Of a DNA stretch of 64,000 nucleotides, positions 1 through 64,000 are shown piece after piece (the stretch's first letter is position 1; every line of letters begins with the position of its first letter). The stretch spans positions 13,594,283-13,658,282 of the forward strand of contig JAJEKV010000032.1 of assembly GCA_021234155.1 (NCBI GenBank). The letters are read 5' to 3'. A program made the position numbers and the translations under genes. The notes beneath the pieces were generated by a model. It was given only the letters and a program-made list of their open reading frames with translations, did not search any database and was not told the origin of the DNA. The DNA is from Isoetes taiwanensis. Its lineage: Eukaryota > Streptophyta > Lycopodiopsida > Isoetales > Isoetaceae.

Positions 1-696
1 GCCCAAAGGGAATTGCCATCAGAAATCCATGCATGTGCCCCTGCTCAATGCAACCTAGGAGGAGCAAATAAGTTTGCCACAGAGAGGGATTTACAGCATG
101 TTACTGTGGAAGATCTCAAGAATGATCCAGAAGAGGCTGAATTTGAAGCCCCAGCCAAGGAAAAACTCGGTGGAGATGCCCATGCCATTGCAGAACCAGC
201 CATAAATGATACTTGTGCACAAACTTGCAAGGATATCAGAGAATTGTATGGAGTTATCCTAATTGAAGCAGTGAGACTTACTCATGGTTCTGGAAAAGAT
301 GCAGAGAAGCTGCAGTCACTAGATTATCTCTTAGAAAATTCAGATGGAGACATATACTCACCAGGTACTTATATGACTTTTAATCCAGCTGATAATTACA
401 TTATTGAAGAAAAGCAAGATGTATTTTATGAGAGGAATTTCATTTCTAAATGCTCAAGGGAGGGAAAACAATATGACAGAAGTATGAGCAGTTTAGAAAT
501 GAAGAGAGAAGTGAATTTGAACGAGATATATCCCTCCTGCTGGAGAAAAGCAAAATATAAGAGAAGAAGGTATACTTTAGCGGAAAAAGAAGCAACAGAT
601 TTATTGGAAATGTGTTATGAATTTAGAGACGATCAAGAGATGATAAATCTGATTTTAGAGAATGAGATGCTATTGAAAGCATTTGGGATGGTTTGA
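1..696 (+). CDS. 3' end of an unrecognised protein-coding ORF, open at the left edge
   Basis: The reading frame is open from base 1 and ends at a TGA at 694-696, giving about 231 residues with the true start outside the window. The N-terminal part is acidic and the middle has a Cys pair (DTCAQTCKD). The C-terminal third is rich in Arg, Lys and Glu (KYKRRRYTLAEKEATDLLEM) and probably helical. I recognise no domain. About 150 bases after the stop comes a purine-rich tract followed by TGTTAGAATA, as at the 3' LTR of a Copia element, so this could be the end of a retroelement-associated ORF rather than a host gene. Lack of internal stops over nearly 700 bases supports real or recently real coding. 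Confidence 0.45.
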   Translation, partial: AQRELPSEIHACAPAQCNLGGANKFATERDLQHVTVEDLKNDPEEAEFEAPAKEKLGGDAHAIAEPAINDTCAQTCKDIRELYGVILIEAVRLTHGSGKDAEKLQSLDYLLENSDGDIYSPGTYMTFNPADNYIIEEKQDVFYERNFISKCSREGKQYDRSMSSLEMKREVNLNEIYPSCWRKAKYKRRRYTLAEKEATDLLEMCYEFRDDQEMINLILENEMLLKAFGMV

Positions 697-1003
697 TAGA
701 AATCGCCATTCATGGAACATAGAAAAAGAGATTCGCCGATTTGGAATGTAAGCTTATAAGGAGACAAAGAAAACATAAAAGGAAGGATCAAATCCTTCGT
801 GATGAAGCGATTCGGATCATGGCTGAGTTTGCGTTTGAGGGAGGGTGTTAGAATATGATCACCCCGCCAACTCAAAGATAGATGATGTGTCAGTCCATGT
901 CATATATTGAGTCGTGAATTTTTAAGGAAGAGTCGCGATCCGGGTCGATGCTTTTGTATAAGTTCTCTATTCTTAATACAAATCCAACTACCTATTCTCC
1001 ACC
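697..1003 (+). repeat. possible truncated Copia-type LTR preceded by a polypurine tract
   Basis: The purine-rich stretch TTTGAGGGAGGG (around 835-846) is followed immediately by TGTTAGAATATGATC, the usual junction of polypurine tract and 3' LTR in plant Copia elements. The next 150 bases have LTR-like character, including TTGTATAAGTTC near 953. I could not find a second LTR or a target duplication, so the right boundary is a guess. Confidence 0.3.
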
Positions 1004-1074
1004 ATTTCTCGTTTCTACTTAATCTTAAGACTTACAAATTCAGTTGGAAAAGTTATGAGAAAGTGAGGAAACAA

Positions 1075-1515
1075 CCCACTCTTCAAGCTCCCCATCATCT
1101 ACCATATCTTTCAATCTACATAGAAGCTGGCTGGCTAAGTGGAGCTTCGCAGAGTGGGCGGTGTAGTATGGCTATGGCGAGCCAACGAATCGATACAGGC
1201 CTCTCGTGGAAATGCATGCTGCGGAAGGCGGCATTCGCCTAACCATGTCTTCATCCCGCATGCAATTCAAACACAGGGGTAATCGCCGCTCTAAATTTAG
1301 GCCCAAATCAGCGTCTCTGAACCGCATGGCCGGAAGCGATTTTTGCAGCTCTTGAATTATAGATTGAAGGGCGCCCGGCTCAAAATCAGAGCATACTACC
1401 TCCGGCTCAGGGATTTTACCAAAACCCACATATCTGGCGACCTCATCTATCTTATCCATAATCGCGTAAGCAGCCCCATAATCTTTCGCCAGATTTCGGC
1501 AGATCTGCATGGAAA
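1075..1515 (-). pseudogene. RING-H2 finger protein pseudogene
   Basis: This minus-strand stretch is a degenerate copy of the intact RING-H2 gene at 61414-61923. The upstream half is readable in one frame (for example DKIDEVARYVGFGKIPEPEV and MRFRDADLGLNLERR) and matches the intact protein closely. The first zinc ligand is lost (LCLNC in place of CSVCLNC). The frame then breaks inside the RING, around 1240-1250, so the H-x2-H and distal CPLC ligands are not encoded in frame. Nucleotide similarity continues to about 1075, covering the C-terminal tail. The copy cannot make a zinc-binding RING and is best read as a dead paralogue. Confidence 0.85.
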
Positions 1516-2766
1516 ATCAACGCCATTGTTCGCCCGATCGATGCGCAGGGACCGCTCTCCAAGTTTTTTACCCCTTTTTTTTCTTTTTTTTTTCTGTTCT
1601 ATTTTTAGGTTTCTTTTCAGTGTTTGGCAAAGTCAGGGGAACAATATAAACCAACCTGTTGAAATTGAGAATTTTCTGGTTAGTTCGTGTGTCGTAGGAA
1701 TTTTTCCGGCATGTTTTGTTATGGTTTTCTATCGCCTCTAACACAAGATACCCTACTGACCAAATAACCATAGGAAATTTCAGATAAAACCTAAAAAGTT
1801 TGCTTAACACTAGTCCTTCCTTCCTAACCCTGTTAAAAGCCAGTCAATCCCAGTTTCCTCTATAAATCCCAGTTTCTAGACATCATCTTCAGCTTCCATA
1901 ACATGGTCCATAAAATGGACCCTAGTAGTACAATAGATTTTCGTGACTCAATCAGGCTATCCAATCTTACAATAAATGTATATTATGGCCCCTTCGTGTC
2001 CAACACAACACCCTGCCAAGCTTTGGCTTCTTAAAGTCCAACAATATTTAATGCTAATAAAGTGGCCCATCATAATATTTCGCCCAAATAAAAGGAGCTT
2101 GTCTAGACTAAAATCTAGATTGGCACTTTAACATCTTTTAGCTCAAGCTTTCTTGACTTCTATCTTGTCTCCTTCCAACGACCCAAGGAGTAAAACAGTT
2201 GAACACGTTCGTCTGACTTGAAAAGCTTAATAGTTCTTTTCGTAAACCTAAAATGTGCAACATACCTAACTAAATTGTGCTACTATGGCTATCGTAATAC
2301 ATTTTTTGCAACATATATTCAAAATTCACTGCTCAGATGTTATTTTACTTCAAAATTGCCTTAAGATCTCAGATTAAGAAGAACCAGCAAACCCAGAGCT
2401 AAAACAACTTAGGAGCCCCCAATCTGTTTGAAATCCACTTAAAGAGAGTACCAACAGATGACTCTAGCAAACCATAAGTAAGAAAACCTAATCATAAATG
2501 CCCGCATTGCCACAAAAAGAGAGAATGGTCCATGAAGATCAAAGAGATCTATAGAACCAAAACAAAAAACACAGCAGACCTATGAATAGCCTTAGGATTA
2601 CATGCTTTCATGAGCTGACTCACGAAATTTTTAACTTATGGGTAGGATAATACAAGATGGCACGCAAATCATGGAACTACAATTCACATCAAAGGGACAA
2701 TGTCCAATCAACTTATCCTCAATATGTCCCCGAGGTCCATTCGTGGCAATGGATGGATTGGTAGAA
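1516..2766. other. no gene seen; AT-rich with a homopyrimidine tract
   Basis: Nothing coding is supported here. A pyrimidine-rich run (mainly T, with a few C) lies at about 1564-1596. The rest is stop-rich AT-biased sequence without a recognisable repeat. Confidence 0.5.
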
Positions 2767-2998
2767 ACATATGCCTAGTACCTTTGGTATTTTTCTTGTT
2801 TTCAAATTAATGAAGGTGATGCCGAAGTTAAAAGATAGGGCAAATGATATTGAAGTTGAAACATAGGGCAAATATTGAACTTACATATGCCTAGCATCTT
2901 TGTATTTTTCTTGTTTTCAAAGTAATGAAGGGAATGTTGCAGTTAAAAGGTAGGGCAAATGCTACGAAGTTGAAAGATAGGATAAATATGTTGTTTAC
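2767..2998 (+). repeat. two-copy tandem repeat, unit about 116 bp
   Basis: ACATATGCCTAG occurs at 2768 and again at 2883. The intervening sequence is repeated with moderate divergence, including TTTTTCTTGTTTTCAAA and an inner AGTTGAAA-ATAGGGCAAAT motif that occurs four times overall. The array therefore has a higher-order 116-bp unit made of two shorter half-repeats. Confidence 0.75.
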
Positions 2999-3092
2999 TC
3001 TAGCACATTTAAATATAGCATTCTTGCCCATCCAAACTTATGCAATTACAGCCTAGAATAGCGCACATGATGCATCAAAATACCTTGCAACC

Positions 3093-4100
3093 TTATTTAA
3101 CAACCCCCGACTTAGAACAGATAAACTTAAACACTGAGGTTGAGCAACTAGATTTCATCTCCCCAAATGGACTTACACCATCAAATGCCAATCCAAATCT
3201 GATGTTGTGGGGGTCTTCGGCAAAATCGGGCCATGTATCATTGCTACGACGCCATGCTGGTGAATCAGATACATACCTACATATATCATATGTACTTACA
3301 TTGTTAGCATGTCATGTCATCTGTCTTGCCATTGATGGACATTCATAGAATTTCAACAGCCGAGGAATGATAGGAAAGTAACGCACAACTTTACGCGTAC
3401 TAGGTTTGCCCTTTTTGCCCCATCGACTTTCTTGGCATTTTTCATTTGGGCAAAAATCAAGGTAAGAATACTCTCCTCTGTAAAGAACACAATCATTTGG
3501 GCAAGCATGAATAGACTCATACTCCAAACCAAGATCCTTCATCAACTTTTGTGCATTCCTCTCAAAAAGCCTTAAAAGATCATCAAGACTAGCATTTGAC
3601 AATCCATGTATAGTTTCAAATTCAGAATCAAAAGTATGGTAGATAGCATATTCAATGAACTTCCATCATATAATGGTTTTAAAGGATCACCATCGCCATC
3701 ACATTCTGGGTATCCGTTACTTATCTAATCTCCATCATTATTGCCATCACATGCTGGATCTCCATCATTTATCTGATCTCCATTATTGCTACTTGGGGAA
3801 TCATCCTTAACACCTTCAAAAGGTATGTGACTTTCATAGTCGTTATCAATTAGCATAAAAGGTGTCTTGTATTGTTTGTGACATTGTATCCGTACATCTA
3901 GTTTCCTGCATTGTGCTAAAAACTTAAAAAAAAAAGAGAAAAAAAAACATGCTAATTAATTCAAAGGTTTGAAGTCCACACCTGTTTTAATTGATGACTC
4001 CAACCATTACGTTTCAGATGCTGATGAATGGTGTCAAGCGACTTCAGTCTTGTTCCATTGCATTTACTACACAGACACAACTGAAACTCCATCTTTTATG
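3093..4100 (-). pseudogene. CACTA (En/Spm) TNP2-type transposase relic
   Basis: Read on the minus strand this is the N-terminal part of a TNP2-like transposase, the DNA-cutting enzyme of CACTA elements. First comes a transposase-associated domain at about 4095-3980 (CLCSKCNGTRLKS followed by IHQHLKRNGW). An acidic Asp/Gly/Asn-rich linker follows (DGDPACDGNNDGD), then PLYDGS and the family hallmarks at 3602-3312 (IHACPNDCVLYRGEY, CPNEKCQESRW, FYECPSMARQMT). After a frameshift near 3312 the next block continues in another frame (HANNVSTYD, then WPDFAEDPHNIRFGLAFDG) to a stop at 3093-3095. There is an in-frame stop near 3735, and the catalytic C-terminal half is missing. No TIRs of this element were found. 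Confidence 0.85.
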
Positions 4101-4860
4101 GCTTGGTTCTTCAATTCTTTTTTTTTTGAAGAACTGTGTCATCAATATATTAAAAGAATGGTAATGTTACAAAGCAAGTGAGGAGGAAAGAGAACTGCCC
4201 CAAAGAGACAGCGATACCTCGACACTCCACAACAAACTCACAGAAAAACTGCAACTCTACTGCTGTACATACATCAACCTCTATTAAAAATGTAGATAAT
4301 CAGCAAATGCATACATCAACCTCTGTGAACATAACTATACCAATGTTCACAAACTTAAAAACAAACTAAAGATTATTATTGTCTTTGTACTTAGGTAATT
4401 TCCTAGATAATCTCACAAATAAATATACAATGCTATTTCTTTAGCAATGGTATATCATATGTATTCAACCCAACTTCAATGCATAGATATTATGTGCACA
4501 TTCTCTAGATTCAATATCACAATCCAAATGTCCTAGGCAATGTCAACCTAATTCATACCTTCAAATGAACAAATTGATTTTACAAAAATACATAAGCAAA
4601 TATAAGAAATGAATTGTAACCAATTCTAATGTTCATTTGGTATTGACTTGCTGCAACATATTTGACTTCCACAAGAAACACTGAAGTACCTGTGATCTGA
4701 GAATGAAATGCTCTTGTAATCATTGTATATTTATTATCTAACTTCTATTTATTCTACAATAAACTTAAAATTGGTTTCATAGTATCATTACATTTGATGA
4801 TATCGAAGAAGCCATTACAAATCATAATTGTTAGAGATGCTCAAAACATCATATAAAAAG
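4101..4860. other. no gene seen
   Basis: AT-rich, stop-dense sequence. One short internal repetition (ATACATCAACCTCT at about 4268 and 4310) is visible. I see no conserved coding block. Confidence 0.4.
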
Positions 4861-4976
4861 ACAAAAGAAATGGAAAATGAGGGAAAAAGGAAAACATACC
4901 CGCGAAATGCTCTCTTCCATTTTCTTGATCTCAGGTCTGTCATGAGAAGGCGAGGCCTGAGCGGAAGTGCCACACC

Positions 4977-5290
4977 ATGGAGTTCGAAGATGGACAGACG
5001 CTTGAATATGCAACCTCAAAATCAGGTACAGAAAATCCGACGAGGTTAGAACTAGATACTGATGATAGCGATGAGGAAAGCCTTGATGAGGAGGTATCTT
5101 CCCCAACTCCAAAAAGGCCTACAATGCGGAGAAAGAAGCCTATGAAGATGGAGAAGCTTCTTACTAGGAAAAGGATTGAAGCATATGATCGTCCATCTGC
5201 TCAGACTATCTTGGATGGTAGCATTTCTCTATCAAACATTCAAAATGAGAAAAACTCAAGATACCAGATGAATGGAGTAAAGACAGCATG
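4977..5290 (+). CDS. exon-like block of an unrecognised acidic/basic protein
   Basis: An open frame encodes a mixed-charge segment: an acidic stretch (DTDDSDEESLDEEVSS) followed by a basic stretch (KRPTMRRKKPMKMEKLL), the pattern of a low-complexity nuclear protein. It runs to AAGACAGCAT|GTAAGC at about 5289, which looks like a splice donor. A second exon-like block at 5760-5839 is bounded by TTGCCAG and GGTAAG and encodes ARQNDKNEVGLSCGGINESK. A related block at about 7290-7370 encodes SRQNESNARGKELSCDQING, so an exon appears to have been duplicated. No domain is recognised; this could be a decayed host gene. Confidence 0.35.
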
Positions 5291-5510
5291 TAAGCATTCT
5301 TCCTATTTCGGGATATGTTTCATTTATTGCTATATTTGGTGAGGGGATTTAATGCAGACCAAAGACACGAAGGTTTGCATTCTTTGAGTTTATTTCTTAT
5401 CTTTCATTTTCATCACTGTCCATACATCTTTTATATATATGTCTTGCTTTTATGTTACTTCTGCAAACTCATAAATGCCATTCATGGACAAGGATCAACT
5501 GAAGATCTCT

Positions 5511-5512
<2 letters not shown>

Positions 5513-5548
<36 letters not shown>
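5513..5548 (+). repeat. poly(T) tract of 36 bases inside an imperfect direct duplication
   Basis: Thirty-six consecutive T residues, then a C and more T. The sequence before the run (GCAAACTCATAAATGCC...GATCAACTGAAG) resembles the sequence after it at about 5588-5640 (GCAAACTCATTATTAAGGG...GATTAATCGAAG). The T run therefore sits between two diverged copies of a block of about 55 bp. Confidence 0.8.
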
Positions 5549-5759
5549 CTTTTTTGCAAAGTTCATATATGCATGCTTGGATGTTGCTTTTGCAAACTCA
5601 TTATTAAGGGATATGGATTAATCGAAGCCTCTGGTTTCTTGTTCTTTGTTGTAGATAAAGAACCCTTGATTTCAAACACCTGCCCTGATAGAATGAGAAA
5701 TGATGTTATTTCATATATTTAAAATTCTATAAGATATCTAACATCTAATTCTTTGCCAG

Positions 5760-5839
5760 ATCCATCTTCAAGGCAAGGCAGAATGATAAAAACGAAGTGG
5801 GATTATCTTGTGGTGGAATAAATGAAAGTAAGAGCACAG
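5760..5839 (+). CDS. candidate internal exon of the unrecognised gene
   Basis: An 80-base block between an acceptor-like TTCTTTGCCAG and a donor-like CACAGGTAAG. It encodes a short hydrophilic peptide containing VGLSCGGINES, and a diverged copy lies at about 7290-7370 (ELSCDQINGNG). Conservation of the peptide pattern between the two copies is the main support. Confidence 0.3.
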
Positions 5840-5986
5840 GTAAGTCTACTTTTAAGTCTGAACTATTTACAGTCTGCTGCAAATGGTATGTGTCGATGGA
5901 AGCTAAGTCTCTCTTTAATTTATTTCTTGCTACGTGTAATCAAATACATGGATGCAGTTCTCATTTCTCTCTAGTTTATAGAGTGG

Positions 5987-6076
5987 TTTTCTAATGTTCA
6001 ATGCTTCTAATATTTATTTTCTCATGTTCAATGCTTCTAATATTTATTTTCTAATGTTCAATCCTTCTCATATTTA
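5987..6076 (+). repeat. three tandem copies of a 30-bp unit
   Basis: The unit TTTTCTAATGTTCAATGCTT plus CTAATATTTA occurs three times in register at 5987-6016, 6017-6046 and 6047-6076. The second copy has one substitution and the third has two. Confidence 0.95.
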
Positions 6077-6509
6077 TACACATTTCATAGTTAGCATACG
6101 TGCCATACATCTAAGTCAGTATTTGTGTGGAATGGCTAACCTATTTTCTGCCTTCATAAGATGTAAATTATTTTAAAACTACATCTTATAATTATAGCAA
6201 CATAATAAAGGGTTCAATTCCCTAGTTTTAGAATGTTCTTCACATTCATTTCAAGGGTTCCATCTCCTTAGTCTTAGAATCTGCTTTCCTATATAGCTTT
6301 TAGAGCACTAATTATCAAATGCAGAGATAATGTTTGCATTTTTTTACTTTGGAACGATGAATAATAGCATTTCCTGAGTGAAACCCCATGTCTGAGATGC
6401 CTGGATCTCTTTTGCCATATTTGGGGCTTCAACATATTCATGGCACAGCTCAAATCGGGCAAAGAGATGATCCAAAAGATGGGTTTCTCTCTAGAAGTAT
6501 CAAATCCGA

Positions 6510-6749
6510 TTGGAGATATTAAAGAAGGGAATGGGAGTCATGATTTATGTGCTTAAATGCAGTTGGAATTGGGGCTATGTTTTATTAAGAAAGTCTAGAA
6601 TTGGGAACTATTCTTTGGCTAACTTAGGTGTTAAACATGCGGCTAGAGATAATGATGAAATGATAGATGAGTCTAGACTAAGATTGAAAAGGGAAGCATT
6701 GAAGAGAGAACATGCTGCAGAAATAAATGGCCTGATGCCTAGCATGTGA
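6510..6749 (+). CDS. unrecognised ORF fragment, probably part of a decayed gene
   Basis: A 79-residue frame whose last third looks helical and charged (RLRLKREALKREHAAEING). It follows an ATGCAG acceptor-like site near 6562. I recognise no family, and the neighbouring exon-like blocks at 4977, 5760 and 7290 may belong to the same former gene. Confidence 0.25.
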   Translation: MEILKKGMGVMIYVLKCSWNWGYVLLRKSRIGNYSLANLGVKHAARDNDEMIDESRLRLKREALKREHAAEINGLMPSM

Positions 6750-7289
6750 CCTTTGCATTCTAAAATAATTCCCTAGTATGCCCAATCAAAAAAGCAAATC
6801 AGATGTAATAAGATGCCAGAATAGAAGAATTAAACAGACTACTGATGCCAAAATGAAAGAATTTAACGATTTACTTGCTCTAACTTATCTCATCTCTTAT
6901 TCAAGGCTCAAATATCTATGTAATGACTCAATTCTCAAATTTCTATGTAATGGCTCAATTCTGTTATTTTGCGTTATAGCCATAGTACAGCTTGCAAACA
7001 CTGAAATGGTGGATCCTTAAGTATCTATATCCCACCATCTGACAATCATATGGGCTTCAGCAGCTTGTTCTAGTCCCCTCCACATAGTTTGTGTAATTAT
7101 CTGCTTCACTATCAGGTAAATATGATCTAAAGGGTTCAAATCCCTTGATTCATTTTTCACAATTAATCAGTTGAAGGATGTTTTGTCATCTTGTATTGCC
7201 GTTTTCTTTGTTATATTGTTTTCTCTAGTAGTTTAGAAATAAGATGGTTGTTGATTAGAAATCGTTCTTGCACTAGTTAAAAAACAAAA

Positions 7290-7950
7290 GCGAAGCATCT
7301 CCACTTCTAGGCAGAATGAATCAAATGCACGAGGAAAGGAACTTTCTTGCGATCAAATAAATGGAAATGGGACTACTTATAAGTTGCTATGCTCTTCTTT
7401 GAGAATCTTTATTTGTTTAGCCATTTATTTCTGTAGTCCATTTTTCCTCTGCCAACAAACTTTATTGCTGATGTTGTGATGCTGCAACGGCTTCTAGACA
7501 TCTTAAGGCAAAATGTAGCTACATATTTTCTTTATTAGAACTTTGTAGCTTTTCTAATAACATCTCAAGATCCGCGTGAAGACCAACCCAGAGTCATGTT
7601 CAGACCACCTTGTTTTGATATCTTAGATGTGATTCTTTTGATTGCATTTGCCATACAAGCTTCTCGTTATCTGACTGATATTGCCCCCTATATTTGCTTT
7701 CTCTTCAAAAATTTTCACCAGCGTAGACACTGCTGATAGTACAGGACCACTAGCTTCAGGAACCTTGTTTTGACTTATTCTGCTAGCCACTAGCAGGTGC
7801 TACTTGTCAGCTCGTTGTATTTCCTAAGGCTTCAATATGTGGTCTAAATGCATTTGCCTTTTCTACATCCTGGCTATTTTGGTCAATTGACCTTTTTTTA
7901 AGTTTTTCTAATTGAGAAACCCAAGCTGCAGTGTCTTAGCAAACATCCCG
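7290..7950. other. duplicated exon-like block, otherwise nothing seen
   Basis: The first 80 bases are a diverged copy of the exon-like block at 5760-5839. The remaining 580 bases are stop-rich in all frames, and I see no gene. Confidence 0.3.
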
Positions 7951-8425
7951 AATTGCTCTATCTGAGTTGCAAGTACAAATTCCAATATTTTTTGTGCCTC
8001 ATGCAACCCATATTCCAAATTATCTTCATTGTATTCCGTCATTAACCTCTTATTCTATTCCGACTCCAAATTCTTTTCTGTGGCAACTAAAGCCATCAAC
8101 CAGGATACTGTACAAAATTACATTGGAGATTATTACCTACAACAATCATATTTCTAAGCATAGCATATGCCTTATCCATTTCATTAGCCTTGCAAAAGCC
8201 ATGGCTTAGCATTGTATATGCAACAACATCAAGTACACAGCCAGCCTGATCCATCCTTTTTTTTACCATCAACAAGAGCGCAGTAAGTTATCAAATCTAC
8301 TGCATGACCGCAGTCATAAGAGAATAACAGTTGGCACAATTTAGACTATGCTCGCTACTTTCTATTGTTTTATAAACTTTAAGTGCTTCATCTAATGCTG
8401 GCTTTTTAGCATTAGAAAGTTCCTG
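7950..8425 (-). pseudogene. pentatricopeptide repeat (PPR) protein relic
   Basis: On the minus strand the readable blocks are helical-repeat segments of a P-class PPR protein, a family of organellar RNA-binding proteins. They are DEALKVYKTIESSEHS near 8390, then DVVAYTMLSHGFCKANEMDK with AYAMLRNMI near 8210-8150, then YSILVDGFSCHRKEFG near 8100-8060. The A-helix pattern (VVAYTMLSHGFCK) and the roughly 35-residue spacing are typical. Several stops and frame changes separate the blocks, so it is not functional. It lies just outside the left end of GGGTA element 1. Confidence 0.65.
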
Positions 8426-8528
8426 TTGCAATAGGATAAGCTCAGATCTGAGAGTTGGATACAAATAGATCTAGAGCAGGCTTGCTTCGAAGCTATTAGC
8501 AAGATACAGTAGATTTAGCATTAATATA

Positions 8529-8588
8529 GGGTAAAAGAAAGCTAGGGTGTCTAAAAAAAATGCCCTTACATTATGTATAATGTAGGGC
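8529..8588 (+). repeat. left TIR of element 1 plus subterminal palindrome
   Basis: The 23-bp TIR is followed at about 8561-8588 by a near-perfect hairpin in which GCCCTTACATTAT pairs with ATAATGTAGGGC. The same hairpin is next to the right TIR of element 2 (about 53242-53269), so this end type is conserved. It is a plausible transposase binding site. Confidence 0.85.
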
Positions 8589-8982
8589 ACGTAGGCACCC
8601 GTTTTTGTTTTTTGTTTTTTTAATTTTAGTTAGTTGGGATATGTAATCATTAGGAATAGCCACGTCAACAATTCAAAATTATGAGTGGCAGTGGCAACCA
8701 GAACGGACCTTCATTGCGATTTTTCGGAGGGAGATTGCGAAGTGTTTCCTCTTTAGGAAAAAAATTTGCCGTCATTCCAATTTTTGGTGTTTCTGTGTGA
8801 TCAATGAAGCAATTCAATTGCAATTTGTTCTTATTCCTCGAAATCCTTGCTCAAGTCCAAGCAATGGACGCCTTTGCCTCCCGGAAGTCACCTAGATTAA
8901 ATAAGAACATGAAAACAGTCGATTCTAGCAAGAAAGCAAAAAAAAAAAAAAACAAGAGGAGGGTTCAAGCATTTGAAGAACC

Positions 8983-9332
8983 TGATAGAACTAGTGCAAA
9001 ACCAGCACAAACCCCGCAAGATTGACTCAAGAGATAGAATGGAAGAACAAGAATGACTCTATTGAGAAAAGGAATAGGAAATACAATCTCTACTTCTGAG
9101 CCTTGCATAGTACATAACATACAATCAATATATACAACCGGTGAGACTAAGAATAGTAGTCTATCGTTTAACCACCGTCCACTAATTACGGCACTGATTT
9201 AGGGTCGGTGCTCAGTGCTGACAAAGCGCTACCTTCTGTACATTTCAGCACCTTCTCAGCACCTGTGTGCTAAGTGCTGAACCACTGCTGTTTCAACACA
9301 TTATGCTTAGTCAGCATATTTATATTCCAACA
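8983..9332 (-). repeat. 3' LTR of the Copia element
   Basis: This 350-bp LTR has TGTTGGAATA at its 5' end and CTAGTTCTATCA at its 3' end when read on the minus strand. It pairs with the LTR at 13862-14210. Confidence 0.95.
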
Positions 9333-9368
9333 CTCTCCCTTAAATGTTGCTGACTAAGCAGAAGAAAA

Positions 9369-11700
9369 TCAGCTGAAACTAAGGTAATTGTTCTCTCCCT
9401 TCAGCTGCAATTTCTTCATGCCCAAACTCTCCTTCACATTGACGAACTTGGATCCAACTAATGGTTTGGTAAAGCCATCAGCAAACTGATCATGTGAGGA
9501 GCAATGAACAAGTTGAGAAGATCCCATTTGGATCTGCTCACGGACAAAACACAAGTGGGTGTCAAGGTGTTTTGTCTTTGGGTGGTACTTAGCATCCTTG
9601 GCAAGATGGATGGTACTTGTGTTGTCACACAATATAATAGCCAAGAATGGAGGTACTTGCAGATCTGTCCACAAATGTTTAAGCCACAACAATTCCTGCA
9701 TCCCAACACTGAGTGCTTTGAATTCTGCCTCCGTGGTGTTTGATTGACATCATGATCTGTCTTTTGTACAACCATGTCGCGACGTTAGGCCCTATGAACG
9801 TGACCATCCTGTTGTGGACCTCCCCGCTATCATGACAATTAGCATGATGCGCATCAACAAAGCATTTGGAAATCGAGGACCTCGATAAAAGAGACCTTCT
9901 GTGAAGTTCCCTTCGGATATGCCGGTAGTCTTTTAGCGACCTTCGGCGATTGCCTGGGATTGCTCATGAATCGCTTTCGGCCTCCCACGGCAAAAGAGAT
10001 ATCAGGTCTAGTGTTTGTGGAGATATATCGGCGCCGCGTACCAAGCCGATAGAGTGTGGGATCACACTCCTCACCATCGAAATCAAGCTCAAGCCTTGTG
10101 CACGAATCAAAAGGACTTGCCACGACCTTGCAATCTTGCATACGATCTTCTTTGTAACATTTCTTTGATATATGGCGAGAAAGATCGATGCCATCCGAAA
10201 GTCTTTGCCACACTTCTACACCTAAACAGTAATGCATAAGGCCAAGGTCAGTCCTCTCGAAGGACGAAGATAACTTCAACTTCAATGTAGAAATCAGCAC
10301 ATCAGCATCTCCTGTGATGATCAAATCATCAACATACAAAACCACAATGCACATTCGGCCTTCATGTGATTTGTAATAAAGATTGGAGTTTGCTGCACTT
10401 CTGTTGAACCTCTGCTCAAGAAAGACGGCATTAATTTTTGTATGCCAACATCTTGGAGCCTGCTTCAAGCCATAAATGCTTTTCTTCAAATGACAAACCA
10501 ATTGCTCCTTCCCTTGAACAACAAATCCTGGAGGTTGAGTCATATAGACCTCTTCCTCCAAATCACCATTCAAAAAAACAGACTTAATGTCCATTTGAAA
10601 CATTAACCAACCTTTCATCGCAGCAAGAGCTATAACTGATCTAATAGTGGACATTCTGGCTACGGGAGCAAAGACTTCATCATAATCTGTGCAAAACCCT
10701 TGGCTACAAGTCTAGCTTTGTGCTTTGACACTGTCCCATCAGCATGAAATTTGGTTTTAAACACCCATGTACAGCCAATAACTTGCTTATCAGCTGGGAG
10801 TTCAACCAATTTCCATGTGCCTTGCTTCAGCAATTGAGAGTATTCTTCTTCCATTGCATGCTGCCACTGCGGATCACTAGCTGCTTCATGAAAGGTTTGT
10901 GGATCAACATGATCCTGGAGCTTTGCCATTAAGGCAAGATTACATGATCCATTAGACTTCTCCTGTTTCTCCATCAGACGTGCTGATCTCCTAGGTTCAA
11001 CAACAGGTACAACAGGTGCTGCAACCGGTTCTGCAACAATTTGTTTCTTCTTGAGAGGTGCTGATCTCCTAGGTTCAACAACAGGAGGTATAGCAGGTGC
11101 TACAATGGGTGCTGTAACAGGTGGATCAGGTGCTACAGTACCTTCATGTGTGCTGGACTCCCTGTGAAAGGAACCAACCTGCTCATGGACCATAGGGCGA
11201 ATGGGATTGGGATCGTCCCGTGCCACTACTTCAGGCAAATATGAGTTCACTAGAGAAACCACTAGAGAAGGTCTACCAGCAGCTCCTATCAGGTCTCCAA
11301 CATCCAAGCTGCTCTCATTGTGAACTGCAGGAGAATCACTGGAAGATATACCATCATACACAGCATCTTCAGCGAACTGAACTGGCCTGCTTACAATAAC
11401 CTGCTTGTTGGAAGGATCATACAACTTGTAACCTCTCTGATTTTCAAGATACCCAATGAAGATGGCTTTGACAGCCCTATCATGCGACTTCCCATACTTT
11501 TTCAGCTTCTCGGCAGGTATGGAAGCATAAGCCAAGCATCCAAACACCCTCAAATGAGACACATCTGGTTTCATTCTCCAAAATGCTTCATAAGGAGTCA
11601 CATCCTGGACTGCCTTAGTAGGCGATCTATTTGCCAAATATGCTGCTGTCACTACTGCCTCTCCCCAAAAAGATTCAGGCAGTTGCTTGTGAATCATCAT
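9369..11700 (-). pseudogene. Copia pol: end of integrase, reverse transcriptase, RNase H
   Basis: Block 11700-10660 begins with the end of the integrase region (HKQLPESFWGEAVVTAAYL) and enters RT (TWVFKTKFHADGTVSKHKAR). Block 10654-9854 holds the RT core (FQMDIKSVFLNGDLEEEVYM, GLKQAPRCWH and the catalytic YVDDLIITGD). Block 9701-9369 is RNase H (ILCDNTSTIHLAKD, YHPKTKHLD). Frameshifts lie near 11700, near 10655-10690 and between 9854 and 9775. The polyprotein is inactive as it stands. Confidence 0.93.
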
Positions 11701-12725
11701 AGATCTTGCAAATCAAGCAAAGATCTATTCCTCCTTTCAGCTACACCATTTTGTGGATGAGCATAAGGAATGATTAACTGTCTTTCAATACTTTCTTCCA
11801 TAAGAAACTCATCAAAGGCATTAGAAATATATTCACCTCCATTGTCACTTCTCAACTTTTTTATTACTAACCATGTCTGCTTTTCGACTGCTGCTTTGAA
11901 GGCCTTGAACTTGCCAAACACCTCAAATTTGCAGTGCAAAGTATACGCCCAAGTGTACCTACTGAAATCATCAATCAGGGTCAAGAAATACCTCTTTCCA
12001 CCTAGTAAAACATCAGGCATATAGCACAAATCAGAATGCAACATCTCAAGAGGTTGAGTTGCTCGATGAATAGCCTGCTGTGGAAAAGGCTGTTGAGGTT
12101 GCTTTCCGAGATGGCATGCAACACACTCAAGCTTGACACATTTCAGAGAGGGAATACCTGTAACCATCTTGTTCTTGTACAAAGCATGTACAGCAGTGCC
12201 TCCAACATGACCAAAACGAGCATGCCACAGATGCTCAGCAGTCAAGTCAGCACATACAAGACCATGTTCAGTCTTATGAACTGAACCATCAAAGACATAC
12301 AAGCCATTCTGCAGCGTCCACTGTGCCATGAACTGCAGACTTTTCAAGTCAATTCCTTCAAGTGGATCCCTGCCCAGCAGATAGGCTTTGCCATTTCCGA
12401 GAACAATGTGATGGCCTGCTTTATCAAATTCAGCAGCAGACATGATATTAGACTGTAATCCGGGAGCAAACATGACATTCCTCACCTTACTAACTACATC
12501 ATGTCCATACAATTGAAAAGCTACAATTTCCTTTCCTGTGATAGGAAGAGAATATCCATCACCCATCTTCACATCACCTCCAGATCGAGGTTCAAGTTCA
12601 GAAAACACATCTAAATCTCTAGTAAGATGAACCGTGGCTCCTGAGTCCAAAATCCAGTCCTTCTGTAGGGTGCTGGCCGCTACTGCAAGATTCAGATATT
12701 CAGCATCAAAAGTGGCACATGCCAC
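11697..12725 (-). pseudogene. Copia protease and integrase
   Basis: The N-terminal part holds the aspartic protease motif (DWILDSGATVHLTRD). The integrase zinc domain follows (HLWHARFGHV with CVACHLGK), then the catalytic core (MLHSDLCYMP, TLIDDFSRYTW, RSDNGGEY). It lies in the same reading frame as gag, separated by a single TGA just after the gag zinc knuckle. A frameshift at about 11700 separates it from the RT block. The single-stop arrangement could be mutation or stop-codon readthrough. Confidence 0.93.
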
Positions 12726-12779
12726 AGCACTTGTCTTTCCCTTAGAGTTGACTGTTGTGCTTCTCGTATCACTACTCTT

Positions 12780-13529
12780 TCAGCTTTGCTTCTCCTTCTT
12801 ACAATTCGAACTGTAGTGACCCTTTTCACCACAATTCCAGCACTTGAACTCCTTGGATTTCTTACCATCAGACTTCACATTTTCTGACTTCCTAGAGTCT
12901 TTGCTATCAGCAAACTTCTTCTTGGTATCAGCCCGAGATGTAGACACAAAATTAGCATGGTCCACTCTCCCATCCCTTTGCTTCTGCACCAACTCCTCTT
13001 GTTGCAGTAGAATGGTTACTTTGGCTATATCAATCTTCTTCTTGTACCTGATCTTCGAAGAGATAATATCATACGAAGGAGGAAGACCAACCAAGATATC
13101 TTGAATCAGCTTTTTTTCAGACAGCACTCCACCAGCAGCCATGTAATCCAAGCGCCATTGCTTCATCTGAGTAAGGTATGCTGTGACAGATTTGAAATCA
13201 CCTAATTGGGCATGTCGCATTTTCTTCTGGATCAGCATTTGGGTAGCCATAACCTTGCTATCAAGTGACTTCTCCAAATGAGACCACATCTCCTTAAACT
13301 CAGTAAAATGGTTGATTTCATGACCAATTGTCTCTTCAGCTAACATTTTGACAAGAGCACAAGCTTTCTGGTTTATCGTACCAGCATATGCTGACTTGGT
13401 GCTGATAAAGTCTTCATCAAACACTGCTCCCATGTCACTAAATATCAAATAATTCATCATGAACTTCTTCCAAGCATGGTAATTATTATTAGTGAGCTTT
13501 GCATTCTGTGAGAACTTGAATGGATCCAT
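12780..13529 (-). CDS. Copia Gag protein
   Basis: The 249-residue frame starts MDPFKFSQNAKLTNNNYHAW, the usual opening of Copia Gag (UBN2-type capsid domain). It ends with a CCHC zinc knuckle (CWNCGEKGHYSSNC) after a basic linker. It is the best-preserved ORF of the element, with no internal stop. Gag forms the virus-like particle and packages the RNA. The ATG at 13529 lies about 320 bases downstream of the primer binding site. Confidence 0.93.
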   Translation of the reverse strand: MDPFKFSQNAKLTNNNYHAWKKFMMNYLIFSDMGAVFDEDFISTKSAYAGTINQKACALVKMLAEETIGHEINHFTEFKEMWSHLEKSLDSKVMATQMLIQKKMRHAQLGDFKSVTAYLTQMKQWRLDYMAAGGVLSEKKLIQDILVGLPPSYDIISSKIRYKKKIDIAKVTILLQQEELVQKQRDGRVDHANFVSTSRADTKKKFADSKDSRKSENVKSDGKKSKEFKCWNCGEKGHYSSNCKKEKQS

Positions 13530-13861
13530 GAATTTCTCCTACTTTCAGCAGCCAAACAAATGGTTGAGAAAACAAATTCGTCACCAAACAAAGCACCCAC
13601 TAGAAAAGTTGAATCTTGAATTTTGTCGCCAAAAAGATCTTGGAAAACTCGAATCGCACACCAGAACTTGCTGGAAAATCCGAATCTCTCTCCCAAAACA
13701 CTTCCTCCAGGCCAAAAAGCAAGAAACTTCTCCAATGCTGCAAATGAGATTTTCCACCACCAAATCTCAGCCAAAGAACTCCTGGAAACGATGGCCAATC
13801 CAATTTGGATGCTTGTCCAATAGCTTGCTCTATTCTTCCCTCAAGAAAGCGTCTGATACCA

Positions 13862-14210
13862 TGATAGAACTAGTGCAAAACTAGCACAAACCCGCAAGAT
13901 CGACTCAAGAGATAGAATAGAAGAACAAGAATGACTCTATTGAGAAAAGCGATAGGAAATACAATCTCTACTTCTGAGCCTTACATAGTACATAACATAC
14001 AATCAATATATACAACCGGTGAGACTAAGAATAGTAGTCTACCTTTTAACCACCGTCCACTAATTACGGTACTGACTTAGCGTCGGTGCTCAGTGCTGAC
14101 AAAGTGCTGCCTTCTGTACATTTCAGCACCTTCTCAGCACCTGTGTGCTAAGTGCTGAACCACTGCTGTTTCAGCATAGTATGCTTAGTCAGCATATTTA
14201 TATTCCAACA
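13862..14210 (-). repeat. 5' LTR of the Copia element
   Basis: This 349-bp LTR flanks the primer binding site. The LTR internal sequence contains short repeated CAGCAC/GTGCTGA motifs (for example GTGCTCAGTGCTGAC and GTGCTAAGTGCTGAAC), which may be promoter elements. Confidence 0.95.
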
Positions 14211-15369
14211 GAACCAGGGCAAAAAAGAAGACTTATTTGTGAAGAACCCGCTGTTGTGGAAGCAAAGCATGTAAGATGTGTCAATGCAGATGAAATTTTT
14301 CCAGATTTACAACAGATCATGGACGAGCAGTGGGGGCCTAAAGACATACGGGGGTTCAAAGAATCTAGCGTGAAGCCAGAGTGGGCTGAAAACTTCTACA
14401 AGCATTATAGAATTGTTTTTGGTAAGCGGGAGGTCACCAATCGCCATGTACCTGAGTACTTTGCTCGTGCCTTTGCCCTTCAATTAACAGGTAAAAAAGT
14501 AGATTGAGATACATTTAAAGTTTTGGCCAAAGATTTGGCAAAGGAAGGAGCAAAAGAATTTGCTATCATAGAAAAAATTGGGACCTCTAAATCCACATCC
14601 AAGGTTTTTAAATTGCAGCAAGGATTTTACCCTAAGGAAGACCTTCAATTTGCAGAAACTCTGTTGCAGCAGTGCCATGGACAATTAATTAGCAGCTCTT
14701 CCAAGGTTGAAGAACTGAAAAATCAGCAGGCAGAATTACGTGACAACATAAATAAGTTTTCAGGAAGAAAGGACGCACATAAAGAGGACCTAGCACAGAT
14801 TCAACAAGACATTGATAGTGTTCTTGACAACGCTAAGCAGAATAAGAGAGACATCAAGAATGTGCAGCAGGAGGTTGACCTTTTGATGAGGGATAGAACC
14901 AGGAAGAAAGAAATGTTGAAGAGAATTCAGGAACCATTGAAGAAAGTCATTCGGGAAAAGGAGTTAATGTGAAAAGAGGATTGCAGAACTTGAGGAGCCT
15001 CATAAAGTTCAGTTTGAGTGCTTTAGACGGCTTGATGATATACATAAGTACATGATGCATTCTGCAGCGATTCTCTTTCAGCCCAAAACAAGCTTAATGA
15101 TCTCTCCAGCTGAAGAAAAATTCATATCTGTGCATGGATATGCTTTTTGTAGTAATGGCTTTGCTAATAATGAACCTATCCCAGTTGCTCCATGCGAGCA
15201 TTCATTTCATATCTTTTGTTTCTCATATTCTATTTCTGCTAGACTATCCTGCCCCAAAGCATGTAAATGGAACGAAAACATTTCAAAGATCTTGGGTGTA
15301 TACACTGGAGATAAGCAGTATTACATAATTTATATTTAATTTGCCGCACCCAGGATTACTGCAATGTAG

Positions 15370-15371
<2 letters not shown>

Positions 15372-15400
<29 letters not shown>

Positions 15401-16765
15401 AGCAAGATATTTATATTTTATGTGTAAACACATTTATTTATGGCTCCAAAGCCAAATAGCCTAAACAGTTCAGCACGATTTTCCCAAAGTGTAGAGAAAA
15501 GGCCAAAACACCATAATAACAATCCACCTCAATCACGGACCCCAATATAGCTGAAGATGATACCCCTTTTTAGATCCACCACCGAAGATGCAAGGGACAT
15601 GAGCATAGAAGTAGATGCTTCATCCCTCGCCTTAACTTGGCCCATATTCTATCTACGCTCAGAGTACTACTGGGAGAATAACAATCATTTAGAGAATATA
15701 TTCTCACCATCTTCGTGTGAGCACAGATATAAATGCCTCCCCCCTAAACGGGGTGGTCCACATCCACCTCCCTTGCCCATGAAGCTCACTTGGGTTGCAT
15801 CTCCCCTGTGCTCTACCCACCAATCTAGCAAGCAGCAATGAGAGCATGTAGTCCTCCCGTCCAATGTCTCATGGAATCAGTAATTGCAGTACAGTGATTT
15901 TGTGATGCAATTTCCTAAAGTCTACACCTCCTTCCAGCTGGGATGGAAGAGGGCTGACATGAAAGAGAAAACCTCCCTCCAAGTTGCAAGTGCTAAAATC
16001 AGTAACAATCATGGCTAAAACATAAACAAGACCACACTGCCACAAACAACCCAAGCTCTCCACAACCACATAGTATCGCTCAAGCTAAAGCCTGCCATGC
16101 TTGAGGTGCCTCCTTTGTACACCCTTAAGTAACTCCGAAACATTTCACACAAAGGTGACTGCTCAAGAACAAGAAGCTAAATATATCCCAACTCCATTCA
16201 ACCATCAGATAAGCCCCTGCAATAATAGCGCCCTTGGATGCTAGCTGAATAAATCCAGTGCCCTCTTCTTGCTGTACCCACCCTGTAGCGAACAGAACCC
16301 TGAACCCTGCAGCAGTGAACATGGGTAATAGGACTGTACAAAACTCGCTCATGCTTGCCCCAACTAGATACCAATGCAAGAACACTCTACTTTGAAAGAA
16401 AGATCTGTTTCATGTCTAGAATAAAACTCAGCCAACTGATAGTGCCCATACCTTCCCCAAAATGAAAACGAATCAGAATACCCTTGAGTTCCTGAGCTGC
16501 AATGAGTGCAGCATCCCTGACTGCAATGAGTGCAGCCTTCCTGACTACAGTGGGTGCAGCCATCTACCACGCTCCAGCATAACCCTAAACCTGAGAAATC
16601 TGACTAGAAATACACATCAAGAAAGGAGAAGGCATACCACTTTGATTGAGGTTTATCCATGGCTACCCATTCTAGTTAATTCGCAGAAGAAGAAACAAGC
16701 AGCTGTTCTGATCATAAATCCTGCGCTGAAGATCTTCTTCGGAAGCTAAGGCGAGCTCCAAAGAA
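15372..16765 (-). mobile_element. poly(A)-tailed retroposon nested in element 1
   Basis: Element 2 shows the intact sequence (its 51700-51760 region), so the insertion is defined by comparison. It begins with 26 T at 15372-15397, which is a poly(A) tail when read on the minus strand. The short sequence AGAA lies at both junctions (15368-15371 and 16762-16765) and may be a target duplication. No protein family is recognised inside. A three-unit minor repeat (TGCAATGAGTGCAGC type) lies at about 16495-16560. It is probably a reverse-transcribed host or LINE transcript. Confidence 0.7.
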
Positions 16766-17329
16766 ATCCATTTACCTGTAGATTGCTGCACTTAAGGTTT
16801 TGCTAGAACATGTAGGAGGACTGGTTATTTATACTTATAGTTCCATGGCTTGCATGTCATACATATATGTGTTTCTTACATACATGTTGTATATTCACAT
16901 TGTAGGGTCCTAGATGTAGAACGTTAATACATAAAATTAGGAGTTGTGTACTGAGTTTTGTGGCAGAATATTTAGAGGTATGTTATGTAATAGAATTGTC
17001 TGATGTGTATATGTGCAAACATTGGAGCACATTTTATGTACATTACGTGTACATTCCGTGTAGATAAATAGCTGTTTACATGTATATGTACTCAAAGTAC
17101 TTCAATGTAGATCAAAACTAGTAATATGTACTGCAGCAGTACACAACAGAATAGTTAGAGACTGATATCTGACTGTTATGTGCCGATTTATTTTTCGAGC
17201 TTCAAAGTGCCAGAAAAACAACTGAGCAGAAATTACACCACAGATCAGGTGCGCTTGTTTTGAAATTGTTTTGCATTGTGTCGGAAGAAGCAATTTCTTA
17301 TTCTTGGTTCGGTTTTCACAGTTTTGGAG
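16766..17329 (+). other. intron-like spacer of element 1 with many GTACAT/ATGTAC words
   Basis: Non-coding in all frames. It contains repeated ACATGT, GTACAT and ATGTAC words, for example at 16861-16890, 17030-17060 and 17075-17105. The same spacer in element 2 is at about 51310-51710. It ends at a TTTTCACAG acceptor-like site at about 17318. Confidence 0.5.
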
Positions 17330-17920
17330 GTTCCAAAAAAATTGAGGTGCAAGATGTAGCCGAGGGAAATAAAGCAGTGATTGAAGGAAAAAGCAAACTC
17401 ACTATTCCTACGGTGATACAGGTTGAGGAAGCTGGCACTTCAAGTGTGCATGGTGACATTCCAGATTATGATGAACTCGAGAGATTGAGAGAGCAGGCTA
17501 AGGCCACATCTGGAAAAGTAAAGGCAGCAGCAGAAAATGTGACTCCAAAGAAGAAGTCCACGCCTAAAAAGGCACAGAAGAAGAAAATAAAACCAGTAGA
17601 AACATGTAAGAAAGCATTTTATTTCAGGGTACAGCATTTGAGAATCCATGACATCCATGTTTACAGGTCCTAATCAAGAGGAATCTTCCGAGCGTGAAGA
17701 TATAGAGCAGGATACTCTTGACTTTGTGGCAAATCTTGCTTCTAGCATAGTAAAGGAGGTTGAAGTTCATGACAATGAGAAATCCGGAGAGGTTGAAGAT
17801 GAGGATTCAGGACCTAAGAAGAATATGAAAAGTGAGGAAACCGAAAAAGAAGGAAAGGAAATGGATACTGACTTCGAGAAAATAGTATCAGAACAACATA
17901 AGAATGATCTTTACAGGTAA
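17320..17920 (+). pseudogene. element 1 charged linker region preceding the Ulp1-like domain
   Basis: Two exon-like blocks. The first (17320-17605) encodes KKIEVQDVAEGNKAVIEGKS and ends in a lysine-rich segment (TPKKKSTPKKAQKKKIKP) resembling a nuclear localisation signal, followed by a GTAAG donor. The second (about 17668-17917) is strongly acidic (SGEVEDEDSGPKKNMKSEET) and ends at CAGGTAAG. Element 2 has the same two blocks at about 51010-51290 and 50551-50800. Probably the N-terminal or linker part of the protease gene. Confidence 0.6.
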
Positions 17921-18022
17921 GTTGATCTACATATCTTACTTTTTTATTTACATCTAGTATCTAAGTTAAAAACTTTAAAATACTATGGATAGTAGTAGAT
18001 GAATGTAGATGAATTTGTATAA

Positions 18023-19070
18023 ATGTACTGGTCATTGAACCCAGACTGCAGTTCTGAATACAGGCCATATGATGCTTTGCTCAACCGAATGAAGGCAAGG
18101 ATCTTTCCTGGATCTTTGCCTGAAATGGAGTGTTATTTATTTGAACAAGATGTGCTGGACATGGATGTTGGAAAATTTTCCAACCGGCATGTGGATATAT
18201 ATGCCAGGTACTGGACTTTGAACTTATTCATTTGTAGTATAAGTCAAGTTAGTAATTCCATCTTTTTCAACTTGTTATAGGTACCTGCAGCTCTGTGTTC
18301 CTGCAGATAAGAAGGCCGACGTCTGGTTCTTCCCACCGGATAGCTTCATGGAATTTGCAGCACACTGCAAGGCAAGCGAAAAAGATAAATCTATGGCAGC
18401 CTTCGAGCGTGGAAGAAATATTGTAAAGGGAGCTCTTACAGGGATAAATTGGCTCAAGTGCAGATGGATTATGATTCCAAAGCTATGTGCCGAACATACT
18501 GGACATCATACGCCATCTTCAACATGACCCTTACTAAGAGTAAGAACACCATAAATATTCAGATCTTCAATTCTGCCGAGAACGTTGACATTGGCATGGT
18601 TACACTTAAAAGGTATTTTGTATTTCACATCTCCTTTTATTAAAGTATATTGAGTAGATTAGATACCATGTTAGCACCTTTTTTCATTCATTTGCTACAG
18701 AGTTGATCTGGTCTTTTGCAGGCTCCACATCCTCACTATGGCACGTGGTTGTGTTGAGTGTCCCACTTTCTTGAAGCATGGACAAAACCCTTCACCAGTT
18801 GTGAAGATTCATAAGTGTCCATAGCAGAAAGATGGGGATTTATGTGGCCTCTATGTTATAGCTTATATGCAAAAGTTTGTAGACACAATCGTGTGTGGTA
18901 AAACTACCAATGTGACTTTTGTCTTGCAAACAAATGGTTTTCAATACTTAGTATCTAAGTATAGTTGTCACATTTGCAGATTACCCGAAACTGGTTCTTG
19001 CCAAAGTATGTGGAGGATCGTCGTGATGTTCTCTTCGGAGCACTACTTCAGGAGTTAGACCACATTCACA
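18023..19070 (+). pseudogene. Ulp1-like (C48) cysteine protease domain of element 1
   Basis: C48 proteases process SUMO or related modifiers. Exon-like blocks give, in order, FEQDVLDMDVGKFSNRHVD (18140-18210), KKADVWFFPPDSFMEFAAHC (18310-18370), WLKCRWIMIPKLC (18450-18490), a His-containing strand near 18500 (HHT), and INIQIFNSAE where the family normally has an Asp. The catalytic-Cys block is at 18815-18895 (QKDGDLCGLYVIAYMQKFVD). The Gln-to-Cys spacing fits the oxyanion Gln and nucleophile Cys of Ulp1. A TAG replaces a residue just before QKDGD here, and the Asp position is Asn in both copies. Blocks are separated by GT-AG-like introns. Confidence 0.72.
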
Positions 19071-19254
19071 TCGCACCCAAAACCATTAGATCACCTCGTA
19101 CTAGTAAATGTGGTTGAGAAAGCCTATCCCCATTGTCACTGCTAAACACTATTTGATTATAAAATATACATTTTTTCATTGAATTTTAATGAATAAAATT
19201 TCTTTTTATTCAACTCCACCATACTTTATTGATAAATTGCATGTTCTTTCATAG

Positions 19255-19898
19255 CAGGTGTACAGAAAAGGTTGACAGTGTTTGATATCAATAATGTTTT
19301 GGCAAAACAAATACATAGGACTTTAGTAGCAGATAATCAGCTAGTTGGAAACTATGACATAATAGGCAAGAAAGTGTTGTTTTTAAGGCCCCACCTAAAC
19401 GAATTCCTCGAATTTGTATTTGAACACTTTGAAGTAGGAATATGGTCATCAATAGCTCCATGGAACCTATCAAGAGTAGTGGATAAAATCTTCACAATGA
19501 CGCAGATAAGGGACTTAAGATTCACCTTTGATAGAAGCCACTGTTTGGAGCTGCCTTTCCGGATTGCAGCTTCTGAAGAGAAACCTTTGTATCTGAAGCC
19601 AATTGAGTTTATATACAAGAAGTGTATCCAGACAGGAAGAGATGCTTTTCAATCCCAACGAACACCTTCATGGCAAGAAAAAGATGTGGAAGACACAGGT
19701 CTCTTGACACTTTTGAAACCATGGCTAGAGGGTTTGTTGATAGCACCAGACCTGCAACAGTATGTGAAGCAGAACCCTTTACACAATCCAACCGACATAC
19801 TAACAACAGCTGTCTGGAGACAAATGCTTTCAGAGGGCTACAGGGACAGAGATGGCATGTCCAGACTATGGATAAGCTGCAAGAAAGTAACGTACTGA
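19255..19898 (+). pseudogene. FCP1/NIF-type HAD domain of element 1
   Basis: A 208-residue frame begins after an AG acceptor. It contains HAD motif I in altered form (TVFDINNVL where DxDxT is usual), then FLRPHLNEFLEFVFEHFEVG, the motif II-like strand IWSSIAPWNLSRV, and FTFDRSHCLELPF. This is the order of TFIIF-interacting CTD phosphatase (FCP1) domains, and plant relatives often read DLNG at motif I. The motif III/IV region is disrupted by a frame change near 19620, where LFNPNE- and PPSW-type residues are readable in the sister copy. The second catalytic Asp is absent, so a binding rather than a phosphatase role is possible. Confidence 0.72.
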
Positions 19899-19899
19899 A

Positions 19900-20372
19900 A
19901 CAACAGAAAAGTATATACTGGCTTCACATCGGTTGTGACCAGATTTTGAATGTAATTTAATGTTAACATAAAACATGAACAATAGACTTGTATATATTGG
20001 CTTCATATTTCCTATGACCAGGTTGTATATCTTGTGATATCTAATACAAGAGTTTTTGTCTCCATACGTCGATCTACATGTTGCATTTTCTGCTTTGTTT
20101 CATGAATCAAAAGAAAAGCTATTGATATCCTTTATAACAGAACAAGTTCGCAGAATAGTTTAACTTCTTGATGCAACAATTGATGAACATTTTGTACTTT
20201 CTGATTTACATTGTGCTTGGAAACAGAAGATATTGTGTGATACTGAAATTGAGGTATAAAAATGCACTTCAGACTAATAAGTAAATAAGAAAAAACTTGC
20301 AGCAATCGACTAGTTTTCTCAATATAACAGAAGATGATGGCAAATATGAAAGTTCCTTTATACAGAACTTAG
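19900..20372. other. convergent spacer between the two gene modules of element 1
   Basis: No ORF is supported. The sequence is AT-rich and corresponds to 47890-48560 in element 2. It separates the plus-strand protease/HAD module from the minus-strand transposase module, so it should hold the polyadenylation signals of both. Confidence 0.5.
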
Positions 20373-23300
20373 TCATATGCACTCAACAATCTCAGGTAGG
20401 CTTGATATAAGCATGTCATGCACCTCTCGTGTGATCATATATGTTGTACGTGCCCCCTTCAACTTATGCTTGACCTGCTTCATGGTGAACTTTGCTCCAA
20501 TTACAGATTCAGCTGGTACCAATACTATTTTGTCATCCAACAACTTGTACTTGTGGTTTGTGCCTTGTAGCAGTGATAATAATGACTAGCTATAACCCTG
20601 TCACCAGCAAGCATTCTATTTCCATAGTCGTCAATCACATCTTCCTGAAGAATATGCATCTCCTTCACGCATAGAAGGACGAAGTATGGAACATCTTCAT
20701 GATTCCCTGGAGCAGTAAAAGATGCAAATATATCTCCAATTTGGAGTACTTCGGATAGTTCTTGCTCATCAGCTGCATAAAAACCAACTAGCTCTTCTTG
20801 TTCGTCAACCTGGGCTGAACTAGGCTCTAGTTTGTGCAGCTTTCACACACCACAATGCTGGAGATTCTCACATTCTCCCCATCTGAAATTCAAGCAACCA
20901 TTGCAAAAACATGACAGGGATCTATACATGACAAGTGTTGGGTCAGCTGGATTAATAGCAGACACACAATGTATAGCTAGAGTACCATGCAATGTCTTAC
21001 AAGCTGAACGAGGGTCCCTGTTAATGTCTTCTACCATGACCTCCCATATGACTCTGTCCATTTTGCACTTCTTTTGTCTGAGCAAACTGCAAGTAGAGTT
21101 GGCACCCAAAATTGGAACACCATTCTCTTTCCCTTGCTCGTCTGCAAGAAACCTTTTCTCCAAAACAGCATTCCATCATGTTCTCCTTTCCCATGGCCTG
21201 AGCCAAAATAATTCCACTACATCCTAATTCTATACCTGTTATAATAATGGGCCACATTCAAATAAAAGGCTCGAGAACATTTAAACTGAGCAGCACACCC
21301 ATCAGACCACATGACATGGTATTTGATGTGGCCAAAACCTTTTTGCATCATCCAAATATGGTGCTTCTTGAGTGCAGCCTGAACAAAGAAAGCATCATGC
21401 TTCATTATATCGGAAACATACAAATGAACAGTTTTTTTCAGCTCGCCATTGACTTTCATCATGGTATATGCACCAGAATAGTTATCTGGTCATTGTTCCA
21501 ATGCTCGGACTGAACCTCCCTGAATGGCTGCAAAGTGTAGCTCTCTGCAAAGTCCATTACTGACAAAACAGAATCATCCCTCAAATTTTGCACTGATTTT
21601 TTGAATTGTTTACTCTGTTAACTTGCTGAAAAGTTGTGAATAGTGAACTTTGTAAGGTGATGAAATATCTTGTCAAGCAATGTACCTGGACTCCCGCTTT
21701 CAGTAACAAGCTTCAGCCTCCTTGAAGTGCTAGCTTTGGAAGGTTCGTTCACGTACTTGTAAACTTGCCATTCAATGTTCTCATTCTGCGACTCTTTCTC
21801 AGTAGGACGGATTTGAATATTTTCAGTGCCACAACTCTGGCACTCTCCCTTGACACAGTCCAAACTATGCCACTCTACGCCTTCCTTGTCACAGACCGTA
21901 GCTCTCCACATAGCGCTAACATTTTGAAATATTTTAGAAGGAGCTTGGCAGACGCCATTGTTCTCATCTGCTACACAAACACCACAAGAACATGTATAAT
22001 TGGCATGAAATTTGGTTCTTAGGACGCTAAATGCTTTTCTGTATAGCTCGGCTTGTTCATGCTTCACGCAACAGCATGTGTTCCTCTCTTTCAACCTTCT
22101 CACACACGTAGGCTTAAGCAGCTCGAACATTCTGATGCTAATCTTCACTTCAGGATGTTCATCTTTGAACATCTCATACAATTCATTCTGCAAGGAAAAA
22201 AGTGGCAGGTATAAGTAAAACATAAATTAAAACTACTTACGAATTCAAAGATGTTGCGAACATTGCATTAGTTCTATGGCAGTTAGACCATGATTTGATA
22301 TACATTCAACTATTATAACACAACATCGTATATATTGTGTACATGATATATATAAATATGTAAAAAATGTACTCCAACGCATTCCAGATGTACATATAAA
22401 ACTCAATATGTAACCAGGTCACACACAGTGTCACTGTGTTACAGATGTATGTATTCAATACCTTTCTTATGGAGGGAAGTACATTTAAATACTTTTATGT
22501 ATTTCCCTATCTTTCAACAGTATCTTGAGATCAGGAAAGCTCAGAGTGTACTAGCATGTACTTGGGAACTACAAAAACCGAGACTATAAAAACACAGCCT
22601 GACTTTCAACGCATTTTCTGCCTTCTGCCACATCGGATGTAATTGGAAGTCATACATCCAAGTACTTTTCCTGTTAAACATAGCTCATTCAGTACCACCA
22701 AGTGTAAAAGTATAATTATTGTAGTTGGATGTACTTCAATGTATATCAGATACATCCCTTGCATGGAATGCAAATAGGATTACTAAACTTATCTAGGGTG
22801 CACAGAAGCTAGCTTCTATCGAGCTTGCAACAAAGAGGATTAAAAGACTTAAAATTGACCTGGGGCATATCCTTTTCTTCTTGACATCCCTGTACTTTGG
22901 AGAAGTTTTTGTGCGGGTTAACCAAAAATCATTTACCAAGTGTTTGGTTGATTCCGGAAGTATATCTGCCCTGGGTTGCCTTCCTGCCAGTGCCCACATG
23001 TTAGCACCTGATAATGACATGCACTTTCTTCTAATTGCAGCTTTTGTAAGGTTTCTTGCTTTGCACTTGAAGAATTCTGGAGGCTACTCCTTTTTGCTTG
23101 AGTTTTCTATTCTCACCAACAATCATTGATAACAGGGAATGCTTAGCTGCTAATTTATCATTGCTATTTGCTTGTTTCACTTCCTGCAAACCTTCACGGA
23201 TATTTTGTAGCATAGTATCCTTCACAATTGCTTGCACTGGATTTCCAATGGCAGGTTCAAAAAGGAAGTGCAGCCTTTCATCCCGAACAGTTTTCATTGC

Positions 23301-23489
23301 TAAAGCTCTCCTTTGCACAGGACGTAAATCTTGAACTTGATCATATATAAATTTAACAATTTCATCAATCTTATGCTTCATTTTCTTTGTCACATTCTCG
23401 ATATTGCAATCTTCTTGCGCCATTTCTGTTCTTTTGTTGTTCATCATGGTTCTTGTGTGGTTTAGGGTTAGCTGGAGGAATTCTGGCAA
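20373..23489 (-). pseudogene. element 1 transposase-like gene
   Basis: Exon 1 (23489-22850) starts MPEFLQLTLNHTRTMM and has a basic helical region. Exon 2 (22200-20373) begins NELYEMFKDEHPEVKI. It carries Cys clusters (NTCCCVKH, CTCSCGVC, GECQSCGTENI), then the putative catalytic blocks VMDFAESYTLQPFREVQSEH, MWSDGCAAQFKCSRAFY and GSGHGKGEHDG, and a late cluster SCFCNGCLNFRWGEC. The acidic residues in MDFAE, WSDG and HGKGEHD are candidates for a DDE/D triad. Damage: a frameshift between the exon-1 blocks near 23035, a stop near 21615 where element 2 has Trp, and frame changes after 21230. The intron (about 22208-22850) is rich in GTACAT words. Confidence 0.78.
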
Positions 23490-23718
23490 GAAGGAGGGAA
23501 ATCCTGGAGCTGGGCGAAGTTTTAGCCAGAAAGTGGAAAATTCTCCTAACGTTCAGGCGTTTCTTGGAGTGGTTAGAGCGGTGGGAATGAAATCTGCTTC
23601 ATGATTACGTTTTAGTTGACGTGGCAATTAATTCTGGAAAAAAAGCTTCCTTAATATAGCTATTATGTACATACTAAAAAAACGGGTTATGTATTTGAAA
23701 CGTGATACATCTCTTACT

Positions 23719-23761
23719 CTACATTTGGGCAAATGTAGGACACCCTAGCTTTCTTTTACCC
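23719..23761 (-). repeat. right TIR of element 1 plus subterminal palindrome
   Basis: The 23-bp TIR at 23739-23761 is preceded by the palindrome CTACATTTGGGCAAATGTAG (23719-23738). The left end of element 2 has the matching palindrome TACATTTGGCCAAATGTA, perfectly symmetrical. Confidence 0.88.
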
Positions 23762-23920
23762 TATAATGCAGTGGTGTATATAATAAAGGGTTCAAATCCC
23801 TTTTAACCAGCATAGAGGACTTTTATATGATGTTTTATAGCTAGTTGATGCAATTACCAGTAGTGTTTATTGGCATCAAAGTCTCTTTCAATACAACTAT
23901 TTCAGAAATGATCCTTGGTC

Positions 23921-23986
23921 CCCATCTAAGTGCGCCCAGGGCCTTTTCAAAAGTTTTGAAAGTGCCTCTCGCGCAATATGTGAGTG
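23921..23986 (+). repeat. palindromic motif, copy A
   Basis: AAGTGCGCCCAGGGCC is followed by TTTTCAAAAGTTTTGAAAGT and then GCCTCTCGCGCAATATGTG. The block can fold on itself, and the same motif recurs at 33471-33546 and 33674-33746. This copy lies 220 bp upstream of the H3-like ORF. Confidence 0.85.
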
Positions 23987-24097
23987 GTAGCGTACTTTTT
24001 GCCTGGAAGAACCTAATGTATTAATTTAACAAGCACTAATGCTTTACATAATGGTATAACATAAAATTGCAGGTCCAAACCCAAAAACTCTCAGACC

Positions 24098-24106
24098 TAT
24101 AAATAG
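24098..24106 (+). promoter_or_regulatory. TATA box of the H3-like gene
   Basis: TATAAATAG lies 104 bases upstream of the ATG at 24210. A pyrimidine-rich leader (TTCATTTTCACCTTTCTTCTCC) follows, the usual plant arrangement. Confidence 0.6.
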
Positions 24107-24786
24107 ACCCTTAGGGTTCTTCATTTTCACCTTTCTTCTCCAGCTAGCTGCTTTTCGGCCAAGGAGGCAATTTTTAAGTGCTCGAAAGGCGATTGATCTA
24201 TTTCAAAACATGCCCCGCACCAAACAAACTGCTCGAGTGGTTATGCCAGACGGTTCCACCAGCGTCCAAGTTCTTGCAGCTGAACAGAAGGCCAGGGAGG
24301 CCCGGGAGCGATCCAGACAAGAAGAAAACCCCAACCCCAACTCAGATGCTGAGGAGGAGGACCATCAGCATCAAAACCAGCAAGAACAACCTCAGGACCC
24401 TGATAGTCAAGAAAACACAGAGGATCAGGACGAGGAGGACCAGCCAATATCTGAGGAGCTAGTGCCTCAGCTAAAGAAAACGGGCAAGAGGAAGAAAGCA
24501 GCAAAGAGAAAGAGAATTGCAGAGAAGGGGGAGCGCAGAAGACAGAAGGAGGAGCGCCAGAAGCTGAAGGAGGTCAAAGGGAAGGACCCCGAACTGCCAA
24601 AGAAACACCGGAGGAAAATGAAGATGACACTAAGCAAAGGGGTTACCATAAGGGAGCGGGAGCCCGACAGGCCACCATCTTCTTCCTCAGAAACAGAGTC
24701 AGACGAGGAGGTGCCGAGAGTTCCTAGCCCAGCAGAAGGCTTGGGACCTTCAAATCCAAAAAATGAAGAGGAAGAAGCTGCAGCAC

Positions 24787-24967
24787 TGTTGAGAAATGAG
24801 CCTTCTATGATTGGGTGGATGGACAGGCTGGGGATCGAACCTAGGACCTCTTGCTTGCAAGCCAAATACTCTATCACTGAGCTACCGACCCTTTGACGGG
24901 TTTTTGGCACTCTTCCACTGAGTCATTCTTCATATATGTCCATTACACATACTCCAACATTCCAACA
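24787..24967 (-). repeat. TRIM LTR (left copy)
   Basis: This 181-bp repeat contains a tRNA-like sequence at 24820-24891. It differs from the right copy mainly by a few substitutions, a 2-base gap inside the tRNA-like part, and a 4-base GGAT difference near 24819. Confidence 0.92.
24820..24891 (-). tRNA. tRNA-Ala(UGC)-like sequence inside the left TRIM LTR
   Basis: Minus-strand reading gives an acceptor arm GGGTCGG pairing with CCTGTCC (one mismatch), then a D arm (GCTC...GAGT with AGTGATA loop). The anticodon loop is CTTGCAA with TGC at the anticodon position. The T arm (CTAGG/CCCAG) carries TTCGATC, and there is an A at the discriminator position. Pol III A- and B-box-like sequences (TAGCTCAGTGA and GGTTCGATCC) are present, and the third acceptor pair is G-U, as in alanine tRNAs. 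The anticodon stem is imperfect, so this is tRNA-like rather than a normal gene. It has the same orientation as the TRIM. Confidence 0.6.
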
Positions 24968-25160
24968 TTCCCCCTTAATGGGCACACCAATCCATTCCAG
25001 CCTTCACCACAATCCACATGCTTCCCTCCTCGGGCAACTCTACCACCGCGAGAGTTGGGCTTTCCACTGGCCAAGCTTTGCTCATTCTCACCTCTACACT
25101 ACTGGGGACTATCTCGGTGCGGTTAAGCACCCTCCATTTGGGACCATGGCTCTAATACCA

Positions 25161-25335
25161 TGTTGAGAAATGAGCCTTCTATGATTGGGTGGACAGGCTG
25201 GGGATTGAACCCAGGACCTCTTGCTTGCAAGCCGTACTCTATCACTGAGCTACCGACCCTTTGACGGGTTTTCGGCACTCTTCTACTGAGTCATTCTTCA
25301 TATATGCCCATTACACATACTCCAACATTCCAAAA
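25161..25335 (-). repeat. TRIM LTR (right copy)
   Basis: This 175-bp copy of the left LTR adjoins the primer binding site. Its outer end reads CCAAAA where the left copy reads CCAACA, a point change in the terminal bases. Confidence 0.9.
25190..25259 (-). tRNA. tRNA-Ala-like sequence inside the right TRIM LTR
   Basis: This is the same tRNA-like fold as in the left LTR, but two bases are missing from the anticodon-stem side. The T arm is better paired here (CTGGG with CCCAG around TTCAATC). Confidence 0.55.
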
Positions 25336-25807
25336 AGCACCACCTCCATACCCGAAATGGCCGAAACCAACAACTGACCTCAAGACGGGCAAGCCGGCAC
25401 GGAATCCTTTGTATTCAAGCACGAGAGGGAGTACAAGAAGAAATTGAAGGGGTACCAGCAATACATGAAGATGTACGAGGAGTGCTCAAAATACTATGAA
25501 GCAAACAAGGTAACGTACGTGGAGGGAGGAAGGCCAACAAAGAAGAACACCTTGAAGCTGCCCTCGGAGAGACCCTTACCACCTAAGAAACCGATGAAGA
25601 GGAGGTTGGACTCCAATTTTGCAAAGGCTGCTCGGGAGATTCAACATTTTCAGAGGAGCTACGGACTGCTAATGGGTATAAAATCACTAGTCGGGTACAA
25701 AAAAACGCGAAAAAGCAAAGCAAAAAGCAAAGCAAAAGCAAACTTTTTCGGTTCACATTTCGGTTAGCTCCGGAATCAGAATTTTGGCGCCATAACTACC
25801 TCTGGCG

Positions 25808-27000
25808 ATGGCGATGAAGCTTTCTGACGAAGGAATGGTACCGCAGAAATGGATTAAATGGTTGGAGGATCAAATTATCGGCGAGGATTGGGAATCGATG
25901 CGGAATCATGGCTTCAGCGGCGGTAAAATTAAGAAATTTTATGTGAAGCCTCATTTAAAAGAACTGCTAGATTTTCTTATCTCAGAGCTTTATCCTCATG
26001 GTCTGGCGAACAATGAGCTCAGGAAGAAATTTGCCTTTGCATTTACTTGGGAGAATTGTAGTCGAGCAGCTCTTAACCCGGACGAACACAAGATAAACTG
26101 GGTTTCATTTAAAGAACAAGTTGTGGTACCCAAGGAAGCTAGTTAAGCTCGAACCAAAACATTCCCTCGGCGAAACTTGACCTCTCCGGGCAAGAGCAGA
26201 AGAACCACACCAAATCCCACACCATTGAAGCCAAGTAATGCGGGTTTACTCTCGGGCAAAGTCTTTGTTCCTTTGCTAAACAGAGGTAGCTTAATGTTTA
26301 ATGTTAGGGTCTTGGATGAAGAAGTGAATAGGTTGGAGGGTGAATTTGAATTGTGCAAGAAAGATCTGGCAGACATTGCAAGCAAGATCACCCTAAACAG
26401 ACATGTGAATGAGAGAGATATTGCCAGGATCGAAGCAAGCAGAGAAGACATAAGCAGGTTGCAGGCTGAGATCAATTTTTTGGAATCCAAAGTAGAAAAG
26501 TCTGATTCTGATAAGAAAAGAATTGAGGACTTGATGCGGGGACTTGATGCAGGAGAAATTCTATTGCAGGAAATTAGAGAGCCTTATTGAAAAGGTGGAT
26601 GATCATCAAGTTGAGAAGAAGAATGAATTGGAAGCATTACATGGAGTGCTAGAAAGGGACCTGCTCAAATGGAAGAATTACAGGGCTAATTGCTATAACT
26701 TGAGTAGTGTAAATGCCTCCTGTATTCAGTTCAAGTTATTGCAAAGCAGGTTGCCATTGTGTTATGAAATACCATGTTCTGCATGTGGATTAGCTTTCCA
26801 AGATGACTACAAGATTAGTGCAGTGCTACCATGCCAACATGCTTATCATTTAATTTGCGGTTTTGCTTCTTGTAGAGAATAAAAAATGCCCGGATTGTTC
26901 TATGGATGTCCCAATGAAATTCTTTGAAGAACTTGGCTTAGAGACCAATGCAAATGAAGGAGAAGAAAAAAGAACAAAGAAAACGAAAGAATCATCTAAG
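25808..27000 (+). pseudogene. element 3 coiled-coil/RING-like protein gene
   Basis: It starts MAMKLSDEGMVPQKWIKWLE. An N-terminal domain with KINWVSFKEQVV corresponds to the KIDWDTFKVLAK block of element 2. After a TAA at 26144-26146 the same frame continues with a basic linker and a long coiled coil (LEEEVNRLEGEFELCKKD-type, 26310-26560). A frame change near 26560 leads to more coiled coil. The RING follows: CSACGLAFQDD at about 26780, LPCQHAYHLIC at about 26830, and KKCPDC at about 26885 one frame over. The ligand order is that of a RING finger. It ends in a basic Lys/Glu-rich stretch before a GTAAGTA donor at about 27003. Confidence 0.75.
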
Positions 27001-27084
27001 AAAGTAAGTATTATTTATTTGCTTTTGCTTTATTTGTGAAAAATTGCTTTTGTTGAAAAGTTTTGGTCATGTTATTTGCGAGGA

Positions 27085-27640
27085 AAAGTTACCAACAAAA
27101 GGAAACATGATGACTATGTGGATTTAGATGAATTTGGTGAATTTGTCGATGAAGATGAAGATTTGGTGATTCCGACCGTGCATATGAAGGTATTTTAGAA
27201 AATATTCCAAGTTCTTCGAGGGAAGGAGCTTCTTTGGGAATTAAGAGCAGGTTGAGAAGAGCTACAATCAATATCAAGGAAACTAGCCTTGAACCTCGGC
27301 CAGACTATTCTTCCCGATCCCAGTAACTCCAACTCGATATTCACATCGAATCTTTGTGGGGAATGACAACTCCACGATTGTGGATCAGCAGGAGCTGGAC
27401 AAATTGGTGGTCACAATTGCGGATGCCACATGAGAATTACCAGCAAAGTGGATGAGCAAGACAAAGAAGGCGTCGGGGAGGATGGAAGAGAAGTTCAAGA
27501 GGATGCAACAAAGAATACAACAATTCCAGGAAGAAGCGTCTTTGGCAGGCCAAAAAAAAGAAGAAAGCAATCAAACCTATTCCCAAAGTAGTTCTTTGAG
27601 AAGGTGCAAGTTACAAAAAGGTGACAAACGACTCCAATAG
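27085..27640 (+). pseudogene. element 3 charged linker region
   Basis: Exon-like pieces follow an AG acceptor: NKRKHDDYVDLDEFGEFVDE (27090-27150), then fragments in other frames ending in a basic patch (FGRPKKRRKQ, about 27540-27570). Position and composition match the acidic/basic linker of elements 1 and 2. Stops and frame changes are frequent. Confidence 0.45.
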
Positions 27641-27876
27641 AAAGAATATTAGATGCCTATAATGGGAAGGGCTAAACTTTGAACCTGTAAACCACTCTGT
27701 ATTTGACATTGTCATATTTTCAATTTGTAAGATTTCTGTTAAAATAAAATCTTTTCTAAATATTAGAATCTGTAAACTTTTCATTAAAATAAAATGTTTT
27801 CATTGAATATGTGAATCTGTAATCTTTTCATAGTTGACAATGTCATATCTTAGTTTGTGTCTAAAGTGTTTTTAAA

Positions 27877-28570
27877 ATGTATCTCTTGTTTGTAGGGAGG
27901 CACAAAGACAAACTGTTGGTCCTTGATTTGAATGGTGTGCTTATGAAGAGTTGGCATAAGCATGACAAACACAGAACACCAATACCTGCAAATCTGAAGA
28001 AACTGTACACAACCAACAAAGTGCTGGTTTGCAGACCAGGTTTGCATAATTTCATGGACTGGGCCCTAGAACATTTTGAAATTGCTATTTGGTCCAGTAT
28101 GAACCGCTACAACATCATTGAGTGCCTGCAGCAGATGTTGCCTGCAGATTATCTTATTAAGTTCAAGTTCATTTGGGAAGGAGCACAATGTTTGAAATTG
28201 CCTTATCCACACCTGACCAATCCGGACAAGCGGTCTATTTGAAGCCACTTTCTTATGTCATTGAAGCATATCCCGAAATGAAATGAAGAATGTCTTGTTG
28301 GTGGATGATTCTCAGTATAAATCTTTTTTTTTTCACCTTTGTACCATTCTTTAATAGTTAGCTCATTTCGGTTTGATGAGGGCATGAGAATGGTTTGAAA
28401 AGATGAAGGATGTATTGTTTGGTTGGGCTGAAAGTCCCTGAGCCTACAAAATTTGTGAAAGAACATCTTGCCCCGAAATTGTCAAACAAGAAGACTTTTG
28501 ATATTTTGGATTTGTGTTCCAAGCATGTGCGGGAGAATCCAAGATGGGCTATTCTGTGAAAAAGGGAGTT
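27877..28570 (+). pseudogene. FCP1/NIF-type HAD domain of element 3
   Basis: The first block (27895-28242) holds KLLVLDLNGVLMKSW (motif I with DLNG), CRPGLHNFMDWALEHFEIAI and IWSSMNRYNIIECL (motif II), then FKFIWEGAQCLKLPYP. After a frame change near 28240 come LKPLSYVIEAYPEMK and VLLVDDSQYK (28255-28320), the DD motif of HAD phosphatases. Later EPTKFVKEHLAPKLSNKK precedes a stop at about 28550. Element 3 therefore keeps the distal Asp pair even though the motif I Asp+2 is Asn. Several frameshifts make the copy non-functional. Confidence 0.75.
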
Positions 28571-28939
28571 GCCATGATGGAACCACGGTAAGCAATTTAT
28601 TTTTTTGCTTGATTTGCTTGATTTGCTTGGCTTGCCATATCTTCTTACCTTAAGCGGAGTTACGCTCTTGCGGGGTTCTGGGAAGACGATTGTGAGGCAA
28701 TGGATGTTAAGGAATGTCAAGAAAAGTGTAAGATGTGAAAAAATACATTTGGCAACCATAAAATTTTCTTCCTGGTTTGCCACATTTTGAATGCACATCA
28801 TTGTGCAATGTAATGTTAGATGTGAATATACGGCATACATAAATTTTTTTCCCACAGTTTGCCGATTTTGAATGCACATCATTGTGCACTCTATTGTAAA
28901 CTGTTGTAACAATATCAATATGAATGTCAATGTTTTGTA

Positions 28940-31900
28940 CTATGCACTTGTGAACTGAAACCCAAATCGAGAGAGCATTGAACTCATTCTGAGCGGTAAA
29001 GATGACATGATTTTCTGGCAGGTCTCTTCTCCTAACATGTACATGTTGCCACCAATATCATTCATGTCAAACTTAACATGCCTTACCAAGTGGTCAGAAT
29101 TGAAGCCACCGGCTTGTCCACCAACAATTGAAAAGTTAGAGTGTCTAATTTGCTGATAGTAGTGGCCTGATACTATAACCTCTCCAACATTGTATACATT
29201 CCCCACTCATCAACATAAGAATCCAGCAATGTTTGCTTTTTGTCTCGATTACCTTTGCGAGTAAGTAAAAGTCGACACCCTCATCATTATTTTCTTCTGC
29301 GGGTACAAAGACAAAGTTATCCCCAACTTCTAAGATGTCACTGAGGTAATCAAGCTCACCCTCATCATCATCATCTTCTTCTTCCTCCTCCTCATTGGAT
29401 AATTTGTCTTCTGCATTCACTGGTTGTACTTCTTTTGGTTTTAATACACCTTCTTTCCAGCCTCCTATCCTTCTCTTGTTAATGCAATTATCCCAATCTC
29501 CATGAAAACATGCTTGGCAAAAACAAGCAAGGCATCTGGTACTCACTTTTGTTGGATCCTTCCTATCAAGTGCCCTAATGCTATGTAACTTTGAGCTCCC
29601 ATTCAAAGTTTTCCATTCCTTCTTTTCAGACTTATCTATGTCCTTAGCTTCAATATTCCAAAAGTACCTGGAAAGCATTGACTCAAAGCAAGTTAATGCA
29701 AAAGCAAAGCAAAGCAAATTCAGAAAGCAAATGCAAGAGCAAATTGTTAGCAAAGATAATCAAAGCAGAAATCAAAAGTAATGAGACATCCACCTGGAAT
29801 TGAATGAAAGCCAACATAAATGCAGAAAGCAAATGCAGAGCAAATTTAATGAATGCAGAAAGCAAATGCAAAGCCAATTCAAAGCAAAGTTAGTCAAAGC
29901 ATTAATCAAAGCAAAAGCAAAAAGCAAAAAGCAAAAGCAAAAGCATCAAAGCAATTCCATCAGAGCAAAGATAATCAAAGCAGAAATCAAAAGTAATGAG
30001 ACAACCACCTGGAATTGAATGAAAGCCAAGATAAATGCAGAAAGCAAATGCAGAGCAAATTTAATGAATGCAGAAAGCAACTGCAAAGCCAATTCAAAGC
30101 AAAGTTAGTCAAAGCATTAATCAAAGCAAAAGCAAAAAGCAAAAGCAAAAAGCAAAAGCATCAAAGCAATTCCATCAGAGCAAAGATAATCAAAGCAGAA
30201 ATCAAAAGTAATGAGACAACCACCTGGAATTGAATGAAAGCCAAGATAAATGCAGAAAGCAAATGCAGAGCAAATTTAATGAATGCAGAAAGCATATGCA
30301 AGGCCAATTCAAAGCAAAAGTTAGTCAAAGCAAAAGCAAAAGCAAAGCATCAAAGCAATTCCATCAAAGCAAACACTAGGCCAGCCTACCAGAAAATACC
30401 TCTTTTTTTCATTGGCACAAGGATGGTTTTCAATGTACCATTTTAGGAATTCCACCGCATCCTTAGCACATTGCAGCTTCCAGGAATCATACTTCAGTTG
30501 CTCCTTTGCTAGAATTAATTTCAAAACAGCTCCAGCTCCATCATGTTCTCCTTTACCATGAGAACTTGCAAAAAAACACCATAAATATTCCAGAGTAGGA
30601 TTGTTCACAAAATTTCTACCTATGTACCAGAAGGGTCTGGCACCTTTGAATTGAGATGTGCAACCATCACTCCAAAAAACATGGTTGCTGTACTCTATAT
30701 TCATTTGTTTCAGCCACTGTGCATGGACTTTCAAGCAGTGGTTGACAAACTCAGTTGAATGCTCCTTGCAATCAGAAATGTAAAAATGTGTCTCCTTAAT
30801 TATTCTTCGATCTGTACCTGAACTTGTTTCTCGATCTGAACAAGATCTAATTGTGTTCCTAAATTCTTCCTCTTCCTTTTCTCGTAGGATGTCTATAGGT
30901 AATGTGAACAAGAATAGTAATTTGGTCGGTATGCCAATGGCATGATTGTACTTCCTTCGAATTTTGAGGCTATAGTTCTCGGCCAAAATCAATTCTTCGA
31001 TACAATAGTATTCTTTGGAAAGTTGGCTAAGCATTGCTTAAATTGCTTTGCACGCCAATGTGCCGTGTAATTATGTGGAACAAATTGCACAAGTGTCTTG
31101 TTGGCATCTTGAATAAACTCTTATCTTGGATCGAGGAGGACTTGTATGCTAATCTTGTGACTTTAGTTGGTTTTTTTTCCTCCCCTCTTACGAATTGAAC
31201 TCTCCTTCAAATTACGGGCTCTTGCTGCAATACGTCAGACAATTTGGTGATGTTAGGTCCTAAACAAGTTTTGAGAAAAAGTAAATAACACTAAAACAAA
31301 TTAATATACCTTCTCAAACTGTTTCCACTCAAGAAATGTCTTTCATTGTCTTTTCCTTTGGATGATTGGCAATCCGAAAGCTACAACGTTAGCTCATTTC
31401 CAAAATAGATATACATGAATGTTAAATGTACCTTTTCAAACCACAAGATTTACAAGCAACCATCGGACGCGGGAATGCTTGTGCCATTCTTCTAAGGGAT
31501 CTTGCTTTTCACATACAAGTTCCCTCCACAACTCACTAGTAGACTTGTAAGTCATCAATTTAGCTTTGCATTCATCTCCTTCTCCACACACACCGCAATT
31601 GCGGGAACAATTTTCATGAACACCTCTAGGGTCGTTTCTTATTACATTTCAAGTGTTTGAAGAACAAATTCCAAATGGATGTGATCTTGACAGTGACAAG
31701 TTTCCCTCTCATGAAGTCTTCTAACAAATGAAGGCTTCAACCTCTCAAATGTTTGTTGTGCAATGTTGATATGTGGATATTGTTGCTTGAAAAGCCATAT
31801 AGAACTGGAGCTGCGGAGACAACATGTAAAATTCATTTTGTAATGCATAAAGCAAAATCATGAAATCTTGAAACAATGAAGCAAATCAATCATAATAAGT

Positions 31901-32776
31901 AATTAATCAAAGATCTTTGAGAGACATTGAGAATGCAAATTTATAAAGCAATAGGGATTTGAAACAATGCGGATAGCAAATTCATACATAAAACATGTGA
32001 AGCATAAATTGTTCAACTTCAACATGAAAAGTTTTATCAAACACTACAAATTAACAGCTGACCAGAAACATTCCAGATATAAATACCTGGGAGACCTCAA
32101 GCAAATGGATTGGATGGTCAACTTTATTGCCATTTTCTGTCTTAAACTTCCTCACATGTTTTTTGTATGGAGAAACTCTTGTGTTTTCAGTCCGAAGCTA
32201 CTGCAGACAACCTTTTTCACTTCATCAGCATGAGAATCGGACCTTTTCTTCCTCAAAACATAGACCGGGGACCTGATTCCCTTTTCGCCATTACTCTTCT
32301 TCTATAGGCTGCACAAATAGATTTTCTAGGCACTTCAAGCAGCCTGGCTCTTGCTGAGAATGATTAAGTTTATTCTCGTGGATGTAACCATTTGTAAAGT
32401 TGACCTTTTGCTGCGGAATGTCAATCTTTACGGTTCGTTTGTCTTGTTGCATAGTTTCCTTCACATTAGCAATCACTTTTTGCATAACCTTTGTCTCTCT
32501 TTTGTCTGCAACGCTTACTTGTAAAGGTACATTTGGTTTTATCTTTCTTACAAATCTGTCCACAATAGCAGCCTTATCTAAAGCATTGGCATGTTTTGTC
32601 AGATCCTCAAAATAATCATGCATATCCTTTGAAATCTCCTGAATTCTTCTCACACTGAGGCTTAATTCTTTGGAATTAGCAGGCGCTTCCATCAATTCCC
32701 TTTTGCGTTTCCTTGATTCCCTCTTTCTGGCAGCATCAATTTCACGAAAAATCAGTCTCTTCTCATCTTCATCCAT
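28940..32776 (-). pseudogene. element 3 transposase-like gene
   Basis: From the 5' end: MDEDEKRLIFREIDAARKRE with a basic stretch (RKRESRKRKREL) at 32776-32290; FERLKPSFVRRLHERETCHC at about 31750-31680; Cys-rich CGVCGEGDECK near 31600; and the core at 31034-30400. The core has LAENYSLKIRRKYNH, HVFWSDGCTSQFKGARPFW and FFASSHGKGEHDGAGAVLK. A late exon at 29668-29145 contains CLACFCQACFHGDWDNC and an acidic run. This matches the order seen in elements 1 and 2. The first Asp of the putative triad is lost (ILAEN for MDFAEN). An intron of about 730 bp contains the 215-bp tandem repeats. Confidence 0.75.
29745..30370 (+). repeat. 215-bp tandem repeat array, about 2.9 copies
   Basis: AATGAGACA(A/T)CCACCTGGAATTG starts at 29780, 29995 and 30210, exactly 215 bases apart each time. 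Within each unit the short word AAAGCAAAAGC or AAAGCA recurs many times. The array sits in an intron-like gap of the transposase gene of element 3. Confidence 0.97.
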
Positions 32777-33470
32777 TCAAATTATGAATATGAGAAACTC
32801 CAATCCGCTGATTCTCCACCGTAACCAAATTCTGAGAATGGCAAGAGAGGACAGTTCCCGCCAACCTGCCTCCTTCAATTTCGCAATTACACTCCATCAT
32901 TCCTCCCGCCAAAGCCAACCGTAACTGATTCCCCAATAATCGGACAGCCATGTCATCGATCCGTAGGAGTGATCGAGTTTGGGGGGAATTCACAGTTCGC
33001 TGTGTGCTGAGAAGAACGAGCAAAGCAATTCGATAAAGCAAAAGCAAAGCAAAGCAAGCAGACGTCCGGACACTACTTTTTCAACCCCACGAGTGATTTT
33101 ATACCCTAATTCCAAGGGCTTCATTCACGAGATTGAATCGAGAAATCCTGCAGGAATTTGACAAGACCAAGCGAGTGACAGATGATATGTTGCTTGCATT
33201 GCAGGAGGCAGCTGAGCAGAAGTTGGTCCAACACTTTTAAGACTCCCTAGCATGTGCTCTCCATGCGAAAAGAGTCACATGTATGCCTAGAGATATGAAG
33301 TTAGCTAGGTTCATAAAGAAGGAAAATTGTTAAAATAACGTACTTAAGAAAATTTTGTGAATATAAAAAGTGTTTTTGATCAAGTTATAAAGTGTAAGAT
33401 TGTATTTAATAAGGTTGTAATAATGGCATGTGTAATTGAAATTAATTGCCAAAAAATGACTGTTTTGAGC

Positions 33471-33546
33471 CCCACCCCTTACAGAGTGCGCCAGGGCTCT
33501 TTTCAAAAGTTTTGAAAGTGCCTCTCGTGCACTGTGTGAGTGTTTG
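33471..33546 (+). repeat. palindromic motif, copy B
   Basis: CACCCCTTACAGAGTGCGCC is followed by TTTTCAAAAGTTTTGAAAGT and GCCTCTCGTGCACTGTGTG. The outer arms (CACAGAGTGCGC type and CACACAGTGCACG type) are inverted repeats. It lies about 140 bases after the stop of the H3-like gene. Confidence 0.87.
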
Positions 33547-33673
33547 GCCATTGATCTATGCCTAGACTTATCCAAATTTAGAAACTAAGGGCGCAGACCG
33601 CTTTAACTCGGTGAGATAAGTAGGATTCTGCCCTTATATCATAATTTTAGAACTACCTAGGACTCAAACAGGA

Positions 33674-33746
33674 GCTCACCCCTCACAGAGTGCGCCAGGA
33701 CCCTTTTCAAAAAGTTTGAAAGTGCCTCTCGCGCACTGTGTGATTG
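33674..33746 (+). repeat. palindromic motif, copy C
   Basis: CTCACCCCTCACAGAGTGCG is followed by CCCTTTTCAAAAAGTTTGAA and GCCTCTCGCGCACTGTGTG. The spacing from copy B is about 200 bp. It lies upstream of the Ty3/gypsy relic's TATA box (33920). Confidence 0.87.
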
Positions 33747-33919
33747 GTTAGAGTAAATTATACCAAATTCATCCCAACTACCTCCAAATTATATGAAATT
33801 TGTTGCAATAGGATAATTAGGATGTACTTTAGACCTAGATTACCTATCAATTGCTTAGTAGGACCTTGAAGTGATAGACATTCCCAAACCCTAAAAATTT
33901 CTAAAATTAGGGTTTTGCC

Positions 33920-33927
33920 TATAAATA
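33920..33927 (+). promoter_or_regulatory. TATA box upstream of the gypsy gag
   Basis: TATAAATA lies 112 bases before the ATG at 34039, almost the same spacing as at the H3-like gene. Confidence 0.45.
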
Positions 33928-34038
33928 TGACCATCACCCTCATTTGCATCCTGCTCTATCACTCCTCACTCCAAGGCGAATTTCTAGTTCCCAGAGGCAC
34001 TTATACATCTGTTTGTTAACCCCATCTGCATCAGCATC

Positions 34039-34955
34039 ATGGCCACTTCATCATTCAGGCGATGGTACAACGCCACTACTCATTTGGCTGAGGCTGACAT
34101 CAACTCGCTTCACTATTTTTCAAAAGGAGATCGATGTGGATGCATCATAAATGCCACACCCTTTTACGAAGAGATCATGACTGAGTTCCATGCCAAGATA
34201 GGACCTTCTCTAGTAGAATTCCCCGCATGCATAGGCTACTTTTCACCTAGAACAGCCCTCCATGCAGCTCTGAATGATATCCCAAACATAGACAAGTATT
34301 TAAAAAACAGAGATGCTCGCATGCCAGATTACATGACCATATCCATAAGTAGGAAGAGGTATTTTTCTTATATTGTTGCTGTAGCCATCTTTTTGTCCCA
34401 TAGAGCCCAAATCCAGATAGGTAAACCGACTACCAGAAGAAAGTCGAATCCGCACTGAAGCAATGTGTGGAAAGCCAGGAAGCTGGAACAGTTCTTAGGA
34501 GACAACAGGTCAGTGATGGAAGCTGAGGCTTGGTTGGATGAAATGAGAGAGTACGGGAATACTTATAGTATGAAAGATAAGGACAAGGGCAGAGTAGCGA
34601 CATCCAACCTCAAGGACGCAGCCAAAATTTGGTGGAAAGGCTATTCCAAAGCCCATGGGTTGAGCAAAGATAGTTGTAGATTCAAGAAGTTCTCCAAGGC
34701 ATTTAAGCGTCATTACGTGCCGATGGAACACACCATATGATGCAACACATCTACAGGTTAGAGCAGGGCAATAAGACAGTCCAGAAGTACACCGAAGAGT
34801 TCATGAGGCTGAGGCTCTATGTGCCAAAGTTGAGCGAAAGACGCGCAGTAGAGGGGTACATTGAAGGCTTGGATGACGAGATCAGGAAGCTTATGAGAGC
34901 TATAAACTCCAGAACAATGTCAGAAGCAGAGTCTAAGGCCGTGAGCTTATAAAGA
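34039..34955 (+). pseudogene. Ty3/gypsy Gag, broken
   Basis: The frame starting MATSSFRRWYNATTHLAEAD (34039-34458) is the N-terminal Gag region. The retrotransposon gag domain follows: LKDAAKIWWKGYSKAHGL and FKKFSKAFKRHYVP (34610-34735). After a stop and frame change come RLEQGNKTVQKYTEEFMRLR and EGYIEGLDDEIRKLM (34750-34900). It ends at about 34952 and is fragmented by two or more frame changes. Confidence 0.85.
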
Positions 34956-35135
34956 ACAGGTCCCCAAGGTAGTGGACAAAAATAACAGTACTATCAGGAC
35001 AAGGGAAAAGCTAAGGGAAGCTATAGCCCAAGAGCAACAAGCCCGGCAGCTGCTAGACCGCAGTACAACGCAAACTATGGAAAGCAAGGGAATGCAAATT
35101 TTGGCAAGCAAGACAAGAAGCAGGTCAGCTTCAGG

Positions 35136-36029
35136 ATGAAGAGCAAGGAGTGGTTCAAACTACTCCAAAGCAGTAGAGCAGTTCTTACAGTCCATTCCAA
35201 AGGAAAAGAGGCAAGAATATATCGAAAAACAGTTGTGCTTCAGGTGTTTCTAGCCAGGACATCGGACACACAACCGCCCCTTCGTGATGAATGCAGCGCT
35301 AGCAGAGCTAGGAGGATGGGAGACACCCCCGGAGATCGACGAAGAAGATGCTTGCGACTATATCCAGGGTGAGTGCCACATCTTTGCTGCCATTGACTCT
35401 GAGAATGCTGGGAGTCAGTACCAAGTCATCTCGACGATTGAGAAAGTCAAAGCCAAGTCTTTCATAGTGTTGATAGACACAGGGTGCACCCATAATTTTA
35501 CTTCCCAAGGATGGTAGAGATGTTGAAGCTGAAGCCTTTGAAGTCCAAGCCTAGGCCTGTTGTGTTGGAAAGTGGGGCAATCCGACACACAGTAGAAAAG
35601 AGGATCAACTTCGACATAGATTTGCCAAGTATCAATGTTGGAATGGGAGTAGAAGTGATGAACATCGGCAAGTATCATCTGATCATAGGCATGGAATACC
35701 TTGGCCTGGCTGGAGCTGTGATTGATTATGGGAAGCGAAAAGTAACCTTAACGACGCCAGATGGCAAGATCATTGAGATAACAGCTAAAGAAGTCACCCC
35801 AATCACGCAATGCATGTCTAGTAAGCAGTTACTTAGATGCATAAAGAAGGAGCAAGTGGCCTATGTCTTTAAGCTCGAGCTTGACGAGCCAGAAATAGAG
35901 GAAGTCAAGGAGGCCAGAGCATTGAGCAAGCTGCCAAAGCCAATAGCCAAGCTAGTGAAGGAATTCCATGATTTGTTCCCAGATGAGATCAAGCAACTTC
36001 CACCTTACGGGGGAGTCGAGTGTGAAATA
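35136..36029 (+). pseudogene. Ty3/gypsy zinc knuckle, protease and start of RT
   Basis: A degenerate CCHC region lies near 35230-35280 (KQLCFRC in one frame). The protease block at 35284-35517 has VLIDTGCTHNF. After a frame change the next block (35511-36029) continues with INFDIDLPSINVGMGVEV and MEYLGLAGAVIDYGKRKV and enters the RT linker (FHDLFPDEIKQLPPYGG). The frame is then cut by element 2. Confidence 0.87.
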
Positions 36030-36301
36030 GGGTAAAAGAAAGCTAGGGTGTCTTACATTTGGCCAAATGTAGAGTAAGAGATGTATCACATTTCAAATAC
36101 ATAACCGTTTTTTCAGTATGTACATAATAGCTATATTATAGAATCTTTTTTTTCGGAACTACTTGTCACGTCAATTAAAACGCAATCATGAAGCAGATTT
36201 CAATTCCCGCCGCTCTAACCACTCCAAGAAACGCCTGAACGTTAGGAGAATTTCCCACTTTCTAGTTAAAACTTCGCCCAGCTCCAGGATTTCCCTCCTT
36301 C

Positions 36302-39204
36302 TTGCCAGAATTCCTCCAGCTAACCCTAAACCACGCAAGAACCATGATGAACAACGAAGGAACAGAAATGGCGCAAGAAGATTGCAATATCGGGAATGTG
36401 ACAAAGAAAATGAAGCGTAAGATTGATGAAATTTGTAAATTTATATATGATCAGGTTCAAGATTTACGTCCTGTGCAAAGGAGAGCTTTAGCAGTGAAAA
36501 CTGTTCGGGATGAAAGGCTGCACTTCTTTTTTGAACCTGCCATTGGAAATCCAGCGCAAGCAATTCTGAAGGATACTATGCTAAAAAATATCCGTGAAGG
36601 TCTGCAGGAAGTGAAACAAGCAAATAGCAATGATAAATTAGCAGCTAAGCATTCCCTGTTATCAATGATTGTTGGTGAGAATGGAAAACTCAGCAAAAAA
36701 GGAGTAGCCTCCGTAATTCTTCAAGTGCAAGCAAGAAACCTCACAAAAGCTGCAATTAGAAGAAAGCGGATGTCATTATCAGGTGCTAATATGTGGGCAC
36801 TGGCAGGAAGGCAACCCAGGGCAGACATGCTTCCGGAATCAACCAAACAGTTGGTAAATGAGTTTTGGTTAACCCACACAAAAACTTCTCCAAAGTACAG
36901 GGATGTCAGGAAGAAAAGGACACTTCCAATCCAGTTTTTGGACATGCCCCAGGTCAGTTTTAAGTCTTTTAATCCTCTTTTTTGCAAGCTTGATAGAAGC
37001 TAGCTTCTGTGCATCCTGGATAAGTTTAGTAATCCTATTTGCATTCCATGTAAGGGATGTATCTGATATACATTGAAGTACATCCAACTACAATAATTAT
37101 ATTTTTACACTTGGAGGTACTGAATGAGCTATGTTTAACAGGAAAAGTACTTGGATGTACTTCCAATTACATCCAATGTGGCATAAGGCAGAAAATGTGT
37201 TGAAAGTCAGGCTGTGTTATTATAGTCTTGATTTTTGTAGTTCCCAAGTGCATTATAGTACATTTTAAGCTTTCCTGATCTCAAGATAGTTTTTAAAGAT
37301 AGGGTGATACATAAAAGTATTTAAATGTACTTCCTTCCATAAGAAAAGTATGAAATACATACATCATAATCTGAGGATAATCGCGTAAGAATGGTTACAT
37401 ATTGAGTTTTTATGTACATCTGGAACTCTTTGGAGTACATTCTTTATACATTTATACATATCATGTACATGGTATGTACGATGTTGTGGTATAGTAGTTG
37501 AATGTATATCAAATCATGATCTGAGTGTCATAGAACTAATGCAATGTCTGCAACATCTTTGAATTCGTAAGTAGTTCTAATTTATATCTTACTTATACAT
37601 GCCGCTTTTTTCCTTGCAGAATGAATTGTATGAGATGTTCAAAGATGAACATCCTGAAGTGAAGATTAGCATCGAAAGTTCGAGCTGCTTAAGCCTCACG
37701 TGTGTGAGAAGGTTGAAAGAGAGGAACACATCTTTGCTGCGTGAAGCATGAACAAGCCGATCTATCTGAGAAAAGCTTTTAGCGTCCTGAGGAGCAAATT
37801 TCATGCCAACTGTACATGTTCTTGTGGTGTTTGTGCAGCAGATGAGAACAATGGCGTATGCCAAGCTCCTTCTAAAACATTTCAAAATGTTGGTGCTATG
37901 TGGAGAGCTACGGTCTGTGACAAGGAAGGCGAAGAGTGGCATAGTTTGGACTGTGTCAAGGGAGAGTGCCAGAACTGTGGCACTGAAAATATTCAAATCT
38001 GTCCTAAGGAGAAAGAGTCGCAGAATGAGAACATTGAATGGCAAGTTTACAAGTACGTGAACGAACCTTCCAAAGCTGGCACTTCAAGGAGGTTGAAGCT
38101 TGTTACTGAAAGCGGGACTCCAGGTACATTGCTTGACAAGATGTTTCAGCACCTTACAAAGTTCACTATTCACAACTTTTCAGCAAGTTGGCAGAGCAAA
38201 TAATTCAGGAAATCAGTGCAAAATTTGAGGGATGATTCTGTTTTGTCAGTAATGGACTTTGAAGAGAACTACACTTTGCAGCCATTCAGGGAGGTTCAGT
38301 CCGAGCATTGGAACAATGACCAGATAACTATTCTGGTGCATATAACCATGATGAAAGTCAATGGCGAGCTGAAAAAAACTGTTCATTTGTATGTTTCCGA
38401 TGTTATGAAGCATGATGCTTTCTTTGTTCAGGCTGCACTCAAGAAGCACCATATTTGGATGATGCAAAAAGGTTTTGGCCACATCAAATACCATGTCATG
38501 TGGTCTGATGGGTGTGCTGCTCAGTTTAAGTGTTCTCGAGCCTTTTATTTGAATGTGGCCCAATATTATAACAGGTATAAAATTAGGATGCAGTGGAATT
38601 ATTTTGGCTCAGGCCATGGAAAAGGAGAACATGATGGGCAGGCTGCTTTGGAGAAAAGGTTCCTAGCAGACGAGCAAAGGAAAGAGAATGGTGTTCCGAT
38701 TTTGGGTGCCAACTCTGCTTGCACTTTGCTGAGACAAAAGAAGTGCAAAATAGACGAGTCATATGGGAGGTGATGGCGAAGACATTATTTGGGGACCCTC
38801 GTTGATTGTGAGACATTGCCGGTACTCTAGCTATACATTGTGTGTATGCGCTATTAATCCGGTGACCCAACACTTGTCATGTATAGATCCCTGTCATGTT
38901 TTTGCAATGGTTGCTTGAATTTCAGATGGGGAGAATGTGAGAATCTCGAGCATTGTGGTGCGTGGAAGCTGCACAAACTGGAGCCTAGTTCGGCCCAGGT
39001 CGACGAACAAGAAGAGCTAGTTGGTTTTTATGCAGCTGATGAGCAAGAACTATCCGATGTACTCCAAATTGGAGACATATTTGCATCTTTTGCTGCTCCA
39101 GGGAATAATGAAAATGTTCCATACTTCGTCCTCCTATGCGTGAAGGAGATGCATATTCTTCAGGAAGATGTGATTGACGACTATGGAAATAGAATGCTTG
39201 CTGG
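36302..39204 (+). pseudogene. element 2 transposase-like gene, first part
   Basis: Exon 1 (36302-36952) is uninterrupted and starts MPEFLQLTLNHARTMMNNEG; it contains RRKRMSLSGANMWALAGRQP. The donor GTCAGT at 36953 and the acceptor TTCCTTGCAG ending at 37619 define an intron of 667 bases. Exon 2 has CVRRLKERNT, CTCSCGVC, GECQNCGTENI, VMDFEENYTLQPFREVQSEH, MWSDGCAAQFKC and GSGHGKGEHDG. A frameshift near 37740, a stop at about 38201 and another break near 38770 spoil it. The reading SCFCNGCLNFRWGEC continues to 39204, where the CACTA-like element cuts the gene. Exon 1 is better preserved than in element 1. Confidence 0.8.
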
Positions 39205-39239
39205 CACAAGACACCTAAAAATAAAATCGATATGGGTTT

Positions 39240-39790
39240 CTTCCTTGGTTATATATGAAAAACTAGTCAATAAAACCAATACATCTTTGGGGGTTAATTT
39301 CATTAAAAACCATATATAGTTAAAGTTAAACACTTTTCTTCAAGTGTTTATGAAGGTGGCTAGCATATGAGGTCCACTACAGTGGTTTTATAATATGTTT
39401 AGTAGGCGTAGTTTAATACAGTGCTTCATGGGTATGGTTTGTGCATGGAGTATTTCAATGGTAATCAACAAAGTGGTTTTTTTTTGCATGTTTAGTAAGT
39501 ATGGTTTGTTATAGCATTTCAAGGTGTGGTATAACACTATGGTAATAAGACTTGGTTTTAAGACTTGGTTTTTATGGTGTTACTTCGATGCGGTTCTTAA
39601 AGGGTTAAATTGCTTCGTGGTAGGTTTGTGCATGTAGTATTTCAATGGTGTTCAACAAGGTGGTTTTCTAGCATGTTTAATAAGTATAGTTTATTATAAT
39701 GCTTCAAAATGTGGTATATTAAACGGCTAGATTGCCAGGGCATTGTAAATTTAAATGGTTCTTAATGTGATAAACATCATAAACCAATGC
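39240..39790 (+). repeat. left subterminal repeat region of the CACTA-like element
   Basis: Repeated GTGGTTTT, TGGTTTTTATGG, ATGTTTAGTA and GCATTTCA-type words occur every 20-60 bases. The GGTTT/AAACC theme is mirrored at the other end. Confidence 0.65.
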
Positions 39791-40277
39791 CCCAAAGCCT
39801 TTAATGTTTAGTGCATTAAGTTGACATGATTTTGTTTTTTCAACACCTTTATGCCATAGTTATAGTGCTTTGTTGTCCAAAGCATTAGGTATTTGAATGT
39901 ATTGCTTAGCATATAACCGACAATAGTTTTTAATTATTGGTGGTGTACAAATAATATGCTCCCGCCTATTTAGAATATGGTGGGAATTAGAAAAAGCGAT
40001 TCATTATCCATATACACTTTTGTGGAAGGCGGACGTTTGGAAGATCACCACCAACAGCAATGATTTTATTTCGAAAATAACGCTTGCCAATATCAATGGT
40101 TCTAATTGGCAAGCAATGTGACAAATCCAGGTCTCAACTTCATCGAGTCAACATACGTTCCATTTGTGCTGTTCAAATCCTTTGCAAACAATCTAGCATG
40201 CAAGCTAGATACTGCATAACCACATGATCATAAGATTAAAATTGAAAATCTTCATAAGATAAGTAACCTGAATACTA

Positions 40278-41190
40278 CTTGCCAGTGGGAATATGGATTA
40301 CAAGATCAGCCTTAACTGCAACACTTCCTACTGTTACATATCCTACCAAACCATTTCACAAACTATTAAATAGAAGTAACTTTTCTGTTCTTTTCTCTCA
40401 AAGAAGAAAAGAAAATTTTCACATCGAAAAAAGAAAAGGAATTTGTAGGGAGAGAATGATACAGAGGCCAGTTCAAATACTCCAGGCAATGGCAGCTGTC
40501 CATTGAAAGATCCATCCCATAACATGTACTATAATAATGGAACCATGATATGCCATTGGCATGATCCGGTGCAAATACTAAACTGATGAAGGGAATTTGA
40601 ACCCCACTTGTTCCAAGACCTCATGAAGAGTTGAACCCCATCTATTCCAGAAATCCTTTGAAGAACAAGAAACAGTTTCAAACATACTCCAAAACAAGGT
40701 CTGCAAAAAAAACCAAGTTAATGAGCTCCGCAAGTGTAAACTATCGGGAATAAAATGAAGAAACAACGAATAACATATATTGATTGAAAAAATGCAGCAG
40801 AAAAAGTATATCTTTTGCCGAGATGAAGAGCCGGCTGACATAGACAGAGTAGAGCCTTCACCATAGCCACAGCCTCCAGCTTCGCCAACTGCACTATTCT
40901 GCCATGCCGAGCCCTAAACCTAAACTGCAAGGCTATGTTAGGCGGCCGAGTTCTGTGCCGCAGCCCTAGCCATGCCGCAGCTATGGCTATTGTGAATATT
41001 GTGATAAATAGAGAGATGAATATTTGTGTACTAGTAACAATGCCCAGCGTTGCTGGGATTAGTTGGGGACTTATAATGAGAAGATGGTGTAGTAATAACT
41101 CTGCAAAGTTCAGAAGGTGCCTTTTTGTTTTAGATTTCCTTTTTTTTTTTTTACGTTTTTGGGGGGTAGGGGGTCTTGGCATTCACCACG
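40278..41190. other. possible captured coding fragments inside the CACTA-like element
   Basis: The plus frame 40279-40506 and the minus frame 41182-40718 are open for 75 and 154 codons, respectively. The minus frame holds a hydrophobic stretch and a segment RARHGRIVQLAKLEAVAMVK. Neither resembles a family I know. They may be host sequence captured by the transposon or may simply be chance frames. Confidence 0.2.
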
Positions 41191-41370
41191 AAAAGCATAT
41201 AAATTTCAAGTTCATAGAAATTTTATATTGCTTCCATGCACAACCATACTACATGGATCTTCATTCTTATGCCATAAATGAATCTGTATAGCCCTTTCAC
41301 CTTCAAAATAATCATGGAGTTCGTGTGGTTCAAAATTAATCCTCCTCATGCATTATTCCAAAAAGTTGTC

Positions 41371-41945
41371 TTATTTGGCTCATTTATTTTTGGGAAAATT
41401 CCAAATACACCCCTCAAGTTTACAAATATTCCAAAAATACCCCTAGAAATAGGGTATTTAGCTCAAATGGCAACAACATTCCTGTGATCAACCAACTAAA
41501 AAAGTGTCCTTCATGAAACTTGTAAACGAAGATAAGAGCTATCCAACAGTAGTAGAATCGTCTAAAACGGAGTTGGAATCTTCAACTTATAGTGTTTTAA
41601 GTAAGTGTTATAAAAAAAGATATAAATGAGCATAATTTGTGAATTTCAACTCCAATTTTGATGAACTTGACGTTGCTCGGAAGGTCTTATCTAATCTATA
41701 ATGTTTGTGAAGACAATTTTTGAATTTGAGGAGTGACAAAAACTCTATTACCAATTTTCCAAAAATGCTCTTTATTTGGCGGGTATTTTTGGAATTTTCA
41801 CAAACTTGATGGGTATAATTGAAATTTCCCTTTATTTTTGTAACCTTCTTGTGATCCATTAGTAGCTTGGGATAAATGTTATCTTGTTGGGCTCATTTCT
41901 TTTCGTAACTTCTTGTGATCCTTTAGTAGCTTGGAGTAAACTATA
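41371..41945 (+). repeat. short tandem duplication interrupted by the MITE
   Basis: GGCTCATTTATTTTTG plus TAACCTTCTTGTGATCCATT (the first copy, split by the MITE) is repeated as GGGCTCATTTCTTTTCGTAA with CTTCTTGTGATCCTTTAGTAG at 41889-41930. The duplication therefore predates the MITE. Confidence 0.75.
41392..41830. mobile_element. Mutator-type MITE
   Basis: A 439-bp insertion with long imperfect inverted repeats of about 50 bp (left GGGAAAATTCCAAATACACC, right complement GGGAAATTTCAATTATACCC, both continuing to ATTCCAAAAATACCC). A 9-bp duplication TTTATTTTT flanks it (41383-41391 and 41831-41839). The length of the TIRs and the 9-bp duplication indicate the Mutator superfamily. It has no ORF. 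Confidence 0.9.
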
Positions 41946-42424
41946 CATCATTGTGTATTATTGCACCGAATATTACCCCACATTATCCCCTATTTCTGCT
42001 CTCCATTGTTTGTCCTATGCACAATTGCCAGCTTGTAGCTATCGAACATGAAGCAATATTTGTGCTTATCTGCCTTATGCCATGCGCCATCGTTTTTTCT
42101 TTTCCTTAAAGAATTCGTTGCCATTTTTTATATTATGCATTGTATGTAAAGTGAGCATTTAGACCTTTGGAAATAGCAATTTCAGTAGACATCCATATTG
42201 AGAATGAAAATGACAGCTACAGTGGTTGCAAATTTATTGTCTCCCAAAAGCATGTTCAGAGCTCCCTGCCAATAACACATAACATCTCAAGCACCTTTGC
42301 CATGACTATACCAAAACCTATTGCTATACCTATATCTGCTTGTTTGACATATGCTTTTGCAGGCTGTGGGTGAAGCAAGAAACGTTCAAGGTATCAGCCA
42401 TCAAAAGCTTGAATTTTTGGTTCT

Positions 42425-43470
42425 CAATTGTTGCTAATCTCTGTACATGTTCTTGCACGGACTCCAATTGCTTGAGACTTGCCTCAATAGAATCATAACA
42501 CGGTTCTGGAAGAGATTTTACTTTTTCCCTATTTATGCTCAGGATATATGGTCGTTCAAGCTTCATTGCACATGTTGGACATGTAAATATCTCTGTTTTA
42601 TGTGTTTTCCTATCAGCAGATATTGAGGATCAACACATAATGGATGCTAAAGAAACATCACTATAACACTAAGACTGATAAACGTTGTTGGCAAAGAAAC
42701 TAACATCATTCCACGTGCACAATTAAGAACTCAACAAAATGGCTGCATGAGATGATATGCTCAAATCATCAATTCCATAGCACTCCTGCAAAAAGTATGA
42801 GAGTGAAGAATAGGAAGGTAAATTCATAAAAGAATACAGAACCAATGCCGTTTGCAATGCAGGATATAATTGTTGAACTGCCAAAGGAAAATCTTACCAG
42901 ATAAATAGCTGTTGCAGCAAAATTTAATGGCTATGTGGCAGGGATGTGCATCTCTACATGTTCTTGCTCCGATTGCTTGAGACTTGCCTCAATAGAATCA
43001 TAACATATGGTTCTTCTGGAAGAGACTTGACTTCCTTCCTATTTATGCTCAGGGCCGCTCAGTCTTCATTGGACATGTTGTGTGTGTAAATCTCTGTTTT
43101 ATGTGTTTTCCTGTCAGGTACTACTGAGGATCAACACATCACAATTGATGGTATAAAAACATCACTATGACACTAAGACTGATAAAGTTATTGCCAAAGA
43201 AGCTAACATCTCACATTGTACCTGCACAATGAAGCAACTCTCTACTCTGCAAAATGGTCGCATGAGATGATCTGTTCAAATCATCAATTCCATAGCATTC
43301 CTGCAAATAGAGAAAAGTATGAGAGCGAAGAATAGGAGGTAAATTGACTGAAGAATACAGAACCGAAGGTGTTTGATATAATCATTGAACTGCCAGAGAA
43401 AAAAATCTTACCAAATGAACAGTTATTGCAGCAAAATTTAATGACTATGTCGTAGGGATGTGCCCTTCAG
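42425..43470. repeat. tandem duplication, two copies of about 0.5 kb
   Basis: The segment beginning TACATGTTCTTGC and TTGAGACTTGCCTCAATAGA near 42440 recurs near 42958. The copies remain alignable through ACATCACTAT(A/G)ACACTAAGAC to the GGCAGGGATGTGCATCT / CGTAGGGATGTGCCCTT blocks. The first copy has a minus-strand frame of 78 codons (42566-42330) with a coiled-coil-like part (ESVQEHVQRLATIENQKFKL). Confidence 0.8.
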
Positions 43471-44429
43471 CTTAACTTCATCAATGACAAAAATAGCACC
43501 CAAAAAGTTGATGAACCTGTGCCATACTACAACAGAGATAACAATGAATCAGTACACCATTGACGATTATAAAATAGAAGTTAAGCCGATGTAATGTACT
43601 TGGACAGTGTCTAAATGAAAACCATCAAAATAAGCAAATCTAAAGCATTTGAGATCGGCCATAGAAGCAAAAACTTTACCTTGCGACAATACAAATCCAA
43701 TCTGGCTGTAGCTTGCACAAACTGTCATGCCAGAGCTTTATCAGTAGAAGCAAACATGATCATGAACAAAAACAAAACCTGAATGGCGTACACAAGAAGA
43801 AAAGTGAATAGAGCCGTCTTAAATGAAAAACAGTGAGGCCGTAAAAACTTGTAAATGGGAAAAATAGAGAATATAGGACCTCTTGTGGTTACAGATACAA
43901 ATATTGGATGAGAAATGTAAAAGAAGAGAGCGTATGGGGTCTCTGATGCTGTATGATTCATGGTGTGCAGAAAACGGAAGCAATAGCATACCTGTCTAGC
44001 TCTGCGGCTGAAGCTGGTATCGGATGAATTGCTTCTACATTCTAAAGCTATGGAAGGAGAATCTACATTCATCATGCCTGCTTCCATGATCAGAATCATT
44101 CTTCCGCAGTTTCAAATTGAAGAAAAATAACAGATATTGGACTCGCCAAATTGCTATGGACCATGGTAGAAAGCCTGCAACAACAGAGGAAAAGCAGCGT
44201 CGCCATAGGAAGGCCGTTCGATGTCGTGGTAAAATAAATTTGAGCCGTCGAAATTAGGGCGTGATGCAACATGGTAAAACATTATAATATAGGATAGGAT
44301 AGGATATATTATATTAAAACGAAATTTAAAATGTAGCTTTTACATACATGCTCCAGGATTACTAAAAGCAACATAGAGAAAATTCAGCTGCTTGAGCCAA
44401 TGGGATCGTGCCACATGGCTTTTCTCTTT

Positions 44430-45130
44430 TGTTTTCCTAGACAAAATTTTCTCACGTCATTATGCTCTACTTAACGCTCCAAACTTACCTCACATTCTGG
44501 CAAATTTTATCTTAGATTCCAAGGATTTACCTTGCATTCTTCTCGTCTAAGTTGCATTTAGATCATCTAGTGCATTCTACATTAGCCAAATTTTCTCTAA
44601 GTGGTTTCCATGTAATGGGAATGTCTCTTTGCTTGACATTCCTTTGTGTCAACAATGCCTCCCCTTGATAGCATCGGCATTGTTGCCAAACCCTTCTCAC
44701 ATGTCGTTATTCACCATTTACCCTTTACATCACGTTCCAGCAAAATTACCTTACGTTCTAATGATTCACCTTGCATTCTTCTCATCTAGGTTGCATTCTC
44801 TCTTCTAGCTTGCGTTCTACCTTCACTGAATTTTCTCTAAGTGGCTCTCATGTAATAGAATAGAATAGAATAGTTTTTTTTAACGTCCACGGAGACCATA
44901 CAATGGGCTAGTACAATCATTACTACTAGGATTAAAAAACCCCTGCCTCGAAAGGTTTTCAAGGGAAAAACCTTTGCAGTAATGATGATACTAGACAAGC
45001 GGAAATAATGACTACTGAGGGCTCAGTAATTGCTGACGTTTATCTAGAACCTCATGTAATGGGAATATCTCTTTGCTTGACATTCCTTTGCGTCAACAAT
45101 GCCTCTGCCTGAAGGCATCGGAGGGCAGAG
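44430..45130. repeat. imperfect tandem duplication of about 0.25 kb
   Basis: CACCTTGCATTCTTCTC(A/G)TCTA(A/G)G, TTTTCTCTAAGTGG and TCATGTAAT followed by GGGAATATCTCTTTGCTTGA occur twice, the second copy being split by the 194-bp retroposon at 44857-45050. Confidence 0.7.
44857..45050 (-). mobile_element. SINE-like retroposon, 194 bp
   Basis: The perfect 10-bp direct repeat CTCATGTAAT flanks it (44847-44856 and 45051-45060). The plus-strand left end is a run of AGAAT repeats followed by eight T. On the minus strand it therefore ends in A8 and an (ATTCT)n tail. A variable-length target duplication and a simple tail point to LINE-driven retroposition. I do not see convincing Pol III boxes, so SINE identity is not proved. 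Confidence 0.7.
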
Positions 45131-46699
45131 GCATGTCCACCAACCACGCTTCTCCATATTTTATGTTGAAGAATGTTGAGCAAATTTGAAGTCACCGGTG
45201 GGTAAAGTTTTTACTGCACATTCTTCTTTAACCTAAGATTCTTGCATTTTCATCCCACATCCAGGCATTTTCACCCCATATTTTGGCTGATTCCACCCTG
45301 TTGAATTGTTGTTACCCCTGATTTCACATTGCAACAACACCTCGGTGCTTACTACTTCCACCCTGGATCTTAAGCCCCAAGGTGCCTCACTTTTCATTTT
45401 TTATAAGTGTCGATAATATTTCTTCTTCAGAACCTTAACACTAGGAAAGTCAACTGACAATCTGCTACCATTTGTACGAATTGAAAAGCAAATAAGACAC
45501 TTTCTCAAGGCATCCTTTGAACTCTGGCATGATTTGCTTTAGATCCTACAAATCTCAACAACCATCAAAGCACAACAATGTAATTGCAAATCTCAACGTA
45601 ACACAAGAAGTAAGTACATTCTAATGCAGAACCTTACACTCAAGTTGTTTGTATCTCCATCGTCATGGCTTTTTACTAATTGGCAATGCAATAAACTTGT
45701 TGTAGAACTATGAGAAGTAAGAAAAGAACAAGAATAGTATGAACAAATCACCATAAGACTTAAACAAATTGCATTTATCAACCCTAAATTGCCAACCAAT
45801 TCGAATCATTTTAGTTAAGCACCTAAGACAACACATTGCCAGCGCCACATAAACCCCACCTTGGAGTGGGGCACGCAATGTTACCTGCGTACCCATCTAC
45901 CTATGAAAGACTCATTGCCTCCATTCGCACAGGTGCCCACCGTCTTCGAATTGAGACAGGATTGGGGAGCTATGCCTGGACAGGATTTGTTGGTGTTTGG
46001 ACTTCGGCTTTACGTGATCAAGAATATTTTTTGCATTTTCATCCATATTTGCTATCCAGATCAGTGTAATGTTGTGTAGTAAGAAATCACAAGTTTCATA
46101 GTAATAATAAGCTTTGTTTTGATAAACTATCCAATCAAAATGAGGTATTGGCATCCCTAGTATTCTAGCTCTTAAAGGATCGAAGGCAAGGAACAAAAAA
46201 GGTATGTTATGCTTGGTTGTGGTAGGTGTGCTCATCCATGTTGAACATGTAAAAGAACAAGATCTATTATTATCATAAGGAATTGAGTGTGACTAAGGGT
46301 GAAATATTACTTCGAGCAAGCCCAATCTAGGGACAAAGACTTTCAAAGCCATCACTTTTACTTTCATTGATTTAGGTTTCACACTTGAGGGTTGCATTTC
46401 TAGTCAATGATTCAAATCCAAATGTTGTAAACCCTCATGGTAGAGGTAAGAATCCCCCCATGGGATTAATATGAATCGTCCCATTATTTCTCCTAAGGGT
46501 TATGTAACTTGTAAGTTTATGCCAAGGAGTCCCCCCTAGCAAATTTATAAAAACAACATGGCTTATTAACGACCCCTTACCTTATTGGTTAAGGAAACAA
46601 TTGGGCCTTAAGGTCAATGGGTCAACTGTTGAATTGTAATTGTATACTCTATGATGGAGATATGAGTTCGTCCATGGGTAATAGTACTAATGTATGCAG

Positions 46700-46990
46700 G
46701 AAGAGCGTCTAATGTCTTTATTTTCATGTATATCCCTTGTATTTTATTCCCCATGGAGGTATAAATTTCTCATTGGAATATATTTTTTAATATGATCCTA
46801 GCGATCTTGGTTATGGTATGGTGCCGAAGGGCATGCAAATTAGAAAAGATGCCTTGAGCGCCTAATATATTTATTTTCATGTCTACCCCTTGTATTTTTA
46901 TTCTTTATGGAAGTATGAATCCCCTCCAATGGAGTATATTTTGTCATATGAGCCTAGTCTTCTTGGTTGTGGTATGGTGTCAAGGGGTTG
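46700..46990 (+). repeat. tandem duplication, unit about 151 bp
   Basis: GAGCGTCTAATGTCTTTATT with TTTTCATGTATATCCCTTGT near 46704 is repeated as GAGCGCCTAATATATTTATT with TTTTCATGTCTACCCCTTGT near 46857. Both continue into GGTTATGGTATGGTG / GGTTGTGGTATGGTG. Confidence 0.7.
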
Positions 46991-47079
46991 AATTTTCACA
47001 TGTACTAGTTTTCTTGATATTTTTGTGTAAATCTAACGTCCTTCAAAAAACAAAAAACTACAAAAGACCATATATATAT

Positions 47080-47660
47080 CTATAGTGGTTTGATAGTAAT
47101 TAATTATGACAATAGTTTTTTGGGTGCCTTATGAGTAACCACTGTGAATAGCCACATCCTTTTAGGTAATAACTATGGATAGTTACCATGACAATTAATT
47201 CAGTATTGAAAACCATGCTATAAACCACGATCATTTTGTATCATACAATTTTCATGATAGAAAACTAGCATGAATGACCACCATGGCATTTAAATTGGTA
47301 TAAAAACCATGTCATAAACTACTTCAACTTATGAAAGACAAGTGACAATACAAAACCAATGTGAATAACCATTTCAATATTTAAAGCAGTGTTGCAAACT
47401 ATGCTACAAACCACTTTGTATTTAATAAACCATGGGATGTTAGAGAACCAACATCAATGACCACCATTGATGCTAGAAACCATGTAATAAACTAATATTA
47501 GTTTTACTAAACCACGTTATAACATAAAATCAATATTAATAACCATGTACTCGTTATAAAAACCACTATGTTATGTGGTTCTTACTAAGAATAAAATTTT
47601 TAGCATAAAAAACCACATCTATAGTGGTTCTTTAGAAGTTTATTATAGTGGTTAAAAATT
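47080..47660 (-). repeat. right subterminal repeat region of the CACTA-like element
   Basis: More than ten AACCA(C/T) words, often as ATAAACCAC or AAACCATG, are spread at 20-60 base intervals, ending with TATAGTGGTT twice just inside the right terminus. Such arrays bind the element's DNA-binding protein in CACTA transposons. Confidence 0.7.
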
Positions 47661-47676
47661 TGGGTGCCTTGTGTGG

Positions 47677-47857
47677 TGACAGAGTTATAGCTGGTCATTA
47701 CTATCAACTGCTACAAGGCACAAAGCACAAGTACAAGTTGTTGGATGACAAAATAGTATTGGTACCAGCTGAATCTGTAATTGGAGCAAAGTTCACGATG
47801 CAGCAGGTCAAGCATAAGTTGAAGGGGGCACGTACAGCATATATGATCACACGATAG
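47677..47857 (+). pseudogene. element 2 transposase-like gene, last part after the CACTA-like insertion
   Basis: It continues the frame interrupted at 39204 (GDRVIAGHYYQLLQGTKHKY, then VPAESVIGAKFTMQQVKHKL). It stops at TAG 47855-47857, whereas element 1 continues for about 20 more codons to 20373. Confidence 0.75.
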
Positions 47858-48549
47858 GTGCATGACATGCTTATATCAAGCCTACCTGAGATTGTTGAGT
47901 GCACATGACTAAGTTCTGTACAAAGGAACTTTCATATTTGCCATCATCTTCTGTTATATTGAGAAAACTAGTCGATTGCTGTAAGTTTTTTTGTTATTTA
48001 CTTATTTTTTAATCTGAAGTGCATTTTGATACTTCAATTTCAAAGATTGATACGTGACCAAGCAAAATGTATATCGAAAGTACAAAATGTTTATCAATTG
48101 TTGCATGAAGAAGTTAAACTAGTACGTGTTATGTTGAGAAAACTAGTCGATTGTCGCAAGTTTTTTTCTTATTTACTTATTTTTAATGAAGTGCATTTTG
48201 ATACTTAAATTTGGTATCACACAATATCTTTCGTTTCCAAGCACAATGTATATCGTCGAAAGTACAAAATGTTCATCAATTGTTGCATGAAGAAGTTAAA
48301 CTAGTCTCGTGAACTTGTTCTGTTATAATGGATATCAATAGCTTTTCTTTTGATTCATGAAACAAAGCGAGTAAAGTGGAACATGTATGGAGACAAAAAC
48401 TCTTGTATTACATATCACAAGATATACAACACGGTCATATCGAGGATATGATGCCAATATATACTAGTCTGTTGTTAATGTTTTATATTAACATTAATTT
48501 ACATTCAAAATCTGGTCACAGCCGATGTGAAGCCAGTACATACTATTCT

Positions 48550-49250
48550 GCTATTTCAATATGTTAATTTCTTGCAGCTTGTCCATAGCCTGGACATGCC
48601 ATCTCTGTCCTTGTAGCCCTCTGAAAGCATTTGCCTCCAAACAGCTGTTGTTAGTACATCGGATGGATTGCGTAAAGGATTCCGCTTCACATCTTGTTGT
48701 GTGTCCGGTGCTATCAACAAACCCTCTAGCCATGGTTTGAAGTGTCAAGAGACACGTGTCTTCAACATCACTTTCCCGCCATGAAGGTGGATATATGCAA
48801 TTTTCGTTGGGATTGAAGAGCATCTTGTACTTTCGAGTCGTCTACTATTAGTGTGTTCTTTGTCATTCAATGCGGATACTTCTCATTATATAAACTCAAT
48901 TGGCTTCAGATACAAAGGTTTGTCTTCACTTGCTGCAATCCGGAAAGGCAGCTCCAAACAGTGGCTTCCAACAAAGGTGAACCTTAAGTCCCTTATCTGC
49001 GTCATTGTGAAGATTTTATCCACTACTCTTGATAGGTTCCATGGAGCTATTGATGACTATATTCCTACTTCAAAGTGTTCAAATACAAATTCGTGAATTC
49101 GTCTAGGTGGGACCTTAAAAACAACACTTTCTTGCCTATTATGTCATAATTTCCAACTAGTGATCATCGATACCAAAGTCCTATGTATTTGTTTTGCCAA
49201 AACATTATTGATATCAAACACTATCAACCTTTTCGCATTTACACGATATG
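48550..49250 (-). pseudogene. FCP1/NIF-type HAD domain of element 2
   Basis: The nucleotide copy of 19255-19898 in inverted orientation, with more frameshifts. The block 48823-48551 gives MLFNPNENCIYPPSWRES, the post-motif-IV segment typical of FCP1 domains (NP-x-N-x-I-x-PPS). Upstream parts are readable only in pieces. Confidence 0.65.
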
Positions 49251-49479
49251 AAAGAACATGCAATTTATCAATAAAGTATGGTGGAGTTGAATAAAAGAGA
49301 TTTTATTCATTAAAATTCAATGAAAAAATGTGTATTTTATAATCAAATAGTGTTTAGCATTGACAATAGGGATAGGGTTTTTTCAGCCACATTTATTAGT
49401 ACCGGGTGGTCTAATAGTTTAGGGTGCGATGTGAATGTGGTCTAACTCCTCAAGTAGTGCTCGGGGGAGAACATCACGA

Positions 49480-50400
49480 CGATCAGATGCATACTTTGGC
49501 AAGAACCAGTTTCGGGTAATCTGCAAATGTGACAACAATACTTACATAATAAGTATTAAAAATCATTTGTTTGCAAGACAAAAGAAGTGAGACACTCACA
49601 TTGGTAGTTTTACCACACACGATTGTGTCTACAAACTTCTGCATATAAGCTGCAACATAGAGGCCACATGAATCCCCATCTTTCTGCTTTGTGGACACTT
49701 ATGAATCTTCACAACGGGTGAAGGATTTTGTCCATGCTTCAAAAAGTGGGGACTTTCGACACAACCGCGTGCCATAGTGAGGAGGTGGAGCCTGCAAAAG
49801 ACCAGATCTATTTTGTAGCAAATGAATGAAAGAAGCTGCTAACATGGTATCCAATCTACTCAATATTAATAAAAGGAGATGTGAAATACAAAATACCTCT
49901 TAAGTGCAAGCATGTCAACGTCAATGTCCTCGGCAGAATTGAAGATCTGAATGTTGATGGTGTTCTTACTCTTAGTAAGTGCCATGTTGAAGATGGCCAA
50001 AGTGTGATGTTCAGTAATTCTACATAGCATTGGAATCATGATCCATCTGCACTTCAGCCAATTTATGCCTGTAAGAGCTACCTTTACAATATCTCTTCCA
50101 CGCTCGGAGGCTGCCATAGATTTATCTTTTTCGCTTGCCTTGGCCCATCTTTGCAAATTCCATGAAGCCATGCGGTGGGAAGAACCAGACGTCGGCCTTC
50201 TTATCATCTGGAACACAGAGCTGCAGGTACCTATAACAAGTTGAAAAGGATAAAATTACTAACTTGACTTACACATACAAATGAACAAGTTCAAAGTCCA
50301 ATACCCGGCATACATATCCACATGCCGGTTGGAAAATTTTCCCACATCCATGTCCAGCACATCTTGTTCAAATAAATAACACTCCATTTAAGGCAAAGAT
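49480..50400 (-). pseudogene. Ulp1-like (C48) protease domain of element 2
   Basis: Blocks on the minus strand in order: DVWFFPPHGFMEF-type sequence near 50170, INWLKCRWIMIPMLCRITEH and HHTLAIFNMALTK (50060-49980) with INIQIFNSAE, then QKDGDSCGLYVAAYMQKFVD (49690-49610). The catalytic Cys motif is intact here (DSCG), unlike element 1 (DLCG). The expected Asp is Asn again (FNSAE). A frame change just before QKDGD disconnects this block from the preceding exon. Confidence 0.72.
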
Positions 50401-50550
50401 CCTAGGAAAATCCTTGTATTCAGAACTGCAGTCTGGGTTCAATGACCAGTACATTTACACAAATCATCTACATTCGTCTACTACTATCCATATTATTTTA
50501 AAGTTTTTAACTTGGATACTAGATGTAAAAAAAAATGTAAGAAATGTAGA

Positions 50551-51290
50551 TCAAGTTACTGTAGAGATCATTCTTTCTGCATTCACGATCTTGTTTTCTG
50601 AGTCAGTATCCATTTCCTTCCCTGCTTTTTTGGTTTCCTCACTCAGATTCTTATTAGGTCCAGAATCCTCGTCTTCAACCTCTCCTGATTTCTCGTTGTC
50701 ATGAAATTCAGCGTCCTTTGCTATGTCAGAAGCAATATTTGACACAAACTTAAAAGTATCCTGCTGTACATCTTGATGCTCGGAAGATTCCTCTTCATTA
50801 GGACCTGTAAACATAGGATGTCATGGATTTCTCATTTCTTTGTATTAATTGAAATAAAATGCTTTCTTACTGTTTCTACCGCTAATTGTCTTCTTACGTG
50901 GCTTTTTAGGCGTGGAGTTCTTCTTTGGAGTCACATTTTCTGCTGCTTTGCCTTTTACTTTTGAAGATGTGGCCTTAGCACGCTCCCTCAATCTCGAGTT
51001 CCTCGTCATAAACGGAATGTCACCATGCGGACTGAAGTGCCGAGCCTCCTCAACTGTATCACCGCGGGAATAGTGATTTTGCTTTTTCCTTCAATCTTTG
51101 CTTTCTTTCCCTCGGCTACATCTTGCACCTCAATTTTCTTTGGAACCTCCAAAAGCGTGGAAAACCGAACCAAGAATAAGAAATTTGCTGTACTTCGACA
51201 CAATGCAAATTGAATTTGAAAACAAAGCGCACGATGCGTGGTGTAATTTCGCTCAGTAGTTTTTTTTGGCACTTTGAAGCTCGAAAATAA
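50551..51290 (-). pseudogene. element 2 charged linker region
   Basis: This is the inverted copy of 17320-17917. Acidic block SGEVEDEDSGPNKNLSEET is at 50720-50640. The upstream block KKIEVQDVAEGKKAKIEGKS lies at about 51150-51090, and the lysine-rich TPKK segment near 50900-50940 is only partly readable. Confidence 0.6.
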
Positions 51291-51723
51291 ATCACATATG
51301 ATCGGATATCGGGTCTCAAACTAATGGGTCTCTAAGCGTTACGTACATATCAATATTTGTACATATTACTAGAACTGTTCTACATTAAAAGTACTTTGAG
51401 TACATACACATGTAAACGACTATTTATCTAGATGGAATGTACATGTAATGTACATGAATGTGCTCCAATGTATGCACATGTACACATCAGACATTACATA
51501 AAATACCTCTAAATGTTACGCCACAAAACTCGATTACACAACTCCTAATTTTATGTATTTAAGTTCTACATTTAGGACCCTACTTTGTGAATGTACAACA
51601 TGTATGTAAGAAACACATATATGTATGACATGCAAGCCAAGGAACTATAAGTATAAAATAACCAGTACACTCCTACATGCTGTAGCAAAACCTTAAGTGC
51701 AGCAATCTACATGTAAATGGATT

Positions 51724-52973
51724 CTACATTGCAGTAATCCTGGGTGCAGCAAATTGAACATAAATCATGAAATCTTGCTTACCTCCGATTGTACACACCC
51801 AAGGTCTTTGAAATGTTATCGTCCCATTTGCATGCTCTTGGGCGAGGATAGTCCGGTGAGAAATAGAATATGAGAAACGTAAGATATGAAATGAATGCTC
51901 GCATGGAGCAACTAGGATAGGTTCATTATTAGCAAAGCCATTCTTGCAAAACACACATCCATGCACTGATATGAATTTTTCTTCATTTGGAGAGATCACT
52001 AAGCTTGTTTTGGGCTGAAGGAGAATCATTTGCGAGAATGCATCATGTGTCTGCACACTCAAACCTGAACTTTGTGAGCCTCCTCAAGTTACGCAATCCT
52101 CTTTTCACATAACTCCTTCTCCCGAATGGCTTTCTCCAATGGCTCTGAATTCTCTTGACATTTCTTCCTTCCTGGTTCTATTCCTCATCAAAGGTCAACC
52201 TCCTGCCGCAGTCTTGATGTCTCTCTTATTACGCTTGGCGTGCCGTCGAGAACACTATTGATGTCTTCTTGTATCGTGCTAGGTCCTCTTCATGTGCATC
52301 CTTTCTTCACGAAATCTTATTTATATTGTCACGTAATTGCGCCTGCGCTGAATTTTCAGTTCTTCAACCTTGGATGTCTTTGCTAATTAACTCTCCATGA
52401 CACTGCCGCAATGAGTTTACGCAAATTCAAGCTCTTCCTTAGGGTAAAATCCTTGCTGAAATTTAGGAACCTTGGATGTGGATTTAGAGGTCCCAATTTT
52501 TCTTACGTAATAGCAGATTCTTTTGCTCCTCCCTTTGCCAAATCTTTGGCCAAAACTTTAAAAGTATCCCAATCTATTTTTTTACCTGTCAATTGAAGGG
52601 CAAATGCACGAGCAAAGTACTCAGGTACATGGCGATTTGTGACCTCCCGCTTACCAAAAACAATTTCATAATGTTTGTAGAAGTTCTCGGCCCACTCTGG
52701 CTTCACGCTAGATTCTTTGAACCCCCGTATGTCTTTGGGCCCCCACTGCTCGTCCATTATCTGTTGTAAATCTGGAAAAATTTCATCTGCATTGACACAT
52801 CTTACATGCTTTGCTTCCACAACAGCGGGTTCTTCACAGATAAGTCTTCTTTTTGGCCTTGGTTCCTCAGAAGTTTGAACCTTCCTCTTGTTTTTTTCGG
52901 CTTTCTTGCTAGAATCAGCTATTTTCAAATTTTTGTTTAATCTGGGTGACTTCCGGGAGGCAAAGGCGTCCAT
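51724..52973 (-). pseudogene. element 2 coiled-coil/RING-like protein gene
   Basis: The first block (52973-52503) is uninterrupted and starts MDAFASRKSPRLNKNLK; it spans the point where the Copia element inserted in element 1 (EEPRPKRRLICEEP) and keeps the Trp (KKIDWDTFKVLAKD) mutated there. The coiled-coil region (52500-52080) has several frame changes. The RING-like block (52062-51780) has SVHGCVFCKNGFANN and VAPCEHSFHI, but the last ligands are altered (no CPKAC). Overall a broken copy with a good N-terminal half. Confidence 0.8.
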
Positions 52974-53305
52974 TGCTTGGATTTGGGCAAGGATTTCGAG
53001 GAAGAAGAGTTACAGTCGAATTACTTTGTTGATCACTCACGAACACAAAAAATTGGAACGGCGGCAAATTTTTTTCCTAAACAGGAAACACTTCGCAATC
53101 TCCCTCCGAACAATTGCAATGAAGGTCTGTTCTGGTTGCCACTGCCACTCATAATTTTGAATTGCTGACGTGGCTACTCGTAATCATTACATATCCCAAC
53201 TAACTAAAATTCAAAAAAAAAACAAAAATGGGTGCCTACATGCCCTACATTATACATAATGTAAGGGCATTTTTTTTAGACACCCTAGCTTTCTTTTACC
53301 CAATA

Positions 53306-53790
53306 GCACTTAAGCCAAGGACGAAGCCAACAAGTAAGGCACCCTACAGAATGTCACCTCAGGAGTTGACGAAATTGAAGAAGCAATTGCAGGAGTTGTT
53401 AGAACTAGAGTTTATAAGACCTAGCATCTCTCCATTTGGAGCGCCAATACTTTTTGTCAAGAAGAAAGATGGAAGTCTCAGAATGTGCATTGACTATCAT
53501 CAATTGAACAAGATGTTTCACAAGATGTCACGAGTATGGAGTTTCTTTAAATCCCGAGAAATGTATCTTCCTTGTCAAGCAAGGAGTACTACTTGGAGAT
53601 ATTGTGTGTAACAAAGGACTACTCAACAGATCCTGCAAATCCACCATGATGGACACTGCTATCTTCATTAAAATTTCACATTTGCCGTCCAAGTGCATTG
53701 AACTCTTTGAAAGTATGGCCGATGATAACTTTCTCATTCAAGCTAATTCTACGTACTTTGACTTTACTAATGCCTTATAGGGACAAAGGA
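53306..53790 (+). pseudogene. Ty3/gypsy relic, right part (reverse transcriptase fragments)
   Basis: It continues the pol frame cut at 36029: [40 protein letters not shown] and [13 protein letters not shown] are the first RT blocks. The catalytic palm (YxDD) is deleted. Sequence jumps to a late RT segment in another frame ([16 protein letters not shown], 53565-53630) and then decays. Confidence 0.88.
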
Positions 53791-54110
53791 AGAAACAAAA
53801 TATATAACTTTCATCGCCATCGCATGAATTATCACCTCCATAGGAGCCTACGCTCCCCATAAAAAATTCAGAGATAGATGATAAGGGTACAGAACATGTG
53901 AACACTGAAGAACAAGTTGGGAAACAACTTCAAGAGCCGGACGGTAATTCCGAGAATGACGACCCCTATGGGAGTCATTATAAAAGGCGGCGTGGTTAGC
54001 GCACGCCTACAGATGATTAAATAACATTTGAATATTAAAAGGCTTGGCAAAAGCCACATGTTGAAACATTTAAACAAATTTATTTACTTATGTTACGAAG
54101 GAAAGACATA
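53791..54110. other. short spacer between the gypsy relic and the LINE
   Basis: One open stretch (about 53870-53990) encodes EEQVGKQLQEPDGNSENDDP in a single frame, possibly a remnant of a Copia or gypsy spacer. Nothing else is supported. Confidence 0.3.
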
Positions 54111-54216
54111 AAAAAAATTTAATTTAATTTAATTTAACTTATTCATCAAGCCATTTAGGGCCCCAGGCTCTATGGCAAAACAAAATACATAATGTGATGT
54201 AACGTAACATAGGCAC

Positions 54217-56144
54217 TCAATCTGAAGCACCTGAAATATCAAAACTATCCATAAGATTAAATAAATTTATAATGTCTGTACGCTCCATCCAAACATCCCT
54301 AAGATAAGCACTTAATCTATGCGCAGGCATTTTTAGTAGCTCTCTCAAGGTCTGACTCTGTATATCATATTTGGTTCTAATATTCGCATAAGCTGAACAT
54401 TCTAGAAAAGCGTGCTTCTCTGTTTCAATTTCAAGGTCTAGGCATCCTGGACAAAATCTCTCATTACAAGTTGTTCCATTCCATCTACCTGTTTCAACAT
54501 GTAGGTGGTGTGATGATAACTGCAACTGAGAAATTAACATGCGGTTCTGTCTGTTGATGTTAGAAAGCAAATACTCTTGTTCTTCATATGTTTCCAGCTT
54601 ATTTATGTCATCAAGATAGAACCTTTTATTAACATCCCTGTCTAGTTCATCTCCTTCAAGACACAAGCTTTCAGCTCTCCATAAACTTCCTTGTACTTAA
54701 GTGACTTCGGCCACACATCATGTCCAAGCCACTTAGTACTCCATTTTCTCACTTCACAATACCACCCTTTATCCTTGGATTGCTCAAGAGCTAGGCGAAG
54801 AAATCTATCTGCTTCCATTGTAAGAACCTTATTAACAAAAGTTATTGTTCTGTATAGTGCATGCCCGTCTCAGCCAACAGTATGCAATATGGAGTTTGTG
54901 GCTTTGCACCAAGCTCACTCAATAAAAAATGCTTCTGCATATTCTCGATATCATTCCAGCATTTTGGGGTTAATCCAGGGCCCCATACTGGGCTACCATA
55001 CAGAATAATTGGTTTCACTTGAACTCCAAAAAGCAATCTTCGTAATTTCCAATGTTCAAAATTATTAAGCCTACATTGATGGATCATACCATAAAAGGCC
55101 CGCAATCCTCCTAAAACGTGTTTCTGAGCAGCCCTTGTCCATCTGTAACTACATGTCATGTCAATCCCAAGATATTTATATTCTGTTACCTTTTGCAAAG
55201 GAGCACCGCCCACTGTAAATATAGTGAAATCCTTGCCACCAAACACCATAATTTTTTATTTACTTAGAGGAACAAAAGGACTCAAGCACATCCAAGTGCC
55301 TCTGTAACCCACTTGCATCCCTTGAAATTAAAACTATATCATCTGCAAACATTAACAATTGCAGTACATATTTTCCAAGCCTTGCTCCCATGCCACCTAG
55401 CCTCGTCATCCAACTATAAGTAAACCAAAAAGAGTAGGGGAGCATGGGCAGCCCTGTTTCAACTCTAATTGTATTATTGATTTGGTCAAATCCAGAAAAA
55501 GAAAAAGAAAGCTCAACCAGAACTTCATTATAAAGACAAGCAACTACTTTTCGCAATTCAACAGGGACTTGCAACAATTCAAGTCTTTTAGCAAGATGCA
55601 TGTGATTCACTCTATCAAAGGCTTTAGCGAGATCTATAAATGCTAAAAACCTCTTATTACATGTACCTTTGGCACCTTCCTTGAGCACTCTCAAAGTGAC
55701 TAGGTGGTCCAAGGTAGAGTGATTTGTACGAAAAACTGCCTGTCCTAGTAATCTTATGTCTTGTTCTTCTGCCCAGCATGTAATCTTAAGTTCAAGCATT
55801 GCTGCAAATAATTTAGCAAATACATTTCTCACTAGAATGGTTCTATAATTTTTAATGTCATCCTTATCACGAGCCTTATGCATGGGTACAACTCTATTTA
55901 GACACCATTCTATAGGGAAATATCTTCTCAAGAGTGCTTCATTGCATAGATCTGCCAAAAGGCTACAAAGTTTGTTTCCTCCCCATTTAAAAAGCTCAAT
56001 TGACATACCTCTTGAATCACAGGCACGTCCATTTTTCATTTTTTGTAGGGCCATTTGTACATCTTGTTCCGTGAATATGGGTATAGCTTCTCCCACGCAA
56101 TCCAAATTACTTGTATCTATTGTGCTATATAATCCTGAAACCAA
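54217..56144 (-). pseudogene. LINE ORF2: reverse transcriptase and C-terminal zinc cluster
   Basis: The RT block (56144-55260) has MALQKMKNGRACDSRGMSIE, RTILVRNVFAKLFAAML, FIDLAKAFDRVNH, TGLPMLPYSFW and the catalytic FADDIVLISRDA. The next block (55249-54842) has KVTEYKYLGIDMTCSYRW and ILYGSPVWGPGL. The last (54666-54217) has the zinc-binding CNERFCPGCLDLEIETEKHA with FLEC. Blocks are separated by stops at 55257-55260 and near 54840. ORF2 makes cDNA at the nicked target. Confidence 0.93.
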
Positions 56145-56455
56145 AAAGAGAAGATCATCTTTTGTTATATCTCCAATTTATGTCTTCTTAGATGGCCTGT
56201 TCCAGAAACTTCTTGGATCTCTATCCACTTCTTGAATGACCCTTTCCTGGTGTCGGCGCTTCCAATTTCTTTTTTTTTTGCCTGACCAAATTTTTATATT
56301 GCTTGTGGAGAAGAAGATCTATAGATTTCATGCACTCTTTTTTTGCCTTGAGACAGTCTACGTCAAACCATTTACTATGGTTTCTTCCTAGTAGGAACAT
56401 AACCAAATATATCACTTGTTGTATCAATTATAGCATCAGTCAGTCTCCTGCTCTT

Positions 56456-57421
56456 CTAAACTAGGGATTCCTGTAACTGAGTCTCTTCTAGTTTAGCTCT
56501 CAATGCACTTCCATATTTATCTGCCAGTTTATAAGCAAGCTTTATTTTTTGAGGAGGAGGGACATCAAGTGGACGTTTAACAATATGGGCATTCAATTGA
56601 AACATAAAAGGCACATGATCAGAATCTGGATTTCTTTCCAAGAACTTAAAATCTGTCATATACCCAATTGCGTCCGGATCTCCTAACAAAAGATCAATAG
56701 TACTATTTCCATTTGGTTGTATGCAAGTGAAACAATTTGTACCTGAAAATCTCGCAAGTCCATTGTATACAATGAAATTGAAGGATTCACATAGAGCAAG
56801 AACATGTGTACCCATTTTATTCTCTACTGTATCTGGTGATTGGCGTGGCCAACAAAGCAACCCATCTGAATGCTCATTCAGCCATAACATATTACCTTCA
56901 CCTGAAAGCAATGTAGCTTGATTGTTGCCAATTCTCCCATTCAATTCGGCGATAAAAATCTTTCCGTTCTGTTTATATATTGATATATCTTCTGTAAGAT
57001 ACATAAGAGGATCTTCTACTCAGTCCGCGTTGGTCCCATATATAGATGCTGGGTATGGATCCAAAGGAGCAAAATAGACAACTGCTACATAAACCACAGT
57101 CATACCCGAAAATATTTTCAGCCAAATGTATTGAGAGAACTTATCTTTGCTTACCAATGTGACCGCTTTGCTGATATCCTTCCGAATATAGCATGCAACG
57201 CCGCCCCATCCTCTTCTACTGATGCCTTGAAAATTCCAGGCTGAACCTAGCAAAGTCAATCCTGGTATATCCAATAATCTAATGGTTTCGTGTTCCCAAG
57301 TTTCAGTGAAGGCAAGCACATCATACTCAGAAAACATCTGCAAATTGCTTACAATTGTGCTATCGCTCAAGCCATGCACAATCCAAACTAGAATCTGGGG
57401 TGGCCACGCATCCCTATGCAT
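56456..57421 (-). pseudogene. LINE ORF2: AP-type endonuclease
   Basis: Blocks 57421-57020 (VLAFTETWEHE, RRGWGGVACYIRKD, VYVAVVYFAP) and 57004-56456 (AELNGRIGN, FNFIVYNGLARFSGTNCF, STIDLLLGD, ERNPDSDHVPFMFQL) follow the exonuclease-endonuclease-phosphatase order, with the TET, NGR, TIDLLL and SDHVP catalytic motifs. A stop between 57020 and 57004 interrupts it. This domain nicks target DNA to prime reverse transcription. Confidence 0.93.
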
Positions 57422-58217
57422 CCCGGTTTCTAATCACTAATTTAATATTCACAATATAAGCTTGTTTACCTTCATCTTTCAATTTTCGTACTTCTTCTAA
57501 AAGCAATTTGCGTTCTTTCTGTTGTTGTGGAGTAAGATCATCATTGAGCCATATTTTATGGCCTTTTAGAAGATTTTTGTGCTGCATAACATGTGCTCTT
57601 GTTTCTATATTTCCAAACTTAAGCAAAATTGGCCTTGAGCAACCATCTATTCTCTTGCCAATTCTTCTATAGTAAATATGTCCAGGATTTGCAAGATGCA
57701 TAGTGTTCTGGAAGAAATCATCCACCATTTCTGAAGCATTTTCTCCTTCTTCCTCATTGAAACCGACTACTATTATATTTTTGGACCTTGACGCTTTATC
57801 CTCTTGTTCAGACAATTGGTTTCCGATTGAGGAAGTAATTTGTGCTACTAATTGATCTGTGGGTGGATTTCTATAGCCTGCTGGAGGGCTTTCGTCAAAT
57901 TCTCCAACCTTCTCTTCAAGTTCATCAATGCCATTTTTAAACTTATTTATTTCTTCACGTGATGCCTTTACCTCTTCTCTGGATGCTTTCAAGTCTGCTG
58001 TAAGAGCTCTCACCTCCTCTCTTGATGCCTTCAAATCTGCTCCCATTGTCTTTTGCTCTTCCCTTGAAGCTTTCATCTCCATTGCCATTATTTTCATATC
58101 ACTTGATATTTGTAGAACTAATTGCAGTAGGTCTGTGTCATCTGAGGTTCCCACAGTATCGACCTGGGAATCCTCTTCTGCCAACTGTGGTTTTTTAATC
58201 TTTGTTCTATTTGTCAT
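57414..58217 (-). CDS. LINE ORF1 protein
   Basis: A 267-residue uninterrupted frame. Residues about 40-115 form a coiled coil with a repeated ASREEVRALTADLK-type heptad motif. A putative RNA-binding domain follows (KNIIVVGFNEEEGENASEMV, HIYYRRIGKR, CSRPILLKFGNIETR), then WLNDDLTPQQQKERKLLLEE. This resembles the L1/CR1-type ORF1 (transposase_22-like) rather than the zinc-knuckle ORF1 of most flowering-plant LINEs. It likely coats the LINE RNA. It overlaps the start of the endonuclease block by 8 bases. Confidence 0.85.
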   Translation of the reverse strand: MTNRTKIKKPQLAEEDSQVDTVGTSDDTDLLQLVLQISSDMKIMAMEMKASREEQKTMGADLKASREEVRALTADLKASREEVKASREEINKFKNGIDELEEKVGEFDESPPAGYRNPPTDQLVAQITSSIGNQLSEQEDKASRSKNIIVVGFNEEEGENASEMVDDFFQNTMHLANPGHIYYRRIGKRIDGCSRPILLKFGNIETRAHVMQHKNLLKGHKIWLNDDLTPQQQKERKLLLEEVRKLKDEGKQAYIVNIKLVIRNRDA

Positions 58218-58230
58218 CTTGCTGCAAGGG

Positions 58231-58980
58231 ATCCGGATCAGGCTGCTATTGGACGGCTATGGCCTGTGAACAATTTGGCCACCAGTTCTGGAATGACCTT
58301 TACCAGTTCCGGAATGACCTGTAGCAGATTTCCAGCCCCCCAAATTCCAACCTGCTCGGATACGACCTGTACCTTACCTATATCTATTCTCGTACCTGTT
58401 CTCTGAAGCTTTTTTGGGATTGGAGCTTTCGATAGTATTTTAAGCGCCTACAGTTAAGCGCCTATAAAATATAAAATTTACAAAAAACCTAAAAATTATA
58501 AAACAAGAAAAATGGCAAAAAGAGGTGAACATGGACATCAAAGACTTCTTCGAATCTTTGCCTTCTTTCGAATCTGTGTTCTCCTCAATGAATTGGTGTG
58601 CTATCATGGATCTGCTACAACTCTTAGAGTATTTAAGGAGCATCAAAGCAAGAATTGGGTATGTGTGGATGCCATGAATTTGTGCTATCATTGTTATATG
58701 CTGGCTTATGATCAATAGAAATGTCTCTTTTTTGCCATTTGAGAGCTTTCATTGTTATTTGTTCCATGTTCAATGTAATGATTGCATACTTCCTTGGCAT
58801 TAATTCGTTGTTTTCCATTTGCAATTAGGCCTTAGATCATTCCCTACAACTCTTGGCATCATGTTTGCATTGGAAACTTTAGATGATGTGGACAGTTTTG
58901 CAGATGATCTCATGGTAAATCATTCCTATTCTCTTAATTAGTTTTTGTTGTTCACATTTTGGAAAGGGTGAGAGACTTTC
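58231..58980. other. short repeats and exon-like fragments
   Basis: GTTCTGGAATGACCTTTACC is repeated as GTTCCGGAATGACCTGTAGC at 58283-58330, and TAAGCGCCTA occurs twice at 58440-58465. A block at about 58830-58915 between a GCAATTAG acceptor and a GGTAAAT donor encodes MFALETLDDVDSFADDLM, which could be an exon of an unknown gene. Confidence 0.3.
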
Positions 58981-58984
58981 CCTT

Positions 58985-59420
58985 AACACCAATAGAGGGT
59001 CCTCGACCACAATGACAAGATAGAGAAAGATGCATGTAAGTCTTAAATTGCACTGAAAATTCCAAAGTAATCAACTTGAATAGAATATTCCATCCACAAA
59101 GACCAAATGATACTGGCAACCAATATTATGTTTTCAAACACGACGTATGAAAGCAAATGTGGCAATCTCTATCCTGTTGCAATAAAAAAATTGTATAAAT
59201 GATCTCCATAATGTGGACATAATAGTGACAGGTGGAAGACATTATGCAAAAAGCAAGCATCTTTTATTGAAACATAGTGCAACTTTGGTTATTTATTACA
59301 AGAAAATTGAATTGAATTGAATCGAGAGACGATAATACAAACAAGAACTACACAATACTACCTTATGCATGATCCACATTCAAACCAAAGGTGTTAACGA
59401 TTCTATAAACGTGGAACATT
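58985..59420 (+). repeat. dispersed duplication, copy 1
   Basis: It begins CCAATAGAGGGTCCTCGACC and includes CAACCAATATTATGTTTTCA, GAAAGCAAATGTGGCAATCT and GAATTGAATTGAATCGAGAG. It matches 60425-61200 over its length, but copy 2 has an extra segment of about 290 bp. Confidence 0.8.
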
Positions 59421-60424
59421 GATCTGGGAAGCTTTACCACTTCGTCCAAGTTTATCAATCTGTTGGAGACTTTTGGAGTCTGTGCTTATTAATGAAAGGT
59501 GACAAATATTCTATGTAAATTTTTCTTCTTAATAGACATCCTAAATATTATTGGGATCTCTGGTTTACCCAACAAAGCATGCTGTTGGATCAGAAATTAT
59601 ATAAAATCAAGTGACGAGAGACCTTGATTTTTATTGAATGAAGTTTTATGGTAGAGGGTCGATCTAGAGAACAGGCTATATGGAATATATGACGACCTAG
59701 AGGCTTCTCCGACAATGCACCATGTTTTGGATCGTATTTTTTCTAGTCTAGTTGTTTAGCTGGGCTGGTTTATAAAGGTTCCTATTTGTTGCGACCTAGG
59801 AGAATTGCATAGTCTTGATTATGGGAATACAATTGTATATGGTATGTGATTTGGGGAACAATATCTACATAACTCTTCCTGGCCGGTATGTTTTTTTTTT
59901 TCTATTCCTGCTGATTGCTCAAGAAATGCTAAGTAAACTGGAGATTCTTCGTGAGCTTAATCTATATTTGGCTATAAAGGGTAACAAGGATTGCTACGGT
60001 GACATGGGCATCTTGAACTTGTTGCAAGAAAGGTAAGAGTTCTTCCTCTAGTACCTATCTCTGGGAAAAGATGGTGATTTATCCCTATAGTAACCTAAAG
60101 CTGGGGAAGATGTTGAGCAGCTCTTTTCCAAGTACGTGGCAACTTCTACAAGTTGCACCTTATTGTTGTAGCAATTTTCTTTTTTCCTTGATCTTTTCGG
60201 GTTTTTTGTGCTGAAATACTTCTAATGTGATTCAGATTTTTCCTCCTTTTTGTTATCAGAAGAAAGTAGTTGGTAGTTGGATCTATTCTTGTGTCTACAA
60301 TTGTATCTCATGTATTATAGTTTTTGTAATAAAGTTTCCCATCTAGATAAGAAAAAGAAAAGATGGAAATAAGTAATAGGGGGATAAAACTAAGAAACAT
60401 GGAGTTTACCAACACTATGAAGAA
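59421..60424. other. mostly non-coding, with one exon-like block
   Basis: At about 59918-60034 a plus-strand block between a TGATTGCTCAAG boundary and a GAAAGGTAAGAG donor encodes EMLSKLEILRELNLYLAIKG and DCYGDMGILNLLQER. It reads like a real helical exon, but I cannot name its family. The rest holds no supported feature. Confidence 0.35.
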
Positions 60425-61200
60425 ATATTTGCCAATAGCGGGTCCTCGACTCCACAATGACGGGATAGAGGAAGATACACGCAAGTGTTAAATTGAGTTG
60501 GAGACCCCATAATAATCGACTCGAATCGAATTTCATCCACAGACCAAATAATACTTAATGGCAACCAATATTGTGTTTCAAACACGACACATGAAAGCAA
60601 ATGTGGCAACCTCTATCATGGACAGGTATATGAAAGCAAATGTGGCAATCTCTATCATGGGCAGGTACCTGCAAGAGGAGAAGAGCCAGAAAAATAAGAA
60701 AGCATGTATGGGGGGATGGAAGTTGGGAAGCTGATTCCAGGGGGTCCTGCGACTGGCGGGAGCCGGGAGCGGGTCCTGGAATCAGCGACCCAGCTTCATC
60801 CCCCCACAACATGGCAACTGGGGAGAAGGGATTTAGCAGCTGATTACCTATTGATGACCTGCTAAGCGAAATTGAAGCGCCGTTTTCCATTCCGGAGACG
60901 GAATGAGCTCCCCAGTTGCCATGTTGTAATTCGTTATACTCATTGCCTAGCAATAAAAGAATGGTATAAATGATCGCCATTAATATGGACATAATAACAG
61001 TGACAAGTGACAGGTGTAAGACATTACACAAAGAGCAAGCATCTTTTATGACTATTTTGGTCATCCACTTATTACAAAGGAATAGAATAGAATTGAATTC
61101 TACTTGTTACCAAGAGAATTGAATTGAATTGAATTGAGGGAAGACAATAGAAACAAGAACGAGGCAGTACTACATTATGCAAGATCCACGTTCAAACGAA
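60425..61200 (+). repeat. dispersed duplication, copy 2, with internal insertion
   Basis: This is the second copy of 58985-59420 (GCCAATAGCGGGTCCTCGAC at 60430). It contains a 39-bp tandem duplication (GAAAGCAAATGTGGCAACCT at 60591 and 60630) and an extra segment at about 60663-60950 with strong inverted repeats. (GAATT)n microsatellite tracts lie at 61085-61138. Confidence 0.8.
60710..60805 (+). repeat. strong hairpin with about 32-nt arms
   Basis: The left arm GGGGGGATGGAAGTTGGGAA continues GCTGATTCCAGG (60710-60742). The right arm is CCTGGAATCAGCGACCCAGC followed by TTCATCCCCCC (60775-60805). The arms pair with only a few mismatches around a GC-rich loop of about 30 nt. A second perfect inverted repeat of 20 bp (ACAACATGGCAACTGGGGAG at 60806-60825 and its complement at 60908-60927) adjoins it. 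Non-coding; could be a foldback element or a small-RNA precursor. Confidence 0.75.
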
Positions 61201-61413
61201 AGCCCGACGAGAGATACTAAAGTACCGTAGAATAACTAACGATCATGGCACGATCATAAGCATTGGTTATTCTATGGGATGGAATCACCAACCGTTGGGA
61301 TTGCACCACAGGAGCATGAGAGGTAACTTTATTAGAGTATAGAGATAGAGATTGCACATTAAAACTAAGAGCCCAAAAACAAAGGGCGAAAAAAACAAAG
61401 ACCAAGAAACGAT

Positions 61414-61923
61414 CTACAAAGCAGAAATGCCATTGATGGAGTCCGGCGAGAGGTAAAGCCAAAGAACCCACTCTTCAAGCTCTCCATTGTCTACCATATC
61501 TTTAAATCTCCGAAGAAGCTGCTGGCTAAGCAGGGAGCTTCTGCAGAGCGGGCAGGTAGTGTGGCTATGGCGGAGCCACGAATCAATACAATCCCTATGA
61601 AACGCGTGCTGGCAGTGCGGCATTTTTCTAACTACGTCTTCGTCCTGCAAACAATTTAAACAAACAGAGCACTGCCGCTCCACATTTTGCCCCAAATCTG
61701 CATCCCCAAACCTCATAACCGGAAGCGATTTCTCGAGCTCTTCTATTGTAGCTTGAAGGGCGATGTCCGGCGGTGCAAAATCAGAGCATATTACCTCCGG
61801 TTGGGGGATTTTTCTGAGACCCACAGATCTGGCTACCTGGTCTATCATATCTATAATGGCCGTCAGCAGGGTCATGATCTTCACCAGAAGTCTGGGTAGA
61901 TCTGGATTGGGAAGTAGCGCCAT
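61414..61923 (-). CDS. RING-H2 finger protein, probable E3 ubiquitin ligase
   Basis: The 169-residue frame is intact. An N-terminal hydrophobic segment (residues 10-27) is followed by a family-specific region (LRKIPQPEVICSDFA, then LEKSLPVMRFGDADLGQNVE). The RING-H2 is at about residues 85-130: C-x2-C-x15-C-x-H-x2-H-x2-C-x11-C-x2-C, all eight ligands present, with the conserved Trp in IDSWLRH and Pro in CPLC. This is the ATL/RHA-type architecture, which recruits E2 enzymes for ubiquitin transfer. The start at 61923 is the first Met before the hydrophobic segment. A 14-nt TTTTTC repeat lies upstream near 61990-62015. A dead paralogue lies at 1075-1515. Confidence 0.9.
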   Translation of the reverse strand: MALLPNPDLPRLLVKIMTLLTAIIDMIDQVARSVGLRKIPQPEVICSDFAPPDIALQATIEELEKSLPVMRFGDADLGQNVERQCSVCLNCLQDEDVVRKMPHCQHAFHRDCIDSWLRHSHTTCPLCRSSLLSQQLLRRFKDMVDNGELEEWVLWLYLSPDSINGISAL

Positions 61924-61983
61924 AGCTCTGTTCTTCAGACCTGATCAGGCAGAGAAGAGCCTTCTCTTCCCTCTCCTCCATTT

Positions 61984-62875
61984 ATCCTAAAGCTTTTTTC
62001 TTTTTTCTTTTTTCTTCACATGTGTACAACGTGAATAGTATTTTTCTACGAAGTTCCTCCAATTCATTGATAAATTAATTTTCTTTCTCCCCACCTACTT
62101 ACACTAGATACCACGAGAACTTTGACCTATGTTAAGTATGTTGGTGTTGCGTGTGCATCTCATCTGTTGAAACAATACACGTATTCATCTTGTCTTTTCT
62201 TTCTTGCCTTACTCAATGTAATGCTCAATTTGGATAGTTATATTAGAAATTTACTCTACTCAACCTTATCAACCTATCTGCATCTTCCATTCGCCCATTT
62301 AACCTAGCTCGATTTTCCTGTAGCCATGTTCATATCCTGCTTAACACTGACTGTCTGACTCAGCCTTTCATACTCAATTTTGTCAACATACTCCTCATTT
62401 ACATTCAAAGTGTTCCATTGAGTAAGCAGTTTACTAGTTTGTTCAAAAAAAGAAGAAAGAAAAAATGCTATGGCACCGCCTCTCTTAGTGACTTCTATTT
62501 TGTCTAGTCAAGAGCCTCTAGAGCCCAAGCCCCGTATATGCATTTTTTACTTCAGGAAAACACTAGCCAACTCTTGACTTGAAAAGCGTGCATCATAGTG
62601 GGATCCATTGTCCAAGTGCGTTGAAATCTTTTGTTGAACGAAAAGGAAATATACCTAACCAAAGCAGGCCAAGAGTCCGATATGACGGTTGTGTTGTCAC
62701 AAGTCATAAGTTGACCGTGTAAAAATAAGCCACTTTTATTCAATTAAAAAGGACTTCTTTCTACGTGATGGACATGAGAATGACTTTTTTGCTACTAACA
62801 TACTTGAAGTTAAATTGTGAACATATGCTAGGACCCATAGCAATTATGGACCTGAACACTTTTTTTATTTTTTTC
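61984..62875. other. no gene seen upstream of the RING-H2 gene
   Basis: This is AT-rich sequence. TTTTTTC repeats near 61990-62015 may be part of the promoter or leader of the RING-H2 gene on the minus strand. Nothing coding is supported. Confidence 0.35.
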
Positions 62876-63100
62876 GAAGGTAAAGAGTGTATTTTTGGGT
62901 TGCCCCTAGGCAAACCCTCGTTTATGTGGGTATGTGGGCATATCCAGGTATATGCCGGCATATGCCTAGCATACCGCTGCTGTAAACTCTCGGTCACCCC
63001 TGTTGCTGGGGGGCCGCTGTTCGAACCGTTTAACCGGCTGGGAGATGGGCTTGAGGGACTACGGCTGCAAGGAAGAGAAAGTTTGAGGAGATGATTTGTG
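62876..63100 (+). repeat. possible SINE-like segment
   Basis: A GC-rich island in AT-rich surroundings with alternating GGGTATGTGGGCATATCCAG and GGTATATGCCGGCATATGCC repeats and a B-box-like GTTCGAACC at about 63018. No poly(A) tail or target duplication was found. Confidence 0.25.
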
Positions 63101-63837
63101 GTTGTTTGGAATGCGAAGCCAGCCATTTAAAAGCTCTAGGTCTAACTCTGCTCTAGGTTTGTCGTACATGCTTAGGCCATATTCGTTGCCAGTATATCAG
63201 AAACAGCTGCCAAAGACCTAGTTTAATCCAGTTTGGCATCTAACAAATCCGGAAACGCCAGTTTGGTTTGCAAACATATGTCCGGATTGGTTATTGCAAT
63301 CCCGTTCTCCAATTCTAAACCTGTAACTTCTACCTCTACTGCTAGGCGCATTTGCAAGGTGGGCGCTTCTGATCTAGGTAAACTTTCTGTTTTTATTTGA
63401 TATTGCAGCTTCTTAATTCATGTGTTTGATTTTTTCTTTCTGTAAGGTACGTTATTCACTGTGCCAGATAGTTGTCGTTTTGTTAGGATCAGCTAGCAAG
63501 ACTTAAAGTGCATGATCCTTTATTTATCCAGAATACCTTGAGGCATTTAACGCAAGGTAGCTTTTCAAATTCATTCTAAGATCTAGTTCAGTATTGTTTG
63601 CTGGAATGCGCCCCCCTTCAATCAATTCAATTAGTGCTGGAATTTGGTTTCATTCATCCCTGTATTTTTATTGTGTGATTGAATTTGGGTTTTCAGTTTA
63701 GGATATAAACAAATAGATACAAATGCTGCGTTTTCAGTTAAGGATGTAAACAACAGATACAAAAGCTGGGGAGATTGGTGAGAGGGGGAAAAAAAATGTG
63801 GGATTTGCAATGTGTGGAAAATCATTTATTATTTTTC
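63101..63837. other. no gene seen
   Basis: AT-rich sequence without long frames. CGTTTTCAGTTAAGGATGTA at 63729 partly repeats GGTTTTCAGTTTAGGATATA at 63689. Confidence 0.35.
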
Positions 63838-63855
63838 TTTTGTGCATGCAACTGC

Positions 63856-63969
63856 AGGTGATCATGTTGAGTGCATCCGCAAAGAAACTTGCCAAATTAA
63901 AAGATCAAGCTGAAGAATATGCTGCCCTGATCGTGTTGCCCCTTCTGTCAGCTATGTCTGCTGAATAGG
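63856..63969 (+). CDS. short exon-like ORF at the right edge
   Basis: After a GCAACTGCAG acceptor-like site an open frame encodes LSASAKKLAKLKDQAEEYAA followed by a hydrophobic end, stopping at TAG near 63967-63969. It reads like a helical exon, but no family is recognised and the downstream context is outside the window. Confidence 0.3.
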
Positions 63970-64000
63970 AGGTTAATCTTCTGCCAGCCAGCCAGGAGAC

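Follow-up and report, generated by a model that had tools for sequence, protein, structure and literature searches.

Large GGGT-ended DNA transposons with 4-bp target duplications and a RING-like, Ulp1-like and phosphatase-type coding block in Isoetes taiwanensis

Results

Elements in the window

The window analysed here is a stretch of 64,000 nucleotides from Isoetes taiwanensis (contig JAJEKV010000032.1, positions 13,594,283 to 13,658,282). It contains two elements, E1 and E2, which are inverted copies of one family of DNA transposons with terminal inverted repeats (TIRs); nested insertions have enlarged both. Between them is situated E3, a third and diverged element of this kind. The features, including the target-site duplications (TSDs), are given below in window positions, the strand of an element being that of its accessory gene.

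Element E1
8529–23761, plus: E1, TIR DNA transposon with 23-bp perfect TIRs and TSD TATA, carrying a nested copia and one further insertion
8525–8528 and 23762–23765: left and right copies of TSD TATA
8529–8551, plus: left TIR
23739–23761, minus: right TIR
8983–14210, minus: nested copia LTR retrotransposon (LTRs 8983–9332 and 13862–14210)
14217–14960, plus: accessory gene, N-terminal domain and coiled coil (profile), its first part lying left of the copia insertion
15101–15336, plus: RING-like finger region (Pfam zf-RING_11, 2.9e-4, below cut-off; Cys/His pattern by eye)
15373–16764: 1.4-kb insertion relative to E2
18255–18965, plus: Ulp1-like (C48) protease region (purpose-built ULP profiles, 3.2e-8 and 4.4e-10)
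19236–19856, plus: NIF/FCP1-type phosphatase domain, motif DINNV (PF03031, 2.1e-8, over cut-off)
20379–23519, minus: transposase gene, frame-broken (profile matches, ORFs)

Element E3
25674–33106, plus: E3, with 15-bp TIR, TSD TAAT and the same gene layout
25670–25673 and 33107–33110: left and right copies of TSD TAAT
25796–26879, plus: accessory gene with N-terminal domain, coiled coil and terminal RING-like finger (ORFs)
27877–28230, plus: NIF/FCP1-type phosphatase domain, motif DLNGV (PF03031, 2.5e-10, over cut-off)
29253–32767, minus: transposase gene in pieces, core at about 30441–30803

Element E2
36030–53301, minus: E2, inverted relative to E1 and inserted in a gypsy frame (TIRs, TSD AATA, empty site reads through)
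36026–36029 and 53302–53305: left and right copies of TSD AATA
36272–39211, plus: transposase, N-terminal part and core, frame-broken, the last part resuming at 47669–47851 past the insertion
39205–47673: 8.5-kb insertion interrupting the transposase gene in its 3' part
48598–49236, minus: remnants of the NIF domain (profile)
49531–50240, minus: Ulp1-like region with His (EHHT) and Cys (DGDSCGLYV) motifs
52420–52904, minus: accessory gene, N-terminal domain and coiled coil (profile)

The boundaries of E1 and E2, their 23-bp TIRs and the duplications TATA and AATA had been claimed in the original prediction and were all confirmed, the perfect TIR measuring 23 bp in E1 and 24 bp in E2. The view of the two as full-length inverted copies was likewise borne out: five aligned blocks with 85.7–92.5% identity extend from one end of the oppositely oriented elements to the other, nested insertions aside. 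The LTRs of the copia element nested in E1 are 95% alike, and terminal repeats looked for in the 8.5-kb insertion of E2 were not recognised. Joining the 150-base flanks of E2 with one copy of the TSD restores a single uninterrupted gypsy reading frame, so that the 4-bp duplication can indeed be read from the split frame, as proposed. An empty site was also found for E3, making two empty sites in all, and a sister copy of E3 (locus L016) is 95% identical to it from end to end and has the TSD TCAT.

Ends, target duplications and lengths across the genome

Exact genome matches to the E1/E2 TIR pattern, which left out G at the fifth flanking base, numbered 127 in forward and 117 in reverse orientation, the reversed control giving 0 and 0. 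Among the 100 ends listed first out of 244, 25 facing pairs lie less than 30 kb apart; an exact 4-bp TSD flanks 22 of these, as compared with approximately 0.1 of 25 expected with random bases, and in the three misses one or two bases are mismatched. The sharing of ends and 4-bp duplications by other copies was thus upheld by the tabulation, but the restriction of the duplications to A and T had to be abandoned, since three of the 22 are composed of A/T only and their A/T fraction (0.66) is close to that of the window (0.61). As to the large size put forward for the family, it is true of E1 and E2 themselves (about 15–17 kb), whereas copies are usually about 9 kb long (8.6–9.14 kb in 16 of the 25 paired E1/E2-type ends).

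Five TIR subfamilies were distinguished, all with GGGT ends, with TIRs of 15–30 bp and usual lengths of about 7.1–9.1 kb depending on the subfamily. A scan of 15 loci (L002–L016) for GGG-ended TIRs revealed a TIR with an exact TSD in seven, and in one (L011) a TIR whose flanking TSD is imperfect by a single base; nothing convincing was detected in seven (L002–L007 and L015), several of which are shortened or bear insertions. Scanning nine loci (L008–L016) without the GGG condition returned the same ends as the best result in seven. Furthermore, L009 and L010 share 95.7% identity across 7.1 kb and have different TSDs, a combination counted as evidence of movement. A rough first look at the genome yielded 7766 candidates for the transposase core. 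There is good support for a family of large TIR transposons whose ends are GGGT(A) and whose TSDs measure 4 bp.

Gene layout and transposase

A common layout was seen in the five subfamilies, in loci (L001–L030 and L037–L048) hand-picked from the scored hits, mostly with long open frames and not a random sample, and in fetched stretches trimmed to the layout that was expected: the transposase gene faces a coiled-coil/RING-like gene, which is followed by a Ulp1 and/or an FCP1/NIF phosphatase domain. Some subfamilies have Ulp1 downstream, others FCP1/NIF, and E1/E2 both; since Ulp1 and NIF each went undetected in some subfamilies by profile search, neither can be a general requirement for movement.

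The transposase of E1 comprises an N-terminal part (about 22812–23519), a core with WSDGC and HGKGEHDG, and a C-terminal Cys part; its core exons are 41–46% identical between subfamilies. No Pfam match over cut-off was obtained, including none to an integrase or MULE for its pieces, and there was no match among PDB sequences. Relatives were not found in IMG/VR and GTDB genomes by searches that each start from two short peptide patterns and can thus miss distant relatives. AlphaFold with three window rows only gave unusable models (mean pLDDT 35.6 and 46.6), and it is to be expected from so poor a model that Foldseek with the second one (pLDDT 46.6) produced no match against PDB at E 0.001 or better. 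Among conserved acidic residues, the Asp of DFxENY is present in 21 of 22 matches and the Asp of HGKGxxDG in all 29; the former is missing from the present frame of the E3 copy in the window and present in its sister L016. The transposase would be an RNase H-fold DDD/E enzyme, with candidate catalytic residues in DFxENY, WSDGC and HGKGxHDG, a fold that the two AlphaFold models did not support.

Accessory coding block

All RING matches of the accessory genes, that of E3 included, remain below Pfam cut-offs, while the Cys/His spacing in the genes of L009 and E3 fits RING-H2 by eye. The Ulp1-like regions of E1 and E2 match only the purpose-built profiles, which were constructed from L006–L008 and match those three loci by construction; a relative, L007, reaches 22.7 bits with Pfam Peptidase_C48 (PF02902; cut-off 20.7). 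The Pfam cut-off for NIF is passed in E1, E3 and L004, and open NIF frames near 300 amino acids occur among 150 scored hits.

The active site of standard NIF/FCP1 phosphatases is DxDx(T/V), and the eight ordinary NIF genes from this genome all keep DxD. In the element-type domains the motif is DxN: Asn takes the place of the second Asp in all 22 domains that cover over 110 profile positions (a set without L016 and fragments), and in 12 of 13 in an overlapping set. The element-type domain of L005 reads EIQG, which is neither DxD nor DxN. As the nucleophile Asp is kept but the second, general-acid Asp is replaced by Asn, a phosphatase that is crippled or traps its substrate is a likelier reading of the domain than an efficient enzyme.

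Transposase and NIF are convergent in 19 of 22 loci selected from hits of the E3 NIF search (8/8 and 11/14), no transposase being found within the fetched stretch of the other three of the 14. Near ordinary NIF genes a transposase was seen in none of six (1.5 kb searched on each side, for three also 4.5 kb downstream). Twelve further NIF loci from a Pfam-ranked list comprised five with transposase, two DxD genes without, and five without it that form a separate DMNGVLL group; none was found in the 3 kb downstream of these five, nor in 8 kb upstream of two of them for which that side was inspected. The idea that every repeated NIF gene belongs to the transposon group was rejected, only five of these 12 having a transposase.

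Pairs with dS above 1.2 or fewer than 90 codons being dropped, the median dN/dS of NIF was 0.19 at dS 0.3–1.2, in 27 non-independent pairs, most of them setting the same two lineages against each other. It was 0.45 at dS 0.02–0.1 (71 pairs), and a run on longer NIF frames gave 0.44 for 122 pairs of mixed dS. Seven low-dS transposase pairs had dN/dS of 0.82–2.03, and together with the 0.45 of NIF these values form the pattern of copies decaying after insertion. At higher divergence the NIF values carry a signal of purifying selection.

Discussion

Proposed mechanism and role of the accessory genes

The ends, TSDs, gene order, linkage, motif change and NIF selection signal were observed; the fold and catalysis of the transposase and every function of the accessory module are our inference. 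The explanation that we hold to be quite probable is that of a diverse cut-and-paste group with GGGT TIRs, a 4-bp staggered cut and a convergent accessory module tuning the host. The transposase would bind the GGGT... terminal repeats and excise the element; reinsertion would take place at a 4-bp staggered cut and show little preference for particular sequences. The accessory module would be encoded by the second coding block, which converges with the transposase. This module may tune the host during transposition, both by marking the transposase complex or repair factors with ubiquitin/SUMO and by binding phosphoproteins. A stronger version is possible but doubtful, namely that the deeply diverse group ranks as a superfamily and that its transposition depends on its own post-translational toolkit of a RING ubiquitin ligase, a SUMO-type protease and an FCP1-like phosphatase that the DxD-to-DxN change has turned into a phosphoprotein trap or reader, with the RNA polymerase II tail or repair factors as conceivable targets.

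Pack-type elements capture pieces of host genes, and the accessory genes could similarly be passive passengers, i.e. captured NIF, Ulp1 and RING pieces without a role in transposition. The variation of Ulp1 and NIF between subfamilies would agree with this, as would the altered NIF active-site motif and the presence of other NIF genes with DxD in this genome. We nevertheless regard passengers as unlikely, because order and orientation are the same across subfamilies whose transposase core exons share only 41–46% identity, because of the purifying-selection signal at higher dS, and because of the open NIF frames of nearly 300 residues.

A transposase is commonly regarded as nearly all that a DNA transposon needs. 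The conserved block of ubiquitin-, SUMO- and phosphatase-type domains suggests that these elements bring their own tools of cell regulation; a RING/Ulp1/phosphatase-like module of this sort, holding its position across strongly diverged subfamilies and showing purifying selection, would offer a direct way to study the manipulation of ubiquitin, SUMO and phosphorylation signalling in the host by a transposing element. Since the group is abundant by the rough count of core candidates, it also matters for genome annotation: apparent CTD phosphatase or Ulp1 protease genes in this genome can be transposon genes.

Comparison with known systems

Kolobok elements duplicate TTAA and CMC (CACTA/Chapaev) elements have CAC... 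termini; both were rejected, as none of the 22 exact TSDs is TTAA, and E1, E2, E3 and the seven resolved loci all begin with GGGT. The element NIF resembles the FCP1/SCP/UBLCP1/CTDNEP1 phosphatases in that its profile also matches UBLCP1 (1.2e-8) and CTDNEP1 (3.8e-4), and differs from them by DxN and by being carried on a transposon. A RING/Ulp1/NIF cargo beside such a transposase was not found described in the literature searched. It is very improbable that the elements are the known Ulp1-bearing Mutator or Ginger1 transposons, although Mutator and some Ginger1 elements are reported with Ulp1, and Ginger1 with 4-bp TSDs (PMC2836005, as far as seen in part). According to the parts consulted, Ginger1 has TSDs CCGG or CCGT/ACGG, TGTNR ends and a Gypsy-integrase-type transposase with a fused protease (PMC2836005); here the TSDs are mixed, with none of the 22 exact ones of these types, the ends are GGGT and the protease lies in a separate, convergent block, and Ginger1 was rejected. 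Mutator shares a Ulp1 gene within a transposon (PMC2836005, in part) and was rejected on its TSDs of 7–12 bp (PMC10741241, in part), the 4-bp duplications here lying directly beside the TIRs. The transposase pieces gave no integrase or MULE match in Pfam, which speaks against both.

We give about an even chance to membership of the Sola superfamily (Sola1, 2 or 3), the elements being enlarged by captured genes and maybe already named in Repbase; such membership would give the group its name without conflicting with the proposed mechanism. It is favoured by the TIR structure, by the 4-bp TSDs (22/25 pairs, E1, E2 and E3, and 7/15 further loci) and by TIR lengths and usual lengths within the ranges published for Sola, i.e. 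mostly 2–9 kb, some above 15 kb, with TIRs of 11–1124 bp (PMC10741241, in part). The same source, in the part seen, reports Sola in the moss Physcomitrella and apparently uncommonly in flowering plants, in keeping with occurrence in a seed-free plant. Sola has a DDD transposase, to which the conserved acidic motifs seen here could correspond, with no support from the two structure models. Against membership stands the transposase, for which Pfam gave nothing over cut-off and PDB, IMG/VR and GTDB gave no match; the literature searched yielded no paper that joins Sola, Ulp1, transposon and transposase. The Sola descriptions, in the parts consulted, mention no RING/Ulp1/NIF (PMC3627910, PMC10741241). 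In Dictyostelium and Polysphondylium, Sola2 elements have AT-rich 4-bp TSDs, as opposed to the mixed ones found here, and have captured Fanzor genes (PMC3627910, in part), so that gene capture itself has a precedent in Sola2. The best reading is a Sola-like cut-and-paste group with 4-bp TSDs and an accessory module, likened to Sola by description and not by sequence.

Elements in the window and their copies in the genome

Three DNA transposons with terminal inverted repeats (TIRs) are present in the window, and the features discussed below are as follows.

1069-1526 and 61461-61923, two stretches 76% alike in DNA; the latter encodes a RING-H2 protein (ATL-like, by eye) at 61414-61944
8529-23761, element E1
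24060-25764, histone-H3-like frame upstream of a gypsy-type gag (by eye), interrupted by E3 after 25673
25674-33106, element E3, the third and diverged element
29749-30393, 215-bp unit repeated three times in tandem, between pieces of the E3 transposase
36030-53301, element E2
39205-47673, 8.5-kb insertion in E2, with tandem repeats inside it at 42440-43463
54217-58256, minus strand, LINE-type remnant with endonuclease- and reverse-transcriptase-like frames (by eye)

The ends of E1 and E2, their identical 23-bp TIRs and their 4-bp target-site duplications (TSDs) were found as originally described. The two elements are inverted copies of each other, aligning end to end in opposite orientation over five blocks of 85.7-92.5% identity. 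The extra length of E1 corresponds to a nested copia element and a 1.4-kb insertion, and that of E2 to 8.5 kb of nested material, in which terminal repeats were sought and none recognised. Joining the flanks of E2 with a single copy of the TSD restores the gypsy frame that it splits, again as had been proposed. E3, which has the gene layout of E1 and E2, was found by scanning the interval between them for TIRs with a 4-bp TSD; the histone-H3-like frame that it splits continues over the joined site to a stop about 40 codons further on.

With G disallowed at the fifth flanking base, a search for the exact E1/E2 TIR found 127 forward and 117 reverse copies in the genome (0 and 0 for the reversed-pattern control); the E3 TIR occurs 57 and 58 times (control 1 and 2). 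Among the first 100 E1/E2-type ends listed, 25 facing pairs less than 30 kb apart were obtained, 16 of them 8.6-9.14 kb long and 22 flanked by exact 4-bp TSDs. The original prediction of a TIR transposon with 4-bp duplications holds for other copies as well. Its claim of A/T targets was wrong, since the duplications are of mixed sequence: only 3 of the 22 consist of A and T alone, and the A/T fraction of the set, 0.66, differs little from the 0.61 of the window.

Loci retrieved on the basis of coding sequence added subfamilies with different TIRs. When 15 loci were scanned for TIRs with GGG ends, seven gave a TIR with an exact TSD, one a TIR with an imperfect TSD and seven nothing convincing; when the GGG condition was dropped, the same GGGT ends ranked best in 7/9 loci. 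Five TIR types are distinguished, represented by E1/E2, by E3 and its sister copy L016, by L008, by L009-L011 and by L012-L014. L009 and L010, 95.7% identical across 7.1 kb, are flanked by different TSDs, suggesting comparatively recent movement. The group is larger, and more gene-rich, than originally claimed.

Transposase

A genome search with the transposase core yielded 7766 first-look candidates, a rough count, and the 150 scored showed 52-100% identity with open frames of up to 629 aa. In the long open copies, 551-629 aa follow a separate N-terminal part of some 250 aa. The motifs DFxENY, SD...H, WSDGC..Q(F/Y)K and HGKGxHDG are conserved, as are Cys clusters on both sides of the core. 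Of the 22 DFxENY matches found, 21 keep the Asp; the one exception is the window copy of E3, and its sister L016 retains the residue. The Asp that follows HGKG is present in 29/29. The order of these motifs suggests a DDD/E RNase H enzyme. No Pfam model matched over the cut-off, and no relatives were found among PDB sequences, IMG/VR contigs or GTDB genomes. Similar DFxENY/WSDG/HGKG motifs occur in animal proteins, which is no more than a lead.

Accessory genes

An accessory block faces the transposase tail to tail. It starts with a conserved N-terminal domain, followed by a coiled coil and by a RING-like finger whose Pfam matches stay below the cut-off; next comes, depending on the subfamily, a C48 protease (Ulp1), an FCP1/NIF-type phosphatase domain (NIF) or both. 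Ulp1 exceeds the Pfam C48 cut-off in L007, and our own profiles match it in E1, E2, L001, L005-L008 and a neighbouring copy in L014; profile searches did not find it in E3, L009-L013 or L016. NIF passes the Pfam threshold in E1, E3 and L004, and was not found by profile search in L006-L008.

A convergent transposase lies beside NIF in 8/8 loci chosen from matches to the E3 NIF domain, including L014, where only the N-terminal side is left. In stretches of 3.3 kb from 14 more such loci it was present in 11. The control consisted of the six loci that match the Pfam NIF model best and resemble ordinary host genes: none had the transposase within 1.5 kb on each side (0/6), nor did the three extended to 4.5 kb downstream (0/3); L041 and L047, scanned together with these three, were positive as expected. 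Twelve middle-ranked Pfam matches comprised five with the transposase, two DxD genes without it and five, also without it, of a second repeated NIF group with the motif DMNGVLL. This group (L039, L042, L043, L046, L048, L049 and L050), with no such transposase nearby, possibly represents another multi-gene mobile element; in L049 and L050 its NIF lies downstream of long frames that are seemingly related between both loci.

The DxD motif is kept in 8/8 ordinary NIF genes of the same genome. Element-type NIF has Asn at the second motif position in all 22 domains of the set, 21 of which keep the nucleophile Asp, and in 12/13 of an overlapping set (L005 reads EIQG); aligned with CTDNEP1, this Asn falls on the second Asp of DLDET.

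NIF carries a signal of selection. The median dN/dS of NIF is 0.19 (range 0.16-0.27) at dS 0.3-1.2, from 27 non-independent pairs that mostly contrast the same two lineages; it is 0.32 at dS 0.1-0.3 (31 pairs) and 0.45 at dS 0.02-0.1 (71 pairs). For the transposase exon the ratio is 0.16 in one pair at dS 0.42 and 0.82-2.03 in seven pairs at dS 0.02-0.04. Higher ratios at low dS would be expected if most new copies decay.

A probable histone H3 in a retrotransposon

The window copy of the histone-H3-like frame has no Pfam match. Another copy, at L004:7451-8587, likewise upstream of a gypsy-type gag by eye, is a 379-aa frame with a Pfam Histone match of 3.5e-28 and MARTKQTARK near its start. 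A search with the histone part of this copy returned 9144 first-look candidates; among the 150 that were scored, identity was 89-100% and frames reached 468 aa. An abundant LTR retrotransposon appears to carry this histone H3.

Proposed mechanism and comparison with known elements

The elements combine TIRs, 4-bp staggered insertion, facing genes, conserved modules and a selection signal. Transposition would proceed by DDD/E cut-and-paste chemistry. The RING-like finger and Ulp1 may target ubiquitin or SUMO marks carried by the transposase complex or by repair proteins, a role of the kind suggested for Ulp1 and OTU in Ginger1 (PMC2836005). NIF could serve as a weakened phosphatase or a phosphoprotein trap. 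Searches of the openly licensed literature found no description of this gene content. By TSD, TIR and size, the nearest described superfamily is Sola (PMC10741241, PMC3627910).
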